NCBI GenBank assembly: GCA_006503475.1 | Contig: RSEH01000062.1 | Span: 116,007 to 180,006 of the forward strand | Source: Stentor roeselii | Lineage: Eukaryota > Ciliophora > Heterotrichea > Heterotrichida > Stentoridae | Direction of reading: 5' to 3' | Length of the DNA stretch: 64,000 nt | Shown: piece after piece, positions 1-64,000 of the stretch | Numbering within the stretch: the first letter of the stretch is position 1 | Layout: the number at the start of each line of letters is the position of its first letter | Notes under the pieces: generated by a model | Seen by the model: the letters and a program-made list of their open reading frames with translations, nothing else | Told to the model about the DNA's origin: nothing | The model's database searches: none | Made by a program: the position numbers and the translations under genes

Positions 1-162
1 TGATTTGCTGAGGATCTGATATGCGATTTTTTTATCAATTTGATGAATTGGATGAGAAGTTTCTTGTAGATGTGCTATAATGTGCACTGCGCAGAAGAAT
101 TTGTACCCTGGACATTCTTTGCACATGCTTTGAGCTATTTGACTGCAATCACTGCAATTCAT
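1..162 (-). CDS. Zinc-binding (B-box-like) protein, N-terminal part only
   Basis: This gene runs off the left edge. From an ATG at 162 (minus strand, preceded by an AT-rich ATAATA leader) 54 codons are open to base 1. The peptide has CxxC at residues 3-6, CxxC at 14-17, a further C at 24, and His residues spaced downstream (28, 31, 37, 40), which resembles a B-box or related treble-clef zinc site. The rest of the protein, and so its function, is not visible. The gene starting at the right edge and the GTPase fusion at 11254 carry similar Cys-rich openings. Confidence 0.55.
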   Translation of the reverse strand, partial: MNCSDCSQIAQSMCKECPGYKFFCAVHIIAHLQETSHPIHQIDKKIAYQILSKS

Positions 163-383
163 TATTATTAGGATGATTAAGATTTCTAAATTATTTAATC
201 TATTAAATTTCGTTAACATATAGGGTTTATTATTTAGTAATCATGAACTACCTTAATTTTATAACTCAAATATATCCCTCTATTTAACCTTCATCATATA
301 TCTTAGGTTAAAAATCTTCAATTTTTAAATCTAAACTCTGATATTATAAAAAAAATCATCTATTCCATAAACAATATAAGCTG

Positions 384-3300
384 ATGGCGAAATATTTCAT
401 ATCCCTCTTTTTCCTATTATTTCATTCATCAAGATCTTTGGAACATTCAGAAGCGATGATTTTAGTCTCAGAGTTTACGTCACCCGAGCTATTTTCTTAC
501 CTTTCAAATAATCCCAATTATTTAAACATCTCAGAAAAATCCGAAAAGTCTATCCTCGACAGTCTTTCCTCTTTAACCTTCTTACTGCTGATCGACATGA
601 CAAACTCATCATTATATTCATCCACATTGAATTCCTTATCCTCTACCTTAATCTGTGCCCATTTGAGTCCATCAACTTTTCCAGTGAGTGACTTTCGATT
701 TTTGCTTCATCCAAGTTTATCCCAAATATCAAAGTCGGCCTGCAGCCTATCAAAAACCCTGAAAATGAATAAAATCCACTTATTATCCTCGAACAATCAC
801 AATGACCTTGAGATCTCAAATGAAATCTATTCGAACTGTTCCGAAGTCATTTCGTTCATCAAGTATTCATCTGACATGTCGCAAGAAAGCGCAGATCTTA
901 TGACTTCAAAGATGCTAAAATCAAAAGGAGCAAGAACTTTCATCATAGTCGACTCAGGCAATTCATTGAAAACTTTAAGTAACTCGATACTTTCTCGAAA
1001 TTTAAATGTAAAAGGCTCGATTTTTCTGATAATTTCGAAAATTTCAAAATTTTCTCAGGTTTTCGGAGCTTTGATGCTGGTTCAGCAAGATTTGGAAAAA
1101 ACTTCTTCGTTGGTTGACTTTGAATTAAAATCAATTGATTTAGCTTTAAGAGAGATTCCATCAGTGAGTTCTAGAGAAGTTTTATTGGCTCAATTACAGT
1201 CGAAATACCCGTCGAAGTACTTATTTGAAAGTTTTTCGATTGTAAACTTGACTCCTGATGTTCAAATCATCGGTAAAATTTCTAAAGATCTGTTATTTTT
1301 CAATAAAATCACCTTTCCTGGCAACGTTTCAACCTACGATCCAGACATAAAATTAAAGATAAAACTTTCAATAGCAAATGGAACTTCAGAGATATTCAAC
1401 ATGTCTCAAAACCCGATTTTTTCCCGTTGGTACAAAGGCGCTGAGCACGGGGTGAGTCTTTTCAACTCACGTCAAGAAATACCTGAATTTGAAATATTTC
1501 TCCAATCAACTGACTGTGGACTTTACTTTTACCATTCTTTTTATTACCAGCAGTGCTTAGCGAAATTTCAAGATTTCGGCCTGGCTTACATGGCTCCCTT
1601 TTGGCAGGGTGCAGCTAATGCCACATATGAGGCTCTTTCTAAACGAGGCTTAAAAATTCCTCAAATTTCTCCGATTTGCCAAAATGTTGAACTTGATGAT
1701 GTCTCGAAATTTCCTCTGTTTTTAAAACTTTCTGTTTCTGGATCTTTGTACTTTTCAACGGCTTTTTTATATCAGAGAAGTCTTGGATGGAAGTTTATTA
1801 ATGTCTTGGCAACTGATGACCCGATTTATCAAGAACAGTATCATGATGTTTTGAATTATAGCAGAAGAATGGGAATCACTGTTTTAAATCCAATAGATAA
1901 ACAGGTTCTTCCTTGGAATTATTCACGTGAGGACTTTAGGAAATATAGGGATTATTTTGAAGCTGCGAAAGCCACTCGTTGTAGAGTTTTTTGTATTTTG
2001 GCTTATGATAGAGGACTCATATGGGAAGCTTTATATGATGTTGGCATCAGACAAGGAGATTTCTTCCAAATGGGAGGTTCAGGATATCTGAATAGTTTGA
2101 ATAAGGATATTGAACCGATATATAAAAAGAAGAGAGCAGCGTTAATCAAGTACTCATTTGCTATGGCTTATCGTGAATGGATTGGAAGCTTGGGGCAGTC
2201 ACTATACAAAGATCTTATTAAGCAATACCCTGATACTTCTTATATGTGCTTATCGTATGATAGTTTCGCTGTCATTAAAGAGTCTCTTAAATTCCTAGTT
2301 GCTAAAGGAGAAGACTATGAAAATCAAACTAGACTTGCGAAGGTTATGAGGGAAAATCGTATTACAGGGTGTCTAGGAAATGTTTTTTTTGATAGAGAAA
2401 GCAATTCTAGAGGATTAGCTGAGTTTTCGATTTATCAGATACGAGAAAATGATTATGGTGAACTTGAGTATGTTCATGTTGCTTTTCTGAATAAGTTAGG
2501 AGCTATTGTTATTAATGAGACTAATGAACTTCAATGGCCAGGGTCTTCTATTCCTTCTAATTTTAGACCTGCTAATGAGTGTCCATTTGAATTATACGAA
2601 GTTCAAGAATCAAAAGAAGGAAACCTTATATTATATGTAATTTGTGGATATTTCTTAATTGTTGCAGTATTAAGTTCATTGCTCAGTCTTCGAAATTTGA
2701 ATGCATCATCACCAGAATTAACAGTTACAAAACAAATGATGTTTTCTGACATGATATTTTTATCATACTTCGCATTTCAGACAATTCAACTGATTTACTA
2801 TGGACCAGATCAAGAAGGTTTAAAATCCCTTTTAAGAAATTTCGACTCATTAGTCTCAATGGATTTTTCAAGTTACTTCAAATTATTTTTTTCAAAGTTC
2901 TGGGTTTTATATTACTGCACAATGATTTTCAGTTTCTTTTGGAGCTTCTCTTGTTTCCTATTAACCAGCAGAAGGCGATTTCCAGTTTTACTCAAATCAA
3001 AACTCAACTCTTTATCTGAATATATAATGCCTATACTAGGACACATCGGTTATACTCCCATATTTTCCATGCACTTAAGTGTTTTTCAATGTTATGATGG
3101 TACAAGTGCAATTCTAACCGATAGTTTTTTAAACGATGACTGTTTTACTCGCTGTTTTCAAGGTAATCACCTAGTTGCTGCATTGGCTTCTTTGATCCTA
3201 TGTTCTTTTTACCTGTTTTTCTCAATAAAAGCCCGGCCTATCTGGGAAACAATCATGCCTGACCTGAACATTAAGACAAGTTCCAAATATCTTTACTTTT

Positions 3301-3785
3301 TATCTTGCTTCCAAGTCACTGTCGTCCTCCTTTCAAGGACCTTAAAACATAGAAACCAGGCACTTCATGGATATGTTCTAAGTTCAATGATTTTTTTCAT
3401 GATTTTCTTCACTTTTAAAGCGAAACCTTACAACTACCCCCGTGCTTGGGCCATTCAAATTATTAGTCTTTGCTTCAGTCTCTGGGCTGTACTTACTGCT
3501 AGTGTCTTTCACGACTATTTTGATTTGAGAATTTGGAATATTGCCTTTACCCTTGGAATTACTGTCATTTTTATTTTTGGATTTTGGGCTTTGAAAAAGT
3601 TTCCACAACTTGTTGCTGCTCCTCCTGGACTTGATATTGCTCAGTTGTTTTTGTTTCAGTTTGGAAGGAATTATAGCAGTCAAGTTGTTAATTTACAGGA
3701 TCGGAAGATCGGTGATGGAGGTATTCAAGGAACTGATGAAATCGTTCAGGTTAAAGGTGAAAATCGATTGCCTACTCAATTATAG
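384..3785 (+). CDS. Large multi-pass membrane receptor with periplasmic-binding-like ectodomain
   Basis: A 1133-residue protein in one exon. Residues 1-18 look like a signal peptide (MAKYFISLFFLLFHSSRSL). A long extracellular part follows; about residues 400-700 resemble the receptor-family ligand-binding fold (for example GWKFINVLATDDPIYQEQY, then a region of CLGNVFFDRESNSRG type). From about residue 745 come eight or nine hydrophobic segments, ending near 1070, and a short polar tail. This is the general plan of class C GPCR-like or ANF-receptor-like proteins, but the number of spans does not clearly fit seven. The ligand is unknown. It probably sits in the plasma membrane as a chemosensor (inference). 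Confidence 0.7.
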   Translation: MAKYFISLFFLLFHSSRSLEHSEAMILVSEFTSPELFSYLSNNPNYLNISEKSEKSILDSLSSLTFLLLIDMTNSSLYSSTLNSLSSTLICAHLSPSTFPVSDFRFLLHPSLSQISKSACSLSKTLKMNKIHLLSSNNHNDLEISNEIYSNCSEVISFIKYSSDMSQESADLMTSKMLKSKGARTFIIVDSGNSLKTLSNSILSRNLNVKGSIFLIISKISKFSQVFGALMLVQQDLEKTSSLVDFELKSIDLALREIPSVSSREVLLAQLQSKYPSKYLFESFSIVNLTPDVQIIGKISKDLLFFNKITFPGNVSTYDPDIKLKIKLSIANGTSEIFNMSQNPIFSRWYKGAEHGVSLFNSRQEIPEFEIFLQSTDCGLYFYHSFYYQQCLAKFQDFGLAYMAPFWQGAANATYEALSKRGLKIPQISPICQNVELDDVSKFPLFLKLSVSGSLYFSTAFLYQRSLGWKFINVLATDDPIYQEQYHDVLNYSRRMGITVLNPIDKQVLPWNYSREDFRKYRDYFEAAKATRCRVFCILAYDRGLIWEALYDVGIRQGDFFQMGGSGYLNSLNKDIEPIYKKKRAALIKYSFAMAYREWIGSLGQSLYKDLIKQYPDTSYMCLSYDSFAVIKESLKFLVAKGEDYENQTRLAKVMRENRITGCLGNVFFDRESNSRGLAEFSIYQIRENDYGELEYVHVAFLNKLGAIVINETNELQWPGSSIPSNFRPANECPFELYEVQESKEGNLILYVICGYFLIVAVLSSLLSLRNLNASSPELTVTKQMMFSDMIFLSYFAFQTIQLIYYGPDQEGLKSLLRNFDSLVSMDFSSYFKLFFSKFWVLYYCTMIFSFFWSFSCFLLTSRRRFPVLLKSKLNSLSEYIMPILGHIGYTPIFSMHLSVFQCYDGTSAILTDSFLNDDCFTRCFQGNHLVAALASLILCSFYLFFSIKARPIWETIMPDLNIKTSSKYLYFLSCFQVTVVLLSRTLKHRNQALHGYVLSSMIFFMIFFTFKAKPYNYPRAWAIQIISLCFSLWAVLTASVFHDYFDLRIWNIAFTLGITVIFIFGFWALKKFPQLVAAPPGLDIAQLFLFQFGRNYSSQVVNLQDRKIGDGGIQGTDEIVQVKGENRLPTQL

Positions 3786-4272
3786 TAAAGATTAAATGAT
3801 AAAACTCGATATCTTTATTATTCTTCTATATAACTTGATTTGTTTCGAATATGTCAATTTTATTTTAAAATATAACAATCTATACTAAATAAGTTTTCAT
3901 TTTGATAATAATAGTCTATTAAAGTCTTACCTATTATACTATTAGTTAATTTTTATCTTAAATTCTTAGTAACTGATTGGGAACATGTCTATCAGTTAAA
4001 TGTTACAATGAATATTTAATAAACTAGCACTTTAATAATTTATCCAATTTAATAATAAAATAAAATCACCTTCTTATTTTTACTACCTTAATCAAAATTT
4101 GAACAAAACTCTTCTATAACAATCTCCATATTTCAGTCAATATCCATATTTCACAGATAAAAATTTAAACAGAGCAAATCCAGTATTTCATTAAATCCTA
4201 AATTTCAATTCTATCTTTATTTTCATCAGATTTTATAAACATGGTCCAATTTAAATACTCTTCTAATAAACA
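3786..4272. other. AT-rich intergenic spacer
   Basis: 487 bp between two plus-strand genes. The sequence is very AT-rich with short homopolymers and no credible reading frame, tRNA shape or repeat. It should hold the 3' end of the receptor gene and the promoter of the next gene. I see nothing else. Confidence 0.6.
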
Positions 4273-4821
4273 ATGAGTGATCCTGCACATCAAATGCTTT
4301 GGAGAGAATCACTTCGCAAACCCAAAAAAAGCTATCCAGCCCAATCAAAAACATGCAAAAAACTTGCAAGACATAGCGTTCGAGAGACCATCACAGCAGC
4401 TCTTGAAAAAAGACTAAGTCCTTTGAAGCAGTCGCCCAGAAGTTCTCTTCCATCAAGTCAATCCAAGCAAGAATCATTAAAAGACAACTATTCTAAACTT
4501 GAGAACTTTCACAAAGAAATTTTACATCATTACAAAGAAGTCATCACAAAACAACAGCAGAATTTAAGTCAAATTTCATTTGAAAATCAAATACTTGAAA
4601 AAAAAATCGAAAGAATGCAGAATTTGAACTGCCCAAATATCAGTGTCGAACTGGAAGCTGATGAAAAAATAGTGAATTATTATAAAAGTTCTATAAAGAC
4701 TGCTGAAAATCTCTTAATTCAAATGAAAAATGAGTTTTCTGCTAAGTATTCAGCTTTGGTTCAAGAAAAAAATCAACTGGAAGCAGAAATTAGTTTTAAA
4801 GAAATCAAATTAATTGATTAA
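4273..4821 (+). CDS. Small coiled-coil protein
   Basis: 182 residues. The first 65 are basic, with Ser/Pro/Lys and likely disorder; from about residue 70 to the end there is a heptad-rich helix (KDNYSKLENFHKEILHHYKE onward) typical of a coiled coil. No enzyme motif is visible and I do not recognise the family. Its stop codon lies inside the 3' end of the convergent RNA-dependent RNA polymerase gene: the two frames overlap by 12 bp (4810-4821). Confidence 0.65.
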   Translation: MSDPAHQMLWRESLRKPKKSYPAQSKTCKKLARHSVRETITAALEKRLSPLKQSPRSSLPSSQSKQESLKDNYSKLENFHKEILHHYKEVITKQQQNLSQISFENQILEKKIERMQNLNCPNISVELEADEKIVNYYKSSIKTAENLLIQMKNEFSAKYSALVQEKNQLEAEISFKEIKLID

Positions 4822-7605
4822 AAGGTACTCAAAAAACACCCACGGAAATGATAAAAACTTCGAAACAAGTTTAGAATTTTTCATTTCTCTCCTATAAGAA
4901 ACCCAGTAACAAGCAGAAGCAAGTTGCTGTTTTTCCAAATTAGTCTCAGCAAAAGTGTGAAAATCATGAAAAAGATCATGAATAATATTCTCAACAGCTT
5001 CCATCATTTTCTGTTTACTATCAAATCTTCCTCTTTTCCCAATTCTATCACCAGGATTAAGTGAAAGAAACTCAAATTCGCTTTTCGTGTCATATTGTCT
5101 CATATATCTTTTCATTTCCAAGCTGTAATTTTTATACATTTCTTTTGCAGTGTTATAAAACTTTTCCCTTCCAGGAAACAAGTAAAGAGGGTTTGCCAGA
5201 GGAATGAAGCTTTCAACTTTCTTATCTGAAATCATCCGGTACATGATTCCAAGAGATTTCTTTGACTCATAAGATTTATCCTCTGACTTTCCCATGAAAT
5301 CCGGCCATTCTCGCACTCGACATTCTAAAGGAATAATTGCTGGAACTCCTGTTTTCGGGTAGTCAACTGCTTTTGAATGAAGTTCAGCTAATGTTATCAC
5401 GTTTCGGTTGTAAATTCCACTTTTGTCAGCCTGGGCTAGATGAGTATTCGCGATATTTCCGAGGTTTTCAGATTCCATGTATTTTATAAAAAATTCAATA
5501 ACTCCTTCAATAGAAGGATTTTCTACCTTTTCAGGTGGTGCCGAGTAGTCCATCGGTTCTTCATGTTCTACAAGCGGTATAAGTTCTGTGTTCCAAGTGA
5601 CAAAATACATATCTCCATCCAGATCTGACCCAGAGCATTCATTCGGGTGAGGTCTTTTTCCCTTTTGTGGAAAAATAACGACATCCTTCAAATACCGAAG
5701 CTGTGGTTTATCAACAGCTTTCAAGACCCTGACATCTCCAGGATGCAAGCAAGGATTCTTAGCAATGACACACTTTCCCACAATAGGTTCCTCCCTATTA
5801 CTGGGAAAAACAAAGCATTCTCCATACTCCAACAGTGCATATTCATCAACTATTCCCATTAAAATCAAAGAATGAGGAGCAAGAATTCGTGCCTTTCCTT
5901 TGATATCCTGCATTTTATCCTGATAAATGGCAGTAATCATCCTATTTAAAAAAGGCTCGTCCTTGATTTTAACACCTTTCATAAGCATATAATTAAGCAT
6001 TTTCGAGCAGTAGTAAAAATCTTGCCCTGATATCATCTTCAGCGCTGAGTGCTCGTCGACTAGTGCCTGGTCAAGTTCTTCGGTGATGTTTTTTTGAAGT
6101 CTTATGAAGACTTCTGGCTTCACTCCTCGACCTTCAAGCAGTAAAATGATTTGACGGTTTAAGAATCCTAGTCTATATGCCGAGTAACTGCAAACTTCGA
6201 GGTCGTTGTCTGTTGAGTCGAACTTGTCCATGCTTGGACGTACTTCGACTTCTTCGCATTCTGTGTTTAAGGCTAGAACACCTTTGCAACCTGCGATTCG
6301 CACTTGAACTGCACTTATGGATATGTTGGATGGGATTTTTAAACAAGATTTCACACTTTCCATCGCTGTTGGCGAGATTTTTCCGATTCCGTCGGTGAAT
6401 ACGTAGTTGTTTCGCTCGATGTCTGGGATTTTCTTTATTTTCAAGTTCACTGTTCGGTATGTTCCTGAAAAGCACAGACCCAGACGACTCGCATATTTTG
6501 AATTATTTTTGCATCTATGAAAATCACCTAGTTCAGCACGAACCTGGTCAGCTGTAAAGCCCGATTCTGGACTCAAAAGCCAGCAAGAGTGATTTTTCAT
6601 CTGGCTATTTGAAAAACCTAAAAATTCAAAGGACCTGCCAAGAATTTCAAGGTTTTTCAAGTTATTTCTGAACTTGTTGAGGATTGAATTACATTGTCTC
6701 CATATACGTTTTTCACCATTTTCATCTTCAATACTAACCCTCAAATAAAAGTTGCTAGATATCGTTTTAAACTTCCTAATAGCCCTGTTACTAACATCTT
6801 TCTCAGCAGGGTCAAAAATAATACCCGAAGGTGTAAACCTAACTTTCCTAACAGAAACCTGATTTTCATTAAAATTCGTTTCAGTACTCAATTGAATCTC
6901 ATTCGCATATTCCCTAAATTTCTGAATAGAAAAATTCTCATAATTATTGTAAAATTCTTCTAAAACCCTTTCAGCATTTTCACAGTTTTGAATAATTTCA
7001 AGATTTTCAACAGTGATCATATCTAAACTGAGGTAGTTATAAGTGATTAAAACAAGTAACATATACTTGACTTCCCATTTCTCAACAGTTTCAAAGAAAT
7101 TCTCATAGTTGGGCAAAGGGTAATCCATATGTTCAATATCACATATTTCTTTAGGTTCAATTATGCACTTGGTCTTATCAATGTATCTTTCAAAGTCATC
7201 ATTATACTCATCAAAGTCGACTTTAAAAACAAGAATAAAAGGAAAGGCGTACTTAAAAATCAAGTCTTTTTCCAAGCAGATCTCATGCAAGTCAGTCTGG
7301 AACCATTTCATATCAGCCATGTCCTTCAAATGAAGAAACATTCCAGGGGCTCCATTCATCAAGATGTAGTAACTCACCGTTGATAGCTGGTAGATCATGT
7401 TGAAGTTGCGAAGGTAGACGACAAATTTGATGTTTGAGTCGTTTATTATGAAGGTTATTGAGGTGGTGTCTTTTTGCTTCTCCAAGACTGCAGAGTACTC
7501 CTGGAAGTACCTGAAAAGACCTTCTTCGTGAAAAGTTCCGATCTTCAGGTTGCAACATTTTGCCGAACTTATTTCGATCGACTTTAGTTTCTCTGCTATG
7601 GACAT
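4810..7605 (-). CDS. RDR: Cellular RNA-dependent RNA polymerase (RNAi type)
   Basis: 931 residues, one exon. The catalytic loop is clear near residue 660 (CSGSDLDGDMYFVTW), the DxDGD signature of the eukaryotic RdRP family (QDE-1, EGO-1, plant RDR). A second family block lies near residue 395 (YVFTDGIGKISPTA). Enzymes of this family copy single-stranded RNA into double-stranded RNA that feeds Dicer and small-RNA silencing; in ciliates they support RNAi and genome surveillance. The start is set by an ATG preceded by CTATAA. The next minus-strand gene ends only 10 bp upstream of this ATG. It is a normal cellular gene, not viral: it sits among ciliate genes with the same start context. Confidence 0.93.
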   Translation of the reverse strand: MSIAEKLKSIEISSAKCCNLKIGTFHEEGLFRYFQEYSAVLEKQKDTTSITFIINDSNIKFVVYLRNFNMIYQLSTVSYYILMNGAPGMFLHLKDMADMKWFQTDLHEICLEKDLIFKYAFPFILVFKVDFDEYNDDFERYIDKTKCIIEPKEICDIEHMDYPLPNYENFFETVEKWEVKYMLLVLITYNYLSLDMITVENLEIIQNCENAERVLEEFYNNYENFSIQKFREYANEIQLSTETNFNENQVSVRKVRFTPSGIIFDPAEKDVSNRAIRKFKTISSNFYLRVSIEDENGEKRIWRQCNSILNKFRNNLKNLEILGRSFEFLGFSNSQMKNHSCWLLSPESGFTADQVRAELGDFHRCKNNSKYASRLGLCFSGTYRTVNLKIKKIPDIERNNYVFTDGIGKISPTAMESVKSCLKIPSNISISAVQVRIAGCKGVLALNTECEEVEVRPSMDKFDSTDNDLEVCSYSAYRLGFLNRQIILLLEGRGVKPEVFIRLQKNITEELDQALVDEHSALKMISGQDFYYCSKMLNYMLMKGVKIKDEPFLNRMITAIYQDKMQDIKGKARILAPHSLILMGIVDEYALLEYGECFVFPSNREEPIVGKCVIAKNPCLHPGDVRVLKAVDKPQLRYLKDVVIFPQKGKRPHPNECSGSDLDGDMYFVTWNTELIPLVEHEEPMDYSAPPEKVENPSIEGVIEFFIKYMESENLGNIANTHLAQADKSGIYNRNVITLAELHSKAVDYPKTGVPAIIPLECRVREWPDFMGKSEDKSYESKKSLGIMYRMISDKKVESFIPLANPLYLFPGREKFYNTAKEMYKNYSLEMKRYMRQYDTKSEFEFLSLNPGDRIGKRGRFDSKQKMMEAVENIIHDLFHDFHTFAETNLEKQQLASACYWVSYRREMKNSKLVSKFLSFPWVFFEYLLIN

Positions 7606-7615
7606 TTATAGCTAA

Positions 7616-8443
7616 TTATTCTAAATATGGAGATACTGGACCGTCGTCTGTTTTTAGAATTTGGGTTAGAACCATGCTTGCTCTTCTTTCTTTGGCATGT
7701 TGTTTTACAACCATTCTTTCTACTTTTAGCTTGTTTTCTAGGTTTGAATTGTACATACTAAAGTCCGGATTAAGATAAACAGCTTCATTTTTCTCAGTAT
7801 GAAAAAAAGGAAACTTAGTCTTAATACTAACCCTCTTCTTGTTATTTCTCCTAAAAGTTTTTTTTCTTTCAACATTTTTCTTATCCTTCGGCAGAATTCC
7901 CAGTTTTTTCTTAATCATCGAGTTAATAATTCCATTCAATCTTCTCTCATTCATATCTCCTTCAGGAGAAACTTTAGGACTGGTAATAATCGAAGGCAAG
8001 TTTGAACTTTCAGGAGATACCTTCGCCGAAAATCCTTTACTTTTATAAGTTTCCCCGAATTTTCTCTTGTTTTTGCTGAAAAGAAAAGAAATATCTTCTT
8101 GTTCTAAACTTTTAAACGTCAATTTTTTCAGTTTTGGAGACTCTTCATTCAAGATTTTTTGCAAGTTTTCTAGATTCAAACTATGTCCAGGTCGAGACTT
8201 GTCTTCAAGATACGCAGTGATTCTTTCTTTCCCGTTGTGATAAGCACGACTCGCTTGAAATGTGATCGGGTCTAAGTCTGTTGTGGACAGTTGTTCAAAA
8301 GCTGAAGAAAATTGCGATATTTGAGATTCGACGTTCTTTGAAAATGCTTTTTTGTTTGGTGACTGAAGTTTTTGGCAGTCTTTTAAAATTTTGTCGATTG
8401 TTAATGAGAACTTTCGCCGATCTATTATATTGGGGCCTGACAT
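7616..8443 (-). CDS. Unknown basic, low-complexity protein
   Basis: 275 residues. I do not recognise it. It is Lys/Ser/Asn-rich with no membrane span; residues 120-175 carry a repeated Ser-Pro motif (SPESSNLP, SPKVSPEGD) and residues 185-225 are strongly basic, which could be a nuclear or microtubule-binding patch (inference). It ends 10 bp before the RNA polymerase gene begins on the same strand. Confidence 0.65.
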   Translation of the reverse strand: MSGPNIIDRRKFSLTIDKILKDCQKLQSPNKKAFSKNVESQISQFSSAFEQLSTTDLDPITFQASRAYHNGKERITAYLEDKSRPGHSLNLENLQKILNEESPKLKKLTFKSLEQEDISFLFSKNKRKFGETYKSKGFSAKVSPESSNLPSIITSPKVSPEGDMNERRLNGIINSMIKKKLGILPKDKKNVERKKTFRRNNKKRVSIKTKFPFFHTEKNEAVYLNPDFSMYNSNLENKLKVERMVVKQHAKERRASMVLTQILKTDDGPVSPYLE

Positions 8444-8840
8444 GTATTGTTATTAGACCAGGTCTATTGAGATTTTTTTATAAATTTTAAGTTTTAATGG
8501 ATAAGGATGAGAATTTTAGTTAGGTTCAGGATTTTAATAAATTTTTAAGTTTATTTTAAAGAACTATTTAAAATTTTCAGAATCATGAAAGGATTACTCT
8601 TTATCTATGAATGAAATGTGAAGATATGAGTCAGTTAATTAAAAAAAAGCTCTAAATAATAATCATTAATTGCAGTAGTCTTAAATGATCAAATTTATAA
8701 TTATCTCACCTCTTCTACACCCTCTAATCTCCCAAAACATTTCTGACCACTTCAAAAAAAATTCCAAAAACAAAATCAAATCATTAAAAATTTCAATTTC
8801 CAGAAAAAACAACAGCTTTCCACTTTCTTGTAATTTAAAA

Positions 8841-10706
8841 ATGAGTTTCCTTCAACAAACAAACGAAGAATACATAAAACAGCAGCTTCGGTCCCTGCTT
8901 TCAGACCCAAGCAACAAGAAAAAGCTTCAAAAAGACTTAAAGCCTTTAGGTCTTTACACGAAACGTCAAGGTTTTACAATCTACCGAGATTTTTTCAAGA
9001 CAGAGTTAGGCCCCCGTCAGAAGTCAGTCCACAAGCACCGAGTCTCATCTTTCAACTCATCAGAAAAAACAACCCGAGTGAAAAAAAAGGTAAAATCCGA
9101 ACTTCCATCATTATCCACCGTAAAAGCAAGTCGATTCAAAGGAATCTTAAACACTGAATTCTTTAAAAAAGGTCGAAAAGTTGTAAGTTCTGGAGTTTTG
9201 TACCTTCTCGTCAGTAAAATCAGCATAATCCCAGGACTCGAAATGATTAAAGCAAAATTTCCAGTCAAATACGAAAATGACTTATCACTTAAGTTCGTTC
9301 CTTATTATCTCAGCTTTTTCATCACGACTGTTTCGAACTTGTCAAAACTCGCTGTAGGACCTGTCATCCCTTTGACTTCAGAGATGAAAAAAATGATCAG
9401 TGCTGTTTATACTAACATTTGCAGTATCTCTGGAAATCGGAAGGTTTTCATGAGAAATAAAGACTTTCGTATTCAGAATTTCGTGAATTCTAAACCTTGG
9501 GCTTCAGTGATTTCTGAGAGTCTTCACAGGTTTTTTTTTAAGAAGTTCCCGATTTTAAATGAACATTCTTTTGAAGACTTTCTAGGAAATTACATTTTTT
9601 CTCATAATACAACAAATCAAAAACGACTTTGCTTTGAAGTCTTTGATAAAGCTGGACTCGGGTTCTTAACAACGAAGCATCTTTACAGTTTCTTCGAAAG
9701 TGGACTTTTTCAGTTCATTAAAAATGACTTGTTCGTGATGGTCAACTTTCTTTGTAACGACCGGTATTCAGAAGAGACTGAAAAACTTAGAAGACAGTCA
9801 ACAAGAATCATTGAAAGTGAAGTTTTTAAACTCATTTCAAGTGAACCTAAAAAACTTAATTTCAGAACTTTTTGTAAACTTCCTTTTGAACAAAAATTTC
9901 CGGATTTACTTTTAGCTCTCGCTTTTTTGTTCTTGGAAGAAACTGGCAGTGATTTTTTGACTCGGTACTTCTCGGTTCATAAGTTTCGAGTCCTTCCTGT
10001 CAAGAACGGCTTTCATGTTGTCAGACCTGTTAATATCTGCAGAGATTTTTTAAAAGAAGTTAAAGCTGTTTCAATTGTGAATAAGGAAAAACTTAAAGAA
10101 TATCTCCCGAAAAGTGATAATTTTACTAAAGAACTCATCAAAGCAACTGTCGCTACTTTTATTTTAGGATGTAATGCTGAGTATCTATGTGAGTTCAAAG
10201 AACTCACAGCGACTGCAACTTCTATGAAAGAAGGAGCGGAACTGATGTTTGGGAAGAAATGCGATATTGTCATAGAAAACTTGTATGAAAGAATGAGAAT
10301 TCCTAATACTTTGAATATTAACTTGTGGGATTTTCTGGAATATTTTGAAGGCTTTTTTGATGTGATTTTTAATTAGGATGAGTTGAAACATGCCAGATGT
10401 TTTCAGGTTTATGATGCGAATAATGATGGAGTCGTCTCTGTCATGGAAATGATGAAAATTATTGAAAGCGGGGACTTGAATTTAAGTTCTTCTCTTCAGG
10501 ATGAAATCAATAAACTTGCTGAACTCATGGAAAATAAAAGGTTTGTTACTCCCTATGGAGGAGGGTTTATCGATCTTGCTAATTATCGAGCTTTCTGTGT
10601 TTATCCCGCTTTTTCAATGTTTTTGAAGGAAAGGTTGAACTTCAATTTGAAAAATATGGATGCTTTGATTATGAAGAGGTATGAAGAACTTATGACTGAA
10701 CATTGA
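8841..10706 (+). CDS. EF-hand protein, two exons
   Basis: Two frames join across a 15-nt intron at 10362-10376 (GTGATTTTTAATTAG). Joining gives ...FFDDELKHARCFQVYDANN, which completes a canonical C-terminal EF-hand (DANNDGVVSVME). The frame is open from 8685, but the first 52 codons are AT-rich and look like leader, so I prefer the ATG at 8841 (MSFLQQTNEEYIKQQL). That start gives about 616 residues. The middle is alpha-helical and weakly EF-hand-like (FCKLPFEQKFPDLL region); only the last calcium loop is convincing. It is probably a calcium-responsive scaffold or regulator. If 8841 is right, 8444-8840 is a non-coding spacer. Confidence 0.75.
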
Positions 10707-10877
10707 AAGGACTCATTGATAAGAATATTTAATTGGAAATAGTTTAAGATTGAAGGTTTTTAAATAACAAGGGATTTGGATAAGATTTTTAGATTTTATT
10801 AATCATATAGTTGGAGGCTCAAAGTGCGAAGTTTTCAAAATATCTATAAAACTATCCAATAGGAAATTCTAATAATT

Positions 10878-11222
10878 CTATATGCTATCTAATAAAAGGT
10901 TTTTCGGAATTCTCCTATTGTTCAAGGTAATAGTTGAATCAAAATTGATCTTTCTACAAGTTAAAGCCTTGGGTGTGGTTCCAGGTATAATCTTATGATC
11001 AGCTCTGACAACTTTAGGTGTAAGCACATTATTGCTTCCAAGATTAAAATCGAGAGACTTATGAACTAAGATTCTTTTTTTCATTCGAAAAGTAAATGAG
11101 CTACTCTCATCTTTTTCAGCAATTTTAGGTGAAAGACACAATTTAAGTGGCGGTACAAGTTTCATATTCTTGATATCAGAGTTTTCATCAATTTCAAAGA
11201 GTCGATTGCAGTCTTTTTTCAT
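10878..11222 (-). CDS. Unknown small protein
   Basis: 114 residues, polar and basic with a few Ser/Pro stretches, no span or known motif. The ATG is preceded by CAATATAA, the start context used by many genes here. It is divergent from the B-box/GTPase gene, with only 31 bp between the two start codons. Function unknown. Confidence 0.6.
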   Translation of the reverse strand: MKKDCNRLFEIDENSDIKNMKLVPPLKLCLSPKIAEKDESSSFTFRMKKRILVHKSLDFNLGSNNVLTPKVVRADHKIIPGTTPKALTCRKINFDSTITLNNRRIPKNLLLDSI

Positions 11223-11253
11223 TTATATTGTTAAGAATTTTCCAAGTTAATAA
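11223..11253. promoter_or_regulatory. 31-bp shared divergent promoter
   Basis: The whole space between two opposed start codons is 31 bp. On the minus side the ATG is preceded by AATATAA, on the plus side by GTTAATAA. Both promoters and both 5' leaders must fit here or extend into the neighbouring coding sequence. Confidence 0.6.
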
Positions 11254-12423
11254 ATGACAGAAACGAGCTCGCGATACAAAAGCCAATCAGAAAAAAGCCT
11301 CGAGAGCCAATCTCACAAAGATCATTCAAAGTCCAAACCTTCAAAACAAGAAAAATTTTTGAAACCTATCAAACCAAGTGAAAATTCTTTAAAAAGCAAT
11401 CCACCTGACCCAACCGAAGAAAAAAGTCCTCCTCTAAAGGCACAACAAGAAAAATGTGAAGACTGTTCATTTCCAGCAACATACATCTGTGTGTGCGAAG
11501 AAGAAAAGCTTTGCGAAGAATGTCTTGTGTCTCATGTAAAAGACGACTCAAGTTTAAAGCATCGAATAGTTTCCTTATTCCATCCTCTGGTATCTTTATT
11601 TGAAACTTCTGAAGATGAAGGCGAAGAAGACGAGGTTGACAAGATTCAAGAACAAATCGAGGCATTGAAAGAGTTCAGAGATAAGTGTGTTGATCTTATC
11701 GACTCGAAAATCAAGTCCATTCATTGTGAAGGGGAAACTCCTGGACCTAGCAAGTTGTTTGCACCTGGAAATAATAAGTCTTTTACACCGATTCCTGTGA
11801 ATCTTCAATCTAGTTTTCGATCTGCTAGACCTGAAATTTCTGTCAGGGAGTCAAAATTCCCTGGGCGTAAGTCTTTTGACTCTAACTTTGTACCTGGGTC
11901 TATTTGTCGAATCAATTATTTTAGTTCTTTTGAATGCTTTTCGTATAAGGTTTTGATTACTGGAGGGGTTAAAGTTGGAAAAAGTTGTGTTATTGAAAGT
12001 TTTAAACAGATTCATGCGGATTTTAATGAATCTTCTGTTATGGTTTTTAATAGTATTTTGTGTGAAAATTTGAAAGTCAGTTTAGAGGTGTTTGAAGATC
12101 GGGCTGTTGAAGGATGTTCTTTATGTCTTGGCTCTCTCGTAGTATTTGACCTTACTAATAAAGATTCCTATGAATATGCAAAAGGACTAATAAAATTACT
12201 TGAATCAAATGCAACAGTTTTAAACGTCGTTATTTTAGTAGGCACTAAACTCGATTTAATAGTTTCAGGAGGAGTTCGAAGGTTCGCCTCATTCGCAGCA
12301 ATTCAAAACTTTGCAATGAGTCGAGGTGTTCTCTACGACGAGATCTCAGCAGTGAACTACAGTCACGTCCAAGAGCTATTCATGCGACTAGTTCGAGAAC
12401 TTTACAAGAAAAGCAATTCATGA
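11254..12423 (+). CDS. B-box-like zinc finger fused to a Ras/Rab-like GTPase domain
   Basis: 389 residues, one exon. Residues 1-65 are disordered and basic. Residues 67-105 hold Cys/His pairs (CEDC, CVC, LCEEC, SH) of B-box type. After an acidic linker and a helix, a small-GTPase domain starts near 230: P-loop GGVKVGKSC (about 237-245), VGTKLDL in place of NKxD (about 328), and EISA for the SAK motif (about 366). The WDTAG switch II motif is absent: the expected strand reads LEVFEDRAVEGCS. Nucleotide binding looks possible but hydrolysis doubtful. The zinc-finger plus GTPase plan recalls TRIM23, which carries an ARF domain instead. Confidence 0.75.
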   Translation: MTETSSRYKSQSEKSLESQSHKDHSKSKPSKQEKFLKPIKPSENSLKSNPPDPTEEKSPPLKAQQEKCEDCSFPATYICVCEEEKLCEECLVSHVKDDSSLKHRIVSLFHPLVSLFETSEDEGEEDEVDKIQEQIEALKEFRDKCVDLIDSKIKSIHCEGETPGPSKLFAPGNNKSFTPIPVNLQSSFRSARPEISVRESKFPGRKSFDSNFVPGSICRINYFSSFECFSYKVLITGGVKVGKSCVIESFKQIHADFNESSVMVFNSILCENLKVSLEVFEDRAVEGCSLCLGSLVVFDLTNKDSYEYAKGLIKLLESNATVLNVVILVGTKLDLIVSGGVRRFASFAAIQNFAMSRGVLYDEISAVNYSHVQELFMRLVRELYKKSNS

Positions 12424-12569
12424 TAATAACTTAATCTCGAAATAAAACTAAATCCTCTAAAAAATAAAAACCTTTCCATAAATCTTCAATCAAAACACTC
12501 CTTTTTACCTAAAACCAAATTTTCAATAATCCTCGAAATCATTTTCAATACCTTAACCCTCCTAACAAA

Positions 12570-14417
12570 ATGAACAATTATTCAAAACAAAAAATTTCCA
12601 TCCAAACAAGCATCAGGATGCAAGTAGTCCAAAAGCTGATAACATCCTCAACACCTTCAGAAACCTCTTCTCGTCAAATCCTCTCCAAGCTTCTCCAAAA
12701 CCAAAAATTCACTCCAGTCCTTCGCAGCAAAATAACATCTCCAAGAAAGATCTCCTCAAGACCAAAAGACTCCATCTCAAAAGACTCCATCTCAAAAGAC
12801 CCAATAAAAAAGCAAAACATTTCTCTCTTTCGCCTTCACTCCACAAATTCTCGAGAGTTTAACAAATCACGACTGCATCGTTTTTCGATTTCCTTCGAAA
12901 CGATGAGGAAATCAGGTCAAGAACAAACAGAACGAAAAGAGCAGCCAACGCGAATCAGGAAGTACAAAAAAAGGTTAAAACCTGAGGAAAAAATTTCAAA
13001 TAAATGCGATATTGACAAGCTTTGGCGTCGAGTTTTTTCTTTAAGTAACGGATTTGAATGCACCCCAGGGACTTCTTATAAGGTCTTTATTGGAAAAGGG
13101 AATAACTCTGCACTTATCAGAAGAATCATGGCTGGAAGAATCTGGTGGAAAATCGTGGAAAGTATGGAAAAGGCTCATTTTGTATGGACTCAATGGAAAG
13201 ATATTCAGTTTATTGAAAATTTGAAAAGATGTGAAGTGCAAGTTGATGTTAAAGAAGATCAAAGGCTTCCTACTTGGCCCAGTGTCGGGAAAAATTTTTT
13301 GCCTAAGTCGAAAATAACGGAACCTGAGTATTTTGGGTTGAATTTGATACAAAAAACGGGATCTTTTCGGGTTATGAACTGTTTGAAGCTTGAAAGTGAG
13401 GACTTGGTCTTGTATAATAAATTCGAGTTCAATCAATTTTTAACTGATAAAAAAGAACTGCTGAAAACTATGAAGGAATTTTATGGATTTTTTCAACAAG
13501 ATGTTTTTCAGAAACTTCCTCTTTCTTTTAATGTGAATGGGATTGATGACCCGGAATTTCTGATGTTTTTGAAGAAATTTGAAGAGTTTGAAAAAGTGAA
13601 AATGGAAAAAACTGGAGTTTTTAATGTGTGGATTGTAAAACCTGGGGAAAACTCAAATCGCGGCAACGGGATCCAGGTGGTGAATTCCCTGGAATCTTTA
13701 AAAACTTTATTAATATCAGAGGCAGGAAAAAGTTACATTTTACAGAAATACATAGAAAACCCATTACTAATCAACAAGAGAAAATTCGATATCAGATGTT
13801 ACGCAATGATCACCAGTATCAACAACATAATCCAAGGCTTTTTCTTCCAAGACGGTTACCTAAGGACTGCCTCTCACGAGTTTTCAATGGAAAACCTATC
13901 AAACAACTTCATCCACCTCACAAACGACGCGATTCAAAAGCACAGTCAAGACTACGGAAAATTTGAAAATTCGAACAAACTTTCCTATAAAGACCTTCAA
14001 CGATATCTCGACCTTCACTACTCCGAGTTGAATTTTTCAACACAAGTACTTCCAAAAATAAAGCAAATTATAAAAGAAACGATTTCTGCATCTTTTTTTA
14101 GAATTAATCAAAATAAAAGAACCTGTTGTTTTGAGATACTCGGATATGACTTCATGATTGATAAGGACTTCAGGCCTTGGCTGATCGAAGTTAACACGAA
14201 CCCCTGCCTTGAACTTGCTTCTTTAAACTTAAGGATTATTATTCCTTCTCTTGTTGAAAACGCTTTCAAACTTGTTGTCGACTCGCTTTTCCCTCCGCCA
14301 GGTACTCAACATGGAGACTCGATACAAGTGAACAAGTTTGAGTTGATTTTTCACTCAGAAGTTGATGGAAAGGCTCTTTCCGACTACGAAAAAAACTCAT
14401 TAAAAGAAGGTAATTAA
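12570..14417 (+). CDS. TTLL: Tubulin-tyrosine-ligase-like (TTLL) enzyme
   Basis: 615 residues. The TTL/ATP-grasp core is clear: WIVKPGENSNRGNGI near 353, YILQKYIENPLLINKRKFD near 385, SNNFIHLTNDAIQK near 450, and LGYDFMIDKDFRPWLIEVNT near 530, which supplies the late acidic and Asn magnesium ligands. TTLL enzymes add Glu, Gly or Tyr to tubulin tails, here most likely in cilia and cortical microtubule ribbons. The first 130 residues are basic and disordered and include a short SKDSI repeat. Which amino acid is added cannot be told from sequence alone. Its last coding bases are duplicated at 16697-16775. Confidence 0.9.
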   Translation: MNNYSKQKISIQTSIRMQVVQKLITSSTPSETSSRQILSKLLQNQKFTPVLRSKITSPRKISSRPKDSISKDSISKDPIKKQNISLFRLHSTNSREFNKSRLHRFSISFETMRKSGQEQTERKEQPTRIRKYKKRLKPEEKISNKCDIDKLWRRVFSLSNGFECTPGTSYKVFIGKGNNSALIRRIMAGRIWWKIVESMEKAHFVWTQWKDIQFIENLKRCEVQVDVKEDQRLPTWPSVGKNFLPKSKITEPEYFGLNLIQKTGSFRVMNCLKLESEDLVLYNKFEFNQFLTDKKELLKTMKEFYGFFQQDVFQKLPLSFNVNGIDDPEFLMFLKKFEEFEKVKMEKTGVFNVWIVKPGENSNRGNGIQVVNSLESLKTLLISEAGKSYILQKYIENPLLINKRKFDIRCYAMITSINNIIQGFFFQDGYLRTASHEFSMENLSNNFIHLTNDAIQKHSQDYGKFENSNKLSYKDLQRYLDLHYSELNFSTQVLPKIKQIIKETISASFFRINQNKRTCCFEILGYDFMIDKDFRPWLIEVNTNPCLELASLNLRIIIPSLVENAFKLVVDSLFPPPGTQHGDSIQVNKFELIFHSEVDGKALSDYEKNSLKEGN

Positions 14418-14426
14418 TGAAATTAT

Positions 14427-15060
14427 ATGGAAGCTTTAGTCTTCGACATCAAAACAATTCTTAGAATTACGAAAGACCTTCGAAATAACTTACAGGTTGA
14501 GTGTCTTCAACGACTCACCCAAGATGTTCAGTCTTCGTCTGAATCACGACTGAGCAAAACTCAAGTCAAATGCATCGAAAATGCTGCAAAGTGATTAGTC
14601 TTGAAGAGTACTCAACAGATGACTTTATTTTTTGCTTTGGGGATAAGGCGATAAGTTTTATATCATTTTAAGTCGCAGCGTTTCAGTTAAAGTGCCTTCA
14701 AAGCGACGAGTGGTCGTCACGAAGTTCGCTGTTAACCGAATCGAGAAGTTTTTGCAAGTATCTGAAGAAGACCTTCTCAAACTTCCCAAAAAAAAAGCAA
14801 CGTCTGTAGGGAAGGTGGGGGAAGGGTACTTTCCACACTTAACAGATCAGAGCTCTTTTTATTCTAGTTTGTGCGGGGGTTAGCCTAATATTCGCCTATA
14901 CCTGCCCTCACAAGTACAGTCTTTACTGAGTGATGGTCTATCTGGTTGTTATATTCGGAGAACTTGCAATCTTCCAGAACCTGTACTGTCTTCTTCACTA
15001 CAAATTATCATTCAATTTGGCGGATTTGAGCACTATCGAAATATGAGAGTTTTCACTACT
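14427..15060 (+). pseudogene. Decayed copy of the cyclic-nucleotide-binding gene at 16793
   Basis: The ATG at 14427 and the next roughly 400 bp match the start of the live gene at 16793 base for base over long runs, for example the segment around CGACGAGTGGTCGTCACGAA. Several one-base deletions (near 14531 and in the GGGGATAAGGCG stretch), a lost internal Met codon and an 18-base deletion break the frame. Further on only islands remain: FGELA near 14955 and FGGFE near 15021, the expected cassette of a cyclic-nucleotide fold. The whole gene was probably duplicated and this copy has decayed, its 3' part fastest. Confidence 0.85.
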
Positions 15061-15705
15061 TAGTCTTAGATTTTCATTAGGTTTATTATTTTCTCTATTT
15101 TCAGAGTTGAGGGTGAATGGATTTACTACCAACACTGAAGTAACTATTGGAATGCGACTGTAGGGCTTTCGAAAAGCTCGATGAAAAATCAAACAGGATG
15201 CAGAAAATCTCAAACTTTTCCAGCATTTCTCGATAATCTCAATAAAATTAAAGAAAAAGGATTTGCTTGAATCGCTAATATTTAACGAGATGGACTTTAT
15301 ACTTAAATAAAACTTGAAATTCAGGTCAAAGATATTCAAGGTTTTTGAAAAAACTTAAAAAGGATGAAAGACTGGCTAAATCAATTTTTTACGAAGAACA
15401 GAATTTGTACTAGAATAATAAAATTTAGTTGAAAAATGTGATAAAATTAGAGTATATGATTGACAAATTTTAACAAAAGCGAATTTTTATTCTTTGAATA
15501 GCAAAATAAGGTTTTAAACCTTTATATGAAATTAGTTTGGTAAATAAAATAGATCAGAACCCTCGACGAGATGAATCATTTTTTATCAAATTTTCTAAAA
15601 TTTATAGAAATTTACACAATTTTATACCTTTCATACTTAAACTACTTATAAAATTCAAATTAATCTAAAGCCTATGCTAATTTTAAATATGTCTATAATT
15701 ATATC
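15061..15705. other. Non-coding stretch, probably more gene debris
   Basis: About 645 bp between the decayed copy and the coiled-coil gene. The first 280 bp are less AT-rich and give broken peptide fragments in several frames, which fits decayed coding DNA; the remainder is plain AT-rich spacer. An open frame on the minus strand at 14998-15339 crosses the decayed gene and is not supported. Confidence 0.5.
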
Positions 15706-16587
15706 ATGGAACCTGTTGTAACTGAAGAAAAAAAATCAACAAATCAACCATTGGAACAAGAGAAAGGGTTAGAGGTGAGAGTCAAATCAATAGATCTCAA
15801 CCTTGTGGCTCAGAAGATGGAGATAGACCATCTGAAATCAAGAATCAAGAATCAAGATGAGAAGTCATCACTTTTTATGGTAAGGACGGATACACTGACG
15901 AGAGTAAGTGAAGCAAATTCTCACAGCCTGATCACGATTAATAAAAAAATAAAGGAAATGGACGCCTACGTCGACTCGAACAAAAACACCGAGAAGAAGA
16001 TCACTGCTCTAGAAAAAAAAACCCAAGAAAGCTTAAAAAACATGGAAAAGGTCTTGGATAGGACGAAAAATGAATTCTTCAATAGGATTTCAAATTATGA
16101 TAAAAATAGCAAAAAATTCGAAGAAGAAGTCAAGAGACTTGGAGGAAAGTTCGGGGAATTCGAAGGGAAAATCAGTGAAAACACCGAAAAATTTGTAGAA
16201 ATAGTCAAAAGAATTGAAGGAACACTAAAAGGAAATGACAAAAGACTAGGAAGCCTGGAAGAAAAAGTTGGAAGCCTGGAAGTAAAAGTGGATGAAAAAT
16301 TCGGAAAACTGGAAGAAAAATTCGGAAAACTGGAAAAAAAAATGGATGAAAAATTCAGAAGTCTGGAAGAAAAAATGGATGAAAAATTCAGAAGCCTGGA
16401 AGAAAAAATGGATGAAAAATTCGGAAGCCTTGAAGAAAAAGTAAAAAGAATTGATGATTGCGCAAAAGACGTTGAAGTTCTTAAAGATAACGTTTCAAAT
16501 ATTACGAAGAATCTGAATGATATGTGCCAGATACTGAACAAACTTGATCATTATGTGAGTGGTACTTCAATAATTGTAGGCGATTAG
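15706..16587 (+). CDS. Long coiled-coil protein with 11-residue repeats
   Basis: 293 residues, almost wholly helical. Residues about 195-250 repeat an 11-residue unit (SLEEKMDEKFR) four or five times; the DNA carries the matching 33-bp repeat at about 16280-16440. Eleven-residue periodicity suggests a right-handed or straight coiled coil. No other domain. It lies between the two halves of a tandem duplication and has no counterpart in the other copy, so it arrived after, or diverged beyond recognition since, the duplication. Function unknown; structural role is inference. Confidence 0.65.
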   Translation: MEPVVTEEKKSTNQPLEQEKGLEVRVKSIDLNLVAQKMEIDHLKSRIKNQDEKSSLFMVRTDTLTRVSEANSHSLITINKKIKEMDAYVDSNKNTEKKITALEKKTQESLKNMEKVLDRTKNEFFNRISNYDKNSKKFEEEVKRLGGKFGEFEGKISENTEKFVEIVKRIEGTLKGNDKRLGSLEEKVGSLEVKVDEKFGKLEEKFGKLEKKMDEKFRSLEEKMDEKFRSLEEKMDEKFGSLEEKVKRIDDCAKDVEVLKDNVSNITKNLNDMCQILNKLDHYVSGTSIIVGD

Positions 16588-16696
16588 AATAATCATTATT
16601 TAGATATGCTTTAAGTTTTTCAACAGGATAGGAATGCGAAAACAACACAAGTTAAAAATGATGAAAGTCTCAAATGATGCTGAAAAAATGAAACTC

Positions 16697-16775
16697 AAAA
16701 ACTTTGAGTTGATTTTTCACTCAGAAGTTAACTGAAAGGTTTTTTCCCACTACGAAAAAAGCTCATTCAAAGCAG
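16697..16775 (+). pseudogene. Relic of the tubulin-ligase gene 3' end
   Basis: This 80-bp stretch matches the last coding bases of the TTLL gene (14338-14417), starting with TTTGAGTTGATTTTTCACTC and continuing through the CTACGAAAAAA run. An in-frame TGA replaces part of the Val-Asp-Gly-Lys sequence. It marks the left boundary of the second copy of the tandem duplication. Confidence 0.85.
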
Positions 16776-16792
16776 TTAATTAATGAAATTAT

Positions 16793-18385
16793 ATGGAATC
16801 CTCAGTCTTCGACATCAAAACCATTCTCCGAATTCCGAAAGACCTTCGAAATAACTTCCACATAGACTGTCTTCAACGTCTCACTCAAGACGTTCAGTTC
16901 TTCGTCCGAATCACGACTGAGCAAAACTCAAGTCAAGTTCATCGAGAATGCTGCAAAGTGATGAGTCTTGAAGAGTACTCAACAGATGACTTTATTTTCC
17001 GCTTCGGTGATAAAGGCGACAAGTTTTACATCATTTTAAGTGGCAGCGTTTCAGTAAAAGTCCCTTCAAAGCGACGAGTGGTCGTCACGAAGTTCGCTGT
17101 TAACCGAATCGAGAAGTACCTTCAAGAATCTGAAGCAAAAACAGGCTCCTCCGAAGAAGACCTTCTCAAACTTCCTGAAACAAAAAGCCACGTCACTGTC
17201 AAGGTCTCTGAAGTGATCAACGCACTTAAAGACCAGACCAGTTCAGAAAAAGACTTAAACAGCAGGTCAGGACTTTTATCAAACGAAGAAAAACACTTAC
17301 TTGGCCTTTTCAAACACAAAGTTCGCGAAGAACAGCGAATTTTAATGAACGCTGTGAAACACTCTGAAAGTGATCATCTAGAAATCGAATTCGATGACTT
17401 TAATGAAATCGGCATCTTGTTCACTGGAGGAGCTTTCGGCGACTTGGCCTTGATTTCAGACAGGCCGAGGTCTGCAACGATTCAGGCTCGTGAAAAGTCC
17501 TCGTTTTTAGTGTTGAGTAAAACTGACTTCACCAGGATTCTTGGCGACATTGCGGAAAAAAGGATGAATTTGATTGTGAACTTTTTGCAAAAAGTTCCTT
17601 TTTTCGTTTCTCGAAGCCGCTCAGCACTTATTCGCATGGCTTACTACTTTCAAACTAAGACTTTCAGTAAGAATCGGGTGATTTATAAGGAACAAGACCC
17701 TGTTGATGGCATTTATTTGGTTCGAGAAGGCGAAGTCACTATTACTAAACGAAAAATAATCAATAATTCAACTTCTTCTGTTTTTCAGTCGACACCTTCG
17801 GACTTTTTAACGAAAAAAACTAGGAAAAATGTTGAAAATGTGGAAGTTAAACTAGTGATCAAAGGAAACTTTGAGTCTTTTGGAGGATTTGAAATCGTTG
17901 AGCAGAAAAGTTTTAGAAGTTACTCTTGTGTTTGTACTTCTATTTTTTGTGAATTGCTTTTTATGCCGAAGTCGAGTTTTTTGAATAGAGTCCCGCATGT
18001 TGATTTGTTTAAACATTTGATTTTAGAGGATCATCAACGACTTCTTGCCAGGTTTGAAGAGACTCTTACGCCTTGTGTCAGCTTTGAGAATATTTCACCT
18101 CTTAGAAGTAGGACACCTGGAATGACGAAAGGAAAGAATTTGTTTATTACTCCTGTTTATAGAAATATTCAGTTCAGGAATAACTCGATTAGCCAAAGAA
18201 TAAAAAATAACATCAAAAAACAGTCACCTTTCAGGGTCATGACCAAAAAGGAGGTCTCGGAAGCTGTGAATGGAAGAAATTCAATCATGAAAAAGTATGG
18301 AAGTCGACTTAATGTCATTAGCTCGTTCAGTGCTTTACCTAATCGACTTAAAACTACTGCTTCTTTTAGAGTGATTAAAAAATGA
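16793..18385 (+). CDS. Protein with two cyclic-nucleotide-binding domains
   Basis: 530 residues. The first cNMP fold starts near residue 58 (DDFIFRFGDKGDKFYIILSG) and its phosphate-binding cassette is near 213 (GGAFGDLALISDRPRSATIQ), with the Glu of the usual FGELA replaced by Asp. Between these lies an unusual insert of about 110 polar residues. A second fold follows (IYKEQDPVDGIYLVREGEVT near 303), with a weak FGGFE cassette near 365. The tail is basic and disordered. There is no kinase or channel part. It could be a stand-alone cAMP/cGMP sensor or a PKA-regulatory-like protein; an inhibitor site of RRxS type is not evident. This is the surviving copy of the duplicated gene. Confidence 0.82.
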   Translation: MESSVFDIKTILRIPKDLRNNFHIDCLQRLTQDVQFFVRITTEQNSSQVHRECCKVMSLEEYSTDDFIFRFGDKGDKFYIILSGSVSVKVPSKRRVVVTKFAVNRIEKYLQESEAKTGSSEEDLLKLPETKSHVTVKVSEVINALKDQTSSEKDLNSRSGLLSNEEKHLLGLFKHKVREEQRILMNAVKHSESDHLEIEFDDFNEIGILFTGGAFGDLALISDRPRSATIQAREKSSFLVLSKTDFTRILGDIAEKRMNLIVNFLQKVPFFVSRSRSALIRMAYYFQTKTFSKNRVIYKEQDPVDGIYLVREGEVTITKRKIINNSTSSVFQSTPSDFLTKKTRKNVENVEVKLVIKGNFESFGGFEIVEQKSFRSYSCVCTSIFCELLFMPKSSFLNRVPHVDLFKHLILEDHQRLLARFEETLTPCVSFENISPLRSRTPGMTKGKNLFITPVYRNIQFRNNSISQRIKNNIKKQSPFRVMTKKEVSEAVNGRNSIMKKYGSRLNVISSFSALPNRLKTTASFRVIKK

Positions 18386-18691
18386 TTAAAAATTTAGAAT
18401 TTGTTTAGAGTTTAGATTTTTAATTGAGCGATAAGAGAGGTTCTTGATTATTTATTGGATTTTTAGTGATGTTTAAAATTAATCTTTGGTTTTAGAGGAG
18501 GATAGAATTTAGCATTATTCAGAATAATTTAGTTGATTATTTAGTGGATCATGAAAATTTTAATTGATTGCAAGATTAACTTTAAGGTCATCAAGTATTG
18601 TTTTATTGTTGAGAGAATGTCTTTTGTTTTTGATAAATTTCAACTCATAACAAGTGAAGTTCTTTTAACCTGCAAATAAATGGGTTAATAA
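18386..18691. other. AT-rich intergenic spacer
   Basis: 306 bp between tandem plus-strand genes. No frame, repeat or RNA structure seen. The last bases, GGTTAATAA, form the start context of the next gene. Confidence 0.55.
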
Positions 18692-19909
18692 ATGCTTCGG
18701 TCATTATTATCGATTTCCAGAGGTTGCTTCAACTCCAGATCAACTGCTATTCACCGACTATTCGCCACCCATACTATCAAGTTCCCTGCATCAGTCGAGT
18801 CGATCAGTGAAGGAGGAGTTCAGGCCTGGGTCAAAAAGATAGGTGACCACATCGACGTGGATGAGGTAGTAGTAGTCTTAGAAACAGCTAAAACAAACCA
18901 AGAAATCCGATCTCCAGTATCAGGCGAGCTAGTCCGATTACTTGCCAACGTCGGTGACAACATCCCAGTCGGTGCCGACCTCTTCGTGATCGACACAGAC
19001 AAAGTGGGTTCCAAGCAGTCCCCAAAGTCAGAAGTCCATTCAAAAGACGAGCCAAAGTCTTCAGAGCCTCCAAAGCCAGTCAAATCCGAGTCTCGCTCAT
19101 CAGAACCAGTTCCAAAAGAAGACCCAAAACCTTTAAAACCCGAATCAAAGCCATTAGAACCCAAACCATCTGATTCCAAACCCAAATCAGAACTTAAATC
19201 ACTTGGAAAACGTGAAGACCGTCGTGAAAAAATGACAAGAATGCGTAAAACAATAGCAGAACGTTTAAAAGGTGCTCAAAACACCTACGCAATGTTGACA
19301 ACTTTCCAAGAATGCGACATGTCACGAGCGATGGAGTTAAGAAACGCCTACAAAGATGACTTTTTAAAGAAACACGGAGTTAAACTCGGTTTTATGTCGT
19401 TCTTCGTGAAGGCCGCCACGAATGCCCTGCTTCAGTTCCCCTTGGCCAACGCGGTGATCCAAGGAGACGAGATTATTTACAGGAACTACATTGACGTCTC
19501 GGTCGCTGTAGCGACTCCTACAGGCCTGGTGGTGCCAGTGCTTCGGAACTGTGAGCATAAAAGTTTTGCAGATATTGAAAAAGAAATAATTAGATTCGCT
19601 AACTTAGCGAAAGATGGAAAATTGCCAATTGAAGATATGGTTGGAGGAAATTTCACTATTTCTAATGGAGGGGTTTATGGGTCTATGATGGGCACTCCTA
19701 TTTTGAACCCTCCTCAGTCTGCTATACTTGGAATGCACTCTATTGAGAATAGGGCTGTTGTGAGAGAAGATAAGATTGTTGCTAGACCGATCATGTACTT
19801 GGCTCTTACTTATGATCATCGACTGCTTGATGGAAAAGATGCGGTTTTGTTCTTGAGGTCTATCAAGTCTATGGTTGAGGAACCTGCGAAGATCCTTCTA
19901 GATATTTAG
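18692..19909 (+). CDS. DLST: Dihydrolipoamide succinyltransferase, E2 of 2-oxoglutarate dehydrogenase
   Basis: 405 residues. Residues 1-24 are a basic, Ser/Arg-rich mitochondrial presequence. The lipoyl domain follows (FPASVESISEGGVQAWVKKI), then a Pro/Lys/Ser/Glu linker (about 110-170) and the catalytic domain, with no E3-binding domain, as in mitochondrial DLST. The active-site block is YDHRLLDGKDAV near 380, with the His and Asp in place. The lipoylated Lys sits in VLETAKTNQEI, where most E2 proteins have ETDK. The reaction transfers succinyl groups from thiamine-bound E1 to CoA in the TCA cycle. The linker uses near-repeats of EPKPSDSKPKSE type. Confidence 0.93.
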   Translation: MLRSLLSISRGCFNSRSTAIHRLFATHTIKFPASVESISEGGVQAWVKKIGDHIDVDEVVVVLETAKTNQEIRSPVSGELVRLLANVGDNIPVGADLFVIDTDKVGSKQSPKSEVHSKDEPKSSEPPKPVKSESRSSEPVPKEDPKPLKPESKPLEPKPSDSKPKSELKSLGKREDRREKMTRMRKTIAERLKGAQNTYAMLTTFQECDMSRAMELRNAYKDDFLKKHGVKLGFMSFFVKAATNALLQFPLANAVIQGDEIIYRNYIDVSVAVATPTGLVVPVLRNCEHKSFADIEKEIIRFANLAKDGKLPIEDMVGGNFTISNGGVYGSMMGTPILNPPQSAILGMHSIENRAVVREDKIVARPIMYLALTYDHRLLDGKDAVLFLRSIKSMVEEPAKILLDI

Positions 19910-19952
19910 ATTAGTTAGTAAAGTTAATAACGTTCTGAATAAGTTTATAGTG

Positions 19953-20951
19953 TCATGGATTTAAGATGGTAAAACTCTCGAAATCGTCCTCGTATTTCAC
20001 ACTTTCTTGATTCATTGAAAAACTCTCTAAATCTGATGAATATGATTCAGACTTACTTGCAGTGTAGCTCTCGAAGTTAAGACTTTCAGCAGGAAATAGG
20101 TAAAGTTGGCTTTTTTCTTTAGAAATATCAGGATTTGAGTAAATATCTGCCATTCCTAACCAGTTAAGCAAGTCTCTAGCTGAAGGTCTAGTTTCAGGAT
20201 TTTTATCCATCATATTCTCTACAATTTTTCTCATATCTGAGTACTTCTCAGGAACTTCTGGAATTTTTTCATTTAAAATCTTAAAAGCAAGTGCCACAAT
20301 TGACTCAGCCATAAAAGGTTTGTTAAAAGTACAGAGTTCAAAAACAACGCATCCAAGAGACCAGATGTCAGTTTTATAAGAATATTTTTTATTATTGCAG
20401 ACTTCAGGAGACATATACAAAGGAGTTCCAATAAGCGTCGAAGCACTGTCATTTGTATGTTCAAGAGCCTTCGATATTCCAAAGTCTCCTAATTTCAGTC
20501 TTCCATCAACAGTGATAAAGATGTTAGAAGGTTTTATATCTCGATGAATAATCTTCATGCTGTGAATATGACTTAAAGCTGAAGCCAGTTGAGCCGTCCA
20601 GTCCTTTATCGTCTCCTCTGGGAATTCAGCTTTTTGTTCCTTATGAAAACGGATAAGAGTTTCAAGGTCTCCACCTTGGCAGTACTCCATGACAATGACG
20701 ATCACTTCATCATCTACAAAGCTTTCTACAAAGTCAACAATGCAAGGATGTGAAAATTTTTGCATCATCCAAACCTCTTGCTTTGCTTTTAAAGCTTCTT
20801 CTGACTGCAGGTGACCGATTCGAACTTTTTTTGAGATGAAGACCTGGCCTGACAGTTTGTGTTTGACGATACAAGCCTGTCCTTCTTAGGTAATACCAAA
20901 GTTTCCTTTTCCGGCTTTGCTTTCTTCTGAGTACATTTGAAGATAATTCAT
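19953..20951 (-). CDS. NEK: NEK-family Ser/Thr protein kinase, two exons
   Basis: Two frames join across a 15-nt intron at 20882-20896 (GTATTACCTAAGAAG on the coding strand). The join restores the glycine loop and VAIK lysine: AGKGNFGQACIVKHKLSG and VFISKKV. All catalytic elements are present: HRDIKPSNIF, LGDFGISKAL, GTPLYMSPEV and WSLGCVVFELC. The product is 327 residues. NEK kinases act on centrosomes, basal bodies and cilia. The short tail (about 255-327) is Ser/Glu-rich. Without the intron the first 57 residues, including the ATP-binding lysine, would be missed. Confidence 0.9.
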
Positions 20952-20967
20952 TTATTAGCATAACTAA

Positions 20968-21600
20968 TTAGCAGCATTTCCCTTTTTTGCTCTCTTTCTT
21001 ATCGCTGGTTAGAACTGAAGTGTTTTTGTTTGCGATGTAGTCGGATGATGACTTTATTGTTGTTAGGATTTTTTCTGTCATGAACTCGAAGGCGGATGAA
21101 ACTCCGTTGTCGTCTTTTGCTGAGGTCTCGAAATAAGGGAGGTTGAATGACTTGGCTAAATTCTCTCCTTCTTCTCTAGAAACAACACGATGATTAACCA
21201 TATCAATTTTATTTGCAATGATCACATTGAAAGAATTCGGTGAAGCCTTTTTGCTGATTTCTTCAATCCAGGTGGAAACAGTCTCAAATGAAGGCCTGTT
21301 AGTGACATCATAAACAATAGCGATTCCATTGGCTCCTTTATAGTAAGAGTTGGTGATATTTCGAAAGCGCTCTTGACCAGCAGTGTCCCAAATCTGAACT
21401 CGCACGTTTTTTCCAGAGACTTCCATGTCCTTGACTTTGAAGTCCACCCCGATGGTACTCATGAATTTGTGGGAAAAGACGTTTTCCTAGATGTAAAGTA
21501 CAGTGTAACGAACTATTAACGCAGTTTTTCCAACACTTGAATTACCGATTGTTAAGATTTTCAAGGTGAAGTCACTGTGTAAGAATTACAATTTGGACAT
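20968..21600 (-). CDS. RAB: Rab-family small GTPase, three exons
   Basis: Two 15-nt introns, 21575-21589 (GTAATTCTTACACAG) and 21487-21501 (GTACTTTACATCTAG), join three exons into a 201-residue Rab. The first exon is only 11 nt. The restored N-terminus carries the P-loop GNSSVGKT (14-21). Downstream are the switch I Thr (MSTIGVDF), WDTAGQERF, ANKIDM in place of the usual GNKxD, and ETSAKDD. The tail GKCC is a double-cysteine geranylgeranylation site. It is closest in feel to the Rab1/8/35 secretory group, though subfamily is not proven. It acts in vesicle traffic at membranes. Confidence 0.93.
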
Positions 21601-21807
21601 TTTTTAATTAGGTTGAATTGAGATGATTTAATTAAATGTTGAATGCACTACTCGTCATTTCTCATAAAATTAAGAAACATATCATATAACTTAAAATAAC
21701 TTTTCAATCTTTCCTAACTTCTTATAAACTAAGAAAAAAATATTTAATCTTCAAATAAATAAATCACTCCTTCATTAATACATCAAAAATCAATAAACCA
21801 TAACTTT

Positions 21808-22965
21808 CTAATATTTAGAATAAGAAGCATCTTGGCACATAGGCCCGTACTTCTCATCATACGGAATCGGAGACGGAGTCTGAACCATCATCATAGCACT
21901 AGACCGTCCACTAAAAAACTCCCTTGAAGTTGTATTAATTCGAAAATCCCTGCTTTTCGGTTCTTCCCCCTTCTTCCCAATATCCTTAGTAGCCTCTTCC
22001 CACCTTTTCCTAAAAGGCATGATCTGCTCTTCACTACTAAGTAAATCAAGAGGAGGTACCTGTTGACTTTTCACATATCTTTCACGAGTTTCCGCTTGTT
22101 TTTCATTAAAAGCACAAAGTTCAGCCATTAAAGGACCTGTTAAAAAATTTTCAGCAATTTCTAAAATTTCTGACTCTTTCGCATATTCCGGGTACCTCGG
22201 GGTCTCAAAGTCTCGGTCTATTGGAATCTCGTTTGAAGGACGCGCCTTGTGAACGATTTCTTGATTCGTAAAGGTTCCTTCTAAGGTATTCGTCAGTCGC
22301 ACTTCAAAAGAGTTTGATTTCGACATCGAAGATTCAAAAAAACCGCCTTGACTTGATTTTCGAGTTTCTTTTTCTGAGAGATCGAGAAGGCTTAGTGAGT
22401 TCTTTTCTAAAGAGTCTTCTACTGCGGAGTCGAGAAGGGTTTTGTATTGAGCGATGTCTTTTTGGACTTCTGAACGGATTTTTGAATCGATGTTTTGGAG
22501 GTAACGCGGAATTTGACGTGGTCGGCTTAGCCGGCCAGCACGACTCGGAGGTTTCGCAGGTTTTGCAGTGTTAACATTCCCAGGACTTCTCGTTCTCAAA
22601 GGCGAAACAGGTTTAGCAGTCCTACTAATTCTTCCAGGAGAGATCGATTTGGGAATTTGTTTCGAAAACCTCGGTGTTTCTTCAGATTTTTCTATTTTTT
22701 TCGGAGTTTTCTGTTCAGGCTGAAGTTTTCTAGACAATGTCCTTAAAGATTGTTTAGGTTCATCTAAAGATTTGTTGAGTTTTTCAAGTTCTTCTTTCAT
22801 TGAATTAAGTTGTTGTCGTAGATGAGGCAAGGCACTAGGTTCTTGAGGGACTTGCATATGTGGGATTCCGGCGAGAACAGCAGAAAGAATCAGTTCAGGC
22901 CATTTAGACTGCGGGTGGCTTTTGAGGAATTCAAAGATTTGGGGATGATAGTAAATAAAGTCCAT
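21808..22965 (-). CDS. Unknown, disordered protein with conserved-looking N-terminus
   Basis: 385 residues. Residues 1-40 form a compact, aromatic-rich start (MDFIYYHPQIFEFLKSHPQS), followed by a short coiled coil (45-75) and a long Ser/Pro/Arg-rich disordered part with SPGR and SPLRTRSPG motifs that look like kinase sites. Residues 250-300 are more ordered and helical. I do not recognise the family. A microtubule- or cilium-associated role is only a guess from composition. Confidence 0.65.
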   Translation of the reverse strand: MDFIYYHPQIFEFLKSHPQSKWPELILSAVLAGIPHMQVPQEPSALPHLRQQLNSMKEELEKLNKSLDEPKQSLRTLSRKLQPEQKTPKKIEKSEETPRFSKQIPKSISPGRISRTAKPVSPLRTRSPGNVNTAKPAKPPSRAGRLSRPRQIPRYLQNIDSKIRSEVQKDIAQYKTLLDSAVEDSLEKNSLSLLDLSEKETRKSSQGGFFESSMSKSNSFEVRLTNTLEGTFTNQEIVHKARPSNEIPIDRDFETPRYPEYAKESEILEIAENFLTGPLMAELCAFNEKQAETRERYVKSQQVPPLDLLSSEEQIMPFRKRWEEATKDIGKKGEEPKSRDFRINTTSREFFSGRSSAMMMVQTPSPIPYDEKYGPMCQDASYSKY

Positions 22966-23093
22966 TTAATAAAAGATAAGAAAAGGATTTCATTAAGACT
23001 TAACTTATCAGATAACTAATCTTTCAACTCCTTGATATTGAAAATATTTAATTGTCAGATCCATCATTTCTTCAGTAAGACTCATGTTAATAA

Positions 23094-24044
23094 ATGCACT
23101 ACTGCTGTAAAGGAATAGGAAAGTGCTGCAAAGGCTGCTGTGATTGTTTGGAATCCTGTTGTGAAGGCTGTGGAAAGTGCTGCTCAGAGATATTCGACCG
23201 TCCTTTTTCCTCTTGTGCAGCGATTCAATGTCTTCTGATGTTTTGTCCTTTTGTCATTTGTTGGGCTGTCGCTTTTTCAAGTCTCTCTTCATCTTGTTCA
23301 ACACCCGTTCAAGTCCACCTGATAATTCAAGGAGTCAACCTTTTGATTAACTTCCTGGTAATCTTTTACCTGATGTACAAGTACAGCACCCCGCAACAGT
23401 CATTGGAAGGAAAAAGTTACAGTCAGAAACTGGTTCATTTGATTTGTTATGATTTCGTTATTTGCTTTTACTTCTTTTTTCTTGGCTTTGAAATCGCCTG
23501 GAACATCATCGGCCATGTTTGGCTTCAAGGAGCTGATTGTGACTCAAGTCTTTTAGAGGATATTGATGTTTTAGGCATTGTTGTCAATTGGGTGTATCTT
23601 GGAATCTTATTGCTTTATTTGCTTTTTGTTACTTGTCTTAATTGTTGTGATGGGGACTGTGATGCTGGGTGTTTCACTGGGTGCTTGACTTGTTTTTATT
23701 ACTTGTGTTGTTGTTGCTGCTGCTTTGGAAAGGCAAAGTTCGGAAAAGAGCATCATAAAAAGGAAGAGAGGAAGAACAGGAATAGTGATAAGGTCAGTGG
23801 ATGGATGACTAAGTTTTTAAGGATTTCTCATCAGGATAGAAAACAGAAAGGGGAAGTTGAAATGAAAAACGCTCATGATATTCCGAACCCTCCTGCACAA
23901 CACCCTGGGAACTACCCTCAGCCTGGGTACCCGCAGCCTGGTTATAACAATGCATATCCGCAAGCTGGGTATAACCCTTACCCACAGCCAGGATATAATA
24001 ACTACCAACAACCTGGTTATTACCCACAACAGCACTTTAAATAA
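23094..24044 (+). CDS. Cysteine-rich four-span membrane protein with Pro/Tyr-rich tail
   Basis: 316 residues. The first 35 residues hold 13 cysteines in CC and CxxC pairs (HYCCKGIGKCCKGCCDC), a likely multi-palmitoylated membrane tether. Four hydrophobic segments follow (about 42-62, 76-97, 115-140, 155-180). A second Cys cluster (YLCCCCCCFGK) sits at the membrane exit near 205. Residues 265-316 repeat PQPGY units, a PxxxP/PPxY-like adhesive or adaptor-binding tail. The family is not recognised; a surface or vesicle protein is likely (inference). Confidence 0.7.
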   Translation: MHYCCKGIGKCCKGCCDCLESCCEGCGKCCSEIFDRPFSSCAAIQCLLMFCPFVICWAVAFSSLSSSCSTPVQVHLIIQGVNLLINFLVIFYLMYKYSTPQQSLEGKSYSQKLVHLICYDFVICFYFFFLGFEIAWNIIGHVWLQGADCDSSLLEDIDVLGIVVNWVYLGILLLYLLFVTCLNCCDGDCDAGCFTGCLTCFYYLCCCCCCFGKAKFGKEHHKKEERKNRNSDKVSGWMTKFLRISHQDRKQKGEVEMKNAHDIPNPPAQHPGNYPQPGYPQPGYNNAYPQAGYNPYPQPGYNNYQQPGYYPQQHFK

Positions 24045-24304
24045 TAGGTCTATGGCCCAACTTTTCATTGTCTAGGTACTAAAAAAGTTTGAACTTTTGA
24101 TAGTTTGAAGCGATTCATTGAAATTTTTTCATATTCATTATTTAATCTTTGATAATAATCAAAAGTTTTAAGTAAAAATTTGTCTCTTTTAATACAGTCA
24201 AATTTAATCAAAGTTTGAATTTTCATCATAAATCTTATAAAGTGCTTAAATTAAACAAATTTCATCCTCTTAACAAGCTAATAATAACGCTTGTCTAATA
24301 AAAA

Positions 24305-25579
24305 ATGGGAAATCTTGTTCTTTACCCTCGGAGCAACTCTTGCATCTCTTCAGTAGTTCCTAATCTAATAATGCTTACAAAATGTAAAATAAACTCAGGG
24401 CTTCGAGAAGACATTTTAAAGGTATTCAAAAACTACATCTACTACATCGGCAAGAATTTTTTCATATCAAGGTCAGAACTACGTCGAATATCAAAGCACT
24501 CAAGTTTAGGAGGTATCGAAGAAGTGGTCTTTACTTATTTTCTAAGATCACCACACAAAAAAGTGAACATAATGGAAATTCTAGCAGGATTAATTGTTTA
24601 TTCCTTTCAAGAGTTTGAAGCAAAAATAAGCATCGCGATTCAAATTTTTGACTTTGACGGGTCTAAAAACCTGACAGAAGACGAGTTTTTTATAATGATG
24701 AAGTGTTTCATCAGTGCGATTTCAATCATGACTGGAGGAATCCCAGCAGAAAAAGAAGTTATCAAGTCCTTCGTATCATCTCTTTACACAACTCGAAACG
24801 AGTTAAAAAGCAACGAGTAAGTTTTAAACAGAATCATTGTCTGGGTGCGTCAAAACCCAGTCCTTTACGAAATGTTTCAGATAAACCAACCAGAAATGAT
24901 AAAACCTGTGAAAATCATTAAAAAAAAACTGGCAAGTCTTGATTTCCGTACTTTTGACAACCGAGGTACAGTCGCAGTCCATCGACGAATAAAGAGCTCG
25001 TATTCAGTCAAAAGAGAAAATAACTACTCAGTCGTGATTGACTCGAAAATAGTCACAAAACACGACGTTTTAACTCTTAAAAACAAATTTGATGAAAAAT
25101 GCAAGAATGGATGGTGTTCTTTAAAGGAAGCTGTCGTTGTTGTCAAGGGTCTTGGGTATTTAATCGACTCCAGTATTGATTGTGAGTCGACTGTTTTAGT
25201 TTCTTTTAACAATCTGCTTGAAATTTTGTTTAAAAACGCGAATAAAAATCAAATTAACAGGCTTTTAAGGTTCTCTGGAATGAAAATCATTGAGGAAAGG
25301 ATAAAAGAACCTGAAAAAAACCTGACTGTCAGAAATATTATTGACCCCAGGCAGGTTCTTATGTTTAAAAATATTTTTGAACGGTATGATTTGAATAAAG
25401 ATGGAAAAGTCGACTTGAAAGAACTTAAAAACCTGCTGAAGAATTCTTTGAATGAAGAAAGTATTGAAGAGATGTATGAAAAATACCGACGTGGCTCGAA
25501 AGGGCTGAATTTAGAAGAATTTATTAAAATGCATGCACCAGATGATGTTGAAGTACCGGAAAATCTTAATATCAGCTAA
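24305..25579 (+). CDS. Myristoylation-type EF-hand protein, two exons
   Basis: Two frames join across a 15-nt intron at 24817-24831 (GTAAGTTTTAAACAG), splitting a Glu codon; the product is about 419 residues. It begins MGNLVLYPRS, a plausible N-myristoylation signal. One EF-hand lies near residue 116 (IFDFDGSKNLTEDEF) and a better one near 365 (YDLNKDGKVDLKELKNLL). The part between (about 170-340) is helical with no clear family. It is probably a calcium-responsive membrane-attached regulator. No enzyme motif was found. Confidence 0.8.
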
Positions 25580-25923
25580 ACATTGAAAATTTTAAACGAT
25601 AATAATTAAAACGAGTTATTGTTGCATAAAAACTTGAGATTCAAGGTGTTAACAAAAAATTTATTTTCTCTAAAATCTTTTTCAAAACTTAAAAATTTTC
25701 AAATATCTTCAAACTAATCCAACCCTTCATCTAAAAATCAAAAAACACTCCAATCACTTCAAAATCCTTTAAAAGAAATAAGAAAAACCCTCAAAATTTT
25801 AAATTCTCTTCAAAATCCTAAAATTTTAAAGTCCAACAATTTATTCCTCAAAAAAAATCCAAACCCATTCAACCCCATTTCCTCACCCTTCAATCAACCT
25901 AAGACAACAATGCGATAATTAAA
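25580..25923. other. AT-rich intergenic spacer
   Basis: 344 bp. The right half is rich in TTCAAAATCC-type short near-repeats with low complexity. No gene or RNA structure seen. Confidence 0.5.
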
Positions 25924-26472
25924 ATGCGATCAAATTCAATAAGAACTCCGATCTCATCAAAAGACCTGGCATGTCTAAACCGTTTAAAAAAGAAAGTTCC
26001 AGAACCCTCAAGTGATTTGCGACTTCTCGAAAACATCGAAAGCCAGTCGGACTACTGCGACTTATCCGTGAGCATAGTGAGTGAAGAAATGGAAGACAAC
26101 TGCCCACCGCCAAAGAGCGAGCTGATAAAATCAGTGAAACAATCTTTAGCAGAACTAAAAAACGAAGCAACTCGTTACATCAACTCAGGCGACAAAGCAA
26201 TCCAAGAGTCAAACAAAAGACTAAAAGAATCAGTTTTATCTCTCGATTCAGTCACTCCAGACCAGGACTCAATTAACATCCTCAACGAGTTACGTCAAAG
26301 TGTTCGAATTTTGCAGGAAAGACTTGAAAGAAATGAAGATCTTTTCACTTCAAAGAAAACTGAAAATGAAGAACTTCATAATATTGTGACAAGTCTTCAA
26401 ACTCGTGTGAAAGAGTCTATTGTTATTGAGAACTCGAAAAAATCAACGCAGTGCTTTTGTGTTATTATTTAA
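25924..26472 (+). CDS. Coiled-coil protein with C-terminal CaaX box
   Basis: 182 residues. The second half is a coiled coil (about 70-165). The last residues are CFCVII, so the final four, CVII, form a CaaX prenylation box with a second Cys two residues upstream that could be palmitoylated. The protein is therefore probably held on a membrane by a lipid. No other domain. The stop codon overlaps the 3' end of the convergent zinc-finger gene by 8 bp. Confidence 0.7.
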   Translation: MRSNSIRTPISSKDLACLNRLKKKVPEPSSDLRLLENIESQSDYCDLSVSIVSEEMEDNCPPPKSELIKSVKQSLAELKNEATRYINSGDKAIQESNKRLKESVLSLDSVTPDQDSINILNELRQSVRILQERLERNEDLFTSKKTENEELHNIVTSLQTRVKESIVIENSKKSTQCFCVII

Positions 26473-27265
26473 TTACTAATAATCTTGAACAGACCTGGCA
26501 TTGGGATGAATGATCGGAAAGACATTTTTGGCAGATTTTTTTGAAACAATCTGTTTTTGATAACATGCTGTGGGCTTTACGGCTTCCGCATTTTTCGCAT
26601 TTGTCTGTGAAAATGTTGACGATGTAGTTTTTTCGTGATTTGCTGATCTCTGAATTGTCGATTGGACATCTTTTTGTTTTTATTATTTGCATCAAGCATC
26701 TTCCACAGAATGAATGTGAGCAGGAAAGAAGGACTATGCAATGATCGTAAATTAAAAGTTGTAAAGATTTACTTTCTTTACAGTATTTGTTGTCACATTG
26801 ACCTAAAATTGATAAAACTCGATCTAAGCTACCTAAGCAAGTCGGACATGAATTTTTACCGTTGCGGAGAAAGTTGCAGCAGCAGTATATGCAAAAATGA
26901 CAGCAAATTGAAAAATAGTCACGGCTCTGGTATTTTCGTAGACATCTCAAACATTGGAAATTTGATTGTAATGACTGGATGCATGAATCGCAGTATTCTG
27001 TTGGGTATCTTGATTTGTTTGATGCTCTTTTTTGGCAATACTTGCAGAGTGCCTCGGAAAGTCGAGAGTTTATCCAGTCGAGAAAGTCTTTTTTTAAGGA
27101 TTTGTTAGGTTTTAACTCGTTTAGAAGAGATACAAAGGCGTCATTATGTTTTGTTGATGATAGGTTTGAATAATTGTAAAGTGTCATTAGAATTGTAGAA
27201 AGGTCTTCGAGACTGGGATCAGACTTCTGAGGCTTTAAGATGTTTTGAATAGAATAGGATTTCAT
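26465..27265 (-). CDS. Cys-rich zinc-finger protein, RING-like
   Basis: 266 residues with more than 30 cysteines. Residues 90-150 hold CxxC pairs and a CCHFCIYCCC stretch; residues 170-205 contain the best RING-like block (CIVLLSCSHSFCGRCLMQII, then CPID). A third cluster of CxxC pairs and an HS pair fills residues 225-262. This suggests an E3 ubiquitin ligase of RING or RBR-like kind, but the Cys order does not match one family exactly. Confidence 0.7.
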   Translation of the reverse strand: MKSYSIQNILKPQKSDPSLEDLSTILMTLYNYSNLSSTKHNDAFVSLLNELKPNKSLKKDFLDWINSRLSEALCKYCQKRASNKSRYPTEYCDSCIQSLQSNFQCLRCLRKYQSRDYFSICCHFCIYCCCNFLRNGKNSCPTCLGSLDRVLSILGQCDNKYCKESKSLQLLIYDHCIVLLSCSHSFCGRCLMQIIKTKRCPIDNSEISKSRKNYIVNIFTDKCEKCGSRKAHSMLSKTDCFKKICQKCLSDHSSQCQVCSRLLVIK

Positions 27266-27592
27266 TTTAGAGTTATTTATTATTCAAGTTCTGAGTGATT
27301 TTTGATTCATTTAAAATTTAAGATTTAATCTGAATGGATCATGAATTAATCGGTCTAGTTAATTTCAGGAAGTTTTAACATTTATCTTACAAGTCAACTG
27401 TTTAAAAAATTCTATAGATAATTAATTTAACACCTAAAAAATATACAAAATTCTATAACTTTCCACAAATTTTATAATAAATATTAAAAAAAAGCCAAAA
27501 TTTCATAATCATTTCATCCAAATCATGATAAAATCCTAAACAACAATATCATCACCCATAATTTTTATGATCCAACATCTCTTATAATCAAA
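27266..27592. other. AT-rich divergent intergenic spacer
   Basis: 327 bp between opposed start codons. Low-complexity AT-rich DNA; no frame or structure seen. It presumably holds two promoters. Confidence 0.5.
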
Positions 27593-28624
27593 ATGGACGA
27601 TTTCGGCTTCGACCAGCCCCAAAAGAATTCAAAGTTAATCCAATTCATCGAAGACCTAATAACAGCCGACATGACATCTCCATCATACCAATCAAACCAA
27701 AGTGTTCTCGACACTTTAAAAGCTCATCCAGAAGACCTTCCGACAGTGACTTCCTACCTCTTCTCCTGCTTATCCCTTCCAGCAAAAGACTGGCGTCGAA
27801 TCAACAAAGCCCTATCCTTGATCCTAACTCTTCTAAAATCAGGAAGTGCGACAATTCTCGAAGACATCAGAAAAAAAGCAGATTCTTTCAAACAACTCGT
27901 CGAGTTTTTCTTCATCGAGAGCCGAATGGACAAAGGCGGCGTCGTCAGAGACAAGGCACGAATGATCTTCGCTATTTTAACCAATCCGAACCTTCTTGAC
28001 TCTGACCGAATCTCAGGAAAAGACTCGAAAAGCTGGAAGGCTGAAGAAAAACCAAGACAGTTTGAACCTGCACCTGTTAGAAGAGAAGAGGTTTTTAGAG
28101 AAGAACCAAAAAAAGTTAGCATGTTTCAAGGAATTAATGTGAAAAGTACTGGAAATCAACAGATACGAAAGGTTGAACAGGATTTGTTAGGAGATTTTAC
28201 AAGTATGGGTAAACAGGAGAAAAGTAATGGAGTTGATTTGTTGATGATGAATGATGAGAATGTTAGTGTTGGGAATACGAAGCCTCAGACTCTGGCTGGG
28301 GGACTGGAGGGCTTGATTGATTTTTCGGGACCTCCCGTGAACTTTACCGGTCCTCAGTTCATCGACATCACTTTCGAAGCCCCACCAACCCCAGCCAAGT
28401 CAGAAATCCAAAACCCAGAAAACAAAAAAGTCTCCTGCAACATCGGTGAGCAAGGTCCATCACTTCTCTCATTAAAATCAATGCCAAGTGTTCAAAAGCC
28501 TTCACCCATATCAAATTCCTTAAAATCAGGTCCAATAGACCTAGAAAGCAAGCTTCTAAGTTTCGACATATTGGAGCAAGCCCCAAAAGAAGAAAAGCCA
28601 AAAGGTCGTAGTATTTATTACTAA
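27593..28624 (+). CDS. Epsin-like ENTH-domain protein
   Basis: 343 residues. Residues about 12-140 resemble an ENTH domain: helical, with ITADMTSPSYQSNQSVLDTL and VRDKARMIFAILTNPNLL in the positions of the epsin helices. The rest is disordered and carries short clathrin/adaptor-type motifs: LLGDF, LLMMND, LLSFD and repeated DFSGP/NFTGP. It probably binds phosphoinositides and clathrin coats in endocytosis or Golgi-endosome traffic. It ends 13 bp from a convergent gene. Confidence 0.8.
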   Translation: MDDFGFDQPQKNSKLIQFIEDLITADMTSPSYQSNQSVLDTLKAHPEDLPTVTSYLFSCLSLPAKDWRRINKALSLILTLLKSGSATILEDIRKKADSFKQLVEFFFIESRMDKGGVVRDKARMIFAILTNPNLLDSDRISGKDSKSWKAEEKPRQFEPAPVRREEVFREEPKKVSMFQGINVKSTGNQQIRKVEQDLLGDFTSMGKQEKSNGVDLLMMNDENVSVGNTKPQTLAGGLEGLIDFSGPPVNFTGPQFIDITFEAPPTPAKSEIQNPENKKVSCNIGEQGPSLLSLKSMPSVQKPSPISNSLKSGPIDLESKLLSFDILEQAPKEEKPKGRSIYY

Positions 28625-28637
28625 TAGTCCAGTGATT

Positions 28638-29183
28638 CTATGAATTAAAGATATTCGTCTTGTTATATCCCATGCCTTTAAGGATTCTCTTCGAATTAAG
28701 CATCGTTGATAGTCGCAAAGCGTCTTCTGTTGAATTTTTTGAGCTTCTGTAGTAATGACTGTCAGTTACCACGTCTTTTTTCCCCAGCCAGGTGATTGGA
28801 CTGCGGTTGTTGAAATCGTACTGGTCTTTATAACGAACGGCGGCACCGATACGCGCTTTGTAAATGTTTTCAAGACTTTTTGACGAGTTGTTCACGCTGT
28901 CGCCATTGTAACCTACTCCGTAGTTTGATTGCATGCTGTTGTTGTAGCCTCGGTTGTTCATTCGTGATCGGTTTATTGATGGGATCTCTTGGGAAGTGTA
29001 CATCTTGTCCCCTAAGGCTGACTGGAATCGGGGTCGGACGTCTGGACTCATGGATTCTGATGCATACTTGTCTGGAGATCTCGAAAGACCAAGTACTTTG
29101 GATTCCTTTGAAATGATTTCCTTTTGCAGTTGCATATGAGATGTTGAATAAGTTGATGCCGGGATTCGACCTTTATCACTCAT
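28638..29183 (-). CDS. Unknown small Ser/Asn/Tyr-rich protein
   Basis: 181 residues, mostly disordered, with an Asn/Tyr/Gly-rich centre (NNRGYNNSMQSNYGVGYNGD). The C-terminal third (IYKARIGAAVRYKDQYDF, SPITWLGKKD) looks better conserved. No recognised domain. Its start codon ATG is preceded by CAATAA. Confidence 0.6.
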   Translation of the reverse strand: MSDKGRIPASTYSTSHMQLQKEIISKESKVLGLSRSPDKYASESMSPDVRPRFQSALGDKMYTSQEIPSINRSRMNNRGYNNSMQSNYGVGYNGDSVNNSSKSLENIYKARIGAAVRYKDQYDFNNRSPITWLGKKDVVTDSHYYRSSKNSTEDALRLSTMLNSKRILKGMGYNKTNIFNS

Positions 29184-29357
29184 TATTTATTGTGAAGGAA
29201 TGATGTAGAAGTAAGATAAATGGAATTAGTATCCATTTATGGAAAGAAGAAAACAATAAAATTTTTCAAGTGAATGCATAGAATATACCAGAAGCTACTA
29301 AATCTCTAATAAAAAGATTTTTCATTAATAACTTAAAAAAACTAAGATTTTCCCTAG

Positions 29358-30476
29358 TTATTCTCTCAACTGAGAACTTTCCTCATTCTTCCTCTGCTGA
29401 AAGAGTAAAAAGCTTTGATATTCTAATTCAAAAGCCGTTTGTCGTAACTCATTCCTCAATTCCGGGTAGTTCTCATCCTGTTTCCTAGTCCTACTAAGTA
29501 ACTCTTTATATTTACAGCTAAGTCTTTCCACATTTTCCTCAAGTTCCTTGATAGGCTTTTGTTGAACCTCAAATTTCGGAGGTGCTTTTTTAAGAAAAAG
29601 TGAAAGTTCTTCAAGTTTCTGATAATTTACTTTCCAGTCTTGCAATTCAAAAGAAAGTCTTTCAATTTCACTATTCTGGTCTTTAACAATTTTCTTCAAT
29701 GAATCGATTTCTTTTAAATAAACCTCTGGACTAGCAGCTTGTCTCAAAGACTTGATTTCATATTCCAAGGTTTCCAGGTTGTTAGAATAACTAATTCTAG
29801 ACTTTTGCAATAAATCTTCAGTTTGACGTCTTTGAAATTCAGAGTCTTTAAGTCTCTGGGTGAGTTGAGAGATTTTATCTTCGAATATCAAAGACAACTG
29901 TAGATCTTGTGAATGATGATCAGGTGATTCCAAGTCTTGCAAGTCAGCAGGTCGATCAGTATTAGCTTTAAACTCATTAACTTTAATCTTTTTCTTTTCA
30001 CTTCCTTTTTTCCCTTCACTTCTCTTTTCCTCCTTTTTCCCAAACTTGCCATTAGATTCCTTAAAATCTTTTTTTTCCTTACTCTCCTTAACACGAGCTC
30101 TAAGTAGACTGATATCCTTCATCATCATTTTCCTTTCCAAGTTCCAATTTTCCTTATCAATAAAAAACTGTTGTTCTTTCCTTCTAAGTTCTTTTTCCAG
30201 GAACTCAGCCTTACTGAGTAAAATTTCAAGATTATCAATCAACTTGTCGTTGTTTTGCTTTATCACCGACGACTCTCGACTGTCAACTGAGGCTCTCTGA
30301 GACCGGGCAACAGCGGGGTCAGGGTGATTTTGAATTAAAAATTCGATATGGTTCTGCAGGTTTTCCTTGTCAGTTTCCAAGACTTGTATACGGTCCTGCA
30401 AAGCTCTTATCGCATTTGCCGCTGCACGACTTTCAACTCGGATTTCATTGACTTTGTAGGTAAAGTCGTTATCCAT
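29358..30476 (-). CDS. Long coiled-coil protein, possibly CEP57-like
   Basis: 372 residues, coiled coil nearly throughout. The start (ESRAAANAIRALQDRIQVLE near 15-35) recalls the opening helix of CEP57, a centrosome protein, but the similarity is short. A Lys/Glu-rich disordered stretch lies at about 145-175. It shares a 13-bp promoter gap with a NEK kinase on the other strand, which fits, but does not prove, a joint role at basal bodies. Confidence 0.6.
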   Translation of the reverse strand: MDNDFTYKVNEIRVESRAAANAIRALQDRIQVLETDKENLQNHIEFLIQNHPDPAVARSQRASVDSRESSVIKQNNDKLIDNLEILLSKAEFLEKELRRKEQQFFIDKENWNLERKMMMKDISLLRARVKESKEKKDFKESNGKFGKKEEKRSEGKKGSEKKKIKVNEFKANTDRPADLQDLESPDHHSQDLQLSLIFEDKISQLTQRLKDSEFQRRQTEDLLQKSRISYSNNLETLEYEIKSLRQAASPEVYLKEIDSLKKIVKDQNSEIERLSFELQDWKVNYQKLEELSLFLKKAPPKFEVQQKPIKELEENVERLSCKYKELLSRTRKQDENYPELRNELRQTAFELEYQSFLLFQQRKNEESSQLRE

Positions 30477-30489
30477 AAGTTTCTTATAA
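30477..30489. promoter_or_regulatory. 13-bp gap between divergent start codons
   Basis: The entire space between the ATG of the coiled-coil gene and that of the NEK kinase is AAGTTTCTTATAA. It contains one TTATAA, a perfect palindrome that reads the same on both strands, and lies at once next to the plus-strand ATG. Promoter elements must be shared or lie inside coding DNA. Confidence 0.7.
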
Positions 30490-31758
30490 ATGTCTCTAAA
30501 AGAATTCGAACTACTTAATAAGATTGGAGAAGGCGCTTATAGTCAGGTCTTTAAAGTCCTTCGAAAATCTGACCAGACTGTTTATGCTTTGAAAAAGGTT
30601 TATATGACTAAATTGAAACCTAAGGAAAAAGGCAACGCTTTAAATGAAATTAGAATTTTAGCAAGTGTCAGTCATCCTAATGTCATCTCTTATAAAGAAG
30701 CATTTTTTGATAATGATTCGGAATGTCTTTGCATAGTCATGGAATACGCTGATGGGGGAGACTTATATCAGAGAATTTTAGAATATAAGAAAAAAGGAGC
30801 TTCAATGTCCGAAAATTTTTTATGGCATATTCTCATCAAACTTTCAAGAGCTTTAAAAGTTTTACATGAGATGAAAATCATGCATAGAGACCTTAAAAGT
30901 GCGAATGTTTTTCTGACAAAAGATGGAAAAGTGAAGTTAGGTGATATGAATGTCTCGAAAGTAGCGAAAGAAGGAATGAATCATACTCAAACTGGGACTC
31001 CTTATTATGCAAGTCCTGAGGTGTGGCGTGATGATCCTTATGATGTGAAGAGTGATATCTGGTCATTGGGTTGTGTGCTTTATGAAGCAGCTGCCCTGCG
31101 TCCACCTTTCCAAGCAGAAGACATGAAATCTCTTTACAAAAAAGTGATAAAAGGCTCATTCCCGCCACTGCCTGACCACTCAGAAGACTTTAACTCAATC
31201 ATCTCTCTTCTGCTCACTTTAGACCCAAAACGACGGCCAAGTGCTTCAGAGATCTTAAAAAACCCTCTAGTCCTTCGTCGGGTGAACATAAAAGAAGAGA
31301 ACAGTTCGATCCACTCTAGTCTTCTCAGCACAATCCGCGTCGGTCAGAACATCTTTAACTTGAAGGACCAGCTTCCAGAAGCCAAATACGCTCAGTCAGC
31401 TCCAGTTGTTGAAAGACTTGAAAAACAGGAAAAACTTGAAAATCCAGTGAAAGAAGACCTTCCTTTGATAAATAAGATGAAAAGAGGTCATACTTATAAA
31501 AATATTGAAGAAATGGGAAGAAGACGAGAAGACGCTCAAGTCATTTATTATAGAAATTTGTCTGAAAAGTATAGAGACAAACGATTTTCGGTTAAGACTA
31601 TCTTGAAGGAAAACTATGGAGCTTTGAAGCTACCGAGAGTGAAGTACCCGCATAATATCAATCAAATAAGAGATGTCAGTCCTAGCAATGAAAGACGTCG
31701 AGAAGTGATAAACATGCCATTATTACCTGAAAAACCAATTCATAGAAAGATATTCTAA
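30490..31758 (+). CDS. NEK: NEK-family kinase with DMN in place of DFG
   Basis: 422 residues; kinase domain 1-260. The glycine loop GEGAYSQVFKV, VAIK lysine (YALKKVY), αC Glu and HRDLKSANVFL are intact. The magnesium-binding motif reads DMN (KVKLGDMNVSKVAKEGM) rather than DFG: the Asp is kept. GTPYYASPEVW and WSLGCVLYEAA follow. This variant is, as I recall, seen in other protist NEKs, so activity is likely. The C-terminal 160 residues are basic and disordered. It ends 7 bp from the convergent START gene. Roles at cilia or the cell cortex are likely. Confidence 0.9.
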   Translation: MSLKEFELLNKIGEGAYSQVFKVLRKSDQTVYALKKVYMTKLKPKEKGNALNEIRILASVSHPNVISYKEAFFDNDSECLCIVMEYADGGDLYQRILEYKKKGASMSENFLWHILIKLSRALKVLHEMKIMHRDLKSANVFLTKDGKVKLGDMNVSKVAKEGMNHTQTGTPYYASPEVWRDDPYDVKSDIWSLGCVLYEAAALRPPFQAEDMKSLYKKVIKGSFPPLPDHSEDFNSIISLLLTLDPKRRPSASEILKNPLVLRRVNIKEENSSIHSSLLSTIRVGQNIFNLKDQLPEAKYAQSAPVVERLEKQEKLENPVKEDLPLINKMKRGHTYKNIEEMGRRREDAQVIYYRNLSEKYRDKRFSVKTILKENYGALKLPRVKYPHNINQIRDVSPSNERRREVINMPLLPEKPIHRKIF

Positions 31759-31765
31759 GATTTTC

Positions 31766-32362
31766 CTAAGTATTAGCTTTTCCTTTTATAAAGTTCTTGA
31801 TTTTTCTAGGAATTAACGACATGTACTTCTTCATGTATTCGACTACTGCGTTTGGAAGGGTTCCAAGTGGGTCGATATCACATAAAAACCAGAATTTCGT
31901 GAGGAACATTGAAACTTCTTCTACTATGAAGCCCATGTAATGCACTTGAACTCTTATAACACCGTCTTGGTTACTCTCTCGATACTGATCATCAGGAACT
32001 TGTCGGAATAATAAAGGAATTTGCTTTATTGATAAATCTTGAGGCTTTATCACTTCAACTACTGCATCTCTTTTGCTTACTCCTAAAGGTGTCGGAAGTC
32101 TTATCCTAAAAATCAGTCTTCCACTGTTTGGATCAAGTTCTTTACAGTCCTCGAAAGCGTTTTTTAGTTGGTCGTTGTTTGTGAGAAATTCGGTGATTTT
32201 GTCTTTACTCATTGAAAAGGTGCAGAAGGATTTTAAGATTATTCTTTTTGGGTGTTGAGGATCTGTTTTATGCATTTGGACCAGGTTTTGAGTGAATGAG
32301 TATGTTTCCCAGGCTTCTGAGGACTCTTCTGTGCAGAGATGTAGTGGGTCTTGCATAGACAT
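31766..32362 (-). CDS. START-domain lipid-binding protein
   Basis: 198 residues, essentially one StAR-related lipid-transfer domain. Signature points: FRIRLPTPLGVSKRDAVVEV in the middle, IRVQVHYMGFIVEE for the beta-sheet, and a C-terminal helix (GTLPNAVVEYMKKYMSLIP) that closes the pocket. No targeting or membrane segment. It probably carries a sterol or phospholipid between membranes; the ligand cannot be told. Confidence 0.75.
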   Translation of the reverse strand: MSMQDPLHLCTEESSEAWETYSFTQNLVQMHKTDPQHPKRIILKSFCTFSMSKDKITEFLTNNDQLKNAFEDCKELDPNSGRLIFRIRLPTPLGVSKRDAVVEVIKPQDLSIKQIPLLFRQVPDDQYRESNQDGVIRVQVHYMGFIVEEVSMFLTKFWFLCDIDPLGTLPNAVVEYMKKYMSLIPRKIKNFIKGKANT

Positions 32363-33005
32363 TTATAGATATGTAGATTATTTTTATTATTTAGGGTGTT
32401 TTTCAGCTGGAAGTGTATCATATGATAATAATTCTCTGTTGAACCTCTGATTTTATATGTTGATATTTTTTTAAGTTTTTCATATTTGCTTAAGTTTAAA
32501 GAAGCTAAAATGATTATTATTTATAGGGATGTCAAAAACAAACTTTTTAGTACAAAATGGATAAATTTTTTTTAGAAGATATTCATTTGGATTATATGAT
32601 TTCAATATTGATTTTGCTTAGTAATTTCTAGAAACCTTATTTAATAAGTATAATTCATAAAAAACTGATCCCATGAATTTGGAATATTTAATGATTTAAT
32701 CTTAATTAAATTATTGAACTTTTCCTCGTTTATTATCTATTTCGTTTCATGAAAATTGTATCAAAACAACAATCGAATAATTTTGCAACAATAATATTTT
32801 TGTTCATAATTTAGATAATCTGATGATTATTTAGATAATCTTAATAATAATTGAGAGAATTTCGATTATGATCAATTATTTTGATGTAACCAAATACCTT
32901 AGTGTTAAATTTTGGCAGATATCTTAAACCATTTACATTTAGAATTTTATTAGAGTTTAATGTAAGTTTACTATAATATTCCAGTCTCTAATTTATCATA
33001 CGACT
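32363..33005. other. AT-rich intergenic spacer
   Basis: 643 bp of very AT-rich DNA. It contains a short direct repeat (TTTAGATAATCT-like at 32810-32845) and no convincing frame or RNA. Confidence 0.5.
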
Positions 33006-33227
33006 TTAGAATTCTTCTAACTTACTTTTCTTAGCACATGCTCGACGATTTATTCTATTCAACCAAAGTGAATTAGCTTCAAGTTTTAGTATAGGGACCA
33101 GCGGGGATATATCAGATAAAAAAGACTCAAAATCATCACTGTCTTCAGTTCTGAACTTTTTAGTTATCTTAAAGTCGATTATCTCAATTTTCTTTACTGA
33201 TCGTTTGTTTTTGATGCAAGAACCCAT
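33006..33227 (-). CDS. Small protein with dual-acylation start (MGSC)
   Basis: 73 residues. It begins MGSCIKNKRSVKK: Gly2 for myristoylation, Cys4 for palmitoylation and a basic patch, a typical plasma-membrane anchor. The rest is polar with one hydrophobic stretch (DISPLVPILKLE). The ATG is preceded by CGATATAAAT, the same start context as larger genes. No family known; small size makes it less certain. Confidence 0.5.
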   Translation of the reverse strand: MGSCIKNKRSVKKIEIIDFKITKKFRTEDSDDFESFLSDISPLVPILKLEANSLWLNRINRRACAKKSKLEEF

Positions 33228-34022
33228 ATTTATATCGAAAAATCAAAACTGATCACCATTTTCTAGAATTATGAATAGAAACTTTAGAAGTAAAATTCTT
33301 TTGAAGGTAATTTTTGAGGTGTGAACAGAATAGAATGTAATTGCTAAAGGCTTGAAGCTTGAAATATTTTATTAATCCATATAATTATATTGTATGTTTT
33401 TCTCTTAATAAGCTTTTATATAAAATTTGATTCTTTGATTAAATACTACGAACTAATTATAATTTTCAATTGAAGAATTAAACTTAAACAAATAGCCTCA
33501 GATATATTTATTCATGTATAAACTAAATAATTTCACATTCTTCATATATATTAACCTTAAATTATTTACGGAAATCAAATTCTAAAAAAATCGAAGTATG
33601 AAACTTAGAAGGATATTTGTTTACCGAATGCTAAGCTCTTATGAATTATTACTGAAGTAAAAATCCTAAGAAACCGACTATCATTTCAAAACTTAATACT
33701 TAAATCAAATAAAAGTCACTAATCTTCTCATTCTGTGATTATCTTGACTCATAATAAATCTTTGAAATGATGTGATATTCCAAGGTAATTTTTAAATAAA
33801 TATATGTAGAGAAAAATATACTGATACAAATCTCAGTAATAACTAGATTTATCAAATTTCAGAATAAAAAATCAATCATAAATAATACTTATTTGATTTT
33901 TTTTTCAAATACTGAGATTTGTACACTGTATGTAGTAAAAGACTATAAATCACTACCAACCCGTGAATTCCCATAAAATATAAAAAATTAAATCCAGACC
34001 CATCTAAACAAATCCAAGTATG
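33228..34022. other. AT-rich intergenic spacer with one inverted repeat
   Basis: 795 bp, the longest gap in the window. It is AT-rich with no credible frame. The only structure I see is a 14-bp perfect inverted repeat listed separately. Confidence 0.55.
33825..33923. repeat. 14-bp inverted repeat (possible stem-loop)
   Basis: Arms TACAAATCTCAGTA (33825-33838) and TACTGAGATTTGTA (33910-33923) are perfect reverse complements, separated by 71 bp of AT-rich DNA. It could form a stem-loop in RNA or DNA; it may also be chance. Confidence 0.6.
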
Positions 34023-34205
34023 TTAATTACCAGCTTTATAATCACTTCCATCAGGGTTAAACCCTTCATTCCTCAAACATAAATTATGTAATCCGATTTC
34101 CTGCTGACAACTATCTTCATCCTTCATCAAGATACAAAGATCCCTCTGCTGTTTAGTCTCTTTACAGACACAACAAATCCCCTTCTTCTTATTCTGAGCT
34201 TCCAT
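34023..34205 (-). CDS. COX17: COX17 copper chaperone
   Basis: 60 residues. A CC pair (11-12) is followed by a twin Cx9C arrangement, C14-C24 and C33-C43, in the context CCVCKETKQQRDLCILM and HNLCLRNEGF. That is the pattern of COX17, which carries copper in the mitochondrial intermembrane space to SCO1/COX11 for cytochrome oxidase assembly. The length matches the family. Start context GGTTATAA. The next gene starts on the other strand only 27 bp away. Confidence 0.92.
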   Translation of the reverse strand: MEAQNKKKGICCVCKETKQQRDLCILMKDEDSCQQEIGLHNLCLRNEGFNPDGSDYKAGN

Positions 34206-34232
34206 TTATAACCGATCAAATTACTAATAAAA
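34206..34232. promoter_or_regulatory. 27-bp divergent promoter gap
   Basis: All that separates the start codons of COX17 (minus) and the methyltransferase (plus). The minus side carries TTATAA at once before the ATG, the plus side ACTAATAAAA. Confidence 0.6.
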
Positions 34233-35216
34233 ATGCTTGAAAAGCTGAAAGTCCTTCTGCTAGTTTTGTTCATCCTTCTCTTCCTTCTCATATCCCTTTT
34301 AGTTTTCATCATCTTTTCTCCAGTCCTAGTTCCTTCTTTCATAACTTTTTACCTCATCTGCCGAATCTTCGGCCTATGGCCTCGAGTTTGGAAACAAGCA
34401 GAAAAAGTTTATGACTGGCTTCTATTCAAAAGCGACAAGCCTCGAAAACTAGCCTGGCGAACTTTTTACAATGTTTTATGCTGGACTTTCCCACAAGACG
34501 AGTGGAAAACAATGAACTACGGATACGCCGTCAATAGTGACTCAGGTCACACTATTCGACTTGCAGAAGAAGAAGAATCTGAAAGGTTTTCTTACCAGTT
34601 GTATCATTTCATGGCAACAGGATTTAAAAAACTCACAAATCTAAACAACTTGAACGTCGTCGAAGTAGGAAGCGGCAGAGGTGGAGGACTTGCTTATATT
34701 GTAAGAAACTTGAAACCAGGCTCTGCTCTTGGAGTCGATTATTCGAAACAACAGGTCGAGTTCTGCAAAAAGACTTATAAATATGATAACATCAACTTTG
34801 TTGAAGGAGATGCGGAAAACTTGCCTATTAAAGACACCTCTGTTGATTTGGTTCTTAATGTTGAAAGTTGTCATTGTTATGGAAATTTTTCAAGGTTTAT
34901 TGAAGAAGTCGCCAGGGTGTTAAAAAGTGGAGGAATTTTCATGATCACGGATTTTATGTTGGCTGAAGAAGTGGAGAGGTTTGAAGAGGTTTTAAAGGGA
35001 AAATTGGAAGTTGTGGAGAAAAAGGATATCACGGAAAATGTTTTGCTTTCTTTGCAGAAGGATAGCTCGAGGCGAATGGAACTTATTATGAATAGAACTC
35101 CTACTGTTTGTAGAAGGGTGTTAAAGAGGTTTAGTGGATGTGAAGGATCTAATATTTTTCAGCAGCTTTCGAGTAAACAGTCGTTGTATCTTGCGTATAA
35201 ATTGAAGAAAGCTTAG
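34233..35216 (+). CDS. Membrane-anchored SAM-dependent methyltransferase
   Basis: 327 residues. One or two hydrophobic segments fill residues 5-50. The class I methyltransferase fold follows: motif I VVEVGSGRGGGLAYI near 149, acidic loop LGVDYSKQQVEFC, motif II GDAENLPIKDTSVDLV near 195, then the FMITDFM strand. The sequence resembles sterol/quinone/phthiotriol-type methyltransferases that act on lipids. Substrate is unknown; the anchor fits a lipid substrate. It ends 1 bp before the stop of the convergent gene. Confidence 0.8.
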   Translation: MLEKLKVLLLVLFILLFLLISLLVFIIFSPVLVPSFITFYLICRIFGLWPRVWKQAEKVYDWLLFKSDKPRKLAWRTFYNVLCWTFPQDEWKTMNYGYAVNSDSGHTIRLAEEEESERFSYQLYHFMATGFKKLTNLNNLNVVEVGSGRGGGLAYIVRNLKPGSALGVDYSKQQVEFCKKTYKYDNINFVEGDAENLPIKDTSVDLVLNVESCHCYGNFSRFIEEVARVLKSGGIFMITDFMLAEEVERFEEVLKGKLEVVEKKDITENVLLSLQKDSSRRMELIMNRTPTVCRRVLKRFSGCEGSNIFQQLSSKQSLYLAYKLKKA

Positions 35217-35217
35217 A

Positions 35218-35529
35218 TTAATAAAAGGTAATTTCTGAGTCTTCGTCGATTTCTTGGATTTTTTTTTGGATACGCTGTTGAAGGGCTTCTGTTAGAGATT
35301 TTAAATTTGAGGCTTTTTCAGGAGATGTTTGTTTGGAATTCAGATTTTTTGATGATTTTATGACATTTTTATTACATCTTTTACAGACAATGCAAGTTTG
35401 AATATTCTCACCTTTTCCCAAGCTCCTTCTGCCACTAGCTAATTCCCAAGGTTTAGATTTTTCCCCATCATCCTGATTCTGTTGCATTTTAAATTTAGCA
35501 AAATTCAATCCCTTAAAACTCGCCAGCAT
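35218..35529 (-). CDS. Unknown small protein with CxxC pair
   Basis: 103 residues. A CIVCKRC motif near 46-52 could bind a metal, but with only three Cys it is not a standard zinc finger. The C-terminal half is helical and charged. No family recognised. Convergent with the methyltransferase gene; the two stop codons are 1 bp apart. Confidence 0.55.
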   Translation of the reverse strand: MLASFKGLNFAKFKMQQNQDDGEKSKPWELASGRRSLGKGENIQTCIVCKRCNKNVIKSSKNLNSKQTSPEKASNLKSLTEALQQRIQKKIQEIDEDSEITFY

Positions 35530-35568
35530 TTTATTTGACTGCTGCTGAAAAATCTGTTTCCTTCTTTT

Positions 35569-36135
35569 CTACATAAAAAATACCGAAGATTCAATTAAAC
35601 TTTTGCTTAATTGGTTAGTTTTTTCTAAGTTATTTTTTTCCTTCTTTAATTCAATTTCATATCTAAGAGCTTTTGCTTTTTCCAGTTTTCCAGCTAATTT
35701 TTGACTATAAGTTATTTTTAAATTCCTAGCAACTTTAGCTCTTTCCTCAATTTTCTTCATTTTTTCACTGAGCTCTTCGAAGTATTTTTCGATTTTTTCA
35801 TCAGAAGATGATCGAAAATGTGACTTTGTCTTTACTTGGCTTAAAAAAGAAAGTTCTTTATTTTGCGGTCTGGTCAATTCCCTTGAACTTTTACTTGATT
35901 CTTCCAGTTTTCTTGGAGTGAAGTGATTGTTAAATAGTTTTTTGTATCTCATGTGTTTTCTATCGAATCGAGAAGTGGATTCAGGTGAATTTTTTAGTTC
36001 TTTTGGTCTGATCGCAATACTTGATGACTGTCTTTCTAAAGGCTCTTCTTTGTTTGATATGGCTTCTGGAGACTTGCTATTGAATAGACGGGATGTGGAT
36101 TGACCAGCTAAGCCGGTTGCAGATGTTTTTCTCAT
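35569..36135 (-). CDS. Unknown basic coiled-coil protein
   Basis: 188 residues. The first 90 are disordered and basic (many Ser, Arg, Lys); residues about 105-180 are a charged coiled coil (KYFEELSEKMKKIEERAKV). No recognised domain. It lies in tandem with three further minus-strand genes. Confidence 0.6.
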   Translation of the reverse strand: MRKTSATGLAGQSTSRLFNSKSPEAISNKEEPLERQSSSIAIRPKELKNSPESTSRFDRKHMRYKKLFNNHFTPRKLEESSKSSRELTRPQNKELSFLSQVKTKSHFRSSSDEKIEKYFEELSEKMKKIEERAKVARNLKITYSQKLAGKLEKAKALRYEIELKKEKNNLEKTNQLSKSLIESSVFFM

Positions 36136-36404
36136 ATGGAGAATTTAATGAATATATTAAATGTATTTATTTCACCAAGGTGTTTGGGAAAGGATTAATT
36201 TTTGAATTATTTTCAAAAATTTAGGAATTTTAGAGGATTTGGCTATTGATAGTTGGGTGAATAGGATTATTTGGTTAGGATAAAGTTTTTAGCCAAAAGC
36301 CTCCTTTAAATCAACCAATTTTTTCCAAAATCCAAATTTTCCTCTAAAACCTTCAAACTACCCTAAAAACAAAATAAAATTACATGGCATGAACTTAATC
36401 TAAC

Positions 36405-37481
36405 CTACGAGGCATGTGAAAAAATGCTAGCATAAATGATATCAGTTTTGCTATCAACATAAGTAACAGTACTAATCCTACTCCTTTCCTCACAATCATC
36501 AAGATACCTCCTAATAGAAGAGCTAAAAAAGTCAAATCCAGAGTTGGACTCAAAGCTATCCATTACCTTATATTTTTTTACTCCATATTTGAGTTCAACA
36601 TCATCTTTAGTGACAAAGATATTCCTCATCTGCAGTTGTTGTTCAATATAATAAGTGAGTTCTTCACAATTACTAAGCATCAGAAGTTCTTCATACATAA
36701 AAGTGATATCAAGTCCCACTTTATCCACAAGGTACCTGATGATTCCCAAGTAGTCCCCTTTCTTATCCAATTTATAAGCACAAGCAGAAACAACAATCGC
36801 ATTCTCTTCAAATCTATTCTTCACGTTAAAGTCAGCTCCACAGACTTCATTCAAAGTTTTAACCATTGCGAAATTTCCCTTTCGACATGCGATCAAAGCG
36901 CAAGTTTCTCCAGTCTTATCATTAGGATAGTTCACATCAAAAGGCCTTGGAAGTTTCTTATCCTTAAAGAACTTGTTGAAAAAGACGATAATCGCGATAA
37001 AACCTTTTTCACAAGCTTTTTGAACAGGCGTCGAATAACTCACTGAGCCAAAATCCGCTGAAGGGCCGAAGTTCAAAGTCGGGTCGATGCTGACGCTGTC
37101 GTTTGAACTGTCCTGGTAAGACTTCAAGTAAAGCGGAAGGTAAAACTCGAGAAGACTTAAGTAGTTCCTCTCACAGATTATGTCAATCGCTGTTAAATTA
37201 TAAGCTTGAAGGTTTTTGTCCATTTCTGATAAACTTGCACCTTTTTCGTAAAGAAATTTGAAGATTAAACGATTTCCTGATAGGACTGAGTAACTTAAAG
37301 GACTGATGCAAATTGTCTTTATGATGATTAAAGGATCGTCTAGCTTCTGGTCTTGCTTTTGAAGGTGGTTTATGAGATATGTCAGTGATTTCAGATCACT
37401 GCGCTCGATGGACTTGGTCCAGTCGTTGCTGGAACTGGTGAATTCGAAGTCTTTAGATGAGCAACAAGCAGAGTTTCCCAT
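36405..37481 (-). CDS. Ankyrin-repeat protein with lipid-anchor start
   Basis: 358 residues. It starts MGNSACCSSK: Gly2 for myristoylation and Cys6/Cys7 for palmitoylation. Residues about 50-280 form divergent ankyrin repeats (SPLSYSVLSGNRLIFKFLYE; TPVQKACEKGFIAIIVFFNK; GETCALIACRKGNFAMVKTL). The last 70 residues are not repeats. Likely a membrane-tethered protein-interaction scaffold. Confidence 0.8.
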   Translation of the reverse strand: MGNSACCSSKDFEFTSSSNDWTKSIERSDLKSLTYLINHLQKQDQKLDDPLIIIKTICISPLSYSVLSGNRLIFKFLYEKGASLSEMDKNLQAYNLTAIDIICERNYLSLLEFYLPLYLKSYQDSSNDSVSIDPTLNFGPSADFGSVSYSTPVQKACEKGFIAIIVFFNKFFKDKKLPRPFDVNYPNDKTGETCALIACRKGNFAMVKTLNEVCGADFNVKNRFEENAIVVSACAYKLDKKGDYLGIIRYLVDKVGLDITFMYEELLMLSNCEELTYYIEQQLQMRNIFVTKDDVELKYGVKKYKVMDSFESNSGFDFFSSSIRRYLDDCEERSRISTVTYVDSKTDIIYASIFSHAS

Positions 37482-37517
37482 TTTTATTGAAACTTAGAGA
37501 ATTATAATACAAGACCT

Positions 37518-39296
37518 TTAATCACTGAGCATTTCAATCGCTTTTAACATTTCTCCGAGTTTCGCTTTAAAATCATCAAAATCTCCAGTTCTCTTTTTTT
37601 CCAAGTCAAAACTCGCATTTTTTTTATTTGCTAGAATTTTTTTCTCAACTTTTCCATTTTTTCCAAAAATTTTTTCATCAGTTTTTCTTCTGCGAATCAT
37701 TTTTTCCGTTCTTTGTGATTCAAGTGTTTTTTTTTCTTCATTGATGAGATTTTTGACCCTGTTTCTTTTTTGCTCGATTTCTTTTTGAGCCATTGTAAGT
37801 TTTTCATGTTTAACAATTCTTCCAGCGGCTTCTTGGGAATGTTCAGAGTCTCCACTGTCATTTAAATTGTTTATTTTATAATTTTCTCTTCCTTTTGTAG
37901 GAGTTGCTGTGTTCGAGCGATAAGTCAGAGGACTGATGTGCCGGGTGCTTAAGATTGGAGTGTAAGTCGGCGAAATGTTCAGTCCTCTCGCTGCTGACCT
38001 TCTCGATGTCGTCGCTTTGGAAGTCTGAAGCTGAGTGATCGGGACTGGCATCGGCTTTCCTCTTATTGTCGGATTTTTCGCTGAAGGCATTTTTGAAAAA
38101 GGTTTTGTTTTTTGACTTAGAAACTTCGGGTCAGATGAAAATGTTCGGCTTTGGTCTTCTGGTTTTGAAGTGACTCGACTTTGAAGACTTGTCTTTAAAT
38201 GAACTTCTTTTTCTGAGACTCGAGGATTTTTTAAATCTTTTTGAGGAGAATCTTTTGGATCTGCAAGTTCTGAACTGTTGATGCTTGTGAAACTGTTGAA
38301 ACTTGTTAGACTTGAATTTGAGGCAAATGAATTGTTCATGTTTATATCGGTTTCTGGCTTTTTTTGGAAAAGGGTCTCGATTTTTTCTTTGAATTCTTGA
38401 AGTTGAAGCCTTTTTTCTTCGAATTGGTTTAGATCGGTTTCGAGTTTCTTTTTTTCGCTGAGAAGTAAATCTTTTTCAAAACGTAGCTTTTCTGATTCAT
38501 CTTGCAAGGTTTTTACTTTTTCAGCGAATTTCAATTCAGTTATTTTTAGTTGAGTTTCAAGTTCTTTCACCCTGACTCTAAGTAATTCGAGTTCTTTTCG
38601 AGTTTTAAGACTTTCAAAGTTTTCAAGACTTTCTAGATTTTCAATACTTTCCAGGTTTTCAATACTTTCTAAGTTTTCAAGGCTTTCAAGACTTTCAAGG
38701 TTTTTACTGGGTTTAAGGGTTTCAAAATTAGTAAAAACTGCTTCGCAGTTTTTTGGAACATTTCTGGGTTTTGCGTGGGTCTCATGTTTAGAGGTTTCTT
38801 TCAGGTGCTCTTCGAAAGACATGCAGAACTTGTCAGTTGGATGAGCGAAGCTGAGTTGTCCTGAATCCGAACTAGGGCTATTCTGGTATTCCTCATGCGA
38901 ATCCATCAAAAAAATAGAAAAATTCGTATTTCCAATTGAAAAATCCGCTGATTTCACTCCAAACTGTTGAAAATTCCTAAGAATTTCATTTAATTCATGA
39001 ATAGTTTTTCTGATTCCTTCAACAGAACAAGTGAATTGATTTTCAATCCTTTCTTTTAAGTTGTTTACAAGTGATTCAAAAGTAGTGAAATCGAATTTCA
39101 AGCCAAGTAGCTCTTTGAGTTCATAAACAAATCCCGTGATACAAAGTGACTCATCATGAGTTTCATGAACAGTGACGATTTCAGTCATATCACAGCAGTT
39201 AACCTCCCAAAAGCCTTTCCAGTCAGTTTTATCTTCAGAGTATCTTGAGAGTCCGACTTTATTCATCCAAGTATTTTTCAGAAGTAATTTTTCCAT
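37518..39296 (-). CDS. Coiled-coil protein with Leu-Glu-Asn-Leu-Glu-Ser repeats
   Basis: 592 residues. Residues 1-125 are a folded, unrecognised domain with several Cys. At about 198-230 there is a run of LESLENLES/IENLES hexamers that matches a short repeat in the DNA (38600-38705). A coiled coil continues to about 310; then a Ser/Lys-rich disordered part and a basic helical end (540-592). Structural role likely; family unknown. Confidence 0.65.
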   Translation of the reverse strand: MEKLLLKNTWMNKVGLSRYSEDKTDWKGFWEVNCCDMTEIVTVHETHDESLCITGFVYELKELLGLKFDFTTFESLVNNLKERIENQFTCSVEGIRKTIHELNEILRNFQQFGVKSADFSIGNTNFSIFLMDSHEEYQNSPSSDSGQLSFAHPTDKFCMSFEEHLKETSKHETHAKPRNVPKNCEAVFTNFETLKPSKNLESLESLENLESIENLESIENLESLENFESLKTRKELELLRVRVKELETQLKITELKFAEKVKTLQDESEKLRFEKDLLLSEKKKLETDLNQFEEKRLQLQEFKEKIETLFQKKPETDINMNNSFASNSSLTSFNSFTSINSSELADPKDSPQKDLKNPRVSEKEVHLKTSLQSRVTSKPEDQSRTFSSDPKFLSQKTKPFSKMPSAKNPTIRGKPMPVPITQLQTSKATTSRRSAARGLNISPTYTPILSTRHISPLTYRSNTATPTKGRENYKINNLNDSGDSEHSQEAAGRIVKHEKLTMAQKEIEQKRNRVKNLINEEKKTLESQRTEKMIRRRKTDEKIFGKNGKVEKKILANKKNASFDLEKKRTGDFDDFKAKLGEMLKAIEMLSD

Positions 39297-39313
39297 TTGT
39301 AACTAATTTTAAC

Positions 39314-40864
<1,551 letters not shown>

Positions 40865-40923
40865 TTAAATTATTAGTTTCGATCAGATTAGAGATAATTA
40901 GGAAATGGAGTTTTGGAGAGGGT

Positions 40924-41847
40924 TCATTGGAGAAGGAATGTTGTGATCCAGTACTCCATAAAACTGTACATGAAACGGTATTGGTCTTCTGTGGCGACCA
41001 TTCCCCATCGGTACTCGCGAAGTCTTCGGACTGTGCGGAAAACTGAAATTGATGTGACTTCTTCGCATGGGTTTTCTAGTTGGACTACCATGTCGAATAA
41101 ACCCAGAAGAACACCTGTACGGCCGATACCTGCTGAACAGTGGACTATCACTTTTCCGATGTGCTTTTTCATTTTATGCTGGATCATGAAAATTGTGTAG
41201 TTTAAACTGCTGAATGATTCTTTTATGTCTGGAGCTGAATTGTCTTCCCAACCTAAGATTTCTAAATGTGTGATCTTTTTTTCTATCCCTGCATAACTAA
41301 TGATAAGCGTTCTCTTAATAGTATTATTAAACTTCTGCTTTTCCTTCACCATCCTGATTTCAATATCTTCAAAGCAAATCAATCCCGCAACAGGAAAGTA
41401 TTCAAAGCACTTAGGAACATCATTTTCCACAAATCCGCAACACATGACAATCAAACTAACATCCTGTTCACAAACCATTTTCCAAAAATCACAGCAAGTA
41501 TTAGAAAGTGGTGCCTGTGTAGCAATGATGCGATTTTCATAATTAAAGACCGAAATAAAAGAAGCATTGATATAATTCCCATTGTTTAAAACAACTCTGT
41601 TATCTCGATAAGGAAGAATATCTTTATACCGATTCATCAAACAATAATTCAAATCATTTTCAAGTATTTCAAGATGCGAAGAGGTTTCAGTGATTTTTTT
41701 CAATATAAGAAATTCAGTGTGTTTATCTCGGGCACGACTGTGATAAAGAAACTCGTTAAAAGGCAGAGGTCTTTCCGCTTTAAGCAAAACTGGACTTTTA
41801 TTCACAAAGACTCCTGAAAGATCCCGTTTATCCATTTCCCTGAACAT
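40924..41847 (-). CDS. Classical protein tyrosine phosphatase
   Basis: 307 residues, one catalytic domain. The substrate-recognition block reads MNRYKDILPYRDNRVVL, the core ATQAPLSNTCCDFWKMVCE, and the active site VIVHCSAGIGRTG near 243 with Cys and Arg intact. The WPD loop reads WED (GWEDNSAPD), keeping the acid Asp. The Q-loop Gln is present (EDQYRFMY). There is no receptor or membrane part. It removes phosphate from tyrosine; its substrate is unknown. Start context TTATTAATA. Confidence 0.92.
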   Translation of the reverse strand: MFREMDKRDLSGVFVNKSPVLLKAERPLPFNEFLYHSRARDKHTEFLILKKITETSSHLEILENDLNYCLMNRYKDILPYRDNRVVLNNGNYINASFISVFNYENRIIATQAPLSNTCCDFWKMVCEQDVSLIVMCCGFVENDVPKCFEYFPVAGLICFEDIEIRMVKEKQKFNNTIKRTLIISYAGIEKKITHLEILGWEDNSAPDIKESFSSLNYTIFMIQHKMKKHIGKVIVHCSAGIGRTGVLLGLFDMVVQLENPCEEVTSISVFRTVRRLREYRWGMVATEDQYRFMYSFMEYWITTFLLQ

Positions 41848-41871
41848 TATTAATAAATTAATCCCTAAACT

Positions 41872-43521
41872 TTACAAAAAACGTGAATGCTCTGAAACAA
41901 CTCGATCAACTACCTCGAAAAACGTTTGAAGTCGGTTTTGAATGAAATCCTGCTCGTTAATAAATCGAAAAACTCCTGAAATAATCTCAGTGATTTTTTT
42001 TTCAGCAGTTTTCAGTTCTTCATTTTTTTTTATATTAGCGAAAACTTCGTTTTCGAGGTTTTTTTGCTGTCTTTGGAGGTTTTTTCTCAGCATTTTTAAT
42101 GTGCGTTGCTCGTTTATCAGGAAATTGACAGAGTCTCGATCTGAAGAGTGACTGAGGCAGGACTTTGTGAGATTTGCTTCTCTTTGATTGAGTTCCTGTT
42201 CTTTTTCAATGAGTCTTGACTCTTGGAGTTTAACATAAGTCTCGAAGCCTTCTAAGACATTATGAGAATCGATTGAAAAGCCCTTGTTTTCTTTGTCGAC
42301 ATTTGAAGAGTTTTCAATGTTCAACCCGACTTCCTGCAAAGTTCTTGTCTTTTGACCTGGTCTCAGTCTTGCCGCTGCCAAAGTCGACCTTTGGGCTGAC
42401 GCGTTTATTGCTCTTAAAGTTCTCAGATTTGATTGTCTTGTCTTCAGCCGATCGATTTTCGTTTGAATCACTTCAGAAGTCGCTGAAGTTTGAAGTTCTT
42501 CTAATTTCCAGATTTCTTCTTGAATTGAAGCCATTTCTTCTGAATGGGTATTTGAAAAAAAATTTTCTTTACTTGAAGGCGTCAGTCTTGCATTGCGACT
42601 TGAAGGGCGACGAGGTAAGTTGCAGGATTCGATGAAAGATAAGAATTTTTTACTGTCATTTCGAACTTTTTCTATGATTTTTTTGTGATGTTTCAAGGTT
42701 TCCATGTCTTTTTGAAATTGGGACTTTTGGTTAAGTAGTTTCACTTCTTTGGACCTGAGAGTTGATTTTAAGCAGTGAAGGTCTTTAAGACTTTCATTTA
42801 GGTGGAGAAGTTTGGATTGGAATAAGGACTTTAAACGTCCGAGTTCGAATGATTTCCATTCTAAATCGCTTAGAAGTGCCTCTTGACGCGGGTTTGAAGT
42901 ATGGCTTCGGGTGATGTGCATTGAAGATAATGGGTAGGAGTAGGTGAACTGGTCGTTGAAGGCTTCTTGCATTTGATTTAGAAGAATTAATGAATTTTCT
43001 GGAGATGGGCTTCGAATAGAAGCTTTTTCTTGGAAGTTGAATGAGAAACTTGAAATTTCTGACTTGTCAACAAGGTTAAACTTTTTCTTATTCAACATGA
43101 AAAGCAGGTCTTGGCCTGAGACTTGAATTTTTACCTTTTCTTCAGTTTTCAATTGTTGTAAGCTGTTGATGATGTGGTCAAGTTCTTCAAAATTAACTTC
43201 TAATACTACCTGGGTATCGTTTGAATGACTTTTTCTCAGTTCCATGCTGCGAAAGTCTTCTCGAACCATGGAAGTTCTGTCGAATTCTAATAAAAACTCC
43301 TCAAATCCTTTATAAAACTTTAAATCAGTCAAATTTTCTTCGATTTCTTCGGAAAAACGAGAAAAAGTTTTCTGTGAGTCGACTGATGCAGAGGTCAGGT
43401 AAAAAGAAACTTCAGATGATTGGTCAATCGCGATGCCTTGAAGTACTTGGTTCAAACGATCAAGTTGCTGGAAAACTGACTCGTTGTCTGTTTTTTTGCC
43501 TTCAGTCAACTGAAATGACAT
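41872..43521 (-). CDS. Long coiled-coil protein
   Basis: 549 residues, with coiled coil at about 215-300 and 430-530, separated by a Ser/Arg-rich part (310-345). The first 190 residues look partly folded. No enzyme motif or recognised family. It stands in tandem with the phosphatase and katanin genes on the same strand, 24 bp from the phosphatase start. Confidence 0.65.
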   Translation of the reverse strand: MSFQLTEGKKTDNESVFQQLDRLNQVLQGIAIDQSSEVSFYLTSASVDSQKTFSRFSEEIEENLTDLKFYKGFEEFLLEFDRTSMVREDFRSMELRKSHSNDTQVVLEVNFEELDHIINSLQQLKTEEKVKIQVSGQDLLFMLNKKKFNLVDKSEISSFSFNFQEKASIRSPSPENSLILLNQMQEAFNDQFTYSYPLSSMHITRSHTSNPRQEALLSDLEWKSFELGRLKSLFQSKLLHLNESLKDLHCLKSTLRSKEVKLLNQKSQFQKDMETLKHHKKIIEKVRNDSKKFLSFIESCNLPRRPSSRNARLTPSSKENFFSNTHSEEMASIQEEIWKLEELQTSATSEVIQTKIDRLKTRQSNLRTLRAINASAQRSTLAAARLRPGQKTRTLQEVGLNIENSSNVDKENKGFSIDSHNVLEGFETYVKLQESRLIEKEQELNQREANLTKSCLSHSSDRDSVNFLINEQRTLKMLRKNLQRQQKNLENEVFANIKKNEELKTAEKKITEIISGVFRFINEQDFIQNRLQTFFEVVDRVVSEHSRFL

Positions 43522-43845
43522 ATTTAAATTTGTATGAAAGAAGGTTGAAAATTTATTAGCTTTTAAGGATTTAATGAAGACTTCAAAGAAGTAAGGTTCA
43601 AGATTTTGACTTTTTGTTAAATTGATTAAAAGCTTTGAAATTTTAAAATTTTTTTATTACAGTGAAAGAGTTAAAGTAAAAAATTGTATTTATCTTAAAT
43701 AAAATTGATTCATTAATAAATCTAATTCACAAATATCATCTTTTATTCAATTTATTTCTAATCCTTATCATTAAGCATAAAAACATTTAACACCCTTCGA
43801 GTCCTTCAAGTAAATTAATTTTATTATAACCCCCCATCTATAATA
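43522..43845. other. AT-rich divergent intergenic spacer
   Basis: 324 bp between opposed start codons; nothing beyond AT-rich low-complexity sequence was seen. Confidence 0.5.
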
Positions 43846-44331
43846 ATGAACTACTCAAGACAAATCCAAGACGACCTTCTAAACGAGTACACATGTCTCA
43901 GCGGGTTAAGACCAAACGACTCTTCTAAATCAAGAATCCCTGAAACAAGAACTTCATCACCACTGCCAAGAACAAGCAGCAAAAGTCAGATAGAAAGTCT
44001 AAAAATCAGTCTAGATCGACAAGAACAAGACAGAAAAGTCGAACAATTCAAGAAACAAGCTCTTGAAAATAACCGAATCATGAGTCAAGGTCTTGAAGAC
44101 CTGGAATCAAAAAGTTCTCCCAGTACTCCTGACTTCTGCAAAGAAATAAAAAATAAGAAGAATAAGTTTGTGAGGACTGACTTTCCTAAATCGATTTCAA
44201 GTGAATTTCCTTTCTTTGACTCACCTATTGAAAAAAAAGAACTGGTTGATTTCATGAGACTCACTGATGAGAGGATTGGCCGAGAAGAGACCTTTGATGT
44301 TATTGAAAGGTTATCAAAAAGGCAGAGGTGA
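43846..44331 (+). CDS. Unknown small protein
   Basis: 161 residues, polar, with a short coiled coil at about 45-90 (SKSQIESLKISLDRQEQD) and a more hydrophobic part near 115-130 (FPKSISSEFPFFDSP). No domain recognised. Start context CATCTATAATA. Confidence 0.6.
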   Translation: MNYSRQIQDDLLNEYTCLSGLRPNDSSKSRIPETRTSSPLPRTSSKSQIESLKISLDRQEQDRKVEQFKKQALENNRIMSQGLEDLESKSSPSTPDFCKEIKNKKNKFVRTDFPKSISSEFPFFDSPIEKKELVDFMRLTDERIGREETFDVIERLSKRQR

Positions 44332-44576
44332 TTACTTCCATATTAAATTACATTTGAAAGTAAAACATGTAGAGTTTAGAAGTTGCTATAATTTTAAATT
44401 TTTATATAAAATAACTTATTCTTAACGTTATTTTCAATTCTCATATCCAATACCCTATCCTTCACCAACATCAAAATTTTCAATCCACATCAAATCCTGA
44501 TCATCTTCAAAACTCATAAAAAAAATCCTTTAATCATAAATTCTAAAAAAAAATTCCAAAACCACCCTAAAAAAAA

Positions 44577-44948
44577 CTATAATCTATTAAGCTTCTCTGC
44601 CTTGACCAACGGATTCTCTTCTGACAATTTTCTGATTCCAACAGTTTTAAAATCAAATGTGCAGTTATGCTGTTCAGCCTGTCTATGAGTTGTACAAAAA
44701 TAGTTCCCGCATTCACATCGAAAAGGCATAAGATTCAGTCTTTTTTTACATAAAAAGCATCGATCAGGAGAGGCAGCAGGTGCTGCTTTGGTTTCTTCTG
44801 TGATTTGAGGTACTTTGTTCGCGATATCCTGCACAGTGGTCAGGTTTCTCTTGTTGGCCTGAGCCTGGTTGAAACATTTTGAGCACATGTTTTCAGTTGA
44901 AGGGTTTCCAAAAAACTTTTTGCAGCTGGTGCAAAGAGGAGTATCCAT
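44577..44948 (-). CDS. A20/AN1 zinc-finger stress-type protein
   Basis: 123 residues. An N-terminal A20 finger (LCTSCKKFFGNPSTENMCSK) and a C-terminal AN1 finger (CFLCKKRLNLMPFRCECGNY, then FCTTHRQAEQHNC) are both complete. This is the plan of ZFAND5/6 and plant SAP proteins, which bind ubiquitin and the proteasome during stress. Confidence 0.92.
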   Translation of the reverse strand: MDTPLCTSCKKFFGNPSTENMCSKCFNQAQANKRNLTTVQDIANKVPQITEETKAAPAASPDRCFLCKKRLNLMPFRCECGNYFCTTHRQAEQHNCTFDFKTVGIRKLSEENPLVKAEKLNRL

Positions 44949-45019
44949 TAATTATGATGAATGCAAGGCGAAAATGGTTCCACGATTTGAATATGGAAGG
45001 CAGGTTGTTGACTTAGCTC

Positions 45020-45676
45020 TTAAGATTTTATTATTCCGTAGATATACCCTACAAGGATTCCTAATAGACTTGCCAGAACAAGATGAATCGTTCCAAAGCC
45101 TTTCAATGCTTCTTCCTCAAACTTGGTGATTTCATCATCACGATTTTTAAGCTGATCAATGATACCTCGGTGCTCTTCTTCTAGTTTTTTCTTGATATTT
45201 TCCTGTTTTTCATGAAATTCTTTCAAGTCCTTGATTTCAGTCTTCAAAGCTTCACTTCTGTCAGACTTTCCTTCACTAAGAACAGAGCCATAAACACTTG
45301 AAGTTTTGAATTGAGGCTCGTTGCACTTTACTGAAAGTCTGACATCTTTCACATCATCTGGTTTAGAAGCCCAGAAGTTGTTGACCTGGTCTGGAGACAA
45401 GGGTGATGAACAAGGAGCGGTTTGAATTGAAAATTTATGCTTTTGGTAGTCTTGAAGCTCTCCTTTCGGGTTGATGGTCACCACCACTTCTTTTGATTCT
45501 CCCACTGAAAGGAAACCTGAACTTGGACGGACTACATAGTTCGATGGTGCAGTTGTCCGGATTTTAAAGCAAACTCCTGAAGAATGAATATTCCGAATGT
45601 TTAGATTCGTTGTTGACATCTGGTCCGGGGTGTAGTCGAATTCTAAGAAGTTCGATGGAAAAGTCTCGATGTACAT
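45020..45676 (-). CDS. VAP: VAP-type MSP-domain protein of the ER membrane
   Basis: 218 residues. An MSP beta-fold fills residues 1-115 (FLEFDYTPDQMSTTNLNIRN; VCFKIRTTAPSNYVVRPSSG). A coiled coil (145-185) and a C-terminal membrane anchor (IHLVLASLLGILVGYIYGII) follow. VAP proteins sit in the ER and bind FFAT-motif lipid-transfer proteins at contact sites; the START protein in this window has no obvious FFAT motif. Confidence 0.9.
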   Translation of the reverse strand: MYIETFPSNFLEFDYTPDQMSTTNLNIRNIHSSGVCFKIRTTAPSNYVVRPSSGFLSVGESKEVVVTINPKGELQDYQKHKFSIQTAPCSSPLSPDQVNNFWASKPDDVKDVRLSVKCNEPQFKTSSVYGSVLSEGKSDRSEALKTEIKDLKEFHEKQENIKKKLEEEHRGIIDQLKNRDDEITKFEEEALKGFGTIHLVLASLLGILVGYIYGIIKS

Positions 45677-45949
45677 TTTTTATTGGAAACTATGGAGAAC
45701 TCATAAGATCTTTAAGCATATCAAAGAACTAACCGAATAGAGTTGAAGACGAGGCCAATTTAAGTTTATAATCGAAATCACAAATTTTTATAGAAAAATC
45801 TGCAAAAATTTTGCATCATTTCCATTCACTACTTGACAAATCAAACAATAAATCAAGCATTTCATAGAATGAAAATCATTAAAATTTTGAAAAATCTCTT
45901 AAAGCCAATAAAAACAATGCGAAAAATAAATTATTTAAATCTTCCTTAT

Positions 45950-47335
45950 TTACAACTCTTCTAACACTACTACTCCAAAACTTTCAACTCTCCAAAACCT
46001 CGCACTAAAAAAAATCTCCTCATTTTCACTTTTTTTCTCAACACAAAAGAAAGTATTCAACTCCTCCTCAGCCATAGTCCTAAGCCTGGGTCTACCTCCA
46101 AGAATCCTCCTTTCATTCATTTCCTGCTGATCTAAAAAATCCAAAAAAATCCTCCATTCCATCGAATCCTTAAATTTTCCAGAACCGAATTCCCTAAAAA
46201 GTATTCCAATTTTAGTGAAAAATGCAAAATTTCCCTTTCTAACACTTTTTCCATTCTTCTGAACCAGTTCATTCAAAGTCTCGCTCATCAACTTTTCCAG
46301 CAAGCAGGACTTGAAAAGCTGAATTTTTCTTACAGAAGAAATCAGCAAATTCGACTTGCTGTTAAAAATCGAACTGACCAGTTCGAAGAAGGCGAGATGA
46401 AGCTGAGAGCTCCAAATGTTTTGAAGGAAAAGGTCCTGTCTAAACTATACACTTGCAGTTTGAACGAAGTTGGAATAACCGAGCATGTAATTAAAAATCC
46501 CGAAATTTGAATTTATAGACTTTTTCATGATTTTCAACACGAGAATCGCTTGATTCGTGCCTTGTGACAAGAGTGATGTGAAAATTTCAAGGTTTTCTGA
46601 AATGATCCGAAGTGCTTGAAGCTTTGATTTGAAGGTTTTTTCAAGTGAGAGAAGTTCCAAGATCACTGAAAGACTTTCACATCGTTCTTTACTTGAGTTC
46701 AAAAGACTTTTCAGAGACTCTTCATCGAAAACTTGATCTAAAATCGTTTGGGTTAAAAAATTCAAACACGACCTGAGGATGTCTGAACAAGTCCTTGACT
46801 TCGGAAGGTCTTCATAAAGAATGGTATTCAAAAGCCCGATTAGTAACAAGTTGCAAGAATTAGGAAAACTTTTTAACGCCTCTTGAATTAAGCTTGAAAC
46901 ACTGAGACTTCTGATACTTTTGAATAAAGTGTTTACAAATTTCGGAGTTTTTATCATCAACTCTGCGGATTTTTGCGATTTTTCAACTAAAGGTTTTAAA
47001 AATTGGCAGAAATATCCACAAGATGTGAAATTCTCAAAACATTCATCAAGTAGAACGAAACTTTGAAAAATCATTTCTCCATCTTCAAAACGTTCTGGAA
47101 AGTTTTGAGAGATTAATTCTAACATCTGAGCTGCTATAAATGGAAAAGAGTTGTTTTCGAATTCGCATTTCAGGAAAATTATTTGAATCAGGCTGAACAT
47201 TTCATGGCCGTGAATTTTTTCCACAAGACTTGAGTTCAATTTTGACTGATTGTTAAAGACTTGGCTTGGGTGTATTAAACTTGATTTTTCTTTGAACTCT
47301 TCAAGGGCTTTAAAAGTTTCAAAGGCCATTTCCAT
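45950..47335 (-). CDS. SAPS-domain protein, PP6 regulatory-subunit-like, two exons
   Basis: Two frames join across a 15-nt intron at 46436-46450 (GTATAGTTTAGACAG), giving 456 residues of armadillo-like helices. Late in the protein the block FKDSMEWRIFLDFLDQQEMN then RRILGGRPR matches the family pattern of SAPS proteins (a Trp, a Leu run, then LGG-P). Earlier, FPFIAAQMLELISQNFP and LLSQGTNQAILVLKIMKK fit the same repeat family. SAPS proteins hold and direct PP6/Sit4 phosphatase. It is shorter than animal PP6R proteins. Start context GGTCTTATAA. Confidence 0.65.
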
Positions 47336-47487
47336 TTATAAGACCATAGTATTATGTCGATCAATACTAAAAATTGACCATTTTCAAACGATTTAAAGAT
47401 TCCATATTTATAAATTTATTAAAATGATGAAAAGAAATGAACCTCAAATGAGGAGAATATGCTTATCTGAACATCTTCTTATAAATA

Positions 47488-47928
47488 ATGATTTGGTCTT
47501 TCATAAAGAGTGTCTTTTTCATTGAAAAGCAGATATTCAAGATATACCTTCACGAGATGCGAGCAACTAGTTCAGGTAATCAATAGTCAGAGTACCAAAA
47601 CATAAAAAGACCCAATGTCGACTGGGGCTTCAAAGGCAAAGCTGAAGAAAAAGACGCGAAAAAGTCAGAAGGTTTCATGCCGATCGATGAAGCGATCAAC
47701 ATTCTTCAAGTACCTGCGACATTCACAGCAGAAGAAGTCGAGCAAAGATTTGAGAAGCTGTTCAACTTGAACGACCCAGCCAAGGGTGGTTCTTTTTTCA
47801 TTCAATGCAAGGTACGTGGAGCGAAGATCACTTTAATCAAACATCTCGAACCTGAGCCCTCAGCGCCTGAAACCACAGAAGGCGAAAGTGACCCAAAGCC
47901 GAATGAAAACAAAGAGACAAATAACTAG
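47488..47928 (+). CDS. PAM16: Pam16 (Tim16) of the mitochondrial import motor, two exons
   Basis: A 15-nt intron at 47576-47590 (GTAATCAATAGTCAG) joins an upstream exon to the main frame, giving 141 residues with an ATG at 47488 in the context TTATAAATA. The J-like core is clear: PIDEAINILQVPATFTAEEV, then FEKLFNLNDPAKGGSFFIQC and KVRGAK. It lacks the HPD of true J proteins, as Pam16 does. Pam16 holds Pam18 at the TIM23 channel. Without the intron, the protein would begin at an internal Met. Confidence 0.85.
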
Positions 47929-47944
47929 ATGTAATCATTTCTAC

Positions 47945-49981
47945 CTATCTCTCTAAAAATGCTAAAAGTAGCTGACGGATGTCGTTTTCAGTTGTTTCTT
48001 CTGGATTCAACTTGTTTTCACCCACTTGGAAAACGTTGCATGTCGAAATCACCCCGACTTCTCCTTCTTGCACAAAAGCTGCAAAAAATTCATGCAAATG
48101 GCAAAAAAAAAAATCGCCGACTACCACGTCGGCCACTTGAGAAACTTTTTGAATGAAGGACTGACTTAGCTTTTCGCTGATGAAGACGAGACACTTGGAA
48201 AGCTTCGGCTTTGAGGAATTATCGGTTTCGAGCATTTCGTAGGAAATTGTGCTGTTTATACCTGATTCCATTGATGGAATGTTACTTTTTGAATGGATTA
48301 GTTTGCGTAATTTGTTTAGAGATAGGTTTGTACGCTTTGGAAGCATGCTTAAAGGCCAGGAGATTATTACTGAGTCTTCTGGGTAGTTTAGGAAACAGAG
48401 GTTTTTTGATCGTTCTAGGTTGCCTTTGGAGAATGAGAGGGAGTAGGTGATTTTGAAGACTTTTAATTCTTTGTTGCCTTTTGTTTCTTCGATGTGTCCG
48501 TTTAAAATTTTAATGAGATGCGAGCACATGCAAATGATTTTTTTCATTTTTCCCTTTTCCGTTGAAACTTTGTTACTTTTAAGCCATTTTTTGTTAAACA
48601 TAGAATTCATAGTTTTTTCATTCAATTTCGAGCTGAAGAACTTGAACTTATACTGAATCATAAGCAAAGACTAAATAAAACTTACAGACCTAGTAACAGT
48701 AATAAGAAGATGAGCCCCTTTATCCAAATAAAAACTGATAAACTCAATCATAAGCTTCAACAACAAGTTATGTTTATACTTATCAGACCTGACACTGGGT
48801 ATATCCTTATCAATCAACAAGTTGATTTTCATATCCTTTCCTGAAAGTTTATTCCAAATCATCTGAATAGTGTTAACAACTTCAGTCTTCACATCAAAGT
48901 CACAAAACTTCAAATCAGAACTTCCAAGTAAAATATTAATCAAAGTTTTCGTTTCCAGCTGTGAAAACAAATAATCTCTTACACAGTTCAAGTCACTTTC
49001 ATCCAGCGGCTTCTGCAACAAGTAAAGATTTAAGAACTTTTTCTCAATATTTTGAAAAGGATCTTGATTTTCTTTCGAGCATTCAAACAAAATTTTCCTT
49101 TCAGCAACATGAGAACTGATATCACGAAAGATCAGCAAGAACAAGTTCTTGCTGTGAATAGACAAAGGAAGAATTCTAATTAAAATAGAGCTGAATTTTT
49201 CACATTTTTCTTCTGATTTCCTTAAAAACAGTACTTCTTGTTCACTTTCAATTCCTTTTTTCGCCTTTTTGATAAGACTGAAGCAATTATCACAGATTTC
49301 TTCAGAAAACAACTGGTTTATATGAGAAGTTCCAGCCTGGGCTAAAATCGTTTCAAGTTGACGAGCGGTGAAGTTTTTCTCGATAATCGTCCCGAACTGG
49401 TCTAACACGAAGTAACCTGCATTGATGTCTTTCGAGGAATCTTGCAGGTCTTCAGTCATATCTCGATAAATCGACTTCATTGCCCAAAAATATTTAAAGT
49501 CTTTTTTGACCAGAATGAAAAAAATCAAACAAAGGACTGCCTCGGGCAGGCCTGAATAAAAAGATTGGTGAAAGATTCTTCGAAAGAAAAGGGAAATCAT
49601 GTAGATTGTGAGACTTTGGGATATGAAATAATGATAAATCAACTCGAATAATAGTAAAAGTACCTCGGATTGAGAGGAATTCAGAGGGGATGACATAATG
49701 ATTACAAGGATCAGGTAAGGCGAGTACTTTGAGAGCCTTGGATTGCTACGCATTAAGAGATATGCTGGAATTGTTAGAAAATGATAGAAAGAATTGCTTT
49801 GTCTTGTTAAGGACCATATTTGCATCAGGAAAAATAAAGAGTTTATAAGGAAGGGCTTTGGGGTTTGTGTGTTATCGAACTCGGCTTTGTATTTTATCTC
49901 GTTTTGGCTTGAGGAGAATTTGAGGAACAGGTTCAGGTTGTAACCACTGAAGAACTCTTTTCTCTTGTCATTGAAATTCAT
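47945..49981 (-). CDS. Membrane PAS / degenerate histidine-kinase-like protein, two exons
   Basis: A 15-nt intron at 48671-48685 (GTAAGTTTTATTTAG) joins two frames into 673 residues. Residues about 45-170 hold several hydrophobic spans. A PAS-like domain follows (INAGYFVLDQFGTIIEKNF; LLIFRDISSHVAERK). The next part resembles a dimer helix and an N-box-like segment (LIDKDIPSVRSDKYKHNLLL; LMIEFISFYLDKGAH), but the usual catalytic Asn and phospho-His are not evident. The end (SKCLVFISEKLSQSFIQKVS) is not identified. It may be a dead or divergent sensor kinase. Confidence 0.65.
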
Positions 49982-50355
49982 TTATAAAGATAGTTTATGG
50001 TTAGGATTTTTGGGTTTTTTAGAAGTTTTAAGAGATTAAAGTGATTTAGCAGAGATTTATATGAGTTTTTATTGATTTAATAGAAAATTGTTTACTTTGA
50101 AGGATTTTTATAATCAGAATATTATAAATTTTAGGGTTTATTAAGTTGAAATTTTCTGAAAATTTAGTGATTTTTCTATTTTTTATCTGAGTAAAAGTTC
50201 TATTATCTAGACAAGAAAAAGGTTAAATTATCATTTGATTTAAATTTAGATAGAAAGACACATGCATCTTAAAGAAATATATCAAAAATATATTTGAAAT
50301 TTAGTTTTAGATCAAGAAGGCCAAGTTAATCCACCAAGAAATATCCCTATAAAAA
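49982..50355. other. AT-rich divergent intergenic spacer
   Basis: 374 bp between opposed start codons. AT-rich, no frame or structure; each side ends in a TATAA-type start context (TTTATAA and CCTATAAAAA). Confidence 0.5.
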
Positions 50356-50790
50356 ATGAAATCACGTCAAGCAGTGAAGTCCGACATTCCAATTCTTTCA
50401 GAACTTCTTCAAAGTTTCTGTTCCGAGTATCTAAACAAGTCCCTCTGCGAAGAATCATGCTTAAAAGGTGTAAGTCACTTCTTCGACCACCCCTACCTAG
50501 GCCGATACTACATCTGTGAGTCAGAAGGTTCAGTATTAGGTTACTCAATGGTGTTCTTCGAGTGGAGTGACTGGCGTGCAGGAAACATGTACTACATCGA
50601 AGCGGCTTACACAAGACCTGCGCACCGCCACAAGGGGGTATTCAAATCTCTATTCAAAGCAATGCACTCAGACGCTAATTCCGAAAACTCTGCAATAAGA
50701 GTAATCGTGACTGAGTCTTTTCCAGTCCAAGCCCTTCAAAGTCTCGGCCTTCACGAGTCTCACTACAGAGTCTTCGAAATAATTCACTAG
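50356..50790 (+). CDS. GNAT-family N-acetyltransferase
   Basis: 144 residues. The acetyl-CoA fold is seen in the central strand (NMYYIEAAYTRPAHRHKGVF) with the RxxGxx pyrophosphate loop (RHKGVFKSL), and the final strand near LGLHESHYRVFE. The N-terminus (RQAVKSDIPILSELLQSF) matches the family. It could acetylate a small molecule such as a polyamine or a protein N-terminus; substrate is unknown. The next gene starts 12 bp on. Confidence 0.85.
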   Translation: MKSRQAVKSDIPILSELLQSFCSEYLNKSLCEESCLKGVSHFFDHPYLGRYYICESEGSVLGYSMVFFEWSDWRAGNMYYIEAAYTRPAHRHKGVFKSLFKAMHSDANSENSAIRVIVTESFPVQALQSLGLHESHYRVFEIIH

Positions 50791-50802
50791 TTAATCATTA
50801 TA

Positions 50803-51993
50803 ATGAACGATTCAAGCTCTGAAAGTGAACCAGTTCAAAAACGTGTCAAATCAAAAACTCAAGACGCTGAATACGGACTCATGAAAAGAGACCTGCTGCG
50901 AAAACTCAAGCTTAAACAATCGAAGCGTAAGTTGATTGTCAGCAGCATTCCTTTAGACTCAAGTACTGAGGAAATCACTGAACTTTTCAACTTGACTTTG
51001 GTAACTCTTAACCCAGGCGCTAATCCGATTCAATCCGTCACCATCAGTGAAGACAAACTTTACGCGATTCTTGAGTTTAAGGCAAAAGAAGAAATGACTC
51101 AGTGCATGTTGTTAGATGGAATTGAATTGAGAGGAAGAAAGCTCCGGGTTCAGAAACACAAGGCTTATATCAGTGCTCGAGTCGCTGAAATGAAAAAAGA
51201 AATAAGGGATAAAGAAAAAGAAGACCGAGAAACGAAAGATATTTTTAATAGAAGCATTTTCCCTACTCATGATAATCGAATCTTCATGGGCAACCTTCCT
51301 ACAAACTTAGAAGAAGAAGACGTGAAAAGAATAGTTGAGAGTTTCGGACATTTAAAACATTTCAGTCTAGTTAAAACTGCAGCAGTCGGGGGGAATTCAA
51401 GAGGCTTCTGCTTTTTCGAGTACTGGGATGCGAAAATCACGGATAAAGCAATTGAACAGCTGAACCAAATCGAAATCGGCGACAAGAAGATCAAAGTGCA
51501 AAGAGCTGTTCAAGGAAAGAACAACCTTCCAATGCTCACAGGTCCCACCAGTTATAAAAAAAAGAATTTCAGTGAAGGCCTCTTCAAAGACGCGCCTTCA
51601 GGTATGCTTGCCGAGTTATCACCCGTGCAACTTCAGCAGATCCAAGCAGCCTTCGCAGTGCCAGTCCACGCTTTGGCCCCTTCTCGTTGTTTATGCCTTG
51701 TGAACCTCTTTTCCGCAAATGATTTGGTTGATTCAGTCGACTTTCACGACGCTTACAATGATATCTGGCAAGAGTGTCAAAAACATGGAATCGTTGAAAA
51801 CATTTCAATTTGCCGACCAGACCTGGACTCTTTAGAGATTCCGAGTAATGTTGGGAAGGTTTATGTGAAGTTCTTTGATTTACTCTCGGCGAAGAAGGCG
51901 AAGTACCATTTGAATGGAAAGACTTTTAACTACAGGACAGTTGTTGTGACTTTTTACCCTGAAAGCTGGTTTGTTGCGAATGAGTTTAACTAG
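50803..51993 (+). CDS. U2AF2: U2AF65-like splicing factor with three RRMs
   Basis: 396 residues. RRM1 near 45-120 (KLIVSSIPLDSSTEEITELF), RRM2 near 164-240 (RIFMGNLPTNLEEEDVKRIV; SRGFCFFEYWDA) and a C-terminal U2AF-homology-type RRM near 290-390 (CLCLVNLFSANDLVDSVDFH; GKVYVKFFDLLSAKKAKYHL). This is the U2AF large-subunit plan. The usual Arg/Ser-rich start is missing or reduced to a short Lys/Ser stretch. It normally binds the polypyrimidine tract near the 3' splice site, which 15-nt introns lack. Confidence 0.85.
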   Translation: MNDSSSESEPVQKRVKSKTQDAEYGLMKRDLLRKLKLKQSKRKLIVSSIPLDSSTEEITELFNLTLVTLNPGANPIQSVTISEDKLYAILEFKAKEEMTQCMLLDGIELRGRKLRVQKHKAYISARVAEMKKEIRDKEKEDRETKDIFNRSIFPTHDNRIFMGNLPTNLEEEDVKRIVESFGHLKHFSLVKTAAVGGNSRGFCFFEYWDAKITDKAIEQLNQIEIGDKKIKVQRAVQGKNNLPMLTGPTSYKKKNFSEGLFKDAPSGMLAELSPVQLQQIQAAFAVPVHALAPSRCLCLVNLFSANDLVDSVDFHDAYNDIWQECQKHGIVENISICRPDLDSLEIPSNVGKVYVKFFDLLSAKKAKYHLNGKTFNYRTVVVTFYPESWFVANEFN

Positions 51994-52008
51994 TTAAGGT
52001 TGTTAAAT

Positions 52009-55000
52009 TTAAGGTCGTCCTCGTCTTCCACCTCGCACGCCTCGACCCCCTCGACCCCCTCGGCCCCCTCGGCCTCCTCGGCCTGCTCTTCCTGCTTTCC
52101 CTCCTCTGCCCACTGGTCTTGCTGGAGCGCTCTTGCTTCGGCCTTCCCAATGCCGCGGGTCTTTCACATTACTTCTTGGCTTCGAGTATGCCACGAAGAC
52201 ACCTTCCGCTCTCAGATAAAGATGCTCGAAATAATCAAACTTATGAGGAAAGGCTTCTTGCCATGCTTCTTTCGGAGCTTGTTCTTTATTTAAACTCCAG
52301 ATACGATGGACTGTTTTCTTTTTTGGCTTCCAAAGAACGAAACCGGATCCAGTTTTAGTTTCGTCGAAGATCAGCTGAATGTTTTGGTAATGACCGAGAG
52401 TAAGCATTTTCACTTTTTCTATCACGCCTGGCACGTTTTTGTTGACTAGGCTTTTGTAAAATAAATGAAAAACGTTCTGTCCTTGTTTCGTGCCGAATAA
52501 GCAACCAGCAGCTTCTTCTAAGTCTTGAGTTATTCCGAAGACTACAGCTTTTTTTCCACCTTCACTTGAGGACATCTCTGTGATGATTTTAGAACGAAAG
52601 GCAACTAGTTCTTTATTCGCTGAGACGACTGCAGCTTTTCTGATGAAGGACTCTGAGTCTTCGAAAGAGTAGCTGGTTGTGAATAGTTTTTCTTCGATTG
52701 AGTCTTTTCGGTCTTTTTTCTGTCCGAAGGACTGGAACAAGAAGCTGAGTTTTTGTTCAGGCTCGATAAGACCCAGGTCTTCCAGGGTCTTGACGGGGAA
52801 GCCAAGAGCTTTGAAAAGTTGAGTAAAGCGCGCGAGGCTTCCGTCAGATAATAGTGACTGGTTCACTTTGTCCCAAGCTTCTCTGGCCTCGTCAGTGACT
52901 TGCTCGAGTTTCTGGTTGAACTCGAATTTCAAGTCTTCATTTTCTTCTTTTTTAACTTCTTCATTTTCTTTTTTTACTTCTTCATTTTCTTTTTTTACTT
53001 CTTCATTTTCTTTTTTTACTTCTTCAGTGCGAGTCTCATCTTGAGTCTTGGTTTCCTCAGTAGTCGGTTTGGACTTAAGCATTCTTTTGAAGTTCTGAGA
53101 ATAGCTGGACTCACCCTTCATCAAGTTCACACGAATCGATTCAAAATAAGGGTTCAGGTCAATTTTCAGTAGTTTTATGACAAATTCAGAGAACTTGCAG
53201 GCGGGGTAGTCGAGGTTTCTTCTGACTTCTTCTTCTAGGAAAATAGGAAGAAGGGACTTGATGTCAGTCACGTCTCCTGAAAGGACTGCTGCTGCGACCC
53301 AAGCTAAAAAGACTGAATTTTCCTTGACAGCTGCTCGAGCAGCAGGGTCACTTGGGTACACCTGAAGAGTTTCTAAGAGTTTCGGAAGAATTTTTTCTTT
53401 ATTTTCTCTGTAGACCTGGAGACAAGTGTCTCTAAGAAGTTCTTCCAGAAGTTCATTCTGCTGTTCAAGGGCTTTGACCCAGACCATGAAAGGAAAAACA
53501 GTGACTTGGTCCTCATTAGACCCGAGGACGTCAACAACAATATCATATCCAAGCATTTGACGGAACCTGAGACTTGAGAACTGCCAATGGTCAGAGACGA
53601 TGAACAAAGGAAGCAAGCCATTCACCCTCTCATCGTTCAGTCCCGGGATCAATTCACAAGCTTTCGGCGGCTGAGTGCCATGAGCGTAGTTCCTTTCACC
53701 AGTGATGATCTGTCCAGCTTTCGTTTCAAACAACTTCGAGTTAATGAAACTATCATGAGAAACCAGCAAGTTATTCACATGTCTTATCTTCAACTCATAA
53801 GCATTTCCTAAAAGGTTCTGAGGACGCTCCAGGTCTAAAGTCACACAAAGACAGTCACCTCGGGTAAGAAGCTCAGTCCACGTCTGCCCTGTAAGTGCAC
53901 ATTTAAAATTCCTGACTTTCAACAAATCCGCATGTTTTTCTTCTAAGTCCTTCAAATTCACACCTCGCGCAAGAACTTCAATCGCATCATCCGACTCGAA
54001 CAAGATACGAAAGTTGTCTCCAGCTTCCTTCGCGATTTTTTTCTCTAAGTTACGTTTCAAGAACAACTTATTAGCGAGTCCGTTTAAATTAGCGAATGAA
54101 ACATTGTCTAGTCCTTTCTCAACAGCAACTTTAAAAGACTTGATGACTTCTTGTGTGGCGAGGAAAAAAGGTTGCAGTTGTTTTCGCTTATAAGGTCTTA
54201 AACTCGAGCAGTCCTGTTCCAGGCCATTGAGTCGTCTTTCTGCTTCACTGACGATTGATTCGAGTTCTTTCAGTTTTTCATGAGCCCCGTCGATGCCCTT
54301 TTCCAGAGCGCCTCCGATTTTAGAGGCGATGAAGGCGGTGACGAGGTGGACAATGTCCTCAATTGAGCGGAAGTCGCCTCGGGTGGGGTCGACTTCGCAG
54401 CTCATCACGGAGCTGCCTTTGTGGACCTCGACTTTGCAGTCTTCTAAGTCGTTTTCAGAGATGTAGACAAGCGCGTGGTTTGAACCTCGGTCGGATTCGA
54501 TTAGGACTTTGTAGGAAGACTCGCCGCCGATGAAACGAGCCCAGGTTGAACCTTCGAATGCTAAAGTGAAAATGTTGTTTACGGCCACTGGGATTCGACC
54601 TCCTTCTGGAACGTATTGGAAAGTACCTGGACGAGTACCACTCTGGGATAAGGTTGTTAAAAGGTTCGCGTCGTGACCTGAGGAAAAACCGATGCAGTGG
54701 ATCGCGATTGATACTCCTGTTGTCTCGAATAGCACTTTTTGTTGCTCCATTAAAGGAGTTAGAGTTGCAATTCCATTATTATCCTGCCCATCAGTGAGCC
54801 AGACACAAAAGACATTCTTTAAATCCTTCTGTTTGATCCTCTCTTCCATAGCTTTAATAACATTTGCAAAAACAGTTCCTCCTCCAGCATGAAGAGCTCT
54901 GAGCTTTTCAATGATCTGGTCATAGCCTTCTGCCTCTGAGTGATATTCCCTCATTTTCGAGTCAAAAGGATAAATAGAGACAGGAATATCTGCATTTCTA

Positions 55001-55203
55001 AACTTTGTAGTCAAACTTTCAGCTGCTCCTTTCGCATCATTCATCGGGCCTCCTGACATGGAGCCACTTTTGTCAACAGCGAACATGGCGTAAAGACTGT
55101 CGGACTCCACTTCAGTGCCTTCGGTGAAGGTTGGAAGTTCGAATCTAAGGGCGATCATTTCTCCAACAATGTGGATGATTTCTGCTCCGATCTTGGCCGA
55201 CAT
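52009..55203 (-). CDS. Von Willebrand factor A protein with RGG tail
   Basis: 1064 residues. A vWA domain opens the protein (residues about 10-215) with the MIDAS metal site DKSGSMSGG, the Thr of AGGGT and WLTDGQD. A helical middle is not recognised. A Lys/Glu repeat ENEEVKK sits near 740-770, matching 21-bp DNA repeats at about 52937-53025. The end is an Arg/Gly run of RGGRGG type (about 1030-1064), an RNA-binding or methyl-Arg tail. Function unknown; vWA proteins of this kind often form protein scaffolds. Stop is 15 bp from the convergent U2AF gene. Confidence 0.85.
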   Translation of the reverse strand: MSAKIGAEIIHIVGEMIALRFELPTFTEGTEVESDSLYAMFAVDKSGSMSGGPMNDAKGAAESLTTKFRNADIPVSIYPFDSKMREYHSEAEGYDQIIEKLRALHAGGGTVFANVIKAMEERIKQKDLKNVFCVWLTDGQDNNGIATLTPLMEQQKVLFETTGVSIAIHCIGFSSGHDANLLTTLSQSGTRPGTFQYVPEGGRIPVAVNNIFTLAFEGSTWARFIGGESSYKVLIESDRGSNHALVYISENDLEDCKVEVHKGSSVMSCEVDPTRGDFRSIEDIVHLVTAFIASKIGGALEKGIDGAHEKLKELESIVSEAERRLNGLEQDCSSLRPYKRKQLQPFFLATQEVIKSFKVAVEKGLDNVSFANLNGLANKLFLKRNLEKKIAKEAGDNFRILFESDDAIEVLARGVNLKDLEEKHADLLKVRNFKCALTGQTWTELLTRGDCLCVTLDLERPQNLLGNAYELKIRHVNNLLVSHDSFINSKLFETKAGQIITGERNYAHGTQPPKACELIPGLNDERVNGLLPLFIVSDHWQFSSLRFRQMLGYDIVVDVLGSNEDQVTVFPFMVWVKALEQQNELLEELLRDTCLQVYRENKEKILPKLLETLQVYPSDPAARAAVKENSVFLAWVAAAVLSGDVTDIKSLLPIFLEEEVRRNLDYPACKFSEFVIKLLKIDLNPYFESIRVNLMKGESSYSQNFKRMLKSKPTTEETKTQDETRTEEVKKENEEVKKENEEVKKENEEVKKEENEDLKFEFNQKLEQVTDEAREAWDKVNQSLLSDGSLARFTQLFKALGFPVKTLEDLGLIEPEQKLSFLFQSFGQKKDRKDSIEEKLFTTSYSFEDSESFIRKAAVVSANKELVAFRSKIITEMSSSEGGKKAVVFGITQDLEEAAGCLFGTKQGQNVFHLFYKSLVNKNVPGVIEKVKMLTLGHYQNIQLIFDETKTGSGFVLWKPKKKTVHRIWSLNKEQAPKEAWQEAFPHKFDYFEHLYLRAEGVFVAYSKPRSNVKDPRHWEGRSKSAPARPVGRGGKAGRAGRGGRGGRGGRGGRGVRGGRRGRP
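52937..53025. repeat. 21-bp tandem repeat in the vWA gene
   Basis: About four copies of TTCATTTTCTTTTTTTACTT plus one base, coding ENEEVKK on the minus strand. Copies are almost identical, so this looks recent and unstable. Confidence 0.8.
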
Positions 55204-55260
55204 ATTTATAAGAACTAATCAGATTCACAAGTGAAAATGGAGGATTATAAGGGAAAATTA

Positions 55261-55650
55261 CTAGTATCTTGATAGTCGGGCAAAGTTAATCTCTTCTTGT
55301 CTGAAAATTTTCGATCTATGCGTCGAATTAAAAGACTTGTTGATTCGACTTGAAATTCTTGTGGTAGGCTTCGACCGAGCCTTTGGAGTGCTTGTTTTGA
55401 GCACGTTAGAAAGTTTTGACCGCAGGACTTGAGTAAAAACTGAACTTTGAATAGGCCAAAAGTTCTGATTTTTCTTGATTTTCATCGCTCGTTTTGTACT
55501 TTCTTGACTTTTATATCTGAACTTATTGTATTTTTTTTCGAGTTCCTGTGCGTAGAAGTTTGTTTTTATGATTTCTTTTTGACGTGAAAGTGTTTTCCGG
55601 TAGATCTCCATGGGAGAGAGGGGAAATTTTTCGGGATTCAGTTTGTTCAT
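55261..55650 (-). CDS. Unknown small basic protein
   Basis: 129 residues, very rich in Lys, Arg and Ser. The ordered-looking start (MNKLNPEKFPLSPMEIYRKT) is followed by a basic helix. It may bind nucleic acid or microtubules (inference from charge only). It lies in tandem 57 bp upstream of the vWA gene on the same strand. Confidence 0.6.
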   Translation of the reverse strand: MNKLNPEKFPLSPMEIYRKTLSRQKEIIKTNFYAQELEKKYNKFRYKSQESTKRAMKIKKNQNFWPIQSSVFTQVLRSKLSNVLKTSTPKARSKPTTRISSRINKSFNSTHRSKIFRQEEINFARLSRY

Positions 55651-55741
55651 TTTTATCGAAGTTTAAATGAATTGTTATTCGAAAATTGTTATTTTTGATT
55701 AGGTTTTTTTTACTTTCCTACCGATTGAAATTCAATTAACT

Positions 55742-56773
55742 CTAATTTATCTGATAAATATCTAATTGTCCCACAAGTCGATCTTCTAAAAACATCTTTT
55801 CAGCGAGCTCGACCTGATCCTTGTGCACATGCGCAAGGAGTTCCGTCCACATCTTCCGAAACATATCCAGATCATCATCAACCTTTCCACAAAGTCTAGG
55901 CATTCCAAGACAAACATTTCCAAACTCATCCATAAACAAATTTTCCAAATCAAGATTTCCATAAGCAAGTCCTTTTTTATGAAGAAACTTAAGAACCTTA
56001 GCAACTTTCCCAACAACCTTAACAGCTTCATTAGGCTTAATCCCATTTTCAACGAATTCTGCCATTTTCTGCCCCTCAACTTTTTCAAGCTGTACAAAAA
56101 GTTGAAGATTTCCACAGCCCTCCTCGACCCAGCAAGTGACATACCTCGTTAATCCTCTGCACTTGAGACTTCTGAACTTGTTGACTTGAGCCAAGACAGC
56201 ATTTTCAAGTTTTTCATGGAAAAAGTCGAAGTCTTGAACAAGGACCAAATATTTTTGACTGTCAAGCTTGTGCTCGGCAAGGATCAGTTTTTCACCTGGT
56301 TCTTCAGAAATCGTTGAAATCTCAGAAAAATATCGAGAAAAGTTTCCATTGTCGATTAAGTGGTCAAGGACTGAGAGCATTGGAAGAGTTGATAGAGAAA
56401 TGCAGTCTGAGGAACTCGCGCAGGTCATTGGGGAAGAAAAGGGAGAATTAATGTTTTGTTTGGAACTTAGAGAACTGGATAAAACCGCGAGTGATGTATC
56501 CGGCTTGGAGACTTTTTGATACCTGAACTTTAGGAGGCCGAAATAAAAGGAAAATAGGACTAGAAGCAGGAAGATGAAGATGTTGGGGTGAGACTGGATT
56601 GATGAGTACACCGTCAGAAATAGTGATTGGATACTCAAAACCTGCCTCAAATCTTCATCAAATGAATGCATCGAGTCTGTCGGCCTCTCATTGAACTGGT
56701 TCAAGTGACTCATACCCTGGATATGTGAGGACTGCCAGATTGGGTGAAAGGTTGAAAATAGTCGCGAAACCAT
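55742..56773 (-). CDS. Single-pass membrane pseudokinase, PERK-like in plan
   Basis: 343 residues. A lumenal-like N-terminus is followed by one membrane span (residues 64-81, IFIFLLLVLFSFYFGLL). The kinase-like fold starts near 145 (NFSRYFSEISTISEEPGEKL). The N-lobe keeps the HKLD strand but reads YLVLVQ where an ATP lysine is expected. The catalytic loop HRDxxxxN reads YGNLDLEN, and DFG reads LGM. It is therefore very unlikely to transfer phosphate. PEK-family members such as PERK share the one-span plan; the link is inference. Start context CGAATATAA. Confidence 0.7.
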   Translation of the reverse strand: MVSRLFSTFHPIWQSSHIQGMSHLNQFNERPTDSMHSFDEDLRQVLSIQSLFLTVYSSIQSHPNIFIFLLLVLFSFYFGLLKFRYQKVSKPDTSLAVLSSSLSSKQNINSPFSSPMTCASSSDCISLSTLPMLSVLDHLIDNGNFSRYFSEISTISEEPGEKLILAEHKLDSQKYLVLVQDFDFFHEKLENAVLAQVNKFRSLKCRGLTRYVTCWVEEGCGNLQLFVQLEKVEGQKMAEFVENGIKPNEAVKVVGKVAKVLKFLHKKGLAYGNLDLENLFMDEFGNVCLGMPRLCGKVDDDLDMFRKMWTELLAHVHKDQVELAEKMFLEDRLVGQLDIYQIN

Positions 56774-57263
56774 TTATATTCGTTAAGCCTTTCGAAGAGA
56801 GTTACCGAAGCCATTAAATGAGAAAGTGGACAAAACTAGATCTTAAAAAGATTGATTTGCTTTCCAGGGTTTGGAGGGTTTTCAAAATGATAAGAGATAC
56901 GAAAAAGATTTATATTTGAAAAATGGTGAATAACTTTGAGGAGTTAAGGTATTTTTTAGAAGTTTTTGATTAGTATTGATGAAATTTGCTTAGAATTAAT
57001 TTATGAGATGATTTGATCAAAATTGAAAATTTTACTGATTTTAGTAATAAGTTTTATTTGGGAAATGATGAATTTTGGAATCTTTGTTTTAGTTTTAATC
57101 TACATGAACTTCGAAGATTTTTACTGGTTTTTAAATGAAAAAGCGATAATAAAATTCTTTAAATAATCTTTGTCATTATTCAAATATCAATCTTCCAAAT
57201 CATTTGCTACTAAGCACTTAATAATCAACCAGCTATCTAACCTGCTAAGTTCCTTATAAAATA
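56774..57263. other. AT-rich divergent intergenic spacer
   Basis: 490 bp between the pseudokinase and CDS-like genes. AT-rich; no frame, repeat or RNA seen. The right end carries CCTTATAAA before the next ATG. Confidence 0.5.
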
Positions 57264-58250
57264 ATGGTAATCTCGATAAAACTTATCCTTCTCTGGTTAT
57301 TTGGGATTTTTATCATTGAATACCACTTAATCTGCATCGCCCTTTCGAATCTGGTCCTAGGTCTGTTATACCACGAGTATCAAGGAATCTTCAAGCAGAT
57401 CTGTTCAGCCCAAACCGGCCACAAAGAAGCAACTTACATAGAAAGACTGAGCAGTTCAATCTTTCCCTACATCCTTAACCAAATAATGATACTTTCAAGT
57501 TCTTTCTCCTCAGACTCTCCAGAGCAAGTCCTAGGTATTTGTTTTATTTTATCATCCTCAGTGCTGATTTCGCTAAGAATCAACCAGTACTCTTCACTCT
57601 GCTCAGAAATCACAGAATACAAACGAAAAAAGAAGAAAATTGTTAAAACTAGAGATGAAGACCTGTAAGATGTACCTAGAATATCATTAGGAATCTATAA
57701 ATGGGTCAGAGTCTCTTCACTTTGCTTTACTTATATCATGGGAGACATCTTTTTCTTAGCTTTCATCACATTGCCTCAATGTTTCTCGGTCCTACTGTTG
57801 AATAAAACGTAACAATCAGTTAGTGATGGCAAAAAATTGATTTTTTTATCGATTTTGCAAACTTTGACTGCGAAATATTTCTTGAATTTCAGATTTGGAA
57901 GCAGCAAGTTTTTGTTTCATGTGACGCCTGGAAGAAGGTTTGAAGGAATTATTTTTACTTATGTTTTTAATGTTGTTGCCTCTGTTGGGCTGAGTATTTT
58001 TGGAGGACTCTGGCTTATTCCGATGTTGAAGGTCATTGATTTTGTAGTGATCTCGTTGATTGTAAGAGAGGTTTAGATCACTACTGCTGGGATTTTTGGG
58101 TCTACTGCTGTGAGCTTTTTGAAGAGGGTTGCTATGGTTAAGAGCTCTGGGCCTACTTTGTTGGGAATCGGAGTTTTAGATGAGCTGGATCATATCTTGT
58201 ACACGGCTATTGGGATTTACTATTATTGTTATTTCTTTAGGGAAAGATGA
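57264..58250 (+). CDS. CDP-diacylglycerol-synthase-like membrane protein, four exons
   Basis: Three 15-nt introns, 57665-57679 (GTAAGATGTACCTAG), 57809-57823 (GTAACAATCAGTTAG) and 58062-58076 (GTAAGAGAGGTTTAG), join four exons into 313 residues with five to seven spans. The CTP-transferase block FGSSKFLFHVTPGRRFEGII and the late signature SFLKRVAMVKSSGPTLLGIG, then VLDELD, match the phosphatidate cytidylyltransferase family. Yet key residues differ: KD reads KS, the GHGG loop reads GIG, and DR reads DE. It could be a divergent or inactive homologue. The family makes CDP-diacylglycerol for phosphatidylinositol and cardiolipin. Confidence 0.72.
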
Positions 58251-58963
58251 GTTTAATAAGATATTATTCTCTTCAAAATAATCAAATTGATTATGGATGA
58301 AAAATTCATGAGAGAGGAATTTGCTAAATTTGCAAAATAGGTTAATGACTTTAATGTATATAGTAATCTTTAAAATATTTAAAATTAATCTTTTCAAAGT
58401 ATCATGAAATAAGTTATCCATAATCTAAGTTTCTTAAATTTCTATAATTTGCTCTAGTTAAATTAGGAAAAATCTCTAGCTAAAATAATTTAGATTTATA
58501 ATCCTTTCAACTAGAATTGTGTGCAAAGATAGTTATAGATAAAGTGATAGTATATCTTTAAATCTTTAGGTTTAAATACTAATTTATGTGAAATATTAAA
58601 GAAATTTGTTTAAAGCATATTATTTACTTGATTATTTCGTATCAATTAAGCGGCCACTCTTAAATCTTTAGATAAAAGTAGCCTTATAAGCTGATTTAAG
58701 CTAAAGTCATGATAAAAATATACTTCATACCAAAAGTTAAATTCTCTTTGAGAGTATAGATATTTGAAATTCTAAACTCATACATAAACCTTAAGAAATC
58801 TTAAAAACTCACAAAAATCTGGTCTTATAAGTGAATATAAATATTGAGCACGCTAAGAAAGCCCATCATAATCATTTTTTAAAATTTTCAAATCCTTGAT
58901 TTCTATCTTCAATCTCTTCAAGCAAATAATAGACTCATCTAACTCTAGAATTTTCCATATAAA
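58251..58963. other. AT-rich intergenic spacer
   Basis: 713 bp, AT-rich with no credible gene. A minus-strand frame at 58176-58421 overlaps the previous gene's 3' end and is rich in Ile/Asn/Phe as expected by chance. The spacer ends in CCATATAAA before the WD40 start. Confidence 0.55.
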
Positions 58964-61900
58964 ATGAGTGTTGTAGGCCAACAAATTCCTTCTGGAGGTA
59001 AATCAAGAGTATTGCCTCAAGATAATCTGATGTCGTCAGACCCTGAGAGAAAAAAAGAAGTGAAAATCAATGAGTACCTTCTTTATTCAATCAATAGGAA
59101 GTTGTTTGAAATCAGAACATCTCCATTCACTGATCAAATTCAGCATGCTGGAAAAGTAAATAAAGTTCAGTTTTCTTGGTGCGGCCAATACCTTGCTAGT
59201 GGATCAGGTGACCGATACCTTAAAGTCTGCAATATTTTTGAGAATCGAGAAGTCTTTTCCTATTCATTCGGAGGTTCAGTAAATTCGCTATCCTTTTCAT
59301 TCCAAGCACCCTACATCGCCTCAGGAACAGATGACAATTTAGTTTCAGTATTCGATTTCAAATCAACAAAAAAAATCTTCGAACAAAAAGAATCGGGTAA
59401 AGTTCTTTCAGTCTGTTTTTCCCCTAAAAACTTGCTAGGACTAGGAACAGATGTGGGTGAAGTGAAAGTCTTGAACATAACAACCAAGTCACTTGTTTTT
59501 CTTCTCCAAAGTCCATTCATCGAGATCCAGTCCGACCTTCACCAAACCAGCGTCCATCCCGATACCTGCAAAGAAAGAGAAGAGCTGATTCCGAAGCACC
59601 ACGTAACAGAATCAAAAATTCCTCTTTCTAAAACAGCGAGAGAGTCCATGAGCAGTCGTTCCAACATACAAAGCGTCGCTGAGCGCCAAGTATCAGTCGA
59701 TTCAGTCTTTTTTTCAAACAAAGGGAATCTCCTTGCTTTTGTATCTTCTAAAAAAAACGTGAGAGTCTGGAACATCGAAGAAAAAAAAGAAATTTTCAAG
59801 CAAGACGAAGATTTAGAGGTTTTCACAGCGAGTTTCCTTCAGAATGACTCACAATTCGCGATTGTGACTGATGTTTTGAAAGTCTTGTCCTTTGAAAATC
59901 CTGAAATCAACTGGTTTAAAAGATTCTTCCGAGAAAAAGAAGGGAACCTTGTCTCAATTCATGAGGATCAGAAAATAGGGGAAGAGGAAATTGGAAAGAA
60001 TTTAAAAACCGGGTCTTTTTCTTATAATGGGCAGTTTTTTGTTGCTGGGTTCAAAAGTGGTGAAGTTTACGCCTGGAGTTTAGCAGATCATCAATGCATA
60101 TTAATTGGAAAACATGCGAAAAAGGTCAGTTCAGTTTCTTTTGCCCCTGATTGCAAATTCTTGGCTTCCGGTGCTCTGGACAATACAGTGAAAATTTGGA
60201 ATCTGAATGAAAAAGAAAGCGATCTTTATGGGTTTCATTTGGATACTGTTCGTTCTGTAACTATTTCACCCGACAGTAAACTTTTAGCGACAGGATCTGA
60301 TGACTCAACAGTTCGCATTTGGAATATCGAGAAGAAATGCGAAGTTTTCACTGCTAAACATGGAGGCCCTGTCTATTGTGTCTTCTTTTCACCGAAAGGT
60401 AACCATCTTGGATCAGGTTCTTATGACAACACTGCAGCTGTTTGGGACTTTAGCGAAAAGAACTCTGAAAAAATTGCTCCATTTATTAAAGTTCCTCATT
60501 CAGATACCGTCAAGTCGATCTCTATTTCTCCGGATGGACGTTACTTTGTTTCAGGGTGTTATGATGGATATGTTAAAATTTATGAAATCAGTCAAGATCA
60601 GAATGAAAAAGAGGAAGAAAAAAAGGTGGAAGAAAAAAAAAAGGAAGAAAAAAAAGCTAAAGAAAAAAATAAAAAAAATATCGTGAATCGAAAGAAAGAA
60701 AAGAAAATCAATGATGAAAAAACTTTAGGAATTTTTAGAAATGTAGTTTCTAAAAACCTTAAAAAAGATTTTGAAAAAAAAGGATATGATAGAAAAGAAC
60801 AAAAGGGAAAAGAATTGCACTTTTATAAACATTCAGGACCTGTTGTTTTGATTTCTTTTACTTCTAATGGAAATTTCATGCTTTCTGGGTCGTTTGGTGG
60901 AGGAATTAGAATCATTGATATGCAAAAAATCGGAGAGGTTGGAATGGAAGTATTTCAAAAATTTAAAATTACAGAAGTTCAATTTTCTCCTGATTCTCAC
61001 TTTCTTGCAATTGGAATTTATCAGAAAAATATTATAAAAGTTTGGGAATTTGAGTTACTTTGGAGAAACCAGAACATTTTGAAAAAACAATCTCAAGTGA
61101 AAGAAGAAAATACTTTTAAAGTAAAAAAAGATCTTATCTCCAAACCTAAAGAAAAAATCACAAAAAATAAATCAAAACATAAAAAAAACTCTTCAGACCA
61201 GAAAAAACTTCAAGAAAAACCCGAAGAAATCAAACCACAAGAAATCCCTACAAACGAAGACCTTTCCAATCCTAATAAAATCCCAGAAGACTCTGAAACC
61301 TTCTCAGACAGCGAAAGCCTTTCAAAAGAAATGAAAAACTCGGATACTCTAAAATATCATTTAAAAATAAAGCATTCAGACACAGTATCATCAATAAGTT
61401 TCTCAAAGGTGAAGCATTTATTAGCTTCAGGTTGCAACGACGGATCAGTGACTGTATGGAATTCATCAGAAAAGCAAGAATTATTTACAGGCAGTCACAA
61501 CGGAGGTGTGACATGCTTATCCTTCTGTAAAACTGGTATTTTTCTAGCATCAGGCGGCTTCGACGATACAGTAAAAGTTTGGGACACGTCTAAGAAGCAG
61601 CTTGAGTTTGTCTTCAGTCACACAGACACAGTCACTTCTTTAAGCTTCTCTGACAACGGGCTCTTCCTGGCTTCCGGTTCTTACGACAAGACCGCGAAAG
61701 TCTGGACTGTTCAAATGACTGAAAAATCAGACAAAAAAGAAAAACACTCAGGTCCAGTAAACTGTCTTTCATTTTCCACGAAAAAAAACATCCTTGTTTC
61801 AGGCTCTGATGATAAAACTTCCAGACTTTGGGACCTTGAACTGAACTCTTTAATTAATGAAAATTCAGAGAAAAATAAAGACTTGTTAACGAAAAATACC

Positions 61901-63382
61901 TCTTCAGTCATTAAAACTCATGAAGGGATCGTTGTGTGTGTCGCGATTTCAAATGATGGCTCATTGGTCGCCACTGGAACTGAAAATGATGAAGTCGTGG
62001 TTTGGAACTTGAAGAAAATTAAAGAAGTTTTGAAATCCCATCATTTGGATACAGTCAGTTCTCTTGACTTTTCTCATGATGATAGCTTCTTGGCTTCTGC
62101 TTCTTTTGATCATCGAGTAAATGTTTGGAACTTGAAAAACGCATCAGAAGTTCCGCTGGTCATCGAGTATAAAGGAAAAGTCAACTCAGTCGCCTTTTCC
62201 CCTGACGGGTGCTTTTTGGCTACTGCTTCTCATGATCAAAAGGTGAAAATTTGGAGCACTGATGGAATCTGGACCTTTTTTCGAAAACAGTTCATTCAAG
62301 GCACTGATAAAATTAACTGCGTTCAGCCTGAACCTGAATCAGATGACGACAAAATCGAAGGGAAAAGTGAAAAAAACGAGTTAAAGAAGATTTTAACAGG
62401 AAATCATTCAGGTCCTGTAAATTCTTTAAGTTTCTCTAAAAACAGCATGTTTCTCGCATCAGGGTCTTACGATAACTCCATTAAAGTCTGGAACACTGAA
62501 ACTAAAAAAGAAGTCTTCACCGGGGATCATGATGACAATGTGACTTCTGTTTCTTTTTCATCAAATCTCGACTTTGTTGCTTCAGGAAGTGAGGACAAAA
62601 AGGTAAAGGTCTGGAATATTTCTTTAGAAAGAGAAGAATTCATAGGGAAACATTCAGGAAGTGTCACTATCGTAGTTTATGCACCTGATGGCAACTTTTT
62701 AGCTTCAGGGTCGTTTGACCACTCGGTGAAAGTCTGGAATGTGAGAGAAAAGCGAGAAGAGTTTAGGTTCGAACATAAAGATATCATTAGAACTGTCTGC
62801 TTTTCCTTTGATGGAAATTATCTCGCTTCAGGATCTGATGACTCTGAGGTTAAAATATCTGAGATTAAAATCAAACAAGAAGTTATTGATGCGAGAAAAA
62901 GAGTTGCTTTGATGTCTTTGCACAGTAAACACTTTGTACAACTGAATAACCCTGACAAGGTAAAATCAGTTTTTCTTTCTTCTGATTTGAGGCTCGCTGC
63001 CTCTCAGGGTGTTAACTCATCGACGTTCAAAGTTGGAAAAATTGCTACTTTGGCGAAAAGTGTAGAGTTTCAAGGAAGTTTTCAATTTCTTAACTTTTCA
63101 AGTGATGCTAGATTTATCGCTTTTAGAGAATTAGGAGAAAATTTGAAAGTTTTTGATCTTGAAGAAAATAAGGAAATTAATGAGATTTTTTTTAGTTCTG
63201 ATGTGCAGGCTGCTTGTTTTTGTAATAATCGTTATTCAATCGCTGTTGGAACTGCGAACTTTATTACATTTAAAGATTTCTTTGTGAATGGAAACTTTGA
63301 AAGCGAAATCTCAGACTTGATGACTTCAATAAACAAACTCATTGGATTCTTAATAACAGCTGCGATATGGACAAGTGGTTAG
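58964..63382 (+). CDS. Giant WD40 protein, about 25 repeats
   Basis: 1472 residues, made of WD40 repeats almost end to end: about 25 by eye, for example SVSFAPDCKFLASGALDNTV, SISISPDGRYFVSGCYDGYV and SLSFSKNSMFLASGSYDNSI. Two Lys/Glu-rich linkers (about 545-620 and 700-800) divide the array into blocks, enough for three or more beta-propellers. Repeats in the second half are alike, so internal duplication was recent. No enzyme or NACHT domain is visible. It probably is a scaffold; a ciliary or cortical role is inference. Confidence 0.88.
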   Translation: MSVVGQQIPSGGKSRVLPQDNLMSSDPERKKEVKINEYLLYSINRKLFEIRTSPFTDQIQHAGKVNKVQFSWCGQYLASGSGDRYLKVCNIFENREVFSYSFGGSVNSLSFSFQAPYIASGTDDNLVSVFDFKSTKKIFEQKESGKVLSVCFSPKNLLGLGTDVGEVKVLNITTKSLVFLLQSPFIEIQSDLHQTSVHPDTCKEREELIPKHHVTESKIPLSKTARESMSSRSNIQSVAERQVSVDSVFFSNKGNLLAFVSSKKNVRVWNIEEKKEIFKQDEDLEVFTASFLQNDSQFAIVTDVLKVLSFENPEINWFKRFFREKEGNLVSIHEDQKIGEEEIGKNLKTGSFSYNGQFFVAGFKSGEVYAWSLADHQCILIGKHAKKVSSVSFAPDCKFLASGALDNTVKIWNLNEKESDLYGFHLDTVRSVTISPDSKLLATGSDDSTVRIWNIEKKCEVFTAKHGGPVYCVFFSPKGNHLGSGSYDNTAAVWDFSEKNSEKIAPFIKVPHSDTVKSISISPDGRYFVSGCYDGYVKIYEISQDQNEKEEEKKVEEKKKEEKKAKEKNKKNIVNRKKEKKINDEKTLGIFRNVVSKNLKKDFEKKGYDRKEQKGKELHFYKHSGPVVLISFTSNGNFMLSGSFGGGIRIIDMQKIGEVGMEVFQKFKITEVQFSPDSHFLAIGIYQKNIIKVWEFELLWRNQNILKKQSQVKEENTFKVKKDLISKPKEKITKNKSKHKKNSSDQKKLQEKPEEIKPQEIPTNEDLSNPNKIPEDSETFSDSESLSKEMKNSDTLKYHLKIKHSDTVSSISFSKVKHLLASGCNDGSVTVWNSSEKQELFTGSHNGGVTCLSFCKTGIFLASGGFDDTVKVWDTSKKQLEFVFSHTDTVTSLSFSDNGLFLASGSYDKTAKVWTVQMTEKSDKKEKHSGPVNCLSFSTKKNILVSGSDDKTSRLWDLELNSLINENSEKNKDLLTKNTSSVIKTHEGIVVCVAISNDGSLVATGTENDEVVVWNLKKIKEVLKSHHLDTVSSLDFSHDDSFLASASFDHRVNVWNLKNASEVPLVIEYKGKVNSVAFSPDGCFLATASHDQKVKIWSTDGIWTFFRKQFIQGTDKINCVQPEPESDDDKIEGKSEKNELKKILTGNHSGPVNSLSFSKNSMFLASGSYDNSIKVWNTETKKEVFTGDHDDNVTSVSFSSNLDFVASGSEDKKVKVWNISLEREEFIGKHSGSVTIVVYAPDGNFLASGSFDHSVKVWNVREKREEFRFEHKDIIRTVCFSFDGNYLASGSDDSEVKISEIKIKQEVIDARKRVALMSLHSKHFVQLNNPDKVKSVFLSSDLRLAASQGVNSSTFKVGKIATLAKSVEFQGSFQFLNFSSDARFIAFRELGENLKVFDLEENKEINEIFFSSDVQAACFCNNRYSIAVGTANFITFKDFFVNGNFESEISDLMTSINKLIGFLITAAIWTSG

Positions 63383-63928
63383 TCATCTAATCAGCCGACT
63401 GTTAAAACACAATAAACTGTAAGGAATTTTCCCAGGCAAGAGCCGAGACATCTGGAAATGTAACTGGGAAGTAATTCTCTGCCACCTGCCAGAAAACTTG
63501 AAGTCAATGTGAGCCCAAGAAGTAGTCCCAGCTGTAATTCTGATTGAAAAAGATGATCCTTCAAAAAGGATCCAAAAAATTCTGAATCGCGAGGTTTCAA
63601 AGACAAACATCTCAAACAACCCTCAGAAGTCTCAAGTCAGCCACCATAACCCTAAACGAAACACTACTCAAGGCCCCAGCAAAAAGGAAGTCAACAAATA
63701 GGTAGAAGTCAAATTTACAGCTGGTTTGTCGCGTTGCAGGTGATTCTTTCAATCCTCTTCTTACACAAGTTCTTTAACGCATGTGATGGGCATCTCTTTC
63801 AGTTATCAACCGACTGGAAGGCCACGCTAATTTAGTTCATGGGGTTAATAAGAACCCCAAAAACACTTCTTATTCATATTTTTCTTCCATTTTAAATCTT
63901 AGAATTGTAGAACTTTGATTATAATAAA
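63383..63928. other. Intergenic stretch, less AT-rich than other spacers
   Basis: 546 bp. The part 63390-63840 has clearly more G and C than other spacers. Both strands give peptide-like fragments (for example WFVALQVILSILFLHKFF near 63721 on plus) but each is broken by stops. It may be a decayed gene or a non-coding RNA; I cannot decide. Confidence 0.4.
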
Positions 63929-64000
63929 ATGAAATGTCAAGTCTGCTCAACTCAAGCTTTCTTCATCTGTCACTGCTCCAATGCTTATCTGTGTAAAGCC
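63929..64000 (+). CDS. Start of a zinc-binding protein, cut by the window edge
   Basis: 24 codons visible: MKCQVCSTQAFFICHCSNAY and on. The CxxC and CxC spacing fits a B-box-like site, close to the layout CEDC...CVC...LC of the GTPase fusion at 11254. The ATG is preceded by TTATAATAAA. Confidence 0.55.
   Translation, partial: MKCQVCSTQAFFICHCSNAYLCKA

Follow-up and report, generated by a model that had tools for sequence, protein, structure and literature searches.

Fifteen-nucleotide putative introns of Stentor roeselii and evidence for a stop-free share within open reading frames

Putative fifteen-base introns in the window

The window analysed here, a 64,000-nucleotide stretch of a Stentor roeselii contig (RSEH01000062.1, positions 116,007 to 180,006), hosts a number of genes whose open frames are joined when 15-nt elements, which we interpret as introns, are removed. 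Twelve of these were located, and in the following list A10 denotes an A at intron position 10.

10362-10376, plus strand: intron GTGATTTTTAATTAG, phase 0, A10; EF-hand protein gene 8685-10706; removes an in-frame TAG and joins 559 and 109 open codons
20882-20896, minus strand: intron GTATTACCTAAGAAG, phase 1, A10; NEK-like kinase gene 20951-19953; removes an in-frame stop
21487-21501, minus strand: intron GTACTTTACATCTAG, A10; Rab gene 21600-20968; Ras family score rises after splicing
21575-21589, minus strand: intron GTAATTCTTACACAG, phase 2, A10; Rab gene 21600-20968; follows a first exon of 11 nt; spotted by eye
24817-24831, plus strand: intron GTAAGTTTTAAACAG, phase 2, A10; EF-hand gene 24305-25579; joins 171 and 248 open codons
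35569-35583, minus strand: intron GTATTTTTTATGTAG, phase 0, A10; gene 36135-35218; joins 187 and 116 open codons
46436-46450, minus strand: intron GTATAGTTTAGACAG, phase 0, A10; gene 47335-45950 (weak SAPS match); joins 295 and 161 open codons
47576-47590, plus strand: intron GTAATCAATAGTCAG, phase 1, A10; Pam16 gene 47488-47928; removes an in-frame stop and joins 29 codons from the ATG to 111
48671-48685, minus strand: intron GTAAGTTTTATTTAG, phase 0, A10; PAS-like sensor gene 49981-47945; joins 432 and 241 open codons
57665-57679, plus strand: intron GTAAGATGTACCTAG, phase 2, A10; CTP_transf_1 (CDS-like) gene 57264-58250
57809-57823, plus strand: intron GTAACAATCAGTTAG, phase 2, A10; the same CTP_transf_1 gene
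58062-58076, plus strand: intron GTAAGAGAGGTTTAG, phase 0, G at position 10 with A at 8 and 6; the same CTP_transf_1 gene

The initial annotation had listed eleven introns, all of 15 nt. The length stands, while the number rises to twelve, consisting of ten frame joins and two introns in the Rab gene, one of which we guess was missed earlier. All twelve read GT(N11)AG, and A10 is as nearly fixed as had been described, being found in 11 of 12 with 58062-58076 as the exception. Against a background of 116 A10 cases among the 408 GTN11AG 15-mers of the window, the chance of this is about 9e-6, a figure that has to be read with the fact that the twelve introns were partly picked by consensus. Using frames alone (at least 30 codons on each side of 15 nt), we obtain 17 candidates, 10 of them with A10. 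Nine of the 17 were kept and eight were dropped (11246, 34641, 35923, 36641, 38836, 45170, 51984 and 59156) for poor consensus, no upstream ATG, short frames, or a position antisense to or beyond a gene; A10 is found in two of the eight. A second frame-join listing of the window contains 19 candidates, of which 10 were kept and 9 dropped. Rfam and tRNA scans over the window gave no match.

Intron length and ends without a fixed length

In order to avoid assuming 15 nt, we joined pairs of open frames of at least 60 codons each across every gap of 8-45 nt in 300,843 bases. At 15 nt there are 34 GT-AG joins, compared with 4-7 for eight control dinucleotide pairs. Chance would account for about five of the 34; stretches selected for one intron 15-mer (L017, L018, L020 and L022-L028, 96,843 bases in total) contribute 18. 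A10 is present in 31 of the 34, and their A+T content is 76% (388 of 510 letters). The GT-AG excess is confined to 15 nt, with two joins at 16 nt and none at 14 nt; between 16 and 45 nt the same scan shows no GT-AG excess above controls, a range that includes the 20-33 nt of Paramecium-type introns. When the selected stretches are left out, the remaining 204,000 bases still contain 16 GT-AG joins at 15 nt (2-7 in nine controls), 13 of these with A10.

The unselected bases also bear on the idea that the 15-mers are retained internal eliminated sequences (IESs), excised at the DNA level in the macronucleus and not from RNA. Ciliates do excise short IESs, and assemblies may keep unexcised copies. 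However, the joins are strand-asymmetric, since the CT-AC pair gives just 6 at 15 nt, within the control range, against the 16 for GT-AG. Furthermore, the 15-mers are spread over many contigs among the matches listed (the first 100 per pattern), and we consider this explanation exceedingly improbable.

Counts of consensus patterns in the 44.4 Mb assembly, which do not depend on a stop, show the same preference for a single length. The TAG-ending consensus GTAANNTTTAWWTAG occurs 267 times (reversed control 68), falling to 15 (control 51) with one extra N (16 nt) and to 26 (control 49) with three (18 nt), although the background of this form is uncertain, its reversed control of 68 being well above the 18-nt count of 26. 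The CAG-ending form occurs 210 times at 15 nt (reversed control 31), 11 times at 16 nt (control 12) and 16 times at 18 nt (control 21). Replacing A10 of the TAG-ending pattern with any other base leaves 87 matches genome-wide (reversed control 207). A 16-nt minority with A at position 11, looked for genome-wide with the two consensus forms, shows no excess, the counts being 26 at 16 nt, 42 at 18 nt and 477 at 15 nt.

Candidates of 14 and 16 nt with 30 codons on each side mostly lack the intron consensus by eye. Partial likeness to it was seen at L019 1376 (14 nt) and L024 2882 (16 nt).

Effect of intron removal on protein domains

It had been proposed that each intron restores a known motif or a continuous frame. 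This is clearest for the Rab gene, where the Pfam Ras family score rises from 163.4 bits (profile positions 22-161) to 195.8 bits (1-161) with both introns out, and removal of 21575-21589 gives MSKF^DFTLKILTIGNSSVGKT, which includes the P-loop. Likewise, the Pkinase score of the kinase gene, for which NEK is the name given by the initial annotation and protein kinase the Pfam assignment, rises from 210.5 bits (from profile position 18) to 225.7 bits (from position 1).

Elsewhere the outcome is mixed. In the EF-hand gene with intron 10362-10376 splicing raises EF-hand_6 from 22.3 to 29.4 bits and lowers EF-hand_5 (23.4 to 19.8) and EF-hand_1 (21.1 to 18.3), while in the gene 24305-25579 the EF-hand lies downstream of the intron and lends it no direct support. 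Pam16 gains nothing from its first exon (51.6 bits without, 51.3 with). The SAPS match (20.0 bits, cut-off 25.6) and the PAS_9 match of the sensor gene (17.0 bits) are both below threshold; the 15-mer of intron 48671-48685 in the latter gene recurs at 10 other places in the genome (reversed control 3). With three introns out, the CTP_transf_1 gene scores 42.1 bits over residues 5-310, whereas with 58062-58076 retained translation stops at the intron TAG and no family is matched, a gain that is confounded as the unspliced form ending at that stop also lacks the C-terminus.

Spliceosomal RNAs and genetic code

The genome contains one match each to U2 (142.6 bits), U6 (97.1 bits) and U1 (84.9 bits). 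Their recognition motifs are canonical: GUAGUA in U2, ACAGAGA in U6 and ACUUACCU in U1.

A different account of the in-frame stops is that the 15-mers are translated and their UAA and UAG decoded as an amino acid. A continuous protein would be expected here too, as 15 nt preserves the frame, and stop reassignment is common among ciliates, in which altered or context-dependent codes also occur. Nevertheless, such readthrough leaves the GT-AG ends, A10 and the single length unexplained, the Rab and kinase scores increase when the 15-mers are taken out, and stop-free 15-mers occupy the same sites in paralogues (see below). Moreover, 158 open reading frames end in TAA (82), TAG (54) and TGA (22), with a run past TGA of at most 104 codons. 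We therefore rate readthrough as highly improbable. The code is the standard one with UGA as a stop, which speaks against a code of the Blepharisma type; in Blepharisma stoltei UGA encodes tryptophan (PMC9942806).

Probable stop-free introns in open frames

The usual intron ends would provide a stop in two phases, the 3' TAG in phase 0 and the TAA of GTAA in phase 2. A stop can be absent where the end is CAG or AAG in phase 0, or in phase 1 when positions 9-11 hold none, and a stop-free intron would then read, unspliced, as five apparent extra codons. The initial annotation had warned that introns of this kind would be invisible, and comparisons of paralogues bear this out. At six places a stop-free 15-mer matches the position and phase of a stop-bearing intron in paralogues, and a repeat gene with nine in-register introns has two without a stop. 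Stop-free sites include L018 3441-3455 and 6978-6992 (-), codons 141 and 1032 of the open reading frame at 3170 in L011, and codons 151 and 918 of the one at 249 in L022; L023 also has such a site. When stop-bearing introns are paired with stop-free 15-mers, 25 pairs reach a score of at least 55, and 21 of these are aligned at offset 0; the 21 include the pair C50a:13091 and L028 codon 131 (score 64, offset 0), which is of low complexity by eye and is not one of the six places.

The first 20 CAG-ending places, examined with flanks of 100 nt each way, comprise nine in phase 0 without a stop, four in phase 1 and five in phase 2 with a stop, and two unclear, some codon scores being low (L066 1.7, L075 3.1). 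Places without a clear frame were dropped (L045, L048, L051 and L053 from the TAG sample, L057 and L064 from the CAG sample). From these small samples, the estimated stop-free share of consensus introns is 19-30%, and the stop-bearing share 70-81%. A comparison of the two samples gave no significant sign that stops are selected for in phase 0 (TAG, 11 in phase 0 and 5 in other phases; CAG, 9 and 9; Fisher p 0.32, L013 excluded).

The CAG-ending stop-free 15-mers could instead be ordinary coding sequence (V-x-F-x-Q), with only the stop-bearing elements being introns. Their frame does stay open, and lone candidates without paralogues are indistinguishable from coding sequence. However, the frame-matched 18-nt form (V-x-x-F-x-Q, phase 0) has just 16 occurrences against 210, and position and phase agree with the stop-bearing introns of paralogues, so the five residues would have to be an insertion at exactly that point. 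In addition, when the stop-free 15-mer is removed from a Rab gene in stretch L017, the match to Ras improves from 105.9 to 113.4 bits. The Roc and Arf scores increase as well, those of MMR_HSR1 and Gtr1_RagA drop by about 1.5, and among 154 places for a five-residue deletion the stop-free site is within 1 point of the best. We judge the coding explanation to be improbable, and favour stop-free introns.

That said, single candidates call for care. At 35923-35937, on the strand opposite a gene, a 15-mer has a consensus score equal to that of real introns, which makes single stop-free candidates unsafe without a paralogue, and 13 or 14 of 21 candidates internal to open reading frames have no convincing one. 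A codon-shuffle test using a matrix from stop-bearing introns gave 6 stop-free candidates scoring at least 11 against 3.6 (sd 2.0), no clear excess; with position 13 relaxed by hand, there were 11 at 15 nt and 1-8 at other lengths. Near-absence of stop-free introns, as the shuffle could be read, was rejected because the training set is stop-selected, which is why we turned to stop-independent patterns and paralogues, and these show otherwise.

Discussion

We consider it very probable, on the strength of sequence, that these elements represent U2-type spliceosomal introns whose length, in this heterotrich ciliate, is locked at 15 nt, and that the 15-mers are presumably spliced from RNA. This is supported by the length, GT-AG ends on the coding strand, A10, the U1, U2 and U6 matches, the Rab and NEK scores and the intron positions in paralogues. 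Position 10 is probably the branch point. In this mechanism attack by A10 on the 5' splice site would produce a lariat with a loop of 10 nt and a tail of 5 nt, and the fixed spacing between the 5' splice site, A10 and AG would thus set the intron length. As 15 is divisible by three, a retained intron would never shift the frame.

The existence of 15-nt introns is already published for Stentor; what this work appears to add, as far as sequence can tell, is evidence for a hidden stop-free share. Gene calling based on frames would overlook such introns and put five spurious residues into the protein at each site. Introns of 15 nt also put models of spliceosome geometry to a demanding test. With regard to surveillance, a single length that is a multiple of three, combined with a sizeable stop-free part, would illustrate how selection acts when length is fixed. 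A more speculative idea, which we think unlikely, is that stop-free introns are reversible five-residue cassettes in membrane and surface protein families, with stop-bearing and stop-free versions alternating at one position. In this view the splicing machinery would allow only lengths divisible by three, so a frame shift could not flag a retained intron; for the fifth or more of introns that also lack a stop, retention would evade nonsense-mediated decay and yield an intact protein plus five residues. In the literature searched, as far as its accessible text goes, stop-free introns in heterotrichs are not discussed, and the 2017 Stentor genome paper may do so.

The genome studied here, which has the standard code and keeps to 15 nt seemingly more strictly, can usefully be compared with that of Stentor coeruleus. 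The assembly is 44.4 Mb, while the S. coeruleus genome is larger, at about 83 Mb. The match to known Stentor introns that had been suggested holds for the features given in the S. coeruleus study (PMC9505925): 15 nt (92.8% of introns there), GT-AG, A10 (8005 of 8806, 90.9%), an A+U content of about 76% (75.6% there), the same U1, U2 and U6 motifs and the standard code. The branch point at position 10 is likewise inferred in that species (PMC9505925). The two differ in that S. coeruleus has a 16-nt class (633 of 8806, 7.2%; PMC9505925), whereas we see no 16-nt consensus excess. Given the S. coeruleus share of 442:8005, the chance of at most 26 places at 16 nt ranges from 0.09 to 2e-8 under assumed backgrounds of 10-42.

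Other ciliates provide further points of reference. Paramecium also has tiny introns, and the enrichment of in-frame stops in its 3n introns is taken as support for nonsense-mediated decay (PMC5014332, PMC7858049). There 3n introns are a minority of 18.7%, of which 59.2% lead to a premature stop (quoted in PMC7858049), whereas the sole length found here is 3n, with the stop-bearing share estimated above. Heterotrich introns are about 95% 15 bp, the remainder being 16 bp (PMC11441545). Their sister group includes Loxodes magnus, whose introns are likewise very short but differ from those here in having a mode of 17 bp, a negligible share below 16 bp and a depletion of 3n lengths (PMC11441545). 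Blepharisma stoltei resembles the genome studied here in being a heterotrich with tiny introns, mostly of 15 and 16 bp, and a compact, AT-rich genome of 41 Mbp (PMC9942806).

Intron length and position 10

We scanned 300,843 bases for GT-AG segments of every length from 8 to 45 nt, counting a segment when its excision fuses two frames, each 60 codons or longer, that stay closed while it is retained. At 15 nt there are 34 such joins, compared with 4-7 for eight control pairs of other terminal dinucleotides; there are none at 14 nt and two at 16 nt, and no length in this range other than 15 rises above its controls. An A at intron position 10 (A10) is found in 31 of the 34. One third of these bases were taken because they hold one intron 15-mer; in the remaining 204,000, which are unselected, 16 joins are 15 nt long, nine controls range from 2 to 7 (CT-AC has six), and A10 occurs in 13 of the 16.

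Counts of the consensus across the whole assembly (44,391,514 bases, 522 contigs) provide a test of length that is independent of stops.

Genome-wide places of the intron consensus and its variants
GTAANNTTTAWWTAG: 267; reversed control 68
GTAANNTTTAWWTAG lengthened by one N: 15; reversed control 51
GTAANNTTTAWWTAG lengthened by three N, frame relation kept: 26; reversed control 49
CAG form, 15 nt: 210; reversed control 31
CAG form lengthened by one N: 11; reversed control 12
CAG form lengthened by three N: 16; reversed control 21
Position 10 as C, G or T: 87; reversed control 207

By these counts, both the length and A10 are nearly invariant. The initial annotation had claimed eleven 15-nt introns with an almost fixed A10 in the window; this is confirmed, and we now count 12. 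Since the intron at 58062 has no A10, this base is not absolute. The fixed spacing suggests that 5′ splice site, A10 and AG would be gauged by the spliceosome as a single unit; for Stentor coeruleus, PMC9505925 infers a loop of 10 nt and a tail of 5 nt.

The comparison with Stentor made at the outset is supported, the phenomenon being already known there. According to PMC9505925, 7.2% of S. coeruleus introns are 16 nt long; no such class is apparent here, though ruling out a share of that size requires a background that is not very low. What this adds to the known phenomenon is an apparent rule of 15 nt with no 16-nt minority to be seen.

One intron sequence, GTAAGTTTTATTTAG, has 11 genomic copies and is readable in all phases. 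Eight copies (L001, L002, L003, L007, L008, L027 and L028, which like all L-numbers are other stretches of the assembly, and the window) lie in phase 0 with open frames of at least 39 codons on each side. The L005 copy can be read in phase 0 (500 + 27 codons) or phase 1 (12 + 188), the L006 copy is in phase 2 and the L004 copy has no clear phase; none of the 11 is a convincing case of phase 1.

Putative introns without an in-frame stop

Stops are built into the consensus, as the terminal TAG in phase 0 and as the TAA inside GTAA in phase 2. CAG ends are almost as frequent as TAG ends genome-wide; position 13 is T in 26 and C in four of the 34 stop-detected joins, and T in nine and C in four of the unselected 16. 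From the sequence on either side, the first 20 CAG places sort as follows: nine are phase 0 and stop-free, four are phase 1 and five phase 2, all with a stop, and two were unplaced. For 20 of the first 21 TAG places, 11 are phase 0 with a stop, one phase 1 with a stop, two phase 1 stop-free, two phase 2 with a stop and four unplaced; the 21st, in L013, is phase 1 with a stop. Weighting 9/18 placed CAG and 2/17 placed TAG introns by genome counts gives a stop-free share of 29-30%, or 20% (18-nt background) or 19% (reversed control) with all expected chance matches assigned stop-free, an estimate from small samples that is valid for GTAA introns of the given consensus. The ratios of phase 0 to other phases (11:5 for TAG, 9:9 for CAG) differ in the direction expected for stop selection, and the difference is not significant.

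A second line of evidence comes from paralogues. The spliced flanks of 102 introns and candidates were compared with one another, and pairs with a score of at least 45 were reported. Among 25 pairs of a stop-bearing and a stop-free intron scoring at least 55, the offset is 0 in 21; of the other four, two are within the same gene and two are doubtful.

Putative stop-free introns with stop-bearing counterparts (a repeat gene and the six places outside it)
G000:C50:107001-117000 (L018), 2859-7577, minus strand: large gene of ~195-codon repeats, nine of them with a phase-0 15-nt intron at one shared position
L011 codon 1032: pairs with L011:1702
L011 codon 141: pairs with L059
L022 and L023 codon 151: pair with L023:9348
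L022 codon 918 and L023 codon 917: pair with L028:4916
L058 and L074: pair with L022:3270, L023:3295 and L028:4649
L070: pairs with L050

In the repeat gene an in-register intron lies at each of nine repeat boundaries, seven with a stop and two without, and the nine differ in sequence among themselves. Paralogue support extends to 7 of 21 ORF-internal candidates. All six pairs displayed score lower when the five residues are kept; since inserting any five residues incurs a gap penalty, this indicates only that the residues are extra there. A Rab gene in L017 gains 7.5 bits in its Ras score when the stop-free GTAAAACCCATTCAG is removed.

The phase samples and paralogue positions thus bear out the earlier claim that introns lacking an in-frame stop stay invisible, and are sequence evidence for a putative hidden class that is an addition to the known picture. 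According to PMC7858049, a premature stop arises from 59.2% of 3n introns in Paramecium and a stop lies inside 12.8% of those in Halteria, so introns without a stop have precedent; the distinctive point here is that the sole length found is 3n.

With regard to the L018 repeat gene, relatives are found in L026 at 4846, 5434 and 6754. Separately, L011, L022, L023, L028, L046, L050, L058, L070 and L074 encode large proteins with introns recurring at common positions; judged by eye, these proteins are probably membrane-spanning, and a domain search of L022 and L011 gave only weak matches below cut-off (Laminin_G_3 and Furin-like_2).

Splicing and decay machinery

One match each for U1, U2 and U6 exceeds the Rfam cut-off; all three carry the canonical recognition motifs, as reported for S. 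coeruleus (PMC9505925). For the UPF1 zinc-binding domain there are eight matches (best 1e-57), so the genome probably encodes the core decay factor. They lie on contigs C52, C515, C90, C49, C505 and C1, one at 198.9 bits and seven at 52-83 bits, with two near each other on C90 and two on C505; this looks like an expanded UPF1-like family.

Genes of the window and genetic code

Removal of the 15-mers provides firm domain evidence for the Rab and NEK kinase genes. The CTP_transf_1 match is seen only with the third intron out, the retained form also being truncated at that intron's stop. Support from EF-hands is mixed for the intron at 10362, and in the gene at 24305 the EF-hand is located away from the intron. 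The Pam16 domain gives no support for its intron, and the SAPS and PAS matches are below cut-offs.

The window has ~36% G+C and is ORF-dense, with 88 stop-to-stop frames of at least 100 codons in 64 kb. All three stops are in use at the ends of 158 ORFs (TAA 82, TAG 54, TGA 22). The open run past TGA is short (median 4 codons, maximum 104), therefore TGA is a stop. Such usage is in line with Stentor and argues against a code like that of Blepharisma.

Other genes of the window
4813-7605, minus strand: RNA-dependent RNA polymerase (PF05183), complete match, 554.7 bits
58949-63379, plus strand: WD40-repeat-rich frame of 1477 codons, 17 WD40 stretches

The PF05183 family serves RNA silencing. A further 15-mer with a good intron consensus (35923-35937, plus strand, score 13.2) is on the strand opposite the gene at 36135-35218 and is taken as a chance occurrence.
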